Assembly (NCBI GenBank): GCA_015179025.1
Contig: WHUX01000017.1
Coordinates: 372,001 to 436,000 of the forward strand
DNA length: 64,000 bases
Source of the DNA: Terfezia claveryi
Taxonomy: Eukaryota; Ascomycota; Pezizomycetes; Pezizales; Pezizaceae
Direction: 5' to 3'
In this document: positions 1 to 64,000 of the stretch, one piece after another
Numbering within the stretch: position 1 is the first letter of the stretch
Layout of the letters: each line of letters opens with the position of its first letter
Made by a program: the position numbers and the translations under genes
Notes under the pieces: model-generated
Database searches by the model: none
Told to the model about the DNA's origin: nothing
What the model saw: the letters and a program-made list of their open reading frames with translations, nothing else

Positions 1-697
1 CCACACTTGTAGCACTCAGCACCTCCTGAGGATCCGTAGTTACCGGCACCCCCAGAGGCTGGAGACGAACATTCACGAGAAAGATGACCTATCATGCTCA
101 ATACAGTGACAAAGGAAGGATGTGATTACATTCTTACCAGTTTCACCGCACTTGTAGCAGGACTTCTCCTTAGGAGGATCTTGACATTCACGACCTGTGA
201 ATGTTAATTTAGCAGTTGAATCTGAAAAGGTTTTATGGATGTACTCACTTAAGTGACCGTTCTCTGTAGGAGGGCAATTGAAGATTGTCAGCCACCTTGT
301 CGTACAGCATTTGCACTTGAATACATGAGCACTTACGGCCGCAGTTGTAGCTAGAAATATATGGTTAGAATGTTGACAAGAAGCATATCATCATGTTAAG
401 AACTTACCAAACTGGGGTTCCACGCTTTGGGCACTCACGAGCCTTCCCAATATTAGTAAAATCCGCGCACAGAAGGATCACTAAGTAATACCTGATGCCC
501 ACTTTCACCGCCTAGCTCATGTATGTATGTTAGTGAATTTTCGTAACTTAAACTTAGTATCAAAGTCGTCATGAGGTTTTCTGAGCTTGAAGTTTTTGGG
601 GCATTGAGGACAGGGCATGAAGACTAGACTTACAGTTATAGCATCCCCTCGGAGTTTGAGCGGACCCGTAACCGCCGGTACTGTATCCTTGATCCAT
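1..697 (-). CDS. Gis2/CNBP-type CCHC zinc-knuckle protein, 3' part missing at window edge
   Basis: The gene starts at the ATG at 697 and runs off the left edge. Seven exons were spliced by eye: 634..697, 492..511, 408..442, 337..350, 249..263, 138..194 and <1..88. All junctions are GT-AG. The joined frame gives successive CX2CX4HX4C zinc knuckles: CYNCGESGHQAREC, then CYNCGQNGHLSREC, then CYKCGETGHLSREC, and the start of a fourth at the edge. The knuckle spacing fixes even the 14-nt and 15-nt exons. This array is typical of the fungal Gis2/Byr3 and animal CNBP family, which bind single-stranded RNA/DNA and associate with mRNPs and translation. The short Gly/Ser/Tyr-rich N-terminus fits. RNA-binding function is inferred from the family. 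Other fungal multi-knuckle proteins cannot be excluded because the C-terminus is missing. Confidence 0.88.
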
Positions 698-2624
698 TCT
701 AATGGAGGTAGAGAAAGGCTTGATAGATCGGACGGGGTGTGGTTTGCTGGTGAGCAAGGTCCTAAAGGAGGATCTGAAGATGAGGAGCGACAGTTTGAAA
801 CTTGGTGGACAAAGCCGGGATTTAAAGGTAGAATATAAGTATGCTGAGCGTTGGAGAGAAGAAGTTTGTGTGGTTAAAAAAGAGGAATTGAACAAACTTA
901 TGCTGGAGGGGAGAGTGAAAAAAGTCAGTGGGATTATGTAAGGCCCAATCAAGATGCCGGCAACCCCTGACATGCGAACCACTAGTCTGGTTAACACCCA
1001 ACGGCCTAGTACCGGCCTTGACAAGCGGACGAGTATTTTCCTATTTTTCATGTAATAGGATAGATTTCTTTACAGTGGATTGGTCGGCCGCGATCCCCTA
1101 GATCTTCTGCCATATGCTACCGGATATTGCAATCATGCGTTGTCAACCAGACTCTCTCGTCCCGATTCATTGAGCACGAGACCCAAAGAGAGCCATTGAT
1201 ACTATGGTTCATTGGGAGAAACCCTAGGCCTCGAGATCCGGGGTACACGGTTTGCCTTTGCATGCACACAAGTACAAGGGACCGGTTTACGACAGTGGCA
1301 GCATCACGAGTACAACTAGCTATTCTAGTGGCTGCTCGAGGTCTATTGCTCGGTACCATTGGCCCCACCACTACCGAGGGCCTATTGCTAATCTCTTGCT
1401 CACGCAGGTTGCCTGGATCGCTCAAGATGGGAGAGCGGATGTCCAATGCTTCCTTGATACGTGGACCGCGCCGCGGGTCGCATCAAGCACCTTAATTGCC
1501 ATTGTAATTGCGGGTGTGCGGCGTGCCTTGACTACCACTTAGATGATTCCACGGAAAGCGCCCGCGCCCAGATTGAGCAAGTTGATTTCCCCACACTTTG
1601 TCAATGGGGTCCTGGTCTTAGGACAAGGGCCATGTTCTGTAACTTTGCCCTTCTAGCAAAGTACTGGAGAGCTACCTACTGCATGAAGCGTACTGCACAA
1701 GCAGGGAAGAGACTTAATTGGCCATCAAGCGGGCATTTTTTTCCTCATGCTCAAACATTGGAGTGCTGTTTGGGCAACAATGGAGTCTGTGATGTACAGT
1801 ACAATCACCCCAGCTTTGTCTTTAACCTTGTCATTTTCTAAACAGAAGGGGAAAAAAAAAAAGTTTAGGCTTATCGATAAGGATTTCTTGGGTCCCTCCA
1901 AATTGTGGGAGCCAATAATACTTTCTTGTGACTCGGCTCCCAGAGGCTTCAATTATTATTGCGCCAATTTTAAAACGCTCTAGGCACGACTGGACGCTCG
2001 CATGCATCGGCTGGCACCGTTGTAAGTTCCTGGGCGCAGGGCCTCATGTGTGCCAACCAGACTAGCCTCATGTCCTGTTTCCGTACTGAAGGAGATTGTT
2101 TGTTTATAAAATACGTAGGTACTGCACAATTGCTCTAGATCTCGTTTAACGTTCTTGATTCCAAAACAGAGATCTGAGTACTCTACACGAATCGGTTTCC
2201 GGCGATGGGAAGGGAAAATCGACAATGCCCTTGGCCTTATTATATCTCAATTTCTAGTAGGTCTGGATTTGGCGGCCGGTTCTGGATGCATGGCATACTC
2301 TTTTCTTATTCGACCTTTACTTTTTGAAGCAAACATTTGGGTTCACCACGTTCACACGACTGATGTGCAGGGAACCCCTTGTACCGTGATCGACGCCCTG
2401 TGACACTTTGGCCGAAGCGAAGATTGGATCAAGAGATCGCCGGATAACCGATTGGAACAAGTAAATACTCTAGATCATGCACAGCTACTTGAGATCATGA
2501 CTGGACTACTTACATAGTATGCAATGCAATGCGATGCACGTCTATCGTTCTGTCGATTTATTCTACGTTTAATTTGCTGCGCTGGAGGGTTGATTTGATA
2601 ATCCCGCATGCAGCTTTATTCTCC
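698..2624. other. Intergenic region, no supported gene
   Basis: This stretch separates the zinc-knuckle gene promoter from the 3' end of the F-box gene. Open frames of up to about 126 codons occur on both strands around 1117-1841. They overlap one another and match no family I recognise. Three copies of the AACCAGACT/AGTCTGGTT motif lie here (984, 1145, 2055). The outer two face each other like terminal inverted repeats about 1.08 kb apart, with degenerate similarity continuing for about 28 bp. Confidence 0.5.
2041..2073. mobile_element. 15-bp insertion flanked by 9-bp direct repeats
   Basis: The direct repeat GCCTCATGT occupies 2041..2049 and 2065..2073, with the 15-mer GTGCCAACCAGACTA between. 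The same 15-mer sits between a different 9-bp repeat at 58120..58152. The architecture is that of a target-site duplication around a transposon end. Whether it is a footprint or a minimal insertion is not decidable from one genome. Confidence 0.75.
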
Positions 2625-4425
2625 TCAACTGAAATCGTAAACCATCAAAACCTGACTGCCAGTCTCTTTCTCCCTATGAACGATTACCTTTTCATCATCA
2701 AAGCCTAGCCACCTGTCTAGAGCTGCGCCATCCCGCCAATTGGCTTGCGGCAATGACAAAGATAAAGGGTCCGCTAAATTTAGATGAGATGAAGTTGTCA
2801 ATGAAGGGTGTGGTGGTGAAGGGTGTGGTGGTGACGGGTAGACCTTGACACTTTCACCCCCTCGCCGGTTTCTAGGAATGCTACCTTCCAATTCCCATAC
2901 GCGAAGCTCCGATCCTCGCGCAGATATGCTCACAGCCCTGCCACGGCTCCCAATATGTGCACCGGAAACCGCAGATGTATGACCGAACAGTTGCTGGCCG
3001 GGGGCGATTTCCAGGCTTTCATTTGTTGACTTCACCAGGTAGACGGTCAAGGTGTTGTCGTTATGAGCTGTTAAAAGGTACCTGAGGCCCAAATAGTCAG
3101 TACACATTCCTATGCTGGTAATATGGTTCATTTGAAGCACCTACGGGTGGGCATAGGATAGTGATGTGGGCTGTGAAAGCGGAAAATAAGATACTGTTTC
3201 TGGGTTTGATCCCTCGGCAACTGGGTATGAGATCTCCGTTGGTGATATGACTTCATATGTAAGGTTTGGGTGGAGATTCTGGGGAAAAGCAGATGCAATT
3301 CTGGATCTCTGAACGCGACTGCCATCTAGATTCAGCTGTAGCTCTTGTATGGCCACGGACCACCCAAGACTAAAAGTAGGAACCGTGTATACTATGCATG
3401 CCAGCATGCCATACGTAGACCGTCTTAATGATAGTGAAACTGGCGGCCAAATTGTGTGGGATCTAAGGGAGGTAATAATAACCGGTGTACCGATCTGAAG
3501 CGTATCTTGGCTTTGTTCTCCGCTTGATGGGAAATAATACAGCAACAAATTTTGTTGAGAATTCATTACCATCAAGTGGGAGCCAGAGAAAGCCATGGTC
3601 GTAATTTTTGGTCCTGTCTCTACACGCTGGGTGTACATTGACGCAAAAGTGGATGACCGGATACTCAACTGATAAATAGAGAAGTTGCCAGTTTCGTAGC
3701 CAATCGCTACGTTGATGGTATCCTTCGAATTTGTATCTTCGTGATCATCGACAGCAAGGGCTGTGGGTGCTCTTAGGTCAATAGGACGGCCATCCTGGGG
3801 CGTCGGTTTTAGTGATATCCTAGCAATAAAACTCTGCTCTCCTCCAGCACGCCAGGCTTGAAGACCCGTGACAGAATCTACAGTGAAGATTATCCCCTTT
3901 AAAGTTGAGTACCTTGCTAATAATTCGTCGAAGATAGTGACATACCCTTCGCATTTGGACAGACAGAGGTGGCTCTGAATGCGCTGCTGAAATTCCAATC
4001 TCGGTAATACCACAGCTTCCTCGGGTCCAATTATGTCTCAGCTTATAGAGTTGTTTCCAATGCGTATTCTGTGCCTTTACCAAACTCATATCATCGAGCC
4101 ATATGGAAGAACGAGAACTGTAGGCAGGAAGAGGAGCCTGATTAACCCCTCGACCTGATCCGGATAGTCTCGATGCCCGGGGCCTGACGAAACGATCATA
4201 AAACGCGGATTTCCATACTTGATCGTCACCAGCAATCCGCTGAAGCCGTCGACATACTTGCTGACACCGAGTCAGTTCTGAGGTCGTGAGAAATGAAAGG
4301 ATCTTGAGCACGAGTTCGTCGCTTAAAGATTGAAAGTGGCATGGTAGTCGGACTCGTTTCTGTCTTGTTGATGGCAGACTCGCATTTTGTTCGGGCTCGA
4401 TTGGGGAGCCTCTCCTTTTCGACAT
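2625..4425 (-). CDS. F-box protein with WD/beta-propeller-like C-terminal region
   Basis: Three exons (3946..4425, 3145..3896, 2625..3081) give 562 residues. The 49-nt and 63-nt introns are GT-AG, and the second has a clear TACTGAC branch site. Residues about 30-75 form an F-box (FQSLSDELVLKILSFL, then CRRLQRIAGDDQVWK), the Skp1-binding module of SCF ubiquitin ligases. The rest resembles the degenerate WD-repeat body of fungal F-box proteins, with pieces such as LRVWELEG and a terminal LMVYDFS block. The intron 2 junction restores SYAHPYLLTAHNDNTL, a strand typical of such propellers. It is predicted to be a substrate adaptor of unknown target. It is divergent from the Ctp1-like gene, with only 156 bp between start codons. 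A His/Ser/Pro-rich repeat (PSPPHPSPPHPS) interrupts the last exon. Confidence 0.85.
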
Positions 4426-4581
4426 GGTGAATAAATTCATTGCAAATAACACCTGGGTACGAGGCTAAATAAGTAGTGCTATCTGGTAACTGAGCCTTAT
4501 CAGCCACAGCCACAGTAATCAGCCACAAAGCCACTCTAACTCATCGCCTGATGGTTCTTAAAATAATAATACTCATTTCAG
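4426..4581. promoter_or_regulatory. Shared divergent promoter of F-box and Ctp1-like genes
   Basis: Only 156 bp separate the two ATGs. The region contains a CAGCCACA-type repeat at about 4501-4535 (three partial copies). Co-regulation is inferred from the spacing alone. Confidence 0.4.
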
Positions 4582-7342
4582 ATGGAAGTCACACAAATTA
4601 CGCGGAGGCATCGAGTCTGTTTATTTAATGCTTTCACTAAGGCATTTGGAGAACTCGAAGCTGAGCTCTTAAAGAGTAAGTCATTCCGCGTGCGTTCCAA
4701 ACTTAAGTTCTGTTGTACATTTTCTCACCACAGGTGCCTGTAATAGGAGAGGAAGCTGTAATTGAAGAAAGAAAAGAGCTTAAGGCTACAATATTGGAAC
4801 ATAATGCAAAACTGGAAGATGAGGTTGGAGCGTACTTGCTGTTCTGGCTTATGATTTTCGTTGACTGGCGGGATGTTAGATTGAACCCGGCCGGCATGAA
4901 CAACCATCGGGTGTCAATCAAGCAGATATTATTGAGTTAGAAAAGAAGATTGCAGCTCTTATAGAAGAGAACGGAGACTTAAGGACGAGGAATTCAGAAT
5001 TAGAGGCTGTAGAGGCATTGAAGCAGGATAGAACGTGAGTACTTTCCGATGTGGTGCAGCCCATGGATTGAGGATACTGACACTTGAATTATTCTAGCCT
5101 GCGGTCACGATCAGCCAATAAGGAGAATATTGAAAATGCAGTTTGTGGTATGAAGAATGCCCTTGCAAGCCAACAGCACACTGTTGGGCCCACTGTGGGT
5201 ATCCAGACAGAAATTGATGCTATCGATGCATCACCACAATACGAAGAGCTAGCAAAGAAATATGAACAGATGCGGCAGCAAGTTAAGCATTATCGAGAAG
5301 CCCATACAATTCTAGCGGAGAAATACCGAAGGAACAAAGCCGTATGGAAGCAGTGGGTGGAGCAAGATAGACTGCGGCGGCAGAAATCGGAGAAGTTAAA
5401 GGCACAACTCAATGCAACCCGAAGGGGTACCACGGTCACGCCAGCAAGGTCAGGATCTGGTGGGCTGCTTGTAGGAACTTCTAATGTTACATCAGCAATG
5501 CAGCCCCCTATCATCTCCTCGCCTGCTCTGCCCACGGCGCCGGAAATCGCCGAAACACATTGGAGTTCCTCACCACCTGGCACACGGAAGGCCGTGAATG
5601 AGCCACCAACACCTTTACAACAGGTACCCATTTCCCACAGGGATACACCAGGCACTGAACAGGCAGCCAATTTTGATTCGGATCATACCACAGACGGAGA
5701 AGGCGAGTTACGTGTTACTGCATTCAGCCCTATATCGCGTGCTATTTTTAGTGACGGTGAACGGAATGCTTCTCCAAGACTCCCCAAACCACCAGCCAGG
5801 GTTAAGGCAGAAAGATTCACCCAATCAGCGAACGACGTCCCTGTCTATATCAAGAGTGAAACTCGCTCTTCAAATTCTGTTCTTGATCATATTGCCTTCT
5901 CCCAACAGAGCCTCGACTTAGATGATTTAGGCTATAGACCCGAGACTCCGAGGAAAAGAAAGTACATGAGCAATTATCAATCACAAGCACAGAGGAACAA
6001 TGTCACTCCTACGTCCCTGAGACACCGACTGGCTGTAGTCTCTCAGGCTCAGGAGGAGGAACTGCAGGATGGAGATGACGAGGCGGGGGAGGAGGAGGAT
6101 GGTTCTAGGCAGTGTGGTGCTACTGCAGTTCCGAATATTCCTCATTTTATTCCGAAATTACCGGCTCCCCGTTTATCTGGAGTAAATATATCCAGAGTGA
6201 AAATATACGGCATACAGGAGGACTCGCAACCGGCTGACATGCCTCTACCTGTTTCGGATGGTGCACGCCCAAAAGCCTCCAGCAAGCAGGCTCCCCGAGA
6301 GGATGCTGCGTCCCATGGTCTATCTACCACAAGCCAAAGAAAACAGGCCGCATCCACTCTGGGCAAAGAACCAGTCAAGCCAGCTGCGAGTATCAGGATT
6401 ATTGAGTCCCGGCGCGACAAAAAGACAAGAGATCTCAAAATGATCGATTCAGGGATTCGGTTCATGACCGAAGACGGCATAAACAGGGTTGATACTCTTC
6501 CCAAATCAATCCCAACGGATAACGCTCTCTCGAAGAGGGAAATACTCAAGCGGATGCTTGATACCCCGCCTGTCAAAGTGCCATCTATTGCCCACTTGCG
6601 CAAGAGCGCCAAGAGTAAAGGAGTCACACCTGCCCATTGCACGATCGATGAGAAGGACGAGGGAGGATCCAGGTTTAGAACACCTGTTATGCAAGGTCAC
6701 CTCGCAAAAAGGAATATTCCGGTTACGGATCCGCCGGTTTCAAAGAAGGCTAAGTTCACTACCGGATCTGAGCGGAAGCCAGCCCGTGATGAGACCCTTG
6801 GGCCTCAATATGGGAGATTGAGATCCCGTAATGCAAAGGATCTTAATATTTCAGACTTCGCTATCAACGCCGATAAAGCACGTGGCTTTAAATACGCCTA
6901 CCAAGAGGTCATTCGCAAACGAGACGAACGGAAATGTCTCCCTGGGTGTATGGGGTCTTGCTGTAAGGAGCTTCGAGACTTCTTAGCTAAGGCAGGAATG
7001 CCCCCTGGGCTGCCCTCAAAAGCACCTAAATGGCGCTCTTCACCAATCCCTGGCTCTTCCCAGTTGCAACCGGACGAAGAGGAGTTTGACGAGGATGAGG
7101 AGGAGCCTTTGCAGGTAGACCGGGGACAGTTAAGGCAGTTTGTGGATAAGTTTGCAAAACATAGGAATATGTTCGATAGGGACAAATCCCCGGAGGGGTT
7201 TTGGGCGAGTGAGTTTCCCGATACACAGGAGGTGGATGAGAGAAAGACAAAAGCAAAGGGAGAGGAGAGAAAGAAAGTAGCAGACATGAAAAGGGAAGCT
7301 GGGAAGCGGGGTGGGAGATGGGTTTTTAAGGATGAAGTGTGA
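4582..7342 (+). CDS. Ctp1/Sae2/CtIP-family DNA double-strand-break resection factor
   Basis: Four exons are inferred: 4582..4675, 4747..4823, 4880..5034 and 5098..7342, giving 856 residues. The intron 2 donor (GTTGGA at 4824) is weak, so exon 2 is the least certain part; the others are conventional. The N-terminal 130 residues are rich in Glu/Lys/Leu and predicted coiled coil, matching the oligomerisation region of the family. The middle is long, acidic and disordered. The C-terminus carries the diagnostic block: a Cys cluster CLPGCMGSCC near residue 722, KHR at about 796 in place of the family RHR, and FWASEFPDTQE near residue 810. Family members activate the Mre11-Rad50-Nbs1 nuclease to start homologous recombination, under CDK/ATM phosphorylation. 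The many SP/TP sites in the linker are consistent with that. Confidence 0.9.
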
Positions 7343-8381
7343 CTTGGTACACAGGCCGTGGGGTGTTGATATTGGGTAGAAGTGAGAAGAAAAGGATTTT
7401 TTGGCTATGTTACGATTTCAATTGCTTTGAATTATGGCAGAATTAGTACCTTGTATGAATATTGCATTTTATTTTTGCTTCCTGAAGAACAGGGCATTTG
7501 ATTTAGCAAGTCGCATGTGTCTACATAGATACAAAACACAGGCTAATTTATTTTAAACCAGATTACATTTATTTTATTATTCCATTCTCTACACCAACGA
7601 CGGACTTAGTACCATTATTTGCTCCATCGTGTAGTAATTCTAAATTGTTAGGAAATACTTACAGTAAGTAGAATTACCCTGATTAGCCTTAGAGTTACCA
7701 AGTTTGAACTAGCCACCAAATCTCAATCATGGATACTTAAGTGTACAAGTGTAGTCTCGGTACAAGTGCCTAGGCTGTGAGACTAACAGGTGCTCCAACT
7801 CCTGCGATCGGAGGTTTAATCTCGTCTATGCATATCGTCCCGCACGCCACCAAAGACAATTGAAAGGCGATCTGGGCGATCTGCAAGGAATACGACGCAT
7901 AGATGCCCTATAACCGTTCTGATCTGAATGCTCTGCAAGGTCATGATGACACACATAACGGCCGTCCCGGAGTTTGCGAGTCAGAACCACTTGGCAGAAG
8001 ACCACAGGACCACGGACCTGGCATTGCTGCATTATGAGTAGTCTGGTTACATTATGAGAAGCTTTGGTGGCTGAACAAGGGGGAGATATACCTGAAATTA
8101 ACTAGATAGCTGACTGAGATGCTTATGAGCTGGAAGCGGGGCTAGGCGTCTGTACCATAGCCCCGTGATGGGCGTTATGAAGCAGCTATAGCCTCGGTAC
8201 CGGTCAAGGCACAGGTTCGCAATGCAATGATCAACTCTCAGCTACAATACTTTGCTTCAGATTCACTGCATTCTACTATCTCTCCTTACTCACGAGATAG
8301 TATGAGCTCGGGTAAATAATAGCTTGTTACTATCGTCACTTTCCCAGCACGAGTACGTTTCGCAAAAACCCGGGTCCAAAG
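7343..8381. other. Intergenic region
   Basis: This is the 3' flank of the Ctp1-like gene and the promoter of the permease. It is AT-rich at about 7380-7740. I see no supported gene. The 11-bp TAGTCTGGTTA insertion at 8039 lies here. Confidence 0.5.
8030..8058. mobile_element. 11-bp insertion flanked by 9-bp direct repeats
   Basis: CATTATGAG occurs at 8030..8038 and 8050..8058. Between them lies TAGTCTGGTTA, the left-end orientation of the dispersed terminal motif. The match of the 9-bp repeats is perfect. Confidence 0.75.
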
Positions 8382-10699
8382 ATGGAAACGGGACCTAAAG
8401 ATGCCACTGCCGATGAGAAGTTGGCGAGGATGGGGTATAAGGCAGAACTGCCTAGGAATCTAAGCATGTTGTCGATTTTAGGGCTGTGAGGATCTTCATA
8501 TATCGCGATTTTGCATTAAGACGCTGACAATGATTCTTCTCCAAGGTCATTTGCGATTATGGGTTCGTTTGAGCTTGCCATTTCATCCTAATATGATTTG
8601 GAGAACTGATCACCTACCTTGATTGGACGATTATAGCGGTTCCATTCGTAAGGACTTCTCCTACACTGAATGGATATAGATTTATGAGAGATTGACCTAA
8701 TGTTGTTACGTGGGGAATATCTAGGGTTTAAGCACGACAATGTATATCTCTCTTACGGATGGACAGGCAGTTACGGTGATATGGGGATGGGTTATTGTTA
8801 GCTTGATTAGTCTGAGTATTGCGGCGAGTTTAGCGGAGATATGTGCGTTGCTCCTCTGTAGTTTTATTGGGTGGATGGTGCTCATGTTGCGGATGGAATC
8901 ATAGGTGCTGTATACCCAACTGCAGGAGGCGTTTATTATGTAGGTATCCGATGCACCACTGTGAATAGTGGATGACTGAAGGGTAGAGCTAATGGCTTTC
9001 AGTGGTCCTTTATGTTGTCAACAAAACGTGAGTCCTGGGATCTGGAGTATGGGGGTCCCTGAACGAGTAGTTGACTTTACTATGCAGAATACGCATCCAT
9101 TTCTTCTTGGATCACAGGTGAGGTACACTGTTAACTAAACCATAGTTGCTGCTTTTTCTAACCACACTACAGGGTGGCTAACACTCGTTGGGAACTGGAC
9201 GTGAGTTACCCAAACAGTCATTACCTGAAATAAACAAAACGAACATATATTGATACTAACCTTCATAGTGTCACCACCTCCATCAACTTTTCTGGCGGAC
9301 AGTTAATCCTCTCAGCAATCTCCCTCTGGAAAGAGGATTTCGTGCCCAATTCTTGGCAGACAGTTCTCATGTTTTGGTGTGTTATGTTGATCTGTGCTCT
9401 CGTCAACACATTTGGCGCCCGATACCTAGATTTGATCAACAAGATATGTATATATTGGACTGCGGCATCAGTGGTAATCATCATGGTTACGATTCTGGCT
9501 ATGGCGGACGTGAAAAGGAGCGGAGCCTTTGTGTTTGGGCATTATGATGCAAGTGAATCAGGCTGGCCGAGTGGCTGGGCGTTCTTTGTGGGGCTGCTAC
9601 AGGCGGCATATACGTTGACTGGGTATGGAATGGTGAGTAGGATTATCCTTTTTGGGTCGGGGTACTGAACTAATAGGGGAGGACTGGATATTGATAGGTC
9701 GCATCAATGTGTGAAGAGTAAGTCCCGTTCTTGTGTCTGCTTTATAGTGGAGATGGCTTACATGGCATAATGCTCACAGAGTCCAGCAGCCACACCTTGA
9801 AGTCCCCCGAGCCATGGTCCTTTCCGTTGCCGCCGCGGGCATCACGGGAGTCCTCTACTTGATCCCCATTCTTTTCGTTCTACCAGATATTAAAGTACTC
9901 CTTGGCGTAGCAAATGGACAACCGATTGGTCTCCTGTTCAAAACTATTACTGGGTCCGCCTCAGGTGGATTCGGACTCCTGTTTCTTAGTAAGGTCAGTT
10001 CTCTCGGTTAAGGTATATAGTGTCGCTAATTGTAGATAAAGTCCTTGGTATTCTTTTCTTTGCTGGTGTCGGTTCCCTCACTGCCGCTTCTCGATGTACC
10101 TATGCGTTTGCCCGTGATGGTGCCATCCCAGGTTCTCGACTCTGGTCCCGCGTCAACCACCGTCTCGACATCCCACTGTGGGGAATTGTTCTCTCCACCA
10201 TCGTCTGCTGCCTCCTAGGCCTGATTTACTTCGGCTCCACGGCTGCGTTCAACTCCTTCACTGGTGTTGCAACAATCTGTCTATCCACCTCTTATGGGGC
10301 ACCAATCTTGATCTCTCTCATTCGAGGGAGGAAATTGGTTAAGAATTCACCATACCCGCTTGGAAAGTTTGGATTTATTACCAACGTTGTCACAATTTTG
10401 TGGATTTGTTTGGCAACGGTGTTGTTTTGTATGCCCGTGGAGTTACCAGTGGCAGCGGCGACGATGAGTACGCATCAGAGTTTCACAAGGCTGTTTTATG
10501 ATCTTCTTGGAAAGAGTCACTGACTTTTGGAGTAGATTATGCAAGTGTGGTGTTTGCTGGGTTCACAGCGATTTCTGCGGGATGGTATTCTGTAAGGGGT
10601 AGGAAGAGCTTCGTTGGGCCTAAAGGCGCAGTGGAGGCTGAGGGGCAATGGGACGTTCCTACGGTGCCGGAGGGTGTAAATGAGAAGGATAAGGAGTAA
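8382..10699 (+). CDS. Amino acid/choline permease, APC superfamily (choline/GABA transporter type)
   Basis: Thirteen exons join in one frame to 518 residues: 8382..8485, 8546..8562, 8637..8647, 8725..8842, 8905..8939, 9003..9027, 9088..9117, 9173..9200, 9269..9632, 9698..9717, 9780..9988, 10036..10467, 10536..10699. All introns are GT-AG. Exon 3 is 11 nt and supplies part of the conserved FAIMAVPFGLSTT stretch. About 12 hydrophobic helices are visible. Family landmarks include YPTAGGVYYW, GWLTLVGNW, QPHLEVPRAM, LTAASRCTYAFARDGAIPGS and the C-terminal YPLGKFG. These match the fungal choline/GABA permease family (TC 2.A.3.4; Hnm1, Uga4 and GabA relatives), which import choline, GABA or polyamines with protons. 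The substrate cannot be set from sequence alone. The length is normal and no frame is broken. Confidence 0.88.
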
Positions 10700-11215
10700 A
10701 TTGTATCTATTTGGTATCTTGAATGGGTTTCCATATACAGCCTTTTCTGGTTTGCTCATGCGGATTTGTGCTACGCATGTTTAAGTTTGTTTAATGATAC
10801 TGCCTACTTAGGAAGGGCTCACCATTCATATCGGTCTTGGCTAGACTCGGAAAATATATAACTTCGATCGAGGGCTGCAGATTGCGAGTACGAGATTACC
10901 GGTTTTGGTGCTTTCATTGGGTTTTGCTCAGTGCAATCAGAACTATCTTGTTCCTAAATAAATCGAATCTCAGCAGCTGGACATGTGCCTAAAATACCTA
11001 AGCCATAGAGAACGGTTACACTTCAATATGCCAAGATTGGCCACCTTTACGATCTGCAATCTTGTGGACATCAGGCTTGTGAGCCAAATGAAGGCCCCTA
11101 ACTAAATGCAGCTCTATACGGATACACTGATATTGCGAAGTCACAGAAATTAAGCCTCCGCTGTGAGCATATTATATCCCATAGCACTGTACTCCATCGA
11201 TATATTTTCCTCCCC
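10700..11215. other. Intergenic region
   Basis: This region lies between two genes on the same strand. It holds the permease 3' flank and the promoter of the fructosamine-kinase-like gene. I see no further feature. Confidence 0.5.
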
Positions 11216-12840
11216 ATGCCATCCACAAGCTCTCTAGAAACAAACCCCGTCCTCATCTCGTCTCTAGCAAGAATACTAGAGATTGAAGACGGTGAGATTG
11301 AGAAGAGATGTATGGTTTCTGTGAAGAGTATTGGAGGAAGTGGGTTTTCGAGTGCGTATAAGGTGGGCGTTTTTGCGAATGGTGAGGAATGGTTGTGGTT
11401 TCTGAAGGTTGTGGAGGGGGAGGCGATGGTTAGGGGTATGTATGATTCTATATTTTTATTTTTATTTTTTTTGTTTGATAGATGATTAATATCCATGTGG
11501 ACGTGGAAGGCATATACCCATTTGGTTTTTATATGCCCTCCCCCTTCGTTGAAATTATATGCCCTCTCCCTCGTTGAGATTATATGCCCTCTCCTCTCGT
11601 TGATAATATTACTATACCAAATACCTATTTACACATGCCATCAGGTGAATTTTACTCCCTCAAAGCCATCCACCTCTCCGTCCCACACCTCTGCCCACTT
11701 CCCTACTGCTACGGCCCTCTCTCCCACTCCCCCACCAGCAAAACCACATTCTATGACGACTCCCCCACCATGCCCTCCCTACCTCCCCTTCCCCATCCCT
11801 AGAACCCCTCGACCTCAACCCAACAACCTCCACCACCCCCTTCTTCCTCCTAACAGACTATATCTCCCCGATTCCCTACTCCCCGCCAACAGCCATGCAC
11901 CCGCATCAGCGCCTCTCGTACAAACTCGCCCTCCTCCACTCTACTCCCGCGCCGTCAGAGGGAGTCCCTGGGTTTCCGGTGACGACTATGTGCGGGAGTA
12001 CGCCGCAGCCGAATCATCCCCTCCCAGGAGGAGAAAGGGGAGCGGGAAGGAAGAGCTGGTGTCAGTTTTTTGTAAAGAGGAGGTTGAAGGCAGTGGGGGA
12101 AAGATGTCCGAAGTTGAAAGCTATGACTAAGCGGGAGGAGAGGAGAGATGTGTCTGAATTAGTGGAGAGAGTCGGGGGGGAGGTGGTGCCTAGATTGGTG
12201 AAGGATGATGAAGGGCTAGTGGTGTGTCATGGGGATTTATGGAGTGGAAATTGTATGAATGGGAGGATTGAAAGGGTTTGGGGAGGGATGGGTGGTATGA
12301 AGGGCGTAGATAGTGGGGAAGTTGTTGATAGGGAGGGGCAGGAGGATGGCGAGGACGGGAGTGGGGTGGGTGGGGAGAAGGGGAGTAAGGCCCATAGAGA
12401 ATCTATCACGGGAGAATTCATTTTTGATGCAGCTGTAATATCTCCCCCATACCCCTAGGATTAATCACTCGCAACTAATATCCCCCCTCCTCAATGCCCA
12501 GTAGGCCGTCTACGCTCCCCCCCTTTACGACCACGGTATTATGCACTTATTTGGTGGCTTCGACAGCTCCTTCTGGTCCGAATACTGGCGCTTCCGGAAA
12601 GAGTTCTACCTCTCTCTACCCTCCTCCACTCCTCCGGCTACCACCACAACAACAACCACCACCACCTCTTCCTCCCCCAAACCTCTCCCATGGGATATAA
12701 AAGAACAACCTACTTCCCTAGACCCAAGAGTGAGAATTTACGAATTATACCACTACCTTAACCATTACGCACTATTTGGATGGACGTATGGGCGGGGGGC
12801 GGAGAAGCTCATGAAGGAGTTGCTGGGGATGGGGATGTAG
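11216..12840 (+). pseudogene. Fructosamine/ketosamine-3-kinase-like gene with apparent frameshift
   Basis: Exons are 11216..11435, 11645..12434 and 12505..12840. The translation shows the family order: N-lobe (SIGGSGFSSAYKV, then WFLKVVEGE), GEFYSLKAIH, PFFLLTDYIS, catalytic CHGDLWSGN, then FDAAAVYAPP with LFGGFD and C-terminal YELYHYLNHYALFGW. The kinases phosphorylate ketoamine adducts on proteins for deglycation. Two oddities are visible. Exon 2 ends its first frame at a TAG at 11800 and must continue in another frame (PLEPLDLNPTTSTTPFFLLTDY). The change has to lie between about 11752 and 11802, in C-rich sequence, and no plausible intron covers it. About 45 Gly/Glu-rich residues also separate the catalytic loop from the metal-binding FDAA. 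It is either a recent pseudogene or an indel error in C-runs. The family assignment is secure; functionality is not. Confidence 0.75.
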
Positions 12841-13263
12841 GGGGGCGGGGCGCCAATGAGTGGGGGAGGTTTGAATTGTTATGGTGTTTGGGCAGAGGAG
12901 AGAAAGATGTGTTAGAGGTGGGTTTGGGGGGTTAGAGGTGGGTTTGGGGGGGTGTATCTATAAAGTGATTTCTTCTGCACTCACTATATGAGAGATATTG
13001 AGGGTAAAAATTCCCATAGTATATGTATATTCATGCGTTGACGCGTTATAGACCCATCGTGTGTATATATAATTCTAGTCGAAATTAAACATTCACCAAG
13101 ACTTCACTGATAGAGGGGAAACCGAGTATTGACTGTCTCTGTCCAGATTCGAATGAGGTTATATACTCACCCTTCAAACGGAAATTACTACCTACCTAGG
13201 AAGGTTACCACCAGCCCTAGGATTTCCAACGAGACACGTACTTTAGTATGTAGCTTCATCGAT

Positions 13264-13321
13264 TCATCATCATCATTATCATCATTATCATCATTATCAT
13301 CATTATCATCATTATCATCAT
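13264..13321. repeat. (ATCATCATT)n microsatellite
   Basis: About six copies of a 9-bp ATCATCATT unit are visible. A looser ATC-rich stretch follows at about 13568-13610. Confidence 0.9.
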
Positions 13322-13748
13322 ATATATTAAATATATCTATATACCTTTCCCACAAATCACGCCTTCCTGCAAGTAGACAAGAAAAGACAAGATAGATTTA
13401 AGGAAAAGAAGAAGTAGTAATATCAGTAGTAGTAGTAATTAAATACCAACCTATCTCCTATTTAACGCCCTGCCCTATGCCATCATCCCCCGTGCCCCCT
13501 CTTATACTACCCCACTTTGCCGAGTGTCGTATATAGGTGATCCACGCCGCCACAGATCTGCTGTACCACCACCACTATCATCATTACCATCATTATCATC
13601 ATCATCATCACATTACCCCACACACCACTGTCTATTGAACACAATAAAACACAAAAAAAGGGGAAAACTTTCCTGACAAAAGTGAACCCATGGTGAAGGA
13701 GAAACCTAGATATATTTCATCGAAAGGTAAAAGAGTTCAGGGAAGTTG

Positions 13749-13776
13749 AAAAAAAAAAAAAAAAAAAAAAAAAAAA
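13749..13776. repeat. Poly-A tract (28 nt)
   Basis: An uninterrupted A-run lies 3' of the cyclin gene on the opposite strand. It could be a retroposition scar, but no retroelement body is seen. Confidence 0.9.
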
Positions 13777-14163
13777 GGTAAAGTCAACAAGTTTCAAGTC
13801 CAACTCCTCCTCCACCATGCTTATTTTCCATCTTCATCGCAAGTATCCACAAAAAGAACAAAAGAGAAAAAAAAGACTACCACAAAGGTATTGACCTATC
13901 AAATTAACAAGCCGATGCAACGGTATAAAACGACAATTCCCCGTTACTCCCCTTGGCGGAGGGTCGGATGGAGATTATCCAGCTGCAGAAGTTTCAAGAA
14001 CTTTTGTTTCCCTACATAGAGGTCAACCTCCCCAATTCCAACTCCACCCCCACTACCCCTTTCTAGAGGGACTGGGCTCTGGTTCTCCTTCAGTATGTTC
14101 GTAATATCCGCAATCAGGAAACCACTACCCCATCCATATATGTCACCCACCACGTTGCACCTG

Positions 14164-15470
14164 TTACCCGCTCTGCGTATCACCCTGTAGACCCACCGTA
14201 CTAGGCGATGATGCAGTCTCACTCCTCGCCGGCAAAGGCTGCGATGGTGACTGTGGTTGTGGTATTATCTCTCCCGCCATCAATTGCCCCGCAACCTCCC
14301 CCGCAAACTCCCCACCCCCCACCGCCTTCTCGTCAATCCCAAACCTCCCCCCCATCCTCCCCACCAAACTCCTGTAATACTCCCCTAGGACCTCTCCCCT
14401 TGGCACAATCCTCCACCCTACACGGGTCAGGAATTCTAATTCCAAAAGGTTCAATTCCATGAGCGAGACACCTCCTACCCGAGCGTAGTAGCCGTTTGTG
14501 AGGAAAGAGTCGCACAAGCCTTTACTAGCGACCGTGGCGGCTGTGATGAGGAAACGGTGGACGGTGAGGGAGGAGATTGTGAAGGTTGGATAGAGGTTGG
14601 AGAGCATGTCGATGTAGTAGACCATAGACAGCAGAATGGACGGCTGGAGGGTGGAGTGTAGTGTGAGGCGGGAGAGGTAATCGGGGATGGATATGGTTGG
14701 AGGTGCCCTGCAGACAACTGTTAGAAAAGAAACCTACAAAGATGTACCCGAAGAGCGGGGAGGTTACCGAGAGTGAAACCGTGTGAGCCCACCGGTAGAC
14801 AGGGGAATTTGGTCATTCAATACAACCAGCTCCCCTAGCATATCCGAAATGAGCACCACCAAATCCGCCGTATCACAGTGCTGGTACAGCGGAGGCAATA
14901 GCCTAACACTGCTTTCTACTCGCTGTCTTCGGGGGGAGATGCCATGACTTCCCGCGGAGGGGGTTGCGGGCTCGGAGGTTGCGGGTTCACTAACGGTGAT
15001 GACGCTCGGTTTAGGTTTCGCCTAGCCAGGCTGTCTCCAGGACGTGACTGCCCACGGAGTGCGGGGGATGGCCTGAAGAGCGGTGTAGTTGGTGCAGATA
15101 GCCGTCGTGCGTTCCTCGCAGCAATGGAGGGAGACGTAGTGACTGATGATGCGGGTGGCCTAGGGGAGCCAGCAGAGGAATGCCTCAGTGAAGGCGATGT
15201 TGCGGTATTTACCGAAGCGGCCCTTGCCAGCCCTAGAACCCGGGGGCTCGCATTAACTAGCACCGGATGTGTCGAGGCTGCGGCTGGCGACGAGGGGTTG
15301 AGGGGGTGGATGTGAGGACTGCTTGTGCGCGAGCGGTCGCCTGCGAGAATGGCGGTCGTGAGTCTGGAGATTGTCGCCTGGGACGGTGAGTTTGGAACCA
15401 TCGGTGATGACGCCGGGCCCAGGCTGGACGCTGCCCCTGATGCCGACATCGCGGCGGGGCTGCTGAGCAT
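14164..15470 (-). CDS. Pho80-type cyclin (partner of a Pho85-like CDK)
   Basis: The proposed exons are 14995..15470, 14768..14908 and 14164..14707, summing to 386 residues. The second intron (14708..14767) is a clean GT-AG with CTAAC. The first (14909..14994) is chosen to join frames and is uncertain. The start is ATG 15470; an in-frame ATG at 15527 is the alternative. The N-terminal 160 residues are Ser/Pro/Ala-rich. The cyclin box follows: TISIPDYLSRLTLHSTL, LLSMVYYIDML, SSLTVHRFLITAATVASKG and YARVGGVSLMELNLLELEFL. These features are typical of Pcl/Pho80 cyclins (Pfam PF08613), whose kinase complexes govern phosphate starvation signalling, glycogen metabolism or polarity. The exact paralogue (Pho80/PREG or a Pcl) cannot be fixed. 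Confidence 0.82.
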
Positions 15471-16054
15471 TGCCCGCGGTGTTCGTGTGTAATGACTGTC
15501 GCCCACACACCGCACTTCCACCTCCATTTCTGAGCCTGGGGAGGCGCCTGCGACGCCGCACGCAACGACTAACTTGCTTGCCTCTGTCAATTGCGGTGCA
15601 ATGCAATTGTGTGCCCTCGCCCCGATATCTCCGGACGCAAGGGATTCAAGCTGGACAGTGCCTGTCCCGGTCTGCCTGTGCACCTAGAATATTCGTGCGT
15701 TTGGCCTAGCGATGGGCCCCAGAAGCAAGCAACAAGAAGCAATTCAAGCAGCGGTAGAGAGAGCGGTGCGTCGACGGCTAGCTAGAGGCGGCCGTGGGAT
15801 CGGAAGTAGGAGGCTTCAGATCAACAATCGGGCAGCAGCAGTAGCAGTGGAGGAAGCAACAGAACGACTTGCACGCGGTGGCATAGATTTCTGATAGCCA
15901 AATGTCTAGATACAGTGCCGACCCAGCGGCTCGAAGCAGAAGCTGATGGGGGAAAAGGGTTCTAGAAAGATGAAAAAACTTGAAACGGGCCCGAGAAGCT
16001 CGAGAAGACGGTGCTTGGGGGGGGGGGTTGGGACTGCGGAGGGGGAGCAGGATT

Positions 16055-16078
16055 GGTGCTGTGGGTCAATACAGCACC
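16055..16078. repeat. Inverted repeat GGTGCTGT/ACAGCACC
   Basis: Perfect 8-bp arms (16055..16062 and 16071..16078) enclose an 8-nt spacer. The right part overlaps a CAATACAG motif that recurs nearby. Confidence 0.7.
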
Positions 16079-16334
16079 ACGGGCCCGTGGCTGTAGAGCT
16101 GGAGGGACGATGGGCAACTTGGACTAGGAGCAGAGCAGCAGGAGGAGCAGGAGCTGGTTTCGCGGCGAGTGGTGGTGATCATCTGCTAACGATTCTAGTG
16201 GCTGCGTGCGAAACTCAACGTGTGTCGTGGATGGATTGACTGGAGGAGAGCGGCAAGTAAGCTGCAACTACGGTAGAGCTGGAGACATAAACTGCGGGCT
16301 GGCAGGTCCGGGAGTATTTGACTGGTGTCAGCGG

Positions 16335-16354
16335 CTGTATTGCGGTCAATACAG
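16335..16354. repeat. Inverted repeat CTGTATTG-N4-CAATACAG
   Basis: Perfect 8-bp arms surround the spacer CGGT. Further copies of CTGTATTG/CAATACAG occur at 16067 and about 16378. The dyad geometry resembles a transcription-factor site, but no factor is assigned. Confidence 0.7.
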
Positions 16355-18290
16355 TGGGAGTCGGCACCCGAATCACGCTGTATTGATTGTATATTGCGGT
16401 GTGCGGTGCTGTGTCCTACATATAAGGAAAGCTGGTTGCCAAAGACATGCGTCAGGTTGGCTGGCCGCGGCTGGCGGGGAGCCAATATATTTGCGATATT
16501 TGAAAATTTGCATTCCTGTTGAGCGTCTGCTTAGGCACACTCCGCAACAGCAGCCGTGGAGCGTTCACCTCCAGCACTTGTGCTGTTATAGCTATAGCTA
16601 CTTGCACGACAGACGCTGCCCCGAACGAGATAGAGCCCCTGCCTCTGGCCCGCGTCGGCAGGGTCTCTCGACACTACGATATCAGCGGGGCTACAGACCG
16701 AGAAACGGAGGCGATGTACCAGGCACGTATGAGGCCGGACTGTGACGGACGGTGACGACCATTGTTTGCCACGGGCAGGGAAAGTGCAAGGCCGCCAAAA
16801 CCGCATCTGTGGCCCGAGGACGAGCTCCAATTTGGAGTCCCTACTTGCAAGCCACTGCCCGCTCACGGCGATCATAAGAGCCCCGCTCCTGCAGCAGTTG
16901 CCTCACAATTCCCCGTGTGCATGGGTCCGGAGCGCCTAATCAAGCATTGGGGGCATCAACGACATGGAGATATTGAGTCGGTTGCACACTTCCGGCGTGG
17001 CAGATCTTACTTTGACGCAGCAAAAGGCAAAAGCAAAGTTGGAAAAGGGTCCTGGGCAGGGTAAAACGTTTATTGCATGTTTGGAATATATATTCCCCGG
17101 GCACATTCCTCTGGCGTTGGCTCAATAGGGTCAGGCTGGGCTGAAGTGGCACCGTTGCCCTGGGACTGGTGTAGAGCATCGCTGTCGAATGGTTTGCGCA
17201 CGAGGGACAGGGGTGGGCTTCAACAGTCTCACTCCATGATGGTTGCCCCCTAAGGTGCACCTCGCCAGCCGGGGGAGCAGAGGTGCAACACCGCGCAGAT
17301 GAGCAGGATGATGGGGTCGTGAAAAATTCCATGCGCGGATGCCAGAGCTACAAGTATCTCCATTGGGCACGAGTCTGGGGAGTCTGCTTCGGGTTGGCCG
17401 GGCCCGCCAAGCAGCCGGGGCCACAAACGGGGTTTGAATTGTGACCATTCGCAATCCGCACCGGGAAAAGGCACGAGAACACGAGCAGCGGCACACCTTC
17501 CGCCATCCAACAATCCTTTATATGTCATCTCCAACCAAGAGGCCACGAAAGGCGGGAGACAGTGGAGTGGGAGTCACGGGCAAATAATCTGCAGGATCAA
17601 TAAAAGTATCGGGACTTTGGATGTCTACAAATAATCTTCGAAGTTACTGTGAGTGGCCCGTGGAAACATGTTTGCGTGAATTTGCGACCTCCGTACCCGA
17701 GATAACTATTCAAATAATATAACTTCATTTGTATACCATGTAAGTACCCAGTCATTCGACAAGACCTCGATATCACGATAAAGTGACTGCACATCCAAGT
17801 ATCTAGCTAGCGTACCCCAGACGGCCTCACCTGCATCACTTTATCATGTATCAAAAGTAAGGAAGGTGCGGCTGCGCTGGGCAGATCAATGGACTCGGTC
17901 TCTGGCTTGACGAACCACCTGCCAGGTGTCCATGAAGCAACCTGTATTGCAAGTACATACATACGTACCGCATTCTGGCTTCACACATTGCCCTAATTAA
18001 GCAAGGTATACGTTCAGCCCAGTACAATATGAAGTCATACTATCTCGAGTAACAACAGCCCACATGTTTAAGCTTGCCTACCTACCTGAGCACACAAAGA
18101 GCTCTTGATGATTGGAGACGTTAAATGGATTAAATTAAAAAAAGATCGAGAGATCAACAATCAAACGCAAACAATCTCGTTCTTTGTTTAACATTTCTAC
18201 CCCCTACAGTAGTACTGTAGTTCCTCGGTGTTGTTTACATTTTACATGACGACAAAAACCTCCCTCTTTGCTCTGCCCCATTCTCAAAAA

Positions 18291-18309
18291 AGCCCCAACA
18301 AACCCCCCA

Positions 18310-18357
<48 letters not shown>

Positions 18358-18358
18358 A
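18291..18358. repeat. (CAAAAA/CAAAA)n low-complexity tract
   Basis: Alternating CAAAA and CAAAAA units run for about 68 bp. No coding function is evident. Confidence 0.85.
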
Positions 18359-19629
18359 TAAAGAATAGATAACGCAGCAGTCGAGATTTGAATTCCAAAT
18401 GTTTTTCTTTTCTTTTTTTAGTTTTATTTTGAGCCCCTTGGTACCGTACTATGTACTTTATTCCCACTTTCTTAAAAAGAAAAAAAAAAACAAAAAAAAA
18501 GGTCCTGACTTGCATGGCCTATGGCGTAATGTTACGTTGCGCCCGGCATAAGCGATCTGTTTCGGGTGGCGCTAATGCTTGGCCAGTTTGCTCTTACCCT
18601 GAACGTTCAACCCGAAGAGACATTCAGACGGACCAAGCCGTATTGGGTAGGTACAATGAGTGGACCAAACGGCTGGTGGGAGACTGAGTACTGGTGCATC
18701 AAGAGCGAGCCTGTTTTCTGCATATGTACAACATATTTTGCTCCCCAAGCCTAAATATATATTTTTATTCACAGGTGCAGCTGATTCACCTTCCAAATGA
18801 CCTCATTCAAAGAGGGACTGAGACCTCCCTGGCTCAGGTCTACACCCGCAAGTAGATATGCCATTTCAGTCCATCTTGGACAAATATGCATATAACCTTT
18901 TCTTCTTTAATTTCTATCAAACTACCTGTCCTTTTCCATCTTCCATATCATCCTAGTCGCTTCTCTGTCGTCATACCATGCATCTTCTTTTACTTCTCCT
19001 TTCATCCATGTTTGTGTCAATCTCTTCAGCCAAGTAAAGCCAAACTAACCTGTTCGCTTATGCTTGCCTCATCCTCCGCCCTGCACTTGAGCACCCAAGG
19101 TTTCTTGCCGCGAAGAACTTTGGATTCTATATCATATTCTTCATCACTGTGTCCACGTGTATAAGCTCTTCTTTGTGATTTGTGCCTTCCTTCGCCTTCT
19201 GTTTGTGTCTCTCTTTGTGAAGCTTACTGTAGTCAAGCTGGAGAGCAATTGTGCGGGATGGCTCGGGGCCAGATGGAGCGGGAGAGGCGAATGACTGGCT
19301 ATTGCTGGTCCGAGTGAAACTGAAGGGTTCTGCGATACCCTGGTCATCATAATGTCAGATGAATGCCGTCAGTCGGTCCGGGTAATTCGTCCGTTACTAT
19401 GAGTTCTGCTGTGTAGTCTTTTTAACATTCTGCGCATGTTCCCCAATATCCTCCTATCTTCAGAATCTGCTCTTCATATTTACTAATTTCTCATCACGTC
19501 TTTAGGTTTACACTTGTTTCATGCAAGGCTGGGGGAGAAAAAAAGTATTAGCATCTCATATAAGAGCGTAGGGAGTGTTCTGGTGAAGGGCAATCCTTAA
19601 TTAAAAAAAAAAAAAGAAAAACACCTTTT

Positions 19630-19647
19630 GGGGGGGGGGGGGGGGGG
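19630..19647. repeat. 18-nt G-run
   Basis: An uninterrupted G homopolymer follows shortly after an A-rich stretch at 19600-19620. It could form a G-quadruplex and is a likely site of sequencing-length error. Confidence 0.85.
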
Positions 19648-20483
19648 AGGGTTCGGAAGGACGGTTGTAGAGGCACTGGAGGTGGGCTCGGGGCGTGGCT
19701 GGGCTATACACACTGAGCGCGACGGGCTCCACGATTCCCTTCACATACCCCTGGGCGGCCTGTGTTGAGCTCGGGAAGTCTTGTTCTGCTTGCAGGCTCG
19801 GCGGGGGCTCCTACAGCAGCCGGTCGAAGGACACATGGAAGCATTTAAGGGGTAGTATGATAGATTAACTCACAGGCAAGAGGTGTAAGTAGGATGTTCA
19901 CACTGGCTTAGGGGTGAAGGTCCGTCGGGTTGGCAGGGAAGAAACTCGCTGGGGGCATTTGAAGGTTTACCGGTAGAAAGATTGGGTGATTGTTTCTTGC
20001 CTGCGACTAGACAATGGAAGCATCTATTCTCGTTTGAAAGTTTCCAGAACCGGTCTATGGTGCCGTTGGTTGATGGCAGCGATTGCGGGGGGGGAGAGGG
20101 TGTGAACTTGGAGCAGACAGTTAACTCTTCCGCATGTTGATTGGCTCGCGTGGCTGCAGCCTTGTTGACAATCCTGCTCCTTCTTTTTGTCCTGTGGGGT
20201 TAATGTATTCTTGTATTTTCTGCTACTGGGTGACGCCAAAAGTGACCTAAGGCCAATCCGCTCAATCGCAACTGGATGCCCTGTTCCTGCGTCGGAGTCA
20301 TACGACGCATTGCTGTCTTTCAGTAGTAGTGGTGGTCAATAAGTTTCTGTAGAATCCTGCATCATGTAGGTACGGGGCTTTTAGCGCAAGCCACATACTA
20401 ACCAAAATAACTGAAACATATTGACCAGCTTAAATTGATTTCCTGTTAGTGACATGACGTAGATATCATCACCACCTACAATC

Positions 20484-20843
20484 ATGCCTCAAACAACGGA
20501 AAAAGCTCAAGCTCTATATCAGATTGAAACTGAAGCTGAAAATACCGTATATGCTGATGCATTAGCATCATCATCAGAGGACGAGAATGATTATGAGGAA
20601 GATCTTGAGGACTTATTAACTCTGCGAGAGGTTATTGCCTCTGACCGGTATCTCCTATCCCGCAATACCAGTGCAGGTCGGCATGATATTGATCTTCTTG
20701 AAGCCTATATACAAGACTATCCTAAGGGCATTTCGGAGGGTATTTCAGAGGGTATTTGCGAGGGTATTTCCGAGGGTATTTCGAATGGCATTTCAGAGGG
20801 TATTTCAGAATGCATTTCAGAGGGTATTTCAGAGGGTATTTGA
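20484..20843 (+). pseudogene. Truncated Harbinger-like transposase N-terminus
   Basis: The 119-codon frame begins with a Glu/Asp-rich segment. It continues LTLREVIASDRYLLSRNTSAGRHD and LLEAYIQDYP, which I recognise as the N-terminal part of fungal DDE (Harbinger-type) transposases. After this the frame dissolves into GISE/GISEGI repeats from a 12-bp tandem array, and the endonuclease domain is missing. The identification is from memory of the family and is moderate. Confidence 0.5.
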
Positions 20844-21220
20844 GATCTCGGAGCAATAGATTCACTACCTCCAACCAGCGTCATATTTGGACGTGACCCC
20901 CATATTTCATCCAATCTCCAAAAGAATGCGCATTTCCGCTCAAGTGCTTGATTTATAGAAGCTTCATTATCTTCAGGTTTAACTCCCCATCCTGAGCGCT
21001 GTTGCATTGCTCGAGCATCCTTCCATGATCGCTTCATATTTGTAGACTTATCTGTTATTCTCTTGACTGTAATATGGTCTTCATCTGCGAATACCTGACC
21101 TTTTACAAGCTTATGCCATGTTATTTGCTTTCCCCGTAGCTCCTCTTGGTTGTCTTCCATCCATGCAATCAAGCGCTCTGTCTCTGGTCTTGACCATGCG
21201 CTGATATTTTGAGAGGGCAT
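20717..21220 (-). CDS. Myb/SANT-like DNA-binding protein of a transposon
   Basis: The start is taken at ATG 21220 (MPSQNISAWSRPETERLIAW). Upstream codons come from a 14-bp tandem repeat and are unlikely to be original. Tryptophan-spaced helices (WSRPETERLIAWMED, ITWHKLVK, TDKSTNMKRSWKDARAM, KCAFFWRLDEIW) are typical of Myb/SANT-like domains carried as the second protein of Harbinger elements. There it binds terminal repeats and aids transposase import. The last 50 residues are IPSE-type repeats encoded by the same 12-bp array that ends the opposite-strand frame. The domain is intact but the tail is abnormal, so activity is doubtful. Confidence 0.55.
   Translation of the reverse strand: MPSQNISAWSRPETERLIAWMEDNQEELRGKQITWHKLVKGQVFADEDHITVKRITDKSTNMKRSWKDARAMQQRSGWGVKPEDNEASINQALERKCAFFWRLDEIWGSRPNMTLVGGSESIAPRSQIPSEIPSEMHSEIPSEMPFEIPSEIPSQIPSEIPSEMPLG
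20725..20841. repeat. 12-bp tandem array (GGTATTTCAGAG-like)
   Basis: Nine to ten imperfect copies of a 12-bp unit are present. Because the unit is a multiple of three, both strands stay open, coding GISE repeats on + and IPSE repeats on -. Confidence 0.85.
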
Positions 21221-21291
21221 TGTGCGAGTTGAATTGTGCGAGTTGAATTGTGCGAGTTGAATTGTGCGAGTTGAATTGTGCGCGAGTTGAA
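21220..21291. repeat. 14-bp tandem array (TTGTGCGAGTTGAA)
   Basis: Four to five direct copies lie just 5' of the Myb/SANT-like start codon. Confidence 0.85.
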
Positions 21292-21368
21292 CCGGATTGT
21301 CTGTAGAAGTCAACAGGTTTTTTCCTGTAGATGACGGGTCAAAAACCTGCCGTCACCTACAGATGCTC

Positions 21369-22433
21369 TAAGTCTGAAACTCTGTGACGCCGAAAGCCGT
21401 CGGCCAATGAGCGCTATCGCCAAGATGCCAAGGTGTGACACAGAAAGTTCCCGTACATGATATGAGGTACTACAGACTCTTATTGACCACCACTAGTATT
21501 TACATGCTATCCTCTCCGAATCGTCCAATGCTGAGGTCGTGCAGTTTGGCGCCCAATTGGCGTCAAACTTTGAGCCTTGTCGCCTATCACGGACCATCGT
21601 GCATGTGTGTGTCGTACTCAGGTGGTCTGATACATAGTGGAGGAGCCCGAGGAGGGGGAGGCCACTTAGGTAGTTGGGATGACACCTTTCGTAGGGTGAG
21701 GGATGTGTTTGATGTGTAGGGGACGCATGCTCTCCCGCCAGTCGCCCAATGCTAGTGGCTGGCTATTGTAGATCTGCGTTAATTGGCATATTTGCTGTTG
21801 TTGCCAGTAAGGTGATATCATGCAAGGTTGAGGCTCAAGATGAGGTTCCTGATGGTCGGCGGAGGCGTGTGGGGCTGGTGTGTGTGGGGAAGTCACGGGT
21901 GTGGGGAAGTACCTGCCACCTGCCATCTACCACCCACCATGATTATGTCATATTGAGTGCTGAAATGTGCCGAGGGCGCGCAGAGGTGCTGCGTTGCTCG
22001 TGGGCCTCACGCCCTCGATCTGAAGCACCGCGAAATTCTGTAAACGGCACATTTGCACATTTGCACGTTTGCACCACGCCTTCTGTTTGTTACGAGAAGC
22101 AATCTATTCAATAATCTGCATCTGCAACTTCAAACACCCCGCACTGCACTGCGGTAATTTATATCTTTCTTGTTAAACGAAAAAGGGGCTGCTGGAAAGA
22201 TAGATTCACCGTTCAATTGAACGGCTTTCTAATCGCCTCAGCTCCACATCCCTGCCCTCGGCACCGGCGTGCCAGTAGACCAGTCGACCAGTCGACGCCT
22301 CGAACGCCTACATTCCGAATTATCTATCAGCCGTTGATTGATCGACTTTCCTCGGCCTGCTTCCCCGGCTCTCCGTAATTGGCCTCACTGTTACCCTCAG
22401 CACCATCCGCCCTCTCCCAACCAGCCTCACATA
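21369..22433. other. Intergenic region and promoter of the armadillo gene
   Basis: No gene is supported. A short TTTGCAC tandem (about 22047-22074) lies 360-390 bp upstream of the start codon. Confidence 0.5.
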
Positions 22434-25400
22434 ATGACGCACTCCGAGGAGGAAGCGGCTGCCTTTGGCCTTCTGAACACCATTCGGAACACCCTCCAGA
22501 GTGCTCCCGAGGAAGCTCTTGCATGTCTGAAGCAGATCAAGCACTCGCTGATTGGCCACGAGCAGGCTAAGCAATTATATGTGGACAACAATATCATCCA
22601 GGTCTTGGTTCGGATACTAGAGCTAGAACATGCCCCCAAGGAATTGAAACTAGAAGCCGGTACATGCATTGGCAGCTTATCATATGGTATAATTCATTCC
22701 GTGGGCTTTATTGGTTCCAACGCTTATGACTGTATAGGCGGCGAGTCCTTTGCTTCGAAATTACTGCAGGCAGGTGTGCTTGGGCCGCTGATATCTACAC
22801 TCAACCTCACCACTTCACCACCAAAACTTGTTCTCAGTTCCCTTCGAACTTTGAACACTCTGTTTGACACATGCCCTTCAGAGACCTCAACTCCGTCAAA
22901 CTCAATCGCAGGCATAATAACTTCAGAATTATACTCAAACCGACAAGCACTGAAACATATTCAGATCATCCTATCACAAACATCAGCATCTCCGTCCACG
23001 CAACAACAGATTGCACTTGCTGCAACTCTGATCTCGAAATCATGCAGACATGGAGGGTCAGGGGAGAAGGCGGCAGCTAACATGGAGAAGCATCAGATTA
23101 TGCTAGTTAATGATGGCATTCTCGAAGCATTAGGAAGGAGATTAGCCGGATTTATAGTCAGGGACCGGAATGGGGAGGGCTCGAGGCCACCTACGAGATC
23201 TCCCAAAGGTCTGGACGATGAGGATAAGGAGAACAGCGTCCCTATACCGGCTCCAGTCACAGCTCAATTAGCCCCGCTGATGGATGCCATTTCTGTCATT
23301 ATAAAAAATAATCCTGTTGTTACCAGAAATGACAGTTATAGGCAGCATGAATTTCTCTATGCTCCATGGATCCTTAGCGCCTTCCCAGCGTCCTCGCAAG
23401 CACCACAGTCCCGCCCAAAGGCCAAACATAAAAGTATCACGTCCCATCCAATATCACCTACCATGTTGACTGCCTCGGCTTTCCCACCTTTGTCAGCATC
23501 ATACTTCCCTGCTGGAGTTCCCCGAGGAGCTTATGCACAGTCCTGCGCTTCAGATACAATGGACTCTGCCCTAAATACACCCGCACCAGGATCTGATACT
23601 GAGGATTCGTCGCGTAGACGTGGAAAGAGGTCACGGAAGGTTGACACCATGCCGCTTGAGGACTCACCTTTGGTTAGGTGGCTCATCAACGTGGTCCGTC
23701 AAGGGGATGCCCTTACGAGGCTTATGGCAGCAAGTCTCTTAATTAATCTCTGCCACAGGAGAACGGGGCCAATTGTGAAGAGTATCGAATGCATGGTTCT
23801 TCCTGTGTTGGTCAGATTACTAGATGATGATGCACAATCATTAGCTCAAGCTGAGCATCACAAGGGAGGAGCTGCCGTGGGTGGACAGCAATTGCCTCAA
23901 CGAGTTGAATGGATCATTCGGGAACGGGCACCCGCAGTCTTGGCAGATCTAATCAATGACAGTGAACAGATGCAAAAGGCAGCAGTCGAAGCTCATGCTA
24001 TCAAGAAATTGGCAGGGATGTTGAAAAGAACTTTTGAGGTAACCCCATCAGATTCAACAACAAAAGAAACAAATAGTGTCTTGGGCATGAAGTCTCTAAG
24101 CATGAGGTTACCGGATGGAGATGCGGAAGAGAATGCAAGGCTTGCAGCGGAAATTAGCTCTCCTTACAAGGTTCACAGAATGAAGGTCCGTGAGAGCACA
24201 CTTCGCTGCATTTCTGGTCTTGCGAGTTTGAAGGATGAATATAGGAAGCTTGTGATCGACTCTGGTGTGCTGCCTTATATCGTTGCCTCTCTTAGACCTA
24301 TATCAGAAATCAAGATCCAAGATTCAGGCCCATCCAGTGCCCCTGCTACAGCTGCTGTATCTGCGAAGGGGGATGAATCCGCCCCCCCGGCTCAAATATA
24401 GTCAAGGAGGGAAATCCACCTCGGGTACTAATAGCAGCCGCCTATGCGGTTAAATCACTGAGCCGCAGCGTCAGTCTTCTGCGCACGAGCCTGATCGATA
24501 ATGGTGTTGCTGCTCCCGTGACGGCCCTGCTGAAGAGTGACGACGTTGAGGTGAAGAACGCTGCTACTATGGCCTTGTGCAATCTACTGCTGGAATTCAG
24601 TCCCATGCAGCACTTGGTTATTGAGAGCGGGGCGTTGAAAATCCTATGTGAGCAGGCACATTCGACAAACGCCGAGTTGAAGCTGAACTCTATCTGGGCT
24701 TTGAAACATTATATTTACAATGCGACACCTGACGTTAAGACAAGTACGCTTGCTGAGCTAGGCAGTGAGTGGTTAGTCGATCTGATAAGTTGGGATGACG
24801 ACCTTGCTTCTAGCGAGGTAGACGAAGAATATGAAGATGAGGACGAAAGGATGGCTGATGAAGGAGATGAGAATGTCGCATATGGCCCTCTGTTCAGTGG
24901 AAATACACCTCAACATCACGCTGAGGAATCCGGGGAGGAGAGTGATGTCAACCAAATGAAAGACAGCATTGGACAGCTCAGCCGGCGCAGGGATTCTCGC
25001 ACGCCAATGACGAGCAGCGCCTCCTTTGTCGAGCAAGAGATCTCAACACGCGCCATTCGTAGAGCCAGGCGACAACTTCTTGAAGTTCAGGAACAGGGTC
25101 TGCAGTTCTTGAGGAACCTCATCTGCGGTGCAAACTCTCCAGAGATGCTCGATACCCTGTTTAGCAAAGTAGGACAAGACCGTGTATATGAAATTCTCAC
25201 TCGAAAAACCCGCCCTAGGCCGTCATTGTCTCATCGCATACGCTCTGGCCGTAGTTCGCGGCGGCCAACTACCGCATCCTCTACAGAGTCTACACCACAT
25301 CACCATGTGACCAGAGACCCTCCTACGGAAATCCTCATTCCGATTATTTACATCCTGATCCATATTGCCGCAAACCACCCCCGCCACCGTGAGACTCTGA

Positions 25401-25672
25401 TTCAGCAAACAGAGTTGCTGAAGAATTTGCTTCCGCTGTTTGAGCATGAGCATGAGGAGGTGAGGGTTAGTTTGGCGTGGGTAGTTATTAATCTTACGTG
25501 GAAGGATGATGGGGCGGATGAGGCGAGTTGTAAATTGCGCGCGGCGGAGCTGAAGAGGTTGGGATTTATGCAGAAGTTGGAGGGGTTGATGCATGATAAG
25601 GAATTGGATGTGAAGGAGAGAGCGAAGACGGGGTTGTATCAGATGAGGCAATGTCTTGGGGACACAGCTTAG
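22434..25672 (+). CDS. Armadillo-repeat subunit of the GID/CTLH ubiquitin ligase (Gid5/Vid28/ARMC8 type)
   Basis: The start is ATG 22434 (MTHSEEEAAAF). Most of the protein is helical armadillo repeats, for example LVRILELEHAPKELKLEAG, NAATMALCNLLLEFSP and KLNSIWALKHYIYNAT. The end is VKERAKTGLYQM, as in fungal Vid28. A disordered insert (roughly residues 280-440) splits the repeats, and an acidic loop precedes the last ones. In yeast this scaffold docks substrate receptors that destroy gluconeogenic enzymes. The first frame stops at 24401 and the conserved frame resumes (NPPRVLIAAAYAVKSLSRS). Either a 53-nt GT-AG intron (24357..24409, poor branch site) or one missing base in a run of seven C (24382-24388) explains this. 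With the intron the protein is 1,061 residues. Confidence 0.85.
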
Positions 25673-27062
25673 GGGGCTGAGAAGGAAGTGGGTTATGAAT
25701 GGCTGATGGAGTATGCTAATAGGACGGGGAGGAGGGGAGAGGAGTGGGAAGAGAGGTTTACAAGTAGAGAGTATCAGGAGCATCTGGGTGTGGGCGGTGC
25801 GAGATATGGGGAGTGGGAGATGGCTCCGCGGCGGGGAAGAGAGAGAGAACCATTAGGACTGAATTCGGGGGAGAATGTAAGAATGCCGTTGGGGAGAGTG
25901 TGTCCGATAGGACGATTATGGAGGAGTAACATTGAGATGGGTAGTTGGAGGAGGCCGAGCCCAAGGCCGAGGTTGAGATCGAGGTTGGGTTCGAGGCCCG
26001 TACTGGCGCCGTTGTTTCGCAGGTACGGGTAGGGATTGGGAGCAACAGGGAAAAGGGAAAAGCATGTGCTCATTGATTGTGTTTACTTTTACTAGGGATT
26101 CTTAACAAAGGATGGTTCGTCGTAATGTTTTTTTTCATTGGGTACATCTAGTTTTTATGCGATCTATCTATCATGGAAGGGGGAGTGATGGGAGTTCTTT
26201 ATTTTAGCCTTTTTTTTTTCTTTTTCTTTGGTTCTGTAGTTCTTCGGTTGGTGAGGAGAGATTATAGTTGTGAGTGCTTATAATCCAGATCAAAAAATTA
26301 TGCAGATTTTTGCTTTCGGTACTTCATGCTTAATACTAAAAGCTTGCTTTTTGTACGCCAATGCGCATAGAGATAAAGTATATGACGGTGGATGAAGGTG
26401 GTATTGGGTACCTTTTAATACTACTTTTTAGACGGGAATAACTAGGTAAACCCTCATTGCAAAACACCGAACAGAGGAAAGAATAGCGATTTTGTGTGTG
26501 TTTGTGGGGGTAGGGAGGGGGGGAGAGGTTACTATAGTCTGTATAATACCATATATATATGAGATGTATCGATGATATTGTATTGACAATCCGTGAAAGT
26601 TTTTTTTTATAGTCTTAATTGTTAAACGAGTTTACCCTGAGTTTTACTGGTGAGAGGGGGAAAACAAAACAAAACAAAAAAAGGTTGGTTACTTGAGCTA
26701 ATAGAAATCAATCAAAAAAACCCATAAAACACACACACACACACAGAGACATAAGCACAAAAACAGAACAAAAAACACATGTACGGGCACCATCAAGAGC
26801 AACATGAAGTAGCATCATGCTGCACCCCGCTATCACCCATTTCCACCTCTAATCTCCATCTCTGAGTCAAAAGTCACCTTTTACCTAAAAGGCATGTCAA
26901 GGTCAAAATAACCAAGGACACCAAAAAAAGATAACGGGGGTGGCGCTGCTTTGCAAAAAGCACATAATAACCAAATCCAATTGAACCCTCTCCCCTCTCT
27001 CACTTTATTCCAAAAACCCACACCCAAAATCAATAATATGTAACCCCAACCTCGCATCCAGG
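25673..27062. other. Intergenic region between convergent genes
   Basis: The first 360 bases stay open in the same frame as the armadillo protein after its TAG, up to 26032, with Arg/Glu/Gly-rich coding potential. The rest is AT-rich with short T- and A-runs and a (CA)n stretch near 26732. Shared 3' flank is the simplest reading. Confidence 0.5.
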
Positions 27063-30000
27063 CTACAACTCCTCCTCCCCACCCAAAACAATCGGCGCTA
27101 AACCCTCCACCACACTCTGCACTACCTCCCCATCGAACCCCCCATTGATTCCATTGACCCCACTGGCCCCGTTGTAGACGGTGGGGAAAGTAGAGTCGTT
27201 GGCCAAGTGGAATTTGTCCATTACGGCGCGGTACTAGAAAGGAACGGGTCATGTATCAGTATGAGGAAGTGGAAAGTCATGCGAGTGCTATGTGGAGGTG
27301 GGGGGTTCATGAGTTGGGAAAGCGCGAGGTATAGAAGGAACGGAAAGTATTGAGAGCTGGCAGGGGTAAATGCTAAGAGCATAGGGAGGATAGATGGGTG
27401 GATGGGTGGGAGGAGAGGAAGTAGGTTGGTAGAGATAACTGCTGTGCTCTACTCTACATCACCCACCCCTACCTCGCCTCGCCTTATCTCAGCTCATATC
27501 CCCATCCAAACCCCAACCCCACCCCTACAACTCCCTGCTCCACCTACACCACTCCCACCCCCCCATCCTCGGCTCCCCCACACAACCCATCCAAAATTCA
27601 CTCACCTTAAACCAAAAATTCAAACATAGTGCGACCGCCAACCCCACACATACCACCACTGGCCCAAGTCTCTTGTCAAAATCCTTGCCACTTCTATTCA
27701 TGATCAGCTTACACCTCTCCAAATACACCCAGTATCCCCAAATGCCCGTAAACAGTGCAATCCCCGTATACGCTAGCCCGAGAGCGCGGGCAATATTGTT
27801 ATTTTGCCCCGCTGCGTTGTAAAGACCTAGGGAGAGCGTGGCGAGGAGGATGGAGACATGCTCCCATTTGATAAAGGTACGTTGGTTCGCGAGCCAGACT
27901 TTCGGCTCGACGTTCACGGGGGTAGAGTGCATGAGTAACTTCTCCGGCTTCCTGACTCCCGGTGGCAAGCGGTCATCGTCATCGGAGTCGCCGCCAGCCC
28001 CACTTCTTTGCCTATGTCGTCGGCCATAGCGGGAGGTACTGAATCCAGGGAAGAGGTCTAATAGACTCGTCTTGGTATTCGTGCGTGGATCACCTACTTC
28101 ATCGAATCTCTCACTCGCCTGACCACCCAGAAGAAGACTCGACTCTTCCAACTGCTCCGCCTCGTCGTCGGTGAGCTCCGAGATTTTTGGTGACGGGCCC
28201 TTATTCTTTGGCGAGCCTACAGCAAGATTACTATCGGGCTTAAATGATTCACCCCCTTGTTGGCTCCCAGACCACATCCCGGGTCTGGGGGCAGAACCAA
28301 ACCTCCCTCCAATGGCAAATGCACTTCCGACTCGTAAGCTCCCAACGGCGAATTCATCTGCGGCCTGCTTCGCTTTTCTCTCCTGCTCATTCTGCCAAGC
28401 AGTCTCGGGGTTCTTTCGAATATCCTTATCCATCTCCCCGAGCCAGAAGGGGAATATGTTGACGTAGTCTTCGTATAAAGTACTAACTCCATGGACAAAC
28501 TTGCTAAACCTCGACGCCTCAGAAACCAAATGCGAGTTCATAAGCTCATAGACCCACTTGACGTTCTTTGGTGGAATCATATCGAGGACCTTGATCTCCA
28601 ATAATGCATACGGGAAACGGTGGATTTCGCCCTTGCGGATGGACGGAAACGGCCACTCCATATTCGGTTGGTCAAAATCCTTTCTATGCCAATCATCAGG
28701 ATCACGGCATGGCCGCTCGGGATCAAGTGCATCTTCTCTGATGAATGCCAGGTTCGTATCAAGCGAAACCCGGATACGGTCATCACCAGGAATCTGGAAC
28801 GCAGAGCGGTTATACACCGCGCGCATCATAGGCTGGAGATCATTGTCCTTGATGAAGGCCTGGAGGTCCTTCACCAATGCCTCGTACTTTCCAACATCCT
28901 CAGCACTCTTGTCCTGGCGGTCACGCATCTTTTGGAGGGTCCTTTCCAAGTGATACTCCCCGCGGAGGAACGCCTCGACGTATTTCCCCTTGAAGGTGAT
29001 TCTTTCCTCGACTGCACCCTCAAATTCGTCAGTTTGCGCGACTGCGGCGGCGTCGGCATTCGTATTGTCAGTGGTGATGGAGCCTTGCATGGTCTTACGC
29101 TCGAGGCTGATCTCGGGGTTGTTTGTAAGGTGGCCATACCAACGGAGACGAAGAGAGGCAGCACCGGGCTTCTTCTCGATTTTGTCTGTGTAGAGGCTGA
29201 ATTTTGGATTGTCAAAATAGAGGGAGTGGATTGTTGGGTCGCCTTGAGCGATGTCGAGCTGCTTCTTGTGTTGGGGATTATAAACTAGAACGGGAAGACG
29301 ACGAACTATGTACGTCTTGACCTCGAGGTAGTTGTCAGGATGAACCCAGACTGTGTTGAGCCGTATTAGCAGAGTGCATGGATATGTCTTTACTCACTAT
29401 GGTAGACTTACACTTGTGAGATGTATACCTCTTGCTCGAGGGTTCTTGGCCTGGCTGAATCTCCGCAGGTTCCGTAGGCTGAGCCTGACCATCAACCTTT
29501 CCATCTAGATCAAGCTGCTGCCTCACAAATGCGTACATCGCTGACAAGCTATATGATTGATTTTCATTAGCATCAAACTCTACAAGTGTAGGATATCATG
29601 CAGTAGCTCACCGGTAGAGCATGGGACTGTAGACCTCCTTGTTGAATTCCAGCGCACTGAGCCTGACCTGTAACAGAGGCCTAACCATTGGCCCACCACC
29701 TTCGCTATTCGCCTTCTTCTTCCCCTTCTCCTCCGACCCCCGCGTGCGCCTATCATGCTTCTTCGCCGCCTTCAAGAACCCGGTGAAGTTGATGCGGCTA
29801 AACTTTTGCAATTGATTAATGTAGTATATTATATCATCCAATTCCTTCAACGTATTCTTCAGGACAGTCTGCTGCTCTTCCCCTGTAAGTTTTGGGGGTG
29901 GTTGTGGTTCTATCCCATTTACACCCAGTTAGCCACACGTCCCCAAAGCTCATTCAATTCAAGATGACGCAAAACTCACCATTCCCCCCCCTCCCCTCCC

Positions 30001-30364
30001 CCTCCCCCACCTTTCCCTTTCCCTTCCCCTGCTCCTCCTCTGCCTTCTTTACCAACCCCTCCAGCCTCTGCTCACACGCCTCCGTCCTCTCCTTCAACTT
30101 CTTACTCATCTCCAACTGAAAGCTATGCACCTTCTCCAGCTGGACATTGACCAGCTCCTCCACAAACACACTCTCATCGTGCTCCGTCCACGGGCGCTCC
30201 TCCTCGTCCTGCCTCAGCCTCGCATGGGCAGCTGCGGACTCTCCGCCCTCGGCATCAGAGTCGTCATCGCCCTCGCGGAGAAGACGCTTGAGCTTGGAAT
30301 ACTCAATGTAGTGGTCACGCCAGGGCGGGTAGATTGCCGATTGGAGGGTTTTCCCGAACCGCAT
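27063..30364 (-). CDS. Vacuolar transporter chaperone (VTC) subunit, Vtc2/Vtc3 type: SPX-VTC-DUF202
   Basis: Five exons (29980..30364, 29612..29909, 29412..29548, 27606..29350, 27063..27233) join in frame to 911 residues. The N-terminus is an SPX domain: MRFGKTLQSAIYPPWRDHYI, with KLKRLL and helices continuing to KFSRINFTGFLKAAKKHD, the inositol-pyrophosphate-sensing fold. The VTC tunnel domain follows (SLYFDNPKFSLY, LRLRWYG, SLERKT, RVSLDTNLAFIRED, LLEIKV, SRFSKFVHGV). Three membrane helices (DUF202, WEHVSILLATLSLGLYNAAG onward) end the protein. In yeast the complex makes polyphosphate from ATP and moves it into the vacuole. The variant sequence around SHLVSEASRFSKFVHG fits the Vtc2/3 branch better than catalytic Vtc4; this is from memory of the families. 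The last intron is 372 nt, long for this window. Confidence 0.88.
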
Positions 30365-32821
30365 GGTGAGGTCGTGGCTGAGGTATAGGTAAGGAGAGGA
30401 TGGGCGGGAGAGACGGGTGGCAGTGTACCTCTTGTACTTTGGCCAGTGGGCTCGGGCGGTAGGCTCTCGGGGTAATGATGCTATCGTTGCCCTTTCGACT
30501 GACTATCACTCACTCGAGATCGAGATATACGTGTGAATGGAGGATGATGGAGAACGAGGCTCGATGAGAAGCTGAAGAGGATTCGGATTCGAATCCGAAT
30601 TCGGGGAGGCAGGGGAAAAAAAAAATAGCCAGAGCACCTGACAGGGCAGACAGGATTCCGAATTGCAGCACTGCAGAAGGGGCAGAATCTCGCTCGCCAA
30701 TAAAGTCCCGCCTGCCACGAGACGAGCGGCGCGTGGGGCTTCCTTCTGCAGCTTGCGCTTTGCTGCGACAGGCCCGATGCGGATTACAACATGTAGTCGA
30801 GTATACCCACCAGTATGAAGCTCGAGATATATCTTGAGAAAAGAAAAAAAGAAAAAAAAGGTAGAGCCCTACAGAAGATGCCCCTCTTGCAGGCGTTTTG
30901 TATGGCCTTCGCCCAAAAACACCGAGACACCGAAAAACACCCAAAAAACACCCCAAAAAAACACCCGAAAACACCAAAAAACCACCAAAAAACACCCCCC
31001 TCGTGCGGAATAAACGCCCTCTCCGATTCGCCCTTTCGTGCCTAGTTTAAACTGCATCGGGGTAAACATCATCTCCCACAGCATTGGATAGCAGTACCTG
31101 GACTTGGTGGTAGAGCAGGAAGCCCGTCCAAGTATCCTGTCGAGTATCACTGCCCTCGTAACCCCGCTGCAGCTACGGCTTCGAATTGGCCAACCACATC
31201 TTGAAGATGCCACTCCCAATAATTCTGGTACCCCCATAGCATACTGGGCTCCAATTCTTACTGCCGATACGGATCCCCTCTCGAGGGCAAATGCCATCTC
31301 TCTAGACTCTCTTTCAGACCCTTTGACTTTGTTTAGATAAACTCCAGGCTTGGTAAGGCCGAATGTCTTGTTGCGTTTGTACAGGCTGAGAACAATCCCA
31401 TTCTCTCACCTCCGCCAAGCCCTTCTCCAAAATTTTCCCAAACAAAAACCACGCCAAGCCCGCTCCCCAACCCCCACCTATAAATCCACAGAATCTTCAC
31501 CATTCCCCACCATTCACCACAATTCACCACCATTCTACCACCCACCCACTGCTGCTTCTGGTACGTACCCCCATTATTGATCATCCCCCAAAAAAATCAC
31601 ACTGCCCAATACAATGATGACTCCAGGCATTTGGCTTTAGCTCGTTTCCAGCCCTTCACTCCGGTGTTTGCTGGTAGCTCGACGATGATGAAAACCAACC
31701 GCTACCTTATAAATTTTGTCTGAAGCTTTTTTTTCACTCCCATGTTGTTTTTACACAAATACTACCAAGCTTCCCTCCCTCTAGGAAATGTTGGGATGAG
31801 AAAGCTAACTATTCTTTTGGCGCAGACTCTGGTTTAGGTATGGGAAGTTGCTATATGTTGAGGGTTGGTTTGGGGAAGAAGAGATGGAATGGAATTGGCT
31901 GTTAGCGAGGTGGGGCTGAGACGGAGATGTGACAGATTGGCATTTGGAGAAGCACATGCGTTTATGACATCTGCTGTACTTGTGAGAGCATATAAGTAGT
32001 AAATTCATCTCACCTCGGTCATTAGACAATGTGGCTCATCAAGAGATGTGACTGGAGATGCCGCTCATAAGACAGGGGCTGGTCAAGCGCAAGAAGAATT
32101 CTTGCCTCTAAATCGGGAAAGTGGATAGATCTCTTGACGGTGATGATAGGTAATTTCCTTGTCAACCAATTAGATATTTCCTGCAAAACTTTCGCCTTTC
32201 ACTTCTGATTCCCGAGACAAGAGTAATTCTCTACAGTGTGTTGGAGAGAAGCCCCCAGCTTTGTTACAAACACCCAACCCAGCTTCCAACCAGTGAGGTG
32301 GAGTGCGGTGGGTCTCTGGGCAAGCCCATGTTGGTATGGGAGTTTTGGGGACATGTGAGGGTAACCATGTTATACTATAGAACGCAGTTGTTTCCATCGT
32401 TAATAGTAACCAGACTGCTTCTCGGTGTTACCTCAAATCAACAGCCCTATATACGAGAATTTTGATGATTTTTTCCGAATACCCGTAAACATCCAGGCGA
32501 ATGCAATGCAAAACAATCTAAATATCCAAATTCCAAATCCCATACTCCAGTTTTTATACACATAACTATAAAAGCAAAGCAATCACTGATATTCCTCTTC
32601 CGCTCTACTCCCCACCCTCTATTCCTCTGTAGCTAGCTCGCCTCGCCCTCAGACCCGCTATCTCACTCAAATCCAGCCTCGCTGCTGTAGATGTCGTAGT
32701 CCCCTAGAGAAACAGCAGTTTGTGCCGCGGTGGATATAGAAGCCCACTCTCTTCTCCCCAAAAACCTCATCCACCCTTCCCCCATCACCAGGTACACCCC
32801 CCCCCCCCAAAACAGCCCCTC
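30365..32821. other. Intergenic region
   Basis: This holds the promoter of the VTC gene and then about 2 kb without a supported gene. Overlapping frames at 30869-31340 show no recognisable domain. A loose ACACCCAAAAAA simple repeat lies at about 30930-31000. One AACCAGACT motif occurs at 32408 without a target duplication. Confidence 0.5.
30581..30600. promoter_or_regulatory. 20-bp perfect palindrome upstream of the VTC gene
   Basis: ATTCGGATTC is followed directly by its exact reverse complement, 217 bp upstream of the VTC start codon. It could be a dimeric regulator site. It is not the CACGTG-type Pho4 site known for yeast VTC genes, and no role is shown. Confidence 0.5.
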
Positions 32822-33242
32822 TTAACCAGCCAACTCATCCTTCCTCGCCAACAGCCTTGAATGCCGGTCCACCTCCTCCACCAAATCCTGGATGCTAATA
32901 GTCGATGTCTCAAGTTCCATTTCCTTTCCATCCTCTGTGACGCACCGCCTATTAGCTCCCCCAATTCATTCCTTCATTTCCATCTACCCCTACCCCATCC
33001 CCCCAAATTCCCAAATTCCAGCAAAAAGCAAAAAAAAACTCACTAAATTTCACCCTCACCGAACTCTCCGGTTCCTGTCCCTTCACCCCCTTGGGCGGTA
33101 GAGGAACAATATTCGTCACGACTTTCACCCCCATCTGGCGAGCGTTGCTGGGGAGGAGCGAAAGGAATAGGCGCGGTGTTTTGCCGGTGCGAGAGAATGG
33201 AGAGAAGGTGGCGGTGACGGAGGTGAGGTAGCGGGTGATCAT
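32822..33242 (-). CDS. Mitochondrial large ribosomal subunit protein mL53 (yeast Mrpl44)
   Basis: Two exons (33044..33242 and 32822..32934) with a 109-nt GT-AG intron give 103 residues. The N-terminus MITRYLTSVTATFSPFSRTG corresponds to the start of yeast Mrpl44. The splice junction restores VRVKFKDGKEMELET, matching the family KDGKEME motif, and the end is EEVDRHSRLLARKDELAG. The protein is a small, basic component of the mitochondrial large ribosomal subunit. The length matches the family. It is divergently arranged with the Tma64 gene. Confidence 0.87.
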
Positions 33243-34053
33243 AGTTCAGCCGTCGCGCGGGGAAATTGGGATTCGGGCTTTGGTAAGAAGATCAGGTGCC
33301 AAGAGTTTGATTTCGATGCCAGAAGTTCAGGGTAACCGCTAACTACACGCTGAGTATCAATCTTGTGATGATCGTCCAGGTGCCCGAAAAGTTAGGCCTC
33401 ACTTCTAATAGGAGCCTGAAACGGTGGGGAAGGCCTTTCCTCTAAAGGTCATTCCTACACTTGTACTGTCTTGGAAAGTCAAGGGTGTTGAGATCAACTT
33501 TTTTTGACTGCAAAAAACAGTAATAAGACCCAGGCCAATAGGCACTACGAACCAGACTACTACAAATGTGGTCTATTTTGTACAGTTATAAGCTACAGAC
33601 TAGAGATCTCTTGATCATTTTTCTCCATGACTCCCCTAACGTTTGTCTCCAGCTGTCTATAGCTGAAAAGTACATACATATATCCACCCCTTTTCTGCAT
33701 AGCAAGTTGTGAGTCGTTTTTTGGCCGTGAAGCTTCCTGGCCCTCTGCTAGTAATGGGCCAAGAAAAAGTCTTGTAGAGCTGCCAATACCACTGGAGAAG
33801 GGAAGGCTGCTTGTGACAAGTATGCCTAGTATACCATGCCTGTATTACGTTGAAGCACAAACAAACTCAGGGTAACACCATATGCTGCACGTGACAGTGA
33901 TTTTACAATGCACCATTGCCAAGACAGTGAGTCCAGCTGCCGTCATAGCAAGCATTCGTTTGTTGGGCCAGGTTAAGGGCCCTGGGTTCCCTTTACAACA
34001 CATTCCCGTATATCCTACTAACTCATCACCAAAGTCCCTAAATACTCAAAGCA
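33243..34053. promoter_or_regulatory. Divergent intergenic region between mL53 and Tma64 genes
   Basis: The 811-bp spacer holds both promoters. It contains an AACCAGACTAC motif at 33550 and two CAGGGTAAC motifs at about 33329 and 33868. No gene is supported. Confidence 0.45.
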
Positions 34054-36143
34054 ATGTTCAAGAAGAAAGCTCAAGTATACATCAACTTCTTCCCCCCCGA
34101 CCCCCCACCTCTTACTTCACTCTACCTGCTAACAAAAACCCCAATCCCCACCCATAGGTAAAACCCTACGCCCCCCTCCGCTCCTCCGACCGCCGGAAAA
34201 TTGCCCAATCACTCATTGACGAATTTAACCTCACCCCTCCACCCTCCCAAGACCGAGATGCCGTCGTCACAGCCTTACGAAACTCACTATTACCAGATAA
34301 TATCACCTCAGCGAAGTTTACGACGAATCTAGGCCCAGATCTGGATCAGGTCCAAGGGGTGGTTTATGTAGGGTCACATGCACCGGGGGAAGAGACACAG
34401 AGGCCACTGTGGGTGAAGGTGGATGGGTTGATGTTTCCTACTGGTACGTAACGACCTTGGTTGTTGGGTGGGTGGGTGGTGGCTGATTTTTGGGGATGAG
34501 GGAGGGAGGTAGTTTATACACTCTGGAAAAACCCAAAACTACTACCCCTGTTACATACGCACCCTCCGGTTATGGAAAAGCTGTATACAGGCGCGGATTT
34601 GATGACGCCAGGGCTAATTGGGCCGCCGTTTCCGCCAAGGGCTACGAAGGGGAGACTGGTGGGGATTGCATCGAGTGAGAGTCCGAGTGTGGCGTTGGCG
34701 GTGGGGGTGGCGGAGGTGGATATTTCGAAGTTGGAGAAGGTTGTGGGCGAGAAGGGGAAGGCGGTGAGGATACTACATTGGTTTGGAGATGAGCTTGTGG
34801 GGGGTGCAAGGGAGGTACCGGAGAAGGTGGAGGGTGTGTTTGATGATGATGTGTGTGGGGAAGCGGAGAATGGGGGGGTTAGTTTAGAGGGGTTGTCGTT
34901 AGCGGAAGACGTAGGGAAGCAAAAACGTGAGGAAGGGCAGGGTGAGGCCGAACAGCAGCAGCAGCAACAACAACAACAACTTCCTGAACTAAGAACAAAA
35001 GGTATAGCAATCCCTCATATTATCTTACACATCAAAAAGCATCCCCACTAACCCCTGTCAGAGATCGACGACACCTTCCACAACGCCTTCATCTTCGGCC
35101 TCCACCACCATTTTCACTCCAAGACCCACACCACCATCGAAACCCCCATCAACCCCTCCGCATTCATGTCCACCCTCGTCCTGCCATTTCTCCCTCCCTC
35201 ATCCTACTTTGACGCAACCCTAGGTTCCCTCTCATCCATCCACCCCTCCCTCCAAATCAAGAAAACCTCGTGGAAAAATATCGCAAAGTTTCTAAAACAC
35301 CTCGACAAGGAGCAATTCCTGAAGACGAAAAATAGACAGGGGAATGAGGTTGTAGTGGTTGATATCGACTGGGACGATGAGAGGATTAAAGATTTTGTTC
35401 CGTATAAGCTACCTATTCCCGCGCCTGCAACAGCCACTGCCACTGCTACCTCTTCTGGAAGTGGCAGAGCAGCCGCTGCGACAGGAGTCTTAAAAGTTCT
35501 TGACCTCTACAAACCCATCCCCAAGCTCTTCCCCATCCTCGAAGCAATCAACGCCAAGCCAAAGGAAATCTACACCCCCACGGACCTCAAATCCCTCTTC
35601 TCCACCTACCTAACCCAAGAAACTACCCCTCACCCTACCAACCGCCGCCTTGTAACCCTCAACCCCCTCCTGGCAAATACACTCCTCTCCCCCAGCACCT
35701 CCCCCGAGGACCGCGCATCCCTCTCCTCAAACACCGCGAAACGCGACCACCTAACGCAATCCTTCCTCGCTCTCTGCAGCCCCTACTATGTTGTCCTGAA
35801 ACCCGGCGAGATCTACCCTGGTGGAGGAGTGAAGGCAGTTGCGGGCCAGCCGCCAAAGATTACAATCACGGTAGAGCATAAGCGCGGGAAGATCATGACG
35901 AGGATTGTCGGCGTGGAGAGGTTTAGTATTGACGCTGGGGCGTTGGGAGAGGAGTTGAGGGTCCTGTGTGCGAGTAGTGCGAGTGTGGCGGGTGTGGCGG
36001 GGTGTAGTCCGAAGAATCCGCTGATGGAGGTTATGGTACAAGGCCCTCACACGGGAGCTGTGAAAGCGAGGTTGGAAAAGAAGGGGGTACCAGGGAGGTG
36101 TATAGTTTGTGTGGATGGGAAGGGGGCCGGAAAGAAGAAGTAG
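34054..36143 (+). CDS. Tma64/eIF2D translation initiation and recycling factor
   Basis: Exons are 34054..34074, 34158..34443, 34513..35001 and 35062..36143, giving 625 residues in one frame. The 21-nt first exon (MFKKKAQ) is joined to VKPYAPLRSSDRRKIAQSLI, the family N-terminus. The PUA region follows (PLWVKVDGLMFPT, VYTLWKNP, LMTPGLIGPP). Next come an acidic linker with a nine-residue poly-Gln tract and a winged-helix/SWIB-like section (KKTSWKNIAKFLKHLDKE, LFSTYL). The C-terminal SUI1 domain is PPKITITVEHKRGKIMTRIVG and ends in a Lys run. eIF2D/Tma64 releases tRNA and mRNA from post-termination 40S subunits in the cytosol. Length and domain order are normal. Confidence 0.92.
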
Positions 36144-37442
36144 GTGAGGAGGGGGTGGGAATGGGTATGGGACTTTCTTTCTAATTTCTCGACTTTTTTT
36201 TTTTTTTTTTCGTCCATGAGGTTTTCGTGGGTATATGCTCTATGTATTTGTTTGACAAATAACAGGTCCAAACCTGTTGGGTTGTTTATTCTGGTTCTCG
36301 TAACCGATAGTTATACAGTTTGGGGAGTCTTTGCAATTGATAGTCCAAACTCGTGGCTACATCAGTACATGGAAAGTTATTGCATATTCTGCAGGTTGAT
36401 GCGCAATAACATTTCCCCCCGCATTGTACATATATATTTAAATGTTTGCGTAGGCCAGTGCAAGGTGCAAAGAAATACACTTTATTAAAATATCTCTCAC
36501 AGATGCTTTGGGTATTTTAGGTAGGATCGACACCTGGGTTGGTACAGCTTACAGTACATAGTCCCGTGCAATGCCGCCCCATGCCGCACCCGATGTCGCC
36601 ATAACATCCAAGAACATCTCCAACTACCCACCACCACCGGACCCCTACGAAACCTCAGAAACCTCACAACATACCCAACCTAACCATACCATACCATATG
36701 CAATCTCGAGCACCAAAAAAAAAAAAAAAAAAAAAAAAAATGCCAGGTGAGATTCCTTAATAAATGGTGGGTAAAAAGCCGGGGAATTTAAAGTATGTTT
36801 GGGGGGGTTAGGCAATTAAGATATATATATATATATACATTACATATATATGATCAACCTATATCAATTCTCAAACAGAAATTCGAATTCAGCACATCTA
36901 CCATCTGGTTACCACCCTCACCATCTACATAACAAGAAGCACAAAGTAGATCTAGATCTATCCCTCCTACCACAGACTTCAATGCAAGGAAGCAGCAGAC
37001 CTCCTTCTACATAAACACCAATACAAGCTACTTATGTATACAGCCCTCACACCAAAGCAGCACGATAACTCTCTAGAACTCACTATTCAACACCAAGACC
37101 AACACCCAGCCCATTCCAATACAGAACAAAAGGGACAGAAGTGACTATAGTCTGTGTTCAAAGCAAAAATACGCCAGTCATCAAGAACCACGAGCCAAAA
37201 GATCTGAGTAGTTTCCAGAATCCAACTGAAGATTGCCCGCTCGTCAAGAATCACAAACCCAAAAATTTAATGCAAAACAATCCCAGTGGGTAGAGGAAAG
37301 ACAGTACACGAATGAGCCAACCAAGAGACAGCAAGATGCAGGGCTAAGCACCAGAAACCGCAAACCGCAAACGAAACAAAGCAAACCCGAAAACGCCGAT
37401 TGGTATGCAAATCCTCTTCTTCAAAGACCCGAAATGCCTCGA
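36144..37442. other. Intergenic region between convergent genes
   Basis: No gene is supported. It contains a 26-nt A-run (36715-36740), a short (TA)n at about 36820-36837 and AC-rich sequence. Confidence 0.55.
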
Positions 37443-38708
37443 TCACTTGGAGCCAACAGCACCATATATCCTGCCTAGCCCACCCAATAGCCTCTGCCTT
37501 TCCAAGCCCTTCTTCACTGGCACGACAACCCCGTCACGCAACCCCTCTACTTTCTCCTCATCGCCCCACCACAAATACTGAACATACACCATCGCATCCT
37601 GGCATAACACCCCGCTCGCTCCCAAAAAAAATGGCAGCGTATTCGCCCACCACTCACTCCTCTTACTCCCCTCTGGTCCTGCAATTCCTCCGCCGCCATA
37701 TGGCTCATAATCGGCCCATCCCAAGGGGTTCGTCAGGAGCGAGAGGGAGTAGAAGAGATTTCCAAAAAAGGCGGCAACGAAGAGCATAATACTGAGTCCG
37801 GCGGTGGTGCGGCGAGTGTAGTTTTTATAAAGCTGAGGAAGGCGAGAGGTGCAGTATCTAATCGACGCAAATTAGCCAAGACCAGATAATCAATCCTAAA
37901 GGGAAACTTACAGAGACGTGCTAACCCATGACAATATTTTTCCCAAAGTATCAATGCTAATCCAATCTCCAGAGGTGCTGATTTGGACCGGCTCAAGAGC
38001 AACGGCCGCACCCCCGCCTATAAATGGAAAAACATATTTCCTCTCTGGGCGCGCTGACACAATTGCCACCACCGTCGCAAACATAAGCATCATTTGTGCC
38101 GTCTTTCCCATTCCAAAGCTACTTGAAGCACTCCCGTAGCTATACGCCCTCTTCTCCTTCCTCTTCATCTCTGACGCACTACTACTCGCATAGCTCCCCA
38201 TCAGAGAACTACTCGGGCTTTCTGGCGGGCTAAGACTGACGCCATGAATCACAACCGGCACGCCCTTTCGCTCCCGATCACCGGAATCATCAGAATCGGT
38301 AACGACAACTTCAAGGGCGCTATATCCCGAAGCCTTCTTCCCAGTTATACCAAACACTCCATACCATATAAACTGTAACATAAGGGCAAAGTCGACAGTG
38401 ACATAGTACGCGCCAATGGCCTTCTGGAAGAACATCTGGTTCAGGATAACCGTCCCCAGAAAGTTACATATATCGCCCAGGAACCAGTTGAGCAGGAATA
38501 AAGCCGATAGGCCCTCAACAGAACGATTTCGATAGTTTTTGATCACTTGCGGAATTTGGCTGAAGAGCCACGCGGATATGGAGCAGAGGCCCAGGACAGA
38601 TGATATGAGCGATAGGTGAGAGGGAATGCATGTGCCAAAGAAGATGGAGAGGTTGACGAGGTATGGTGCTGCTGGAGAGCAGAACTCGGGTAACGGTGAT
38701 GGGTCCAT
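37443..38708 (-). CDS. PQ-loop vacuolar amino acid transporter (Ypq/Stm1/PQLC2 type)
   Basis: Two exons (37912..38708 and 37443..37857) with a 54-nt intron give 403 residues. Two PQ-loop repeats are visible: SAWLFSQIPQVIKNYRNRSVEGLS near residue 50, and SRLPQLYKNYTRRTTAGLS restored by splicing near residue 275. About seven hydrophobic helices surround them, and a Ser-rich loop separates the halves. Family members export cationic amino acids from vacuole or lysosome. Gln-Pro pairs in both motifs and the family length are normal. Substrate is inferred from the family. Confidence 0.88.
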
Positions 38709-40946
38709 GATTGCGGTTGAGGCTGGTTGATAGCCGGAGAGAAGGAGGAATGAAGGATAAGAAAGAAATAGGGTCGCGAGAGATAGACTATCTACTCAGC
38801 TTTAGCCAAGTGAATATTGGCAGAACCCGACCGTGGAGGTGGGAGGGGGGCTAGAGGCGAGAACAGGTAAGGATCAAGCTTCCTATCAAGGTGGCTGTCC
38901 GTCTGTAGTACCACCGTCCAATCTATTTACTCCAGATATGGATGATAAGGAGTCGGCAATGCTGGGGTACTGCGGCTCCCCTTCGAGAAATGGAAACCTA
39001 AAGTTCGGAAACAGAAATGTGATGAGTATTCTTCGTTCCAATCTATTGGCAACAAGCGGCAGTGGCATCCAATATAAACGGCCCTCACTCGTTCGCTGAC
39101 CACACTACTCCACTAAAGCACAAGGCATTACAAGGGTATGTCTCGTGATGGTTTTGGGGGGGTAGGTAGTCGTTCTCACCGGCCGTTCGTTTTTTCTGGA
39201 GAGTTGCTTCCTATCGGGTTCTCTGGTCAGCTAGTTCAAATGCATCTCTGGGCCTTGTTTGAAAGCGAACCGATGAACCAAGAGCTTCCGGGATCCTCAG
39301 ATTCCCACAGCTTTAAAAAGCAAAGCACAGCAGGGAGATGTGGAATTCTATTATTCCAAGATGGAATGATAACACAAGAAACAGTCCAGACAGAGGAGGG
39401 CAGCGGATCCTTCGTATTCAGCAAGGAAACTAAAATGCATAGTACCCACTCAGCAGTATCGACACCCCACTCAGGAGTACCCGCACCTAATGGCAGCCGA
39501 AATGGCCCCATACCTTAAGTCTCAGTGGACTAGTGGAATTGGGGTTGGGGTTGGGGATGGGGGAGTTTTCACTATATTATTCTGCTGCGCTGCTCCCAGA
39601 GCCCGATGGTTGAGGACGAGCTGCTGGGTAATTGGCTGTGCGGTGCAGCAATCTGAGATCTGGGCTTGTTGGGCCCTTGAACAACCCCTGCCCGCTTTGG
39701 GTAGTCCAGGTTCGTCAGGCGACGCTTAACCACAGTGAGGAATTGATAACGTAACGAGTAGGGTGAGCTAGGGGGGGAGGTAAACAACAGTTCCTACTAC
39801 CGTATGCCTATACGATACGATACTGTGCAGAATGGAGAAGGAAAAAAGGGAGCGCGCAATGTAGTATATCGCATGCGATACAAGAGGTTTTGGAATTTGT
39901 GTACCATTAGCATTACTTCCTCCAGATTCCCCACCTCCCCTCCCCCCCCCCTTTGGGCTGGGAATCCGAGGCAAAACCTGAGACGAGCTTCGCCGAAACT
40001 CGGTTGCTATCTATACCTATGCTATCTGAGTCAGCCTTGGCTCCAATAACTCATATCAGATATCGGTATAGTCTCATGATATCGGTAGGTTATCAGGGGA
40101 CACGGGGTCGCGTGCGCGTGAGCTCTATTTAGTGATTGAAGCAAGTGACCTGGTTTTTTAGTCTGGTTTTCCGCTCCTGATACCTTGAATCTCGTTAGTT
40201 AGCTTCCCGCGGTGTGCCGCAGAATCTCATGTGAAAACAGCAACCAGACTATGAAAAACATATGGCTGTTTGCGAGCTGGGTACGAAGTATGTATGTACA
40301 TGGCTGGAGATAAGAATCTGAGCTAGTTACCATACGGTCTGGTCTGGTCATGCTTAGCATTACCCACTCACTGGCAGCCTATACCATACCGCGTAATCAT
40401 GCAGGAAATACTTCATTTGAAAGTCCGGGCTGTGCAGATCATTTGAACTTTCTTCTCTCTTCCCTCTTGTGTGCGAGATTGTTCTCTTTGACACAAATAT
40501 GATAAATAAATAAATGTGGTGAAAGGCATGAGGGGGCTGAGGTGGCAAAGGGCCTTCAATTACTTCAACCCTGGCCCCTGCAAGTTGGTTCTGGCCCTTG
40601 CGCACTAGAACAGAGAGATAAGGAAAACGTTTTTTTTTTTTTTCTTTTCTTTTCTTTTCTTTTCTTTTGGGAGGGGGGGGGGGGCCTTTTCTAAGTAAGT
40701 AAGTAAGCCAAAACGTCATTGGGAAAGATAAGTACGTTTACATACGTAGTTTGGAATGCAAAGTTACCCATATCATATATACATACTTATATACATGGCA
40801 TAGATATTGGAGGTTCGAAAATAAAATGCGACTCTCTACTTATTATTCTTTCTCAACTTTCTCAACTCAATTCTTCTACTCCACCTCCACCAACACCAAC
40901 CATATCACACCACCCGGTTCCCCGGCCATCAGAAACCCAACCGGCC

Positions 40947-40977
<31 letters not shown>

Positions 40978-43900
40978 CCGTCAGCAATGTATCTTTATCC
41001 TAAACAGGAAATAAACAAATGAAAACAACGAGAAACCTTAGCGAGATTCGCCAACGCAGCAGCTTTGAAGAATGAAAAAAAAAAAAAGAAAAAAAAAAAA
41101 AAAAAAAAAGGAGAAATAGATCCAACAGCAAAGAGAGAGTGTGTAGGAAATAGAATTTTCCCCACTTCTCAGTTTAAACTATTTTGCTTCTTTCCCAGCG
41201 GCGGGCCCCAGAACCCTTACATGCGTACGCAGTACGCAGTTACTTTATTGGTATTTGGTGGCTTGCGAGGTGCAGTGTCGTTTCGCCGATATGCAGGGTC
41301 CTTGAGCTCATAGCTGCGATAGGTCCAATGACGTTTTGGGGCCAATTTTTGGCCTTCAGACGGATTGCAAATCGACTTAATCTATAAACTGTAGACTAGC
41401 GGAGCAATTGTATCCAGTCTCTATCCGCTCCAGCTTGAGAACAAGCAATGGCTGACTCAACGCAGGGTAATATACACCATGGAAAATAACCCAATTTCAA
41501 CAAAGCAATATGATTTCAACATGCGTCAAGGAACCCAGTGCAGCTCTTTTTGTTTTTGTTTTTGTTTTTCCCTCCTCCTCCTCCCCCTCCTCCTCCTAGT
41601 ACCATGGATCAAGGTATATCTACTTATATGAGCCATTAAAATCCCACCCGTGGTGAGCGAAGAGGCTCAGCAACCTGTTGGAGAGAGGGAGTTCCGAGGA
41701 GGAATTGTATGGTGTGGTGAGTATGAGGAGAAGGACTGAGTTCTATTCAAAACTCAACTCTCCACAATAATTTGAGGCGATTGCTCAGTTTACCGCAGAG
41801 TGCTTTTCTCTAGGGGTCCCTCAAGGGTTTGAGTTAGAGAATCATATATGGTGATATGTTACAGGTGGAGCGGGTTAGAGTTAGTTACTTGTTTTCTTTT
41901 TATCGTGGTGCAACGTAGGGTCTTCGTCATGGGGAGCTCTCTGAGAGATAATCATTAGCAGAGCAATTCTATCTTTGCTATTGCGTGAGTAGAGGAGAAA
42001 TAGACCTATAACCGTCTTTTTAGAGTGGATGTTGGTGTACGGTGTTTCCAAAATATCTAAAGATACCCGCTAGTAACGCTCTTTGGAAGTTTGTATTCCA
42101 TTGCGACCTGTGTAGAGAAGATAACGTCATTAATATTCAGGGTAACACTCAAATATCACATTCCCAACGGTAAACCGATCAGGTTGTTTTTTAGGTCTTC
42201 CGGGAAAGGCATAAGGCAATATTTTCAAGGTTATGCACTGAGGAAGAGCAACCTATATTAGAGGATTTCTACGAGAAGACTCTCGATCCTGCTCAATATA
42301 CTTCTCCAGGTTACCACCCCCAAAGATGAGCCGTGCTGTCATTAAAAGCAATGCTTCCGGCGCCTAGTATCAAGACAATTTGCACATCTGACGGAAAAAT
42401 TCAGGACTTGTCATGTAAGTTGTAGCAGATACCACCACGCTCAGCGCACACAACCTTGAAGAAGTGAATATCACGTCGTTGAGATGGATAGATTTCGAGC
42501 GACATGGCATGCTTGTGTTGTTGGGAATCCAGTTTTGAGACTTAGACTAGAGATGTTCTATGTCCTTGACGGTGAAAGGGAGGGGCTGCTTTTGGTATTT
42601 CTTGGAGGGCTGGCACAGAGTTCCTACGCATAATTGACATCCTCTCCAACTACAATGATTGAAAATGGCAGGAAACAGCCTATCAATCCCTGTTTTATTG
42701 TTGAGCAGATTATCCTCAGCTGGATATTAATTTAGAGATGTATGTTCATTGGCCCAGATTCTGGATGCATCCAACGAACAATTCTTTCTGCCGTCCGCTT
42801 CCACGATGTCAGTGCACAATAAGCGCGACCAAATTTCGCTCTTTAGCGCTCAGATGTGCTTTCTCCCGTCAGACCTCCTCAATCTAAGATTAGCAAATTC
42901 CTGCCCCATGGTATGTTGATATTTCAGCTGGCAATAAGTACTTTGTCTTGCCTGAACAGGAGTGTAACCAACCCAGGTATGTCCGAGACTATGCTGATGG
43001 CGTCTCCTTAGGTTGACTTATAAGACTTTCTCACTCAACGACATAGAATAACAAAAAAGAGTTACCCTGAAGCCTACTGGTGTTCTCAGCAAGTCCTCTT
43101 TCTGCACTATCTCCATAGCCTTTCGAAGAGTTAAAGCAAAACATAATCTATGAAGGGGCATTAATTCATAGACTTTTTGATTTGTATTGACCTACCATTA
43201 AAAACGTACCCATACCGCACATGTGGAGTAGATTCTTTTTTTTCTTTTTTTTTCTTTTTTTTTTTTTCTCTTTTTTTTTTTCCGATGAGAACTATCTAAA
43301 TAGCAAAAATAGAAATAAGAACACTCTGGAGCTACTGCCACTTTAATTCGCAGTAATATCCTTAAATTTGGGGATCGTCTCCGTCTCCAAAATAGCAGAT
43401 GATTCTGACTTCCTCCATAATGACGGGTTTTCGCAATCACCCGGAATTGCTTTATACCCAGGATCGTACGCTGGAACCTCTGTAACACTCGCTCTTTAAC
43501 ACCATTGTATCTACCCCGAGATTTCCCTGAGCTCCTTCCTGTTATACTCAAGGTTAGAGATTTCATCAATGTACTAGAGACCTCTGGCACCAACTTGCCT
43601 CTTACCTGGCTGTTATTTAAGTCGATTGGGCAACGTTTCTTATCAACATATAATCCCATCAGTAAAGTGAGCAATATAAGCAACCTCCTCTGGACCCAGA
43701 TCGCTGAGATGTTGTCAGGCGCCAAGCTCCAGATCTGTGCTCTTACCGGAATATAGTCTCATGCCACTCGGTAGCACAACTACTGGTCCTACTATGACCT
43801 GTATACCATGGCTTTCGCAAAGGGTGGTTTATACTGTAGCAAGATAGCTTCAGGATATTGTTGCATATGAAGACCGAGAACTGGTTTCCATCGTTTTAGA

Positions 43901-44652
43901 CATGGATGCTACTTGGAATGTTAAAAGTTTGGAGTACTGCGAGATTGTGGTGACAGTGGTCTTGAAGGCATTGTACCTAATCCTTTATATATGCGTGCAG
44001 AATAAATTAGCCATATAATAAAGTGTATTGCATTTATCACAGCAACATGCGTACACATACAATTACCTATACCATATCATATAAAAGAAGTACATCATAT
44101 ATCATATCTATCATATCCGACAAGAACAAGTACCAAACACAATCTATGCAGGAAACGTATCTCATTTCTTAACAAACACATACTTCCTACACTTTTTTGC
44201 TCCACCAATTCCCAGTTCCATTCCCCATGCTACCCGTCCCAATGTCAACCCCTCCTTTTCCCTATCCGCTATTCCTCAGTTTACACTCCCAGACTCAGTC
44301 CGCATAACAGTCAATATCCTACCATAGCATAGCATAATATACACGCAATAAAAAGCACTACACAAAAAAGGAAAAAAAGAAATGGATTAGAAAAAACCGA
44401 AAACCCCGCTGCGTGAAACATCGAGTATCGTACGTATACCTCTCTCACCCTGAAACCTCCCTCCCCCTTCCTGAACGAGGACCTCAATTCCCAACTCCAG
44501 AATGTATACATATTCAAGCGTGCCTTGCATGGCCTTAAGCTATTTGCGAGGCTGACTACTCAAACATACCTATAATTAACACACGAAATTAGACGTTTAA
44601 CATTCATCCCCAAAAGATTAAAACGAAACAAAAAAAACGGCAAAGTCAATAC
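38709..44652. other. Gene-poor region of about 5.9 kb
   Basis: Open frames are short, overlapping and without known domains. Simple sequence is abundant: a TTTTC tract at 40637-40668, A-runs at 40947-40975 and 41069-41109, and T-runs at 43234-43280. Two AACCAGACT-family motifs at 40160 and 40242 face each other 94 bp apart, and a CAGGGTAAC pair faces inward at 42138 and 43072. It may be transposon debris. Confidence 0.5.
40159..40252. mobile_element. Possible 94-bp inverted-repeat element
   Basis: TAGTCTGGTT at 40159 and AACCAGACTA ending at 40251 form inverted ends. The right copy is bordered by TGAAAACA and TGAAAAACA, an imperfect direct repeat, so this may instead be an old version of the short insertions seen elsewhere. 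Confidence 0.35.
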
Positions 44653-47600
44653 TCACAACCCCTCCATCATCCTATCCACCTCCTCCACCTCCTCCTCTCC
44701 TACTCTCCGAGCCCCCGCCTGCCCATCCACCACAATTACCACTGCCACCCCGACCGCATACGCCTCCCTCACACAACATGCAAAACACGTCCTCCTCAAA
44801 TCCGCCACGAGGGCAGCTACTCCCCAAAAACTACACCATGCCCGTGCAAAGACTTCATTATCGTGCACGCCGAAGGCTTCGACGACGAGGACTTCGTCGA
44901 GGGTATTGTTGAGGGTGAGATGTTCCGGCGGGGATTCGCTGTTCTGCGAAGAGTGGGAGTGGTGGTGGGGGGAGAGATGGGAGAAACCATCTTCATCTTC
45001 CTTCTCCTCTCCAGATTCCGAGCGGGAAGGACTCGATGCATAACTCGCACTTGCACTCTCCTCTCCCTCAGATAAATCACTTTCAGAGCAACTCTCCTCA
45101 TCCTCCGACTTTGTCGCATTTGGATGTCTACTCCCTTTCCTCCCCCTTGCAGGCGGGGCCCGGGGCTTATGTTTCATCCTCCTCACTCTCTCCCCACCAC
45201 TCCCACAGGAACTCTCCCCAGCTCTCACCATCTTCGGTCCCCAATTCTCAATTTCGACGAGGGAGTCTACTTTAACCGCACGATAGTAGTACTTATTAAA
45301 CAGCACATGTGGCCCATTGCTACACGGATAAGCTGCAATAAACGGGGTATCATAACGGAGATTAACTTTCCAGCTCCTATGCCTAATCGCAAATGTGATA
45401 CTCGCATCGAGTGTTGAGGCTTGGGTCTTGGGAGACTGTGCGCGGAGAACGTGGGGGCCGGTAGTGGCGAGGGATCCACCGGTAGTGGAGTTAGGGACGG
45501 GAAGGTGCGCGAGGCCGAGACCGATACCTCCTGCGGCCCCACCGCCGGGGATGGGGAGGATGGAAGATGTTGGTGGTGGGGGGGGTTTTGCAGAGATTGC
45601 CGCTCCGAGGGAAGGTTTAGTGGGGCGATGGGGTTGGCGGGGGGGGCAGAGAGGGGGGAAACGACTTCTTCCAACATTGTCCCTGCGGCGGATGGATGAA
45701 CGCTGGTTCCCCCTGGAGAATCCATCACGAGCGGTTCTGCCTCAGTGAAGTTCAGCCGTTCAATTCTGATCGTGTCCGTCTGCTGCGTGCTATCTGGGAT
45801 GATTAAATCATAATCCACCGTCTTATAATTTCCCATCGACTTCGGCCCTAGAGGATCACTCGCTGCCTGCATATTCCTTACATCCGCAGCACTCAACTTA
45901 ATGATACTATTTCCCGGAAGTTTCCGTTGGTTGATATTCGCAGCCTCAGCTCTGTCAAGATCGGGGGAGCTGATACATGGGCCGAGCCAGCCAGCGATCT
46001 GTGACACACCCTTTGCGGCACCGAGGACTTTTCCCACAATGCATTCCCATGACCAGTATGTATGCCCGCGGTATTGGAACCCAACATTGGGCGCGGTGCA
46101 GGGGAGGTCGCGCAAGGAGGGTAGAGTATCGGGGTCGCAGTCTGTTAGGGCGTTCATAAGGATGAATGGCATACTAGGTCCTGGGAGGATTAGCCCAGTA
46201 AACCAGGCCATGCACGCTGTACTGCGGTCTTCGAGGACGTGCGAGGGAGAGTCTTCCTCCGTTAGAGTATAGTTGACTTCATGCATATTCGGCCATCTGT
46301 AGATAAGTGCGTGTGAGTATAAAGATGTCCCATCGAGGTGAGGTCAAGCAAATACGTACTTTAACGTCCAAGCAAATTCCTTCAAAGCATCCACCTGACT
46401 CTCCTTATTCTTAAACCCAAAGCTCACACTGGAGCTCCCCTCCTTTGCGACCTTTGGAGGCTGGATCTCAACATTCTCAAGCCACCGCTGCGCAAGTACT
46501 AGATCCCAGCTGACCTTCTCCGCTATTGCCGTCTGCGGCCGCACAACTCCAACCCGCAAGTATAGTTCCAACGCCAACAACAACTGGTGGAAAAACGCAT
46601 TTGTGACACCAGGCTCAGAACTCCGAAGGAAGCGAGAAACGACTTGGTTTTCCGGGAGGGAAAAGTCAATCCACGAGGGCCGGAGGAGGGATGATATTAG
46701 ATCTGATATCTGGGTTTCGATTGAGTAGCCGTTTTGATTGGGGCGGTGAGGCTCGTAGAGGAGGAAATTGTAGATCTGATCATGGAGGAGTGCGGGTTCC
46801 TAAGTCAATATTAGCACTCGATATTTGGGACCTGCTGAAGTAGACAACCCACATTCTCTTCAATTCCCCTATCTTGTAAATTCCTTAACCGATCCACCAC
46901 ATAAATCATACTCAACTTTCTGACCTTTATCCTCCCGCCTCCTGTACTCTGCAAACTCAACTCAGTCCCCGTCATATCGTTCACTCCTGCCCGCCAGGTA
47001 CTACTAAATCCTGCCACATAACAGCTCAATGTGACCGTTCCCGGATACCTCCCAAAAGCATGGCACATGGCCGGTCTCTCCAAAGCCTTATCCTGGGTAG
47101 TTGCAGATGACATATCACCATAAACCGCCTCTTGGAATGCCGCACAATCCGTATCTTCATCCCATTCATTTCCAGCCGAGACAAAAAAACTATAATTCCC
47201 TCTCGGCGCGCCTATAATCTCCCGAATATTCCCCCGGAATAGTGGTGTACCGTTGCTTATTAAATCCGCTGCATCTTTCGGATCCAACTCCGGGTCATCT
47301 CTCGGTGGTGGCCAATGCGGCTTTGCGACAATCGCCGGATCGGGGGGGCGGTCTATCAGCGGCGCAGGACCTAAATCAGATCCCCGTTTACTATGACTTG
47401 TCCCTGGCCGCGGGAGATATTCGATTTCCCGCACTCCAGACAGTGGATGCTCAGACGCTGCGTCATAGTAATCAAGATCCCTCCTTCCCTCCTGGCCAGG
47501 TGGAGCTGGCGGTGGTGGAATGCTCTGTGAGCGAGGTAGATACTCAATTTCCCTGACCTCCCGCGGGTCTCTAGTCGACGGCGCCATACTCGGAGCACGG

Positions 47601-49118
47601 CTTGCCGCGCGGCTCTTCGAAGCGTGATATTCAATTTCCTTTATTGACCTTGCGCGCGAGCGAGCCCGAGCATGTGACACAGGGTATTCAATTTCCTTGC
47701 GCGCAGGACCGTCATACTCCAACTCCTTTGGAGGCGGAGGAATAGATGAATATCCGTCACCATCGTCATCCCGAGTCACAGCGGAGGAAACTAACGATGG
47801 CTGTCCCCTTGATGGAGGAGCGGACTGGTACTCAACTTCATATTCACTCTTCGGCCTACGATATTCCCGGCTGTCGGGGTGGTGATAATCTGGTTCCATA
47901 GAGTAATCCCGAGAAGCATAAGGGTCCCTTGTTGGTAGCCTATAGTCTCCACCCCGAGGAGGCCCGTAATCCCGTGGATCTGGCGGGGGATAATCGTCTA
48001 GCGGCGGAGGCATGTAATCTCCACGAGGATGCCCACCATAGTCTCTGCTTTCCCTTCGACCACTATAGCCTCCTAGTGGAGGGGGTGGGGGAACTGGTGG
48101 TACTAAGTATTCGTCCATCATTGATGGAGATATACTATAGTTTCGGCCCGGGGGTGGCGGGCGAGTATAGTCTCTATCCCGTGAATCCCGGTGGTCCCTA
48201 GAATGGTGATAGTCCGGTGAAGGTGCCCCATACTTGTCTAGAGGATGCAGAGGTGGTGGATAATAATGGTGAGCTGGAGGTGGGTGGTGGGGGTGATGTG
48301 GGTGATGTGGGTGATGTGGGTGATGTGTATGATGTGTGTGGTGTGGGTGATGTGGTTGATGTGAGTCGTGGGGGTGATGAGGAGGCGGTGGATAATGGGA
48401 GTACTGGTCTACCCCTCCATATGGGATCGGGGGTGGTGGGGATATAGTTGGCGGCGGAGGTGCTGGAGGTATTCCTGAGGGAAGCTTTGGTGGGAGGTTG
48501 TGCGCCGGAGCCGGTGAGGGGACGTTCGAAACGGTAGGGGGTGTTGCCGCTGGAGGAATATGTCTAGGTAGAGGGGGTCCTGGAGCGTACGGATAATGTC
48601 CTAAGTTCAAAGGGGGTGTTTGGTAATACCCTCCTCCGCCTAGCTCATGAACACCATAGTAATCTGCACTCGTAGCATGACTGCCAGCAGGAGATGTCGG
48701 CCATGGTGGTGGAATATTGCGCTCTCGCGGGGGACGTTCCTAGGGAAAAACAAAACTCATGTCAGCAGCACAGTTCATCCATTGTGCTCACCTCTGCTTC
48801 CAAGTAAATGATAGAAATTTCCCAGGATAGTGGGTCTATGGGAATCTTATCTCCCTCCCCCTCAAGACGCCACAAGACATAATATCCCGCCCACCAAAGC
48901 CAGTAGTGGCCCGCTTCTATTCCTCGTACCAACTGGACGGCTATGTACCCCACTACATCTCCCACAGGAAACTAGGAAACAAGCAAGCATACCCCTCGAT
49001 ACCTCCGCCCCTCGGCCCGCGACGACGACGAATGATGCGTGTGCGACTTGTGAGGATGCGGCGCAAAATCAGCTGGTGGATTGTGATGATAGCCTGCTGC
49101 TGCTGAGTTAGGCATCAT
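44653..49118 (-). CDS. Large proline-rich protein of unknown function
   Basis: Six exons are proposed: 48993..49118, 48792..48932, 46853..48739, 46360..46799, 45528..46296 and 44653..45435, giving 1,381 residues. Introns at 46800..46852 and 46297..46359 are strong. Those at 48933..48992 and 45436..45527 were picked to join frames and are less sure. I recognise no domain. Residues about 90-450 are Pro/Tyr/His-rich with a His-Pro tract, then four [KR]EIEY motifs. A folded-looking segment starts at REIIGAPRGNYSFFVSAGNEW and runs through NLQDRGIEEN, LYEPHRPNQ, TYWSWECIVGKVLGAAKG and SWKVNLRYDTPFIAAYPC. The C-terminal part is acidic and Ser-rich. A short N-terminal block has GHYWLWWAGYYVLW. The intact reading frame over 4 kb supports a real gene. 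Location and role are unknown. Confidence 0.7.
48286..48360. repeat. GGTGATGTG repeat encoding a His-Pro tract
   Basis: The 9-bp unit GGTGATGTG and variants repeat in frame within exon 3 of the proline-rich protein, giving HHPHHPHH-type sequence on the minus strand. Confidence 0.8.
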
Positions 49119-51310
49119 CTTTGGATCGTCCCTGTCAAGTAAAGCTAGTAGCTAAAGCAGTTTTTCCCACCAAACAAAAGAAGCTTCCTTCCTTCCTGCC
49201 TACACTTAATTCGTGCTCGTTTGTAAAGGCGTCGTCCCCCAACACAGGCACTGTTGCCCCACAGTGCAGCTCTGGGATGGTAGTTGTCACGGTTCAGGTG
49301 CCTCGGCTGCTTGCTGCCTGCCCTGCTTTAAATTATTCCAATAACACACAAAGTCGCCCAGAAATAAGTACCCATTTATATTTTATATTTTTATTCTGCC
49401 CGCAATTGGTAATAAAATGTGAATTCTGAATTTAATATTCGGGTTTTCACTGCGACAGCCGATGCAAATGGATATAAATCGGTAGAAACTCAGCCGGTAC
49501 GGTGCTGTGACCAAGTGGAAATGAGGGGAATCGAGGAACAACGACGAGTGGAGAAAAAGCTAAAAAAAAGCGGGTGGAGATCAAGAAGCGATGGAGACAG
49601 GTATATGCATCATCAGTCAATCAATCAACAAAACGCCGAAGCAGAGAAAACAGAGTCAACAAGTAACGCCCCCCAATCAATGCAGAGAAGCCAAAAGAAA
49701 GATGGAAAGCAGAGTACACCTGCTTGTGAGGCGACGAATGAGGGGCGGACCAGGAGGTTCTGCTTCAGAAAGTCCTGCCCTCTGAGGGGCCCACTGCGGA
49801 GAATATTCCATTCGTCTAAGCATGCAGCTGCACCTGATATAAGATGCCGAAGAGCTACCTACGTATGTACTCTGACGGGCACCCGAAGACCGACGATCTC
49901 ACTACTCCCAACCGACTCTCTTGTTGGTTAGTTTGTGCATGTAATCAATAGGTATAGAAAACAACCCACAGCGTAGAAGATCGTTCAACCTTTCTCATAC
50001 CCTTGGTACATAGCAAACTGGTTGTGTTCAGGAAACTGGCCGAAACGCAACCAGACTACCTGCATTGGCCAATCGCTTCAAAGTGCCACCCATAGAATGA
50101 TTGTGCCCGATAATAGACGTCGAGCATAGAGAATTGAGCCGAGACTCTTGTAGTTTTATATGTACTTTTCAGCCAGATGCCTCGACCTCATGGTCATGGG
50201 GGGCTACAGGGGGCTACAAGTCCGACAGTGATTGCTGACTGTAGCCCGCGTGGTCCTCGTGGTTGTGTTATAGGATAGGGCCCCAATGCCACGTGCTGCC
50301 AAGCTTCCTCGGCCTCCCTTCTCACGACTCCATTGCCGCACCTGATGCATCCGATATGCTTAGCTTGCTGGCACTCTTTCCTTTACTGAGACCATATCAA
50401 GGACTTGTGGTCCCGGTGCCTACCAGAGCTCAAGCCAGCTCGTCGACGGCTGCTGCCAGATGCTGTGTACGAATTTCCCGAGATATCAGCTCTGATCACC
50501 TGCAATCTGAGCCAGGTATATATTGGGCAGTGTACTCTCGAGTATAGTCTAGTATAGATGGATATATCAAGCTTGGTGGCTGCTTGGGTAGGGCCAACTG
50601 CAGATGTGATTCATATTGTCCGGCGCCGCACGCAGGTTTCAGGGTAACGACTTGACCTGCGGAGCCAACGCAGAAGGTAAATATCCCATCAAAGGGAAGC
50701 GCTATCCTTGCAAGTGAAGCGGGTTACCTCATTGAGCCACTGGCCAGTCCACGTGCGATGTATAAACCACAATATTCCTCAGGCACTCCCTCCGCATGCC
50801 TCGAGCTCCCATCCTCTACCAACACTACCACCACCACCGCCGGCCCCTAACCGCCTCCCGCCCTCTCTCCCGCCCAAACTCAAACCCCGACAATCAAAAT
50901 GATTTTCCGGAAACCACTGCCGAGAAATCGTGAAAGGTCTACCTTGCCCACGTCAAAAACATCATGGACGTTGAGCATACTTCAGCAAAGAGATCATGTG
51001 AAGTATGGCCTCCTGAATCAGAAAATGGGGTCATGACTGGGCTGCGGCAGTATAAGATTGCTAGAGGATGGTTGACGTTGGTATGTACTTGACCCCGGTG
51101 CACAAACTGCTTGGCTTGAGGTAAGGTTTTTTTTGCTATTGTTGGATGTTGGTGATTGATGAATAGTCTGATAAGTTTGATTTTTTTGGAGATGAAAGTA
51201 ATGAATCTAGAGAATACGTATGATTGTCATAGCACATGCAATAGATACACCATCTTGGCCTGTCATCAATCATATTCTCATTATACATTGAAGCAAACCT
51301 GCCACAAGAA
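49119..51310. other. Intergenic region
   Basis: No gene is certain. Two short frames with an ATG at 50899 or 50964, the latter ending at a good GTATGT donor near 51080, could be 5' exons of the orphan frame at 51311, but I could not splice them together convincingly. An AACCAGACTAC motif lies at 50049 and a CAGGGTAAC motif at 50640. Confidence 0.4.
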
Positions 51311-51841
51311 ATGGGCTACAGCAACAAATATACCTACTCTGACTCCATAATTCTCACCTCCGACGTTTCCAGGAAGAGTGACACCACAAAGGAACTCCAA
51401 CTCACCATCTCTAATCTCCAGAGTCAATTACAGAGACAAGCACCTATACCAAACACCACTCCCATCACTCCCACCTTCACCACTCCCGCCCCCTTCACTA
51501 TCACACCCCAAACAGAGAAATTGAAAACCAAGCTCACCCCAGCTGTTGCTTCTATCATGGCCTATGCAATCATCACGGGTATTATTTTAGTGAAGAGCTA
51601 TATTGAGAAGAAGCAGGAAGAGAAGAAGTTGAGAGATAGGAGCGCAAATAAGGAGGAACGAAGAATTGCAAAGGAGGAGGAGCTGGGAATCGCAGAAGAA
51701 AAGAAAAATAAAAAGGAAGAGGAGTTTCCATTGTTTAGAGATAGTTTACAGTTATTACTACGTGCCATTGAGGTTATAGAGAGGGAGACCGCTGAGGGAA
51801 GGAGTTGGTTTGGAGGATTGGGAAGGTGGATTTGGCGCTGA
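51311..51841 (+). CDS. Orphan open frame, predicted single-pass coiled-coil protein
   Basis: The 176-codon frame is not recognised. It shows a Thr/Pro-rich segment, one hydrophobic stretch (AVASIMAYAIITGIILVKSYI, about residues 88-108) and a long Lys/Glu-rich coiled coil. The end (SWFGGLGRWIWR) is Trp-rich. The ordered layout is unlike the random frames nearby. It may be an exon of a larger gene. No homologue is known to me. Confidence 0.4.
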   Translation: MGYSNKYTYSDSIILTSDVSRKSDTTKELQLTISNLQSQLQRQAPIPNTTPITPTFTTPAPFTITPQTEKLKTKLTPAVASIMAYAIITGIILVKSYIEKKQEEKKLRDRSANKEERRIAKEEELGIAEEKKNKKEEEFPLFRDSLQLLLRAIEVIERETAEGRSWFGGLGRWIWR

Positions 51842-52688
51842 TCATGAATGAATATGATTGGTTTTCAATGGGCGGGTTTGGTTGTTTAAATGAGGACTTT
51901 TGTTCTCCTTTTACCTTGCTTGATGTAGTTTGGTTTTTTTGTTGGGTGTCAGTGCTTGATTTCGATAATCTTTCCACTCAAGTTATGATTTGTGGGTATG
52001 GTTACCCTGAAGCTTCAGTAAATCAACCAGTATGCAGTAAATCCTAATATCATGACTCCATGAGACCGGTTTGGCATGGATTCTAGTGACAACGCATGCG
52101 AACCACGAGTAAAGAGTTTATCTTTTCGTTTATTATAAAATTTATGTATAAGAAATGTTGCTGAGGAGAGCAGTATGACGGAAACACGTGCATATGTCCG
52201 GGCTTTGGATTTTATATATATAGATTGAGTGAAGGCCTTTACTTAGCTATATCAACTTTGGTCATGAGGTCGGTATTTCTGTATGTATATAATATACGTT
52301 ATTTTTATATATATGTCTATATGTAAATATATGTAAATGTATAGTAAGGTCTTTGGAATCGGGATCATTAGCGAAGTAAGTAACATCCTCCATACCTACA
52401 CCAGTTAGTGGAAATACATATCCAATATCAGAAACCAACTAATCCCAAATGCCGCAATTCAAAACAAATTGGGGAAACAACGCTGCAATTCTTATCAAGA
52501 TTACGGGACCAGGGTCAAAAAAAAAAAAAAATGAAAAAAAATTTAGAGTACTTCTGTCTTGTCTGTCTGTCGGTGTCGTTTCTTGCTGGGATGTAATAAT
52601 ATTATAGGTAGTATCGGGGAATTGCCAGGTAATGAATAAACATAACTAATATCATATCCAGAGAGGAAGAATGAATATCCAGTAGTCT

Positions 52689-52842
52689 GGTTATTGGTAT
52701 TGGTATTAGTATTAGTATTAGTTGGTATTAGGATTGGTATTGGTATTGGTATTGGTATTGGTATTGGTATTGGTATTGGTATTGGTATTGGTATTGGTAT
52801 TGGTATTGGTATTGGTATTGGTATTGGTATTGGTATTGGGTT
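52689..52842. repeat. (GGTATT)n hexanucleotide microsatellite
   Basis: More than 15 near-perfect copies of GGTATT are present, with TAGTATTAG variants at the left edge. The left boundary abuts a TAGTCTGGTT motif at 52683. Confidence 0.95.
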
Positions 52843-53167
52843 GCCAGAGACATATTAGTCTCTGAGGGGTTTAAACACCCTTGGGGTGTTAAGGGTCGTG
52901 TGGTGGTTTCCAATTCCGATGATAACGCGGTTGAAAAAATCAATAGGATATTTCTTCGATCCACTTGACTTATCCGCGTACATACAGCGAGGCTGCCTAA
53001 GAGAGAAAGCTCTCGAGGCCGGTTAGCATCAATCTTATTTGCCAGTAGTATTTCATGATTATTTCAGTCATTTCGAATAAACTATTTGGTAAAAGTGTTG
53101 GTCGGGGCAACGGAGAGTATTGGCGGGTGTATCGTAGTACTCAGATGGTGCCATTGAGGCCCTCGAC

Positions 53168-54109
53168 CTAATCAAAATCGCCGATTTGTGCAACCTTCTC
53201 CACCGATAGGTATTCCTTTATTTGTACCGAAGTCTGTACCGTGTACATATCTGGCAGGTTCTCCGTGGTACTAAGATACTCCTTGATCCGATAACACAGC
53301 TGTTCCACTCCACGGGCGATGTCAGAGCTAGAGTGTTGGTGTTCTGGTGCGGAAGGCAATATAACCATCCTTGCCCTTGCCCTTGCGCTGTCAGCCCCCG
53401 TAAAGTGCACAAAGTTATATTGTTTCAGCCTTGACCATGGCACCTCATTCTCCACTATCTATCGATCTGCCACGTCCGGCCAGGTTACTCATGAGCACCT
53501 TCCTGTATGCCCTAATTATATAGTTTCATTCTGGTGCTAACTTTCGGGGCTTATATCACGCCTATTGGTAGATAACCTGCTTTAAGGCGCGCCACCGTCT
53601 CAGGTGCGTATATGAGAGAAGCGTTGAGTGTTGAATAGGAAAATGCGAAGAAATTGTACGCGCGGGTGAGATTGGAATGCTGCATTCGCCCTCGCATATT
53701 TAACGCACGCCCCTGAATAAGAGGAGTTGACGATCAGTGTATGAGGAGTATTGTATTACGGGAAGAGCTCTTGTAGTGGTTGGAGGTATTAGAAATTCTC
53801 GGGCCACGAGGCCCACCTCGATTTGTCCACAGACAGTCGCGGGACTACTCGGGGCCATGGCCGTTGATAATATGGTCATTTGGTGATGATCTTGCGGATG
53901 TAGTAAAGATATTATGTCGTCAGGAATCGCTGTTTCAGACCATCTTCTCCCGCGATACCGAAGCATTCTGTAGGAGAATCTGCAAGTTCAGGAACCCTGT
54001 CCGCACTGAGGTATTCATGCAGAGAAATATTTTTGGCCGCGTAGGCCTCCCGTCCACTAGCTCCTCCACATACCTGGTTTATGTGGACAGAGAAAATAAA
54101 ACATCTCAT
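53168..54109 (-). other. Possible decayed gene with repeated EYLS motif
   Basis: Three minus-strand segments contain similar peptides: IKEYLSTTENLPD, IKEYLSVEKVAQIGD and LHEYLSADRVPELAD. They lie in two frames separated by stops. The similarity suggests duplicated remnants of one coding unit. No family is recognised. Confidence 0.25.
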
Positions 54110-56917
54110 GAACTTGAGACAGCGGCCTTCCGGTCGAATCTGTCTTATTGGATACCCTTATCGTGCCTGGTACGGGAAGGTTCACCCAATAGGACAGAAT
54201 ACCCAGTAAGGGAATAGCAAAAGCACATCGCTGTAAGTCGGGATTCAATCGAAGTGCGGGCTATGGCAAACGAATTCCCTTCCCGTGATGTACCACTTGC
54301 TGAAACCAACCAGACAAATAGGCCAATTGAAGGTGACCTTGTGCGGTGCTCTTTACCTGTTGATGTATATCCCTGGCGTATATCCGTACGCATATACGTA
54401 TTCAACATTGTGATAGTCGTTCGCTTTCAGCAAGACGTAGTCTGGACTTCCGCATTTAGAAGGCCTACTTCATATAACCAAGGCGAGTCTACCTAGTGGC
54501 GAGAAACCTATCCATGATCAGCTTCAGGTTAGTCCTGATACTTGCATCACCATCCACCGCAGACACAAAATACCATCTAGTTGGTACACTTTGTTTCCCA
54601 CACGGAGTTCCCAGGCCAAGAAGCGATATCAGGCTTTTATTTTCAATTACCCTGCATATCCACCGCGCGTAAGACCGATACCCCCGCTCTACCCAATATA
54701 ATCTGTAAGGTTTTATAGCCTCTCATAGTCTCATCCGCGGGGCAGTCTTGAGCAAAGGCCCTTGCCCGCGAGTATATACTCATACTGTACGTATACAGTA
54801 TGTACCCTGTGGTAGAGATGTAGGATACCTCCTGTAAAGACGTTATGTTAGCCAGTGTGTAGAGCAGAGTACAAAACAGAGTAGTATATGGGCTGTCCTA
54901 GCATTTTTCTCTAGCAATAGTCATATGTATAACCTTCGCAGGTCGTCTCAGCTAAGTTCAAGTTCATGCATGTATGCATGTATCCAGTGTATCTCCTCGA
55001 TCCAGGCGTCGAGTCAGAAGCATCATGTAACACTGTTCCGGCCTCCCATTCGGCTTTCATACTTATATTTCTGGAACCCAAGCCTCATGCAACCCAGTCC
55101 TCTGGACCTCATGAGAGGCCAGGGCGGAAAGTTCATGGATATGGTAATACCAATGTCGACGCATAGTAAAATTATAGTCTTCCATTTTTTCATATTGATC
55201 TCGTTACGAGCCCGTAATTTTGGGAATAATAATCGTGTTCAGATCTACACAGAAAGCAAGTCAGTGACCTGTCAAATTTCCCCCAATACTGACAATCATT
55301 CATGTAGAAACGTTCCACGTGCCAAGTTCTCCTCATTACCTACCTAGTATAAATCTTTAACGGATCGATATTCCGGGGCTCCGGTATGATTACATTTTCA
55401 ACTGCGGTATTAATATTGTTGCAATTTCTTCGGTAAAGCTTCCGGGGTGTGTAAGTTAAAATCAACTATCAATGGTTTAGTTTTGCGAAATTAGGGAACC
55501 TTTTAGGACTAAAGATTCCCAATTCAGGAGGCTTAAAGAATGACCCGAGAGTACCAACAGGATTGCACGGATGGAATCCATACCGCAAAACTGAGGATGA
55601 AGAACCCTGTCTTTCCATCGTGGAAAATTCCAGTTTTGCTGTGCTCTACCGATTATTATCTCCTCCCAGAGAAAGTATTGGCTGTGGTGCTTTGTTATGT
55701 TTCCAGCCCCTCTCAAAAGCACCAGCCCAACAGATTGCCACAATTGTAAACCAAACGCCCCTCAATAAAAAAAAAACTTGGCTTTGCTGGCATTGATACT
55801 GAAAGAAGGCATGCAATATAAAAAACCAGAAAATAAGCAGTAATTTAAAGAGGTTGTGTAAGTGCAGCATGCGGTGTGCTGATGTGCTGCCGGAGTGCTG
55901 ATGCATGCGTTGAGTAGGTACTCCTATGCCCAACACCGAAGCAATCTTTATTTCTATCCTGCCCGACGTCCGTGCAGGCCACATGTTGACATACCTAGTT
56001 GACACAATCACCTCGACTACAAAGTACGTTAGTACCTTCCTATGTACCTATCTGCAGCGGGATCTGCCGCAAGCTTACATACTTTGACCAACGAGAGTAC
56101 AGCAATGTGTGATGATAAGACTGCGGGTTCCGGTGCAGGAACTTACAGGTGGCTTGTCCGAGAAATCCTGCTGATCCCAACACGATAACCGCATACCTAA
56201 TGGCAGAGTTGGGGGGAGTTTTCTCACACGTGGAGAAGAGAGAGGCTGGTTCTCATGGTCTCAGGCCTGTGGGTCGTGCACTTTGAAACGTGCAAAGCAG
56301 GCAGTGAGGTCTCATCACACATCCTCTCTGGGGACAAGAGTTCGTTGGAGGGAAAGCTTGCTTTATGCATTCACAGCTAGGCCCTACGATGCAGCCAGCT
56401 CATTCCAGCGTCGCAATAACTGTCTGCATGTACCAGAACCTCTCAATCAGTCACAGTTGACCCTACATAATCCCTACCGTTTCGCAATCGGTCCATCGCC
56501 AAGCCCGAGAAGTGCGTGGGTCCCTGGTACAGTTGTCACAATTGTTTCATTGGCGATTGGGAGTCCGGATGACAAGCTTTCAGCCAGATTAACAAGCTTC
56601 AGACAGTTTAGCCTCCCAGATATGCGGGTCGTCCTATTCAGGTAATTTGGAAGAGAACTGGAAGCGAGAGACAGGGAACATGGGTCGAGACCGAGCAGGC
56701 AGATGCACCGCCGCTCCCGAAGCTGGCGGTGGAAATCCATGCACCTACTCTAAAAGTACGGTAACGCCCAGTACGTAGGTACGTAAGAGCGCCAGGATCT
56801 TGATGTTCCCCAAATTGTGATAACGTTATGTTTTATCCACCGAGGTAACTTGCTAGGTTTGGTAACCAAATCCTTAATTCTCCGCCCATTAACCATATTT
56901 TATATAGTTATAGTCAA

Positions 56918-56957
56918 TAATTATCCTAGTCTGGTTGCACTACCCCTCTAATTATCC
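56918..56957. mobile_element. 22-bp insertion flanked by 9-bp direct repeats
   Basis: TAATTATCC occurs at 56918..56926 and 56949..56957. The insertion starts TAGTCTGGTTGCAC and is 22 bp long. The duplication is perfect. Confidence 0.75.
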
Positions 56958-57247
56958 CAGGGTCTGATAGAGACTAAACAATTATGGGTTGATGTTTGCT
57001 CTTTGTGGCGAAGGCAAAGGAGTTCTCTTTATCAGGCAGCCGACGATAACGGCTGGGCACGAGGACAGTGAGGACGTGGCATGAGCCTCTTATATTAATT
57101 CCCGAGAAATGTCGTGCCGGTTAACCTCTTAAATAATAGATCGGATAGGAGATACCTAAGATAGCCCATGTTAACTTTAATATCGGAGATCTTGATAATC
57201 TTGCTCCTAAAGTTGAATGTCTCAACATCGAAGTGGGACATTACAAC

Positions 57248-57304
57248 CACCCATTGTAGTCTGGTTTTTGGAGGGTGTTGTGCCAAACCAGACTACACCC
57301 ATTG
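57248..57304. mobile_element. 39-bp element with 11-bp inverted ends and 9-bp target duplication
   Basis: CACCCATTG occurs at 57248..57256 and 57296..57304. The insert at 57257..57295 begins TAGTCTGGTTT and ends AAACCAGACTA, perfect 11-bp terminal inverted repeats around 17 bp. It is the only copy with both ends close together and defines the element termini. Confidence 0.8.
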
Positions 57305-58119
57305 CTTGAAATACCTCATCCTGCGAGCTTTCCAAAAAGCTGCGTCATCTCGGTCGGGGCTCCTCGAAGACAGCTGTGTAAGCGAAGGTCTTTGCAATCG
57401 GAATTGAAACTTTTGCCTGTCAAAATACCATATCTACAACAGTTATCTCTGGTGTCCTGCATTGGCTGCCTCATCACCGATCTCAAATTATCTAAGAATG
57501 ACCGACCCTCTTTTCCATTACTGAAATAAAGTCAACTACGATAAATTCCTCTGTCCCCCCTGTGCAACTGTGAGTAGTGATGATTTCCTGCTCTTGAAAG
57601 TGATGAGAATTGGACTCGTGGTAGCGTACATTATTAGGCCGTTGACGTTGGCTTCCAGTCTGGACTAGGTAGAGATTTTGAAGACTGAAGAGGCATAGGA
57701 CTTTAAGGCTTTCAAGCGCTCTATAGGAGATAACAGGTACAACTAGAATGTCATCCGGATCAAAACCAGAGCAGCATGGTAATATTTTTCCAACCTTGCG
57801 ACACAACAATCCCACCTTAAGGTAGCACTTTTTAACACGAATATTAAGCAAAAGCCCAACCAGGGTCTCTTACCTTATATTGAGAGGTTTTTTATAATCG
57901 AGGTACCACTGTACAGCAGTTCTTTTCTCGGAAGGAGTGCCATCACTCATCATAAGAGGGATAGATCTACACTGACCGTGCAATAACCTAATTCACATCC
58001 GAATTCAAGAAACTACTCTTCTCTTTCTCCGGCTGTTTGCCGGCCATCTTAACTTTTATATCGGACCTTTTATTATCGGTGACGCAGAAGGCTAGATGTC
58101 TCATGTCTGGTTGACAATG

Positions 58120-58152
58120 GAATTTGACGTGCCAACCAGACTAGAATTTGAC
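58120..58152. mobile_element. 15-bp insertion flanked by 9-bp direct repeats
   Basis: GAATTTGAC occurs at 58120..58128 and 58144..58152 around GTGCCAACCAGACTA, the same 15-mer as at 2050. A partial facing end (TGTCTGGTTGACA) lies 15 bp to the left. Confidence 0.75.
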
Positions 58153-59923
58153 TAGGTAAGAATTCAACTTCACCAGACCAGACCATTAGCGTGATCTACT
58201 TTGCTTGCGTTAACGCATGCATAACACAGATACTTGCGTCCGTACTCTCGAGGCACAGGTACCCAGGTAGGTGAGCGTTCTCTGCTACCTTGGGACCTAG
58301 CTAGGGCTTTTTCCCTTTACCTAGGCGATTGGGGATTCTTTGAAGTCGTGATAATTCTCATTTTCTCTTCAGCGACAGTCAGTTCCCCCCACACCGACTG
58401 CTTTCAGCAATTTGATCAATCTGGATTAGGTGTATGCAAGGAGAATTGGATTTGGATTAGCACTATGTTACGTTCCGGGTAAAATAGATGCAACTTTTCG
58501 TGATCCTTGTCCATGTCTAGCCTGTTTCAATTGGTAGGGGCTATTGTAGGGGCATAGATTTCTTAGAACCGTTTCATCTCAAATGAAAACTGAAAACCTC
58601 ATGGAATATAAACTCGTCACAATTGCAATATGGATGCACAGTCTCTTATAAAGATAAGAATCAGTTGAATATTCATAAGGATTCCGGGATTCCGTATTCT
58701 CGTGCCCGTACAAATACCTCCCACGGGCCAGTTACCGTAGTCAACGCAGATTGTGTAAAAGAAGGTCTGACTTCATCTCCAAATTATATTTCCAATGGGT
58801 CCCTTAATTAGCTGGGCCTGCCTTAGGTATGTACACATATATACCCATAAATGAGATGTATATTCCAATAGGCAGTCGGATTCCAGCACATCGGTGGCCG
58901 AACTCCGAGAGTGGACCCAAAGGGAGGTAGACTAGGATTGACACGACTTGGCTGCTTAAGATGATGCATCTCAAGCCGAACACGGAGTACTGCGGATAAT
59001 CACACTACCCACGCTAATGTCATGTTTTCTAAGCATAAGAAAAATGGCATTTTGCGAAATGAATATGACATTCAGGAGGCAGCTATTCGATTAAACTTCA
59101 GGGTGTTTCTTGTCAACTTAAGTTATATAAAGATTGTCATGGTAGAGCATCGCGAAGAAGTGTTAGCTGAAAGACTGTAAACAAATGCTCATGTAGAACT
59201 CAGCTCAGGCAGTTTTTTCTTTGTCCTTAAACCAATAATTGCGATCCGCGTGCCAAAAATAAAGCAGTGACTTGCGGCTATTATTATTACATACAACAGC
59301 TGGTAGCCGCATTCCCGCAACAGTTGCCTAGATTAAAAAGATGCCCAAAGATGTAAAGCACATGTGCTATTTCTGGATGACTACCGAGCATTGAGGGGTG
59401 ATGATGAGAAGCATTACCTAGCTTGAAGACTGTTGCTGTGAATGGCACAGTCAGGAATATGTCAGATTGATGATGCAGCATCGGGATCTTTCTCTCACCG
59501 TAACGATGGGTAACAACAGCTGGCCTTAAACCCTTGGAGCGACCTATAACATGCTGCCATCACACGGTCACACAAATTTTCTTTTCAGCCTGGGGTTAAG
59601 AGTTGATCGGTTGCCAAATAGCTGGGCAGCTTGCCAGATACGCATTTCACATGCGGTCTTCTGCGGGTGCTTCTAGGAATAGCTAGGTGCATAGATAATT
59701 GGAGACTGGGATACCGGTATATCGGTTCTGCCACACCTTGGCCTTACTGTGTATATCAATGATTGGTACTTGACTGTGTTATGAGCTGGCCAGTGGAAGC
59801 GGGTGAATAATGTGTAGTGATTTATATAACACAGATGACCACGTACTGAGATATTGGTCCCGGGCCATCGGTACCGCATTTCCGCTCTTTTGGGCTCTTT
59901 TGAACTCTCTTGGTCTCTTCTCG

Positions 59924-59951
59924 GGGCTCAGATAGTCTGGTTGGGCTCAGA
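59924..59951. mobile_element. 10-bp insertion flanked by 9-bp direct repeats
   Basis: GGGCTCAGA occurs at 59924..59932 and 59943..59951, with exactly TAGTCTGGTT between. This is the smallest case and marks the core terminal motif. Confidence 0.75.
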
Positions 59952-60249
59952 GACGTGCAAGTTGTCCTGTATCAGCCTAGAACATAAAAAAGTAATAATC
60001 AAGCACTTTCCGACGGGACGTTCATGACACGATAATGTGACTTTTGACCTGGAATACAATGATGTGACTCGTTTTAGAGAGACCTGTCTGGGAATGGAAC
60101 GTTACATACATAGTTGTATGGTTTGATAGACCGAAAGGAAAGCGAAAAAGGAGAGGTCGTCTGCTCCTCAGGAAAATGGTGATCTGGCGCCGGAAACGGC
60201 TCGAGACTAGTTGGGGACTAGATGAGAATTAATAATAACCGAATATCGA

Positions 60250-60280
60250 ATCCCCACCCGCAACCAGACTAATCCCCACC
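60250..60280. mobile_element. 13-bp insertion flanked by 9-bp direct repeats
   Basis: ATCCCCACC occurs at 60250..60258 and 60272..60280 around CGCAACCAGACTA. A CTGGTTGGCAC sequence resembling another end follows immediately at about 60280. Confidence 0.75.
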
Positions 60281-62395
60281 TGGTTGGCACAACCCCGTAG
60301 TGTCTAGTCTCGATCAGACCCTCGTAGCCAGTGTCCGACTTCTTGAGTTTCCAATCCAGCACGGTACCAACTTCAGACTCACATCTTAGCAGCTTTACCG
60401 CACCTCCACCACCGAGATAAGAGATAATCAGATATATATATATACATTAGTCTTCACAGCCGTCATAAGTCCCACATATCTGGTTGTTTCTTCTCCGCCT
60501 GCAGCTGAACTAGGCCGCATATGTGATGGTCTATGCGTGTCTCAGTTCTCTGGTGTGTCTCATCTATCTCCATGGATCCGGGCAGGATCACTATACCCTT
60601 TCAACGTTCCGGCAAATCTCGACGTTATGAAGCTTCTTTTATTATTGAGCAAGCAAGGCTCTTCCTGGCACGCATGCATCTTGATTTCTCTCTTCTGCAG
60701 CTTCTAGAAGTTGAATTGAAATCAGTGCTGAAGTGCTCTTGATGGTCTAGAACAAATATTCGTGGGGCTGAGGCGACTGTTCTGGCTCTGAATACTTACC
60801 CTGGAACAGCGCGAAACATAGGAACGCGGTCTCGTTTTTGATCAGGTGAGGAGAGTCAGCGGAGTACCGGTAAGTAACAATCTCTCCACATAAGGTTTTC
60901 AGCAGTTATGGGGAGCGACATGGCCAGCCGTCTCGGCCTCGGAACATGTTTGGGACTCGCGCCACCCCCCCCCCCATCTTTATCACACATGGGTCTCACT
61001 CAGGGCTCTGTTGGGCTGGATAGCGCCACTTTGCTGAAAACGGTCAGAGGTGCGTTAGCGCATGCTCTCAGCAAGGGCTAGTTCAGATATGAACTGGCTC
61101 CTATTCGCCCAACAGGCAGGCGGTACGCGATGTCTTGCCATTGCCCTCTTGCTTTGAGGATGAGCGATCCCAAAGCATAGTGTCAAGCGTCCACAGTGTT
61201 TACCTGTGCGAAGACCATATAGGTCAAGTTACCAAAGACAAATTTCCATCGATACCAGCAGAGGCACTGGGTGGGGGGCCAATTTGCATCTGGGGATCAG
61301 ATCACACACTTAAAAAAACCGAAATGAGGGAAGCAACGCAACCTGACCCATCCTCCCCACCCCTGGGATTTTGTGGCCAACCAGAGCGTCTCTTGCACCC
61401 CAACAGCCGGGGACAGGGACATGGGTTTGAGCACCCTCAGCAGGCTAAGTGGTGCCCGCTGTAGCCGAGCAGAAGGGAGGCCTACAGGGAAGGGGAAAAA
61501 AAACAAAGTCTAGGTACTGTAGCATCATGATGAACCCCCGGGCCATCTAATTCCCCTCGCAACACAATAGGAAGCCACTTTATTCCAAAATCCGAACAGC
61601 CAAACAGGCCCAGCCAAAGGGGAAGGGATTCCCCCACACCCACCTCCTGTAACCGACTCCCCAGTAGGTAGTAGTGCTAATAGCTAAGGTACCTCTGCCC
61701 ACGGACGAAAAAGTTGTTTCCTTAAACCCCTTCCCACCATCGCAGGACCTTCCCTCCCTTTTTACCTCCTTCTCCCCCCTTCGATTTCGTCTCCGGAACA
61801 AATCGCAGTCGACACAACGACCCGCCAGCTGACTCGCGCGGAAACTTCCACGTTTTCTCCAAACCTTCCTTTCAACAGGCGACCGCAAGGCTTCAGGTGA
61901 AAGGAATGCAAGGTGGGAACAAACCATAATCTCGGCAGCAATTCGACACGGCCGGTTCAACGACTCCTTTTATGTCAAACTTGTTTCGACTCTATAACTT
62001 GGTCGAGCAACTCAAGAGTCACCCACGTATAGAACACCCAATCGATTAAAGGAGGTCAGTGGGGAGGAAACCAAGAAGCATAAGGTAGTGAAGCTGGAGA
62101 GGTCAATATACAGAACGTGAGTGGGAATATTGAGAGATTGGTGTTCTTGATCCGTGGGGGATGAGAAGGGCAAGGCGCTTTGTGCCTATGAGAGCTCATT
62201 TCACTTCCCATTTGGGTTTTTGCATCCGCTCTGGATCACCAGGCTGACTGTTCTTTGTAAAATAGGACGATACTGTGTGACTTAGTGGTATTACAAGTAG
62301 AAGCCAGAGAATAGTCAGCCTGCATTCACTTTCTTTACATATCTGAACGGTGATATACAACTTGGTTTCTCTGCAACAATTACATACACACAAAT

Positions 62396-64000
62396 ATGAG
62401 CGGGGCAAAGATTCACGATGTGGCCGAAACCACGGCCGTGGCTGATAGATTGTTGAGAGATGGTACCCTTTTGAGGTACCAACTGACAGTTCTACAGCAA
62501 CCTATGAGAGCAAGAGCTTGTGGAATGGGAGCAAAATGTTAGAATATACTGTATATCCTATATATGATAATATGCTGACAGTTAGTTTTAGCGCATGCCG
62601 ATCGTCGACCAGTAGACCCTCCGCCAGTTATAGAGCTTAAAATATTTTCTGGCACTGGAGACGAGCGATCCGATATGTAAGTTCTTCTGGATATCTATCT
62701 GATGAGCAATACTGACATTTTCTAGAACATTTTCCCATAATTCCAACTTCTTTCTGTTCGCAACTTTGGAGCAAGCGCGCCCAATTGCACAAGGGCGAGG
62801 GATGCCAGCACCCGCCCCTGCCCCTGTCTTGACAGGAGTCCCGGTCTCTGGCATGGCATATCTTGATCGCCCAAAGCCAGCGGGGTATTTTATATTCCCT
62901 GACCTCTCAGTTCGTCATGAAGGCAAGTACAGGCTTAGGTTTTCCTTATATGAGGAAACCAAGGACCGTGACGAGATGCCCCAACCGACTCGTGAGGGAG
63001 AACCTCGCGAGTTTGCTGCCCACAGGATTGAGGTCAAATCGAAGCCATTCACAGTTTTCTCTGCAAAGAAGTTTCCAGGTCTTGCTGAGAGTACAGCACT
63101 TTCGAGGATTGTCGCCGAGCAAGGTTGTCGTGTCCGCATTCGACGAGATGTGAGGATGAGGCGGAGGAGTGATAGGCCAGGCCGCGATGATAGTGAGATT
63201 GATGAGACTGCTCAACTTAGGGCCCAACGTAGTGCTGCAACACCTGACGGATTTGATCACGAAATGCGAGGCCATGGTCATCAGCCCCAACAGCATCCTC
63301 ACGCACATCCCCAGCCATCACCTCATGGCCATCACATACAGAGGTCTGGTTCAGAGGACCGCAAGAGGAGTAATTCTGATGCCTCAGCTGCGTCTATGGC
63401 GGAAGCCCCAGCGGCCCCAAGATTCGATCTTGATAGATACGTACCCAGGCAAGAACACCATCCTTACGGTGTCACTCCTCCAGGTCATCAAAACAGCCTC
63501 CAGCATCTTTCTTTTGGTAGCAATAGCACTATTCACCACCCTGCACCGCCTCCAAACGTTCACCAACCTCAAGTTTACAATGGCCACGCCATGCAACCAC
63601 GCTATCCGCAAAACGCACCAGTTGCTCAACATCCCCAACAATCTCCACGTCTTGCACCAGCGCCTCGCCCACAGCCTATGCAGAATGGACAGTACCCTCA
63701 ACCTTACCATCGGGACAGCATGCAGGTGAGACGTACGTCTACCCCACAAGAGTACCAACCTGCACCGAACCATGCCAGGCGGGAGTCGGATCAGTACAGA
63801 CAACCCCATGCGGCACCGTACAGGCCCAACACACCATCTGTTCCATCACAAGGGACTCAATACCAGATAGACGCTTACAACAGCGCACCAGCTTACCAAC
63901 CACCACAGCCAACCCAATATCATACATCTGCGCCAGCTCAGCCAACTGTCTCAGCTCTTCCTTCTCTCAAACTTCCACCACTTGCTATTGAGCCCAAGGT
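62396..64000 (+). CDS. veA: Velvet-family regulator VeA, 5' part
   Basis: The start is ATG 62396 ([13 protein letters not shown]). Exons are 62396..62537, 62592..62676 and 62726 onward, continuing past the window edge. The velvet domain covers roughly residues 25-220: [72 protein letters not shown] and [28 protein letters not shown] basic [11 protein letters not shown] stretch follows, and then a long His/Gln/Pro-rich region as in VeA. The family binds DNA through an NF-kB-like fold. VeA with VelB and LaeA links light to sexual development and secondary metabolism. The order of motifs and long C-terminal region point to VeA rather than VelB, VelC or VosA. The 3' end, including any PEST region, is outside the window. 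Confidence 0.93.

Follow-up and report, generated by a model that had tools for sequence, protein, structure and literature searches.

The micro-insertions described here are best explained as remains of a single family of transposons, identified in this study in the desert truffle Terfezia claveryi, whose type copy lies at C135:449886-459000. Scars with a perfect duplication consist of the outermost 10-15, 22-30 or 31-34 nt of the end of the full element, with one copy of the 9-bp duplication adjoining the outer end of the scar and the other adjoining its cut end. Repeat annotation is not aimed at scars this short, yet thousands of copies of their motif trace to this one family. In the best reading, to which we assign a probability of roughly 45%, they are excision scars left by a long staggered cut of the kind made by the P element, with insertion as a close rival.

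The window, the 64,000-nucleotide stretch C79:372001-436000 of an assembly of 72.6 Mb in 794 contigs, encodes a VTC-domain protein that agrees at 100% with one from Terfezia claveryi over 97% of the query, and other genes in it look fungal, which points to this truffle or very near kin as the host. The motif TAGTCTGGTT occurs in it 14 times against 0.09 expected, a ~150-fold excess; six of the copies fall in six scar loci, two in a 39-bp insert, and six are without an abutting repeat. The six loci at which the first-pass annotation had reported identical flanking 9-mers all prove exact. Three are on the plus strand: 8030..8058, where CATTATGAG encloses the 11-bp insert TAGTCTGGTTA (8039-8049); 56918..56957, where TAATTATCC encloses the 22-bp insert TAGTCTGGTTGCACTACCCCTC (56927-56948); and 59924..59951, where GGGCTCAGA encloses a 10-bp insert that is TAGTCTGGTT itself (59933-59942). 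The minus-strand loci are 2041..2073, with GCCTCATGT on either side of the 15-bp insert GTGCCAACCAGACTA (2050-2064); 58120..58152, with GAATTTGAC on either side of the same 15-mer (58129-58143), so that the identity noted earlier between these two distant loci is borne out; and 60250..60280, with ATCCCCACC on either side of the 13-bp insert CGCAACCAGACTA (60259-60271). A seventh, two-ended locus had been overlooked: at 57248..57304 exact 9-bp repeats (CACCCATTG) abut a 39-bp insert (57257-57295) that has the motif at both ends. The motif pair at 40159..40251, a 93-bp stretch ending in TAGTCTGGTT and AACCAGACTA without a flanking 9-bp repeat, is either decayed or made up of two unrelated ends. 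None of the 12 motif places tested in the window lies inside a listed open reading frame of at least 200 aa, the frames being read without introns, and an Rfam search of the window gave no match.

Genome-wide the exact 15-mer TAGTCTGGTTGGCAC is found 2,885 times and the reversed control not at all, and scaling by the 44:17 ratio in the sample suggests that the 10-mer has some 7,500 copies, an approximation only, since four of the sampled tiles were chosen for containing hits. The sample of 264 kb comprises the window and 20 tiles of 10 kb; all sequence examined comes to about 0.5% of the genome. Within it a perfect abutting 9-bp repeat at a distance of up to 60 bp accompanies 22 of 42 motif sites (two further sites were too close to a tile end and were left out), as against 4,179 of 516,960 when every position is counted (0.8%), which upholds the earlier contention that such repeats attend the motif beyond background. 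The perfect repeats are at 7 of 14 sites in the four C2 tiles chosen for hits and at 15 of 28 elsewhere. A control with other frequent 10-mers, 9 of 29 of which exceed the repeat fraction of the motif, is spoiled by tandem arrays, these 10-mers being by eye registers of a ATATATGCGAGAAACTC-like tandem repeat. In a motif-independent scan of N9-insert-N9 pairs, TAGTCT is the top insert start (25 of 1,126; runner-up 7). Chance origin is rejected on the motif excess, the repeat rate and the TAGTCT ranking. The 22 repeat-bearing sites amount to 21 distinct loci, the 39-bp insert having been scored from both ends; two of the loci are nested scars, and one of the 21 is two-ended. The remaining 20 of the 42 sites are without a perfect repeat, some having near repeats and some none, and this weighs against excision.

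The search for a full element with the scar termini, envisaged in the first-pass annotation, led to C135:449886-459000, about 9.1 kb long, whose ends face each other, are identical over 51 nt, and are flanked on each side by CGTTCTGGT as a perfect 9-bp target site duplication (TSD). On both sides the complete end reads TAGTCTGGTTGGCACAAGCCCCTCGTAGAGG and then GTCTGG. It has 13 exact matches genome-wide and none for the reversed pattern, diverged ends falling outside the count, and a second facing pair spans 8.1 kb at C235:51350-59448. The existence of a full element with both ends and a TSD, together with the 13 complete ends, argues for excision. The source element itself bears a 12-bp scar (L101:614). 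Its predicted products are a RecQ-like helicase and an orphan protein. The DEAD and helicase-C domains of the former have relatives among proteins named RecQ helicase and in a closer group that includes Peziza echinospora. The orphan frame is part of the annotated 695-aa protein P0121 (BGX38DRAFT_1268251), which matches no Pfam family above cut-off; a search of 5.8 billion proteins with a 449-aa part of it returned only P0121 itself among 7,996 candidates scored, a search of solved structures with the same part found no match, and structure prediction (mean pLDDT 37.8) gave no meaningful model. Among the contigs with the five best matches to the helicase piece, C135 itself counted, C135, C235, C300 and C656 also hold a complete end, the helicase lying inside the facing pair on C135 and C235, 0.9 kb off on C656 and 16 kb off on C300, and this co-location likewise favours excision. 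C95 carries relatives of both, at 41% for the C-terminal part of the orphan frame and at 65% for the helicase piece, and has in addition a GAGG-ending motif at 50819. No transposase was recognised in C135:450502-455000 plus the tips, the part examined and about half of the element, which counts against excision.

With terminal inverted repeats (TIRs) and a duplication of fixed length, the element matches cut-and-paste transposons in general. Mutator-like elements (MULEs), which the first-pass annotation had named for their 9-bp target duplications, make duplications of 8-11 bp, commonly 9, and this length is matched here. Attribution to MULEs is nevertheless not supported: the MULE transposase domain PF10551 has 21 hits genome-wide and none on C135, as searched in six frames exon by exon, where a strongly diverged or split domain could escape, and the resolved MULE termini differ. 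A survey of 10 of the 21 hits (4.1-8.6 kb around those on C773, C61, C89, C60, C20, C62, C242, C29 and C790, and one C81 arm) gave three MULEs with resolved termini (C61, C89, C62), two of which have CGGACTGACTC and one CGGGATGCTTCC, none having TAGTCTGGTT; the other examined MULEs have long inverted arms or ends that are not delimited. The motif is present at the C773 MULE solely within its arms, where two scars are common to the C81 arm, which therefore offers no empty site, and at the C60 and C20 MULEs solely as scar-like copies or variants; the C62, C242, C29 and C790 stretches contain no copy within one mismatch. A MULE source is rejected on these other termini and on the lack of a MULE domain hit on C135. 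The duplications of the P superfamily (8 bp) and of hAT elements (8 bp, 5-7 in some) do not match the 9 bp found here. The P-type domain PF21787 has no hits genome-wide, and none in the control genomes either; the hAT dimerisation domain PF05699 is not on C135 among the best 150 of 182 candidates; the KDZ domain PF18758 (Zisupton and kin) has nine hits, none of them on C135; and the IS1595/Merlin domain PF12762 has no hits genome-wide, one of 14 control genomes being positive. Helitrons, which are without target duplication and without TIRs, are rejected because the C135 element has both. Membership in the P superfamily is not claimed for the element, which in the best reading would work like a P element.

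The length of the duplication is sharply defined. In a set of 143 motif sites, no two of which share a 59-nt key, the longest flush repeat measures 9 bp at 54, 10-12 bp at 13 (10 bp at 8 of these), 8 bp at 6 and at most 7 bp at 70, and the peak at 9 bp is in keeping with excision. The same constancy tells against retroposition of a short RNA that ends in AACCAGACTA and is truncated on its 5' side at the hairpin, a process that would give one fixed end, one variable end and duplications in the manner of truncated retrocopies; since, in addition, the end in question occurs twice, once at each terminus of a DNA element that has a TSD, and no tail is seen, we regard it as highly improbable.

At the 51 one-ended loci whose repeat is perfect, among which 15-mers and GAGG ends are over-represented through the choice of loci, insert lengths are 10-14 bp in 11, 15 in 10, 22-30 in 9 and 31-34 in 17; none is of 16-21 bp, and the four inserts longer than 34 bp are nested scars or misread two-ended cases. 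The long class stops where a mini-hairpin that begins at position 21 closes, CCTC-GTA-GAGG (31) or CCTCC-ACA-GGAGG (33). Fifteen of 19 GAGG-ending places have their repeat at the hairpin close or 1-2 nt off; it is perfect in 12 of them and has one mismatch in 3. The remaining four are L061, a complete element end, and L062, L064 and L071, which have no clean repeat. At a twentieth place, L080, a perfect repeat encloses a full palindrome of 51 bp.

Under excision, the transposase would cut the two strands at different places, one precisely at the border of the element and the other within it, about 15 nt or 31-33 nt in, the longer distance reaching the inner edge of the mini-hairpin, as the scar lengths suggest. 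The element would then depart and the flanks would retain long 3' tails, one of which end joining would trim back to the duplication while the other was kept whole or shortened, to give a one-ended scar; rarely both tails would be retained, to give a two-ended scar. The RecQ-like helicase of the element may unwind the ends, and the hairpin is proposed to protect the long tail, so that lengths of 16-21 would be absent. Excision in this form would explain the discrete lengths and their gap, the trimming, the hairpin limit and the 15 of 19 GAGG-ending places, and it has precedents in P element and mariner/Stowaway footprints. When the C135-type end is folded as single-stranded DNA, a first mini-hairpin (11-20) has position 15 in its loop and a second ends at position 31; in the L068-type end position 15 lies outside any loop. 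The role of the hairpin is suggestive only, because the folds are weak against shuffled controls (15 to 52 of 200 shuffles fold equally well, for four sequences), and this weakness counts against excision, as do two sites with imperfect repeats, L020 +1292 and C1:167235, that are possibly scars of 16-17 nt.

Three further observations are difficult for excision. One-ended scars far exceed two-ended ones, though equal tails should often leave two-ended scars; exact 15-mers outnumber exact complete ends by about 220 to 1; and at seven loci, by our reading of 137 sites (on L019, C1:167235, L044, L085, L086, L091 and L096), filler bases separate the outer end from the repeat, whose junction simple excision always leaves intact. 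All three are accounted for by aborted one-ended insertion, in which one end is joined to a 9-bp staggered target, only its first 10, 15 or 31-33 nt are brought in, by copying or by transfer, and the joint is sealed; the scars would then be insertions that were dead on arrival, a DNA analogue of truncated LINE copies, and we hold both the mechanism and this status to be quite possible if second in preference. Cut ends flush with the duplication are also accounted for, as is the distance of 8.1 kb between the closest facing pair of the 13 exact ends, a list thus devoid of short two-ended derivatives whose ends are complete, and a helicase encoded by the element is in keeping with such a process. 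Against it stands that we know of no eukaryotic case with inserts this short. In the duplication T is rare at position 1 (4 of 51, p 0.001) and A at position 9 (7 of 51, p 0.04), the p values coming from 76 uncorrected tests; this weak two-fold symmetric bias suggests a target joint made by a transposase and fits aborted insertion and excision equally. One-ended transposition has a precedent in IS801/IS91-like elements, to judge from the consulted part of PMC3189936. Excision footprint and end-only insertion, between which the first-pass annotation had wavered, both stay live. A more far-reaching proposal, that a new eukaryotic DNA transposon superfamily, encoding the putative RecQ-like helicase and orphan protein, starts at one end and usually aborts within 10-34 nt, with mostly one-ended micro-insertions with perfect 9-bp duplications as products and with predicted mini-hairpins (11-20 and 21-31 in the C135-type end) setting the stops, seems rather unlikely.

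Places with two ends bear on the choice. Both 15-mers, no more than 30 bp apart, are found at 46 places genome-wide, and 7 of 17 examined two-ended places have a perfect 9-bp repeat at their outer ends. At 15 of 18 classifiable places, with at least five letters on both sides, the two ends belong to the same subfamily, against 8.3 expected by shuffling (1 of 20,000 shuffles reaches 15), although this is an upper view since short palindromic interiors favour the same-subfamily count; one of the three mixed cases, C1:725085, is better taken for a one-ended scar beside another end. Such pairing supports excision and speaks against aborted insertion, being more simply the removal of one element, and a 30-bp palindrome of two 15-mers with a TSD was found, the product that excision predicts when both 15-nt tails stay. 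Several of the 46 short two-ended places are near-perfect palindromes of 48-51 bp, those at C712, C2:632017 and C789 among them, with a perfect TSD at C712, and loops are seen in either orientation (ACA or TGT). Such places could indicate that the scars are palindromic miniature elements of ~50 bp that lost one arm in replication, an account we find improbable: two-ended places are few beside 2,885 15-mers, replication of a hairpin is expected to yield two-ended products, complete ends likewise have loops of both orientations (C19 and C656), and from the full element the sequences are seen to be plain ends of a long element.

If the scars arose by excision, they would document earlier transpositions of an element that is now rare, and long staggered cuts would not be confined to the P family. 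If they arose by insertion, one-ended micro-transposition would be a new way for a eukaryotic genome to gain insertions of ~19-43 bp. With a full element known, the question can be put to the test.

No prior description was found among the titles and abstract openings of the papers listed, with few subscription journals covered, on Terfezia or desert-truffle transposons, MITEs with 9-bp duplications, helicase transposons and solo TIRs. Solo-TIR and MITE derivatives resemble the scars in that short derivatives exceed full elements in number; known MITEs, to our knowledge, keep both ends, whereas the Terfezia scars mostly have one and are as short as 10 bp. One end is fixed and the other variable in IS91/IS801 and in the Tn3 family, in which one-ended transposition with target duplication occurs. 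The one-ended fragments of IS801, as given in the consulted part of the source, differ in being 229 nt or longer and in ending in a tetranucleotide (PMC3189936). For the MULE Muta1, the available portion of the report describes up to 13 bp of the TIR being left occasionally when the donor TSD is absent, and an inferred cut outside the TIR (PMC5225508). MULEs share with the scars the 9-bp duplications, seen also at the MULEs of the T. claveryi genome, but their termini differ and none of the MULE hits falls on the source element. In mariner/Stowaway footprints only 2-3 nt of the end are retained. These footprints are like the scars in that the TSD persists together with a short stretch of element end, and unlike them in their 2-bp duplication, in the section of the source consulted (PMC4561436). 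From P elements the scars are set apart by a 9-bp duplication, two probable cut positions (~15 and 31-33), a mostly one-ended form and a helicase predicted in the element. P elements make 8-bp duplications, and remnants of their ends are kept after end joining. The likeness lies in the 31-bp terminal repeats and in the long internal cut of the second strand, which the part of the source at hand places within the repeat with a stagger of 17 nt (PMC7776569).

On contig C168 (C168:151200-151380, fetched stretch L083), a pair of scars, i.e. short pieces of the family's element end lying between identical 9-mers, both face outward at a spacing of 35 bp, and their 9-bp target duplications, read by eye, agree only after the segment between the scars is inverted. 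Judged from the sequence, this arrangement would represent a precise inversion between inverted scars, arising by either recombination or renewed cutting at the outer ends. Elsewhere scars are nested (L016:4468-4483, L019:7381-7411 and L090); an older scar holds a second, inserted scar, and this inner scar has its own 9-bp duplication. In the window, from 52683 onward, the terminal 10-mer motif is followed immediately by a microsatellite-like ATTGGT/ATTAGT array.

hAT dimerisation domains are very abundant in the genome-wide domain search (at least 150 matches among 182 candidates), and many of the listed matches have open frames.

Among the separate Mutator-like elements (MULEs), those on C773 (252601-261200; L049, L052 and L053) and C81 (L056) have inverted arms of ~2.8 kb that contain tandem repeats; the same two TAGTCTGG/TAGTCTAG scars occur in both C773 arms and in the one C81 arm read. 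Compact MULEs at L050, L051 and L057 have short, perfect terminal repeats, beginning CGGACTGACTC or CGGGATGCTTCC, and are accompanied by 9-bp duplications.
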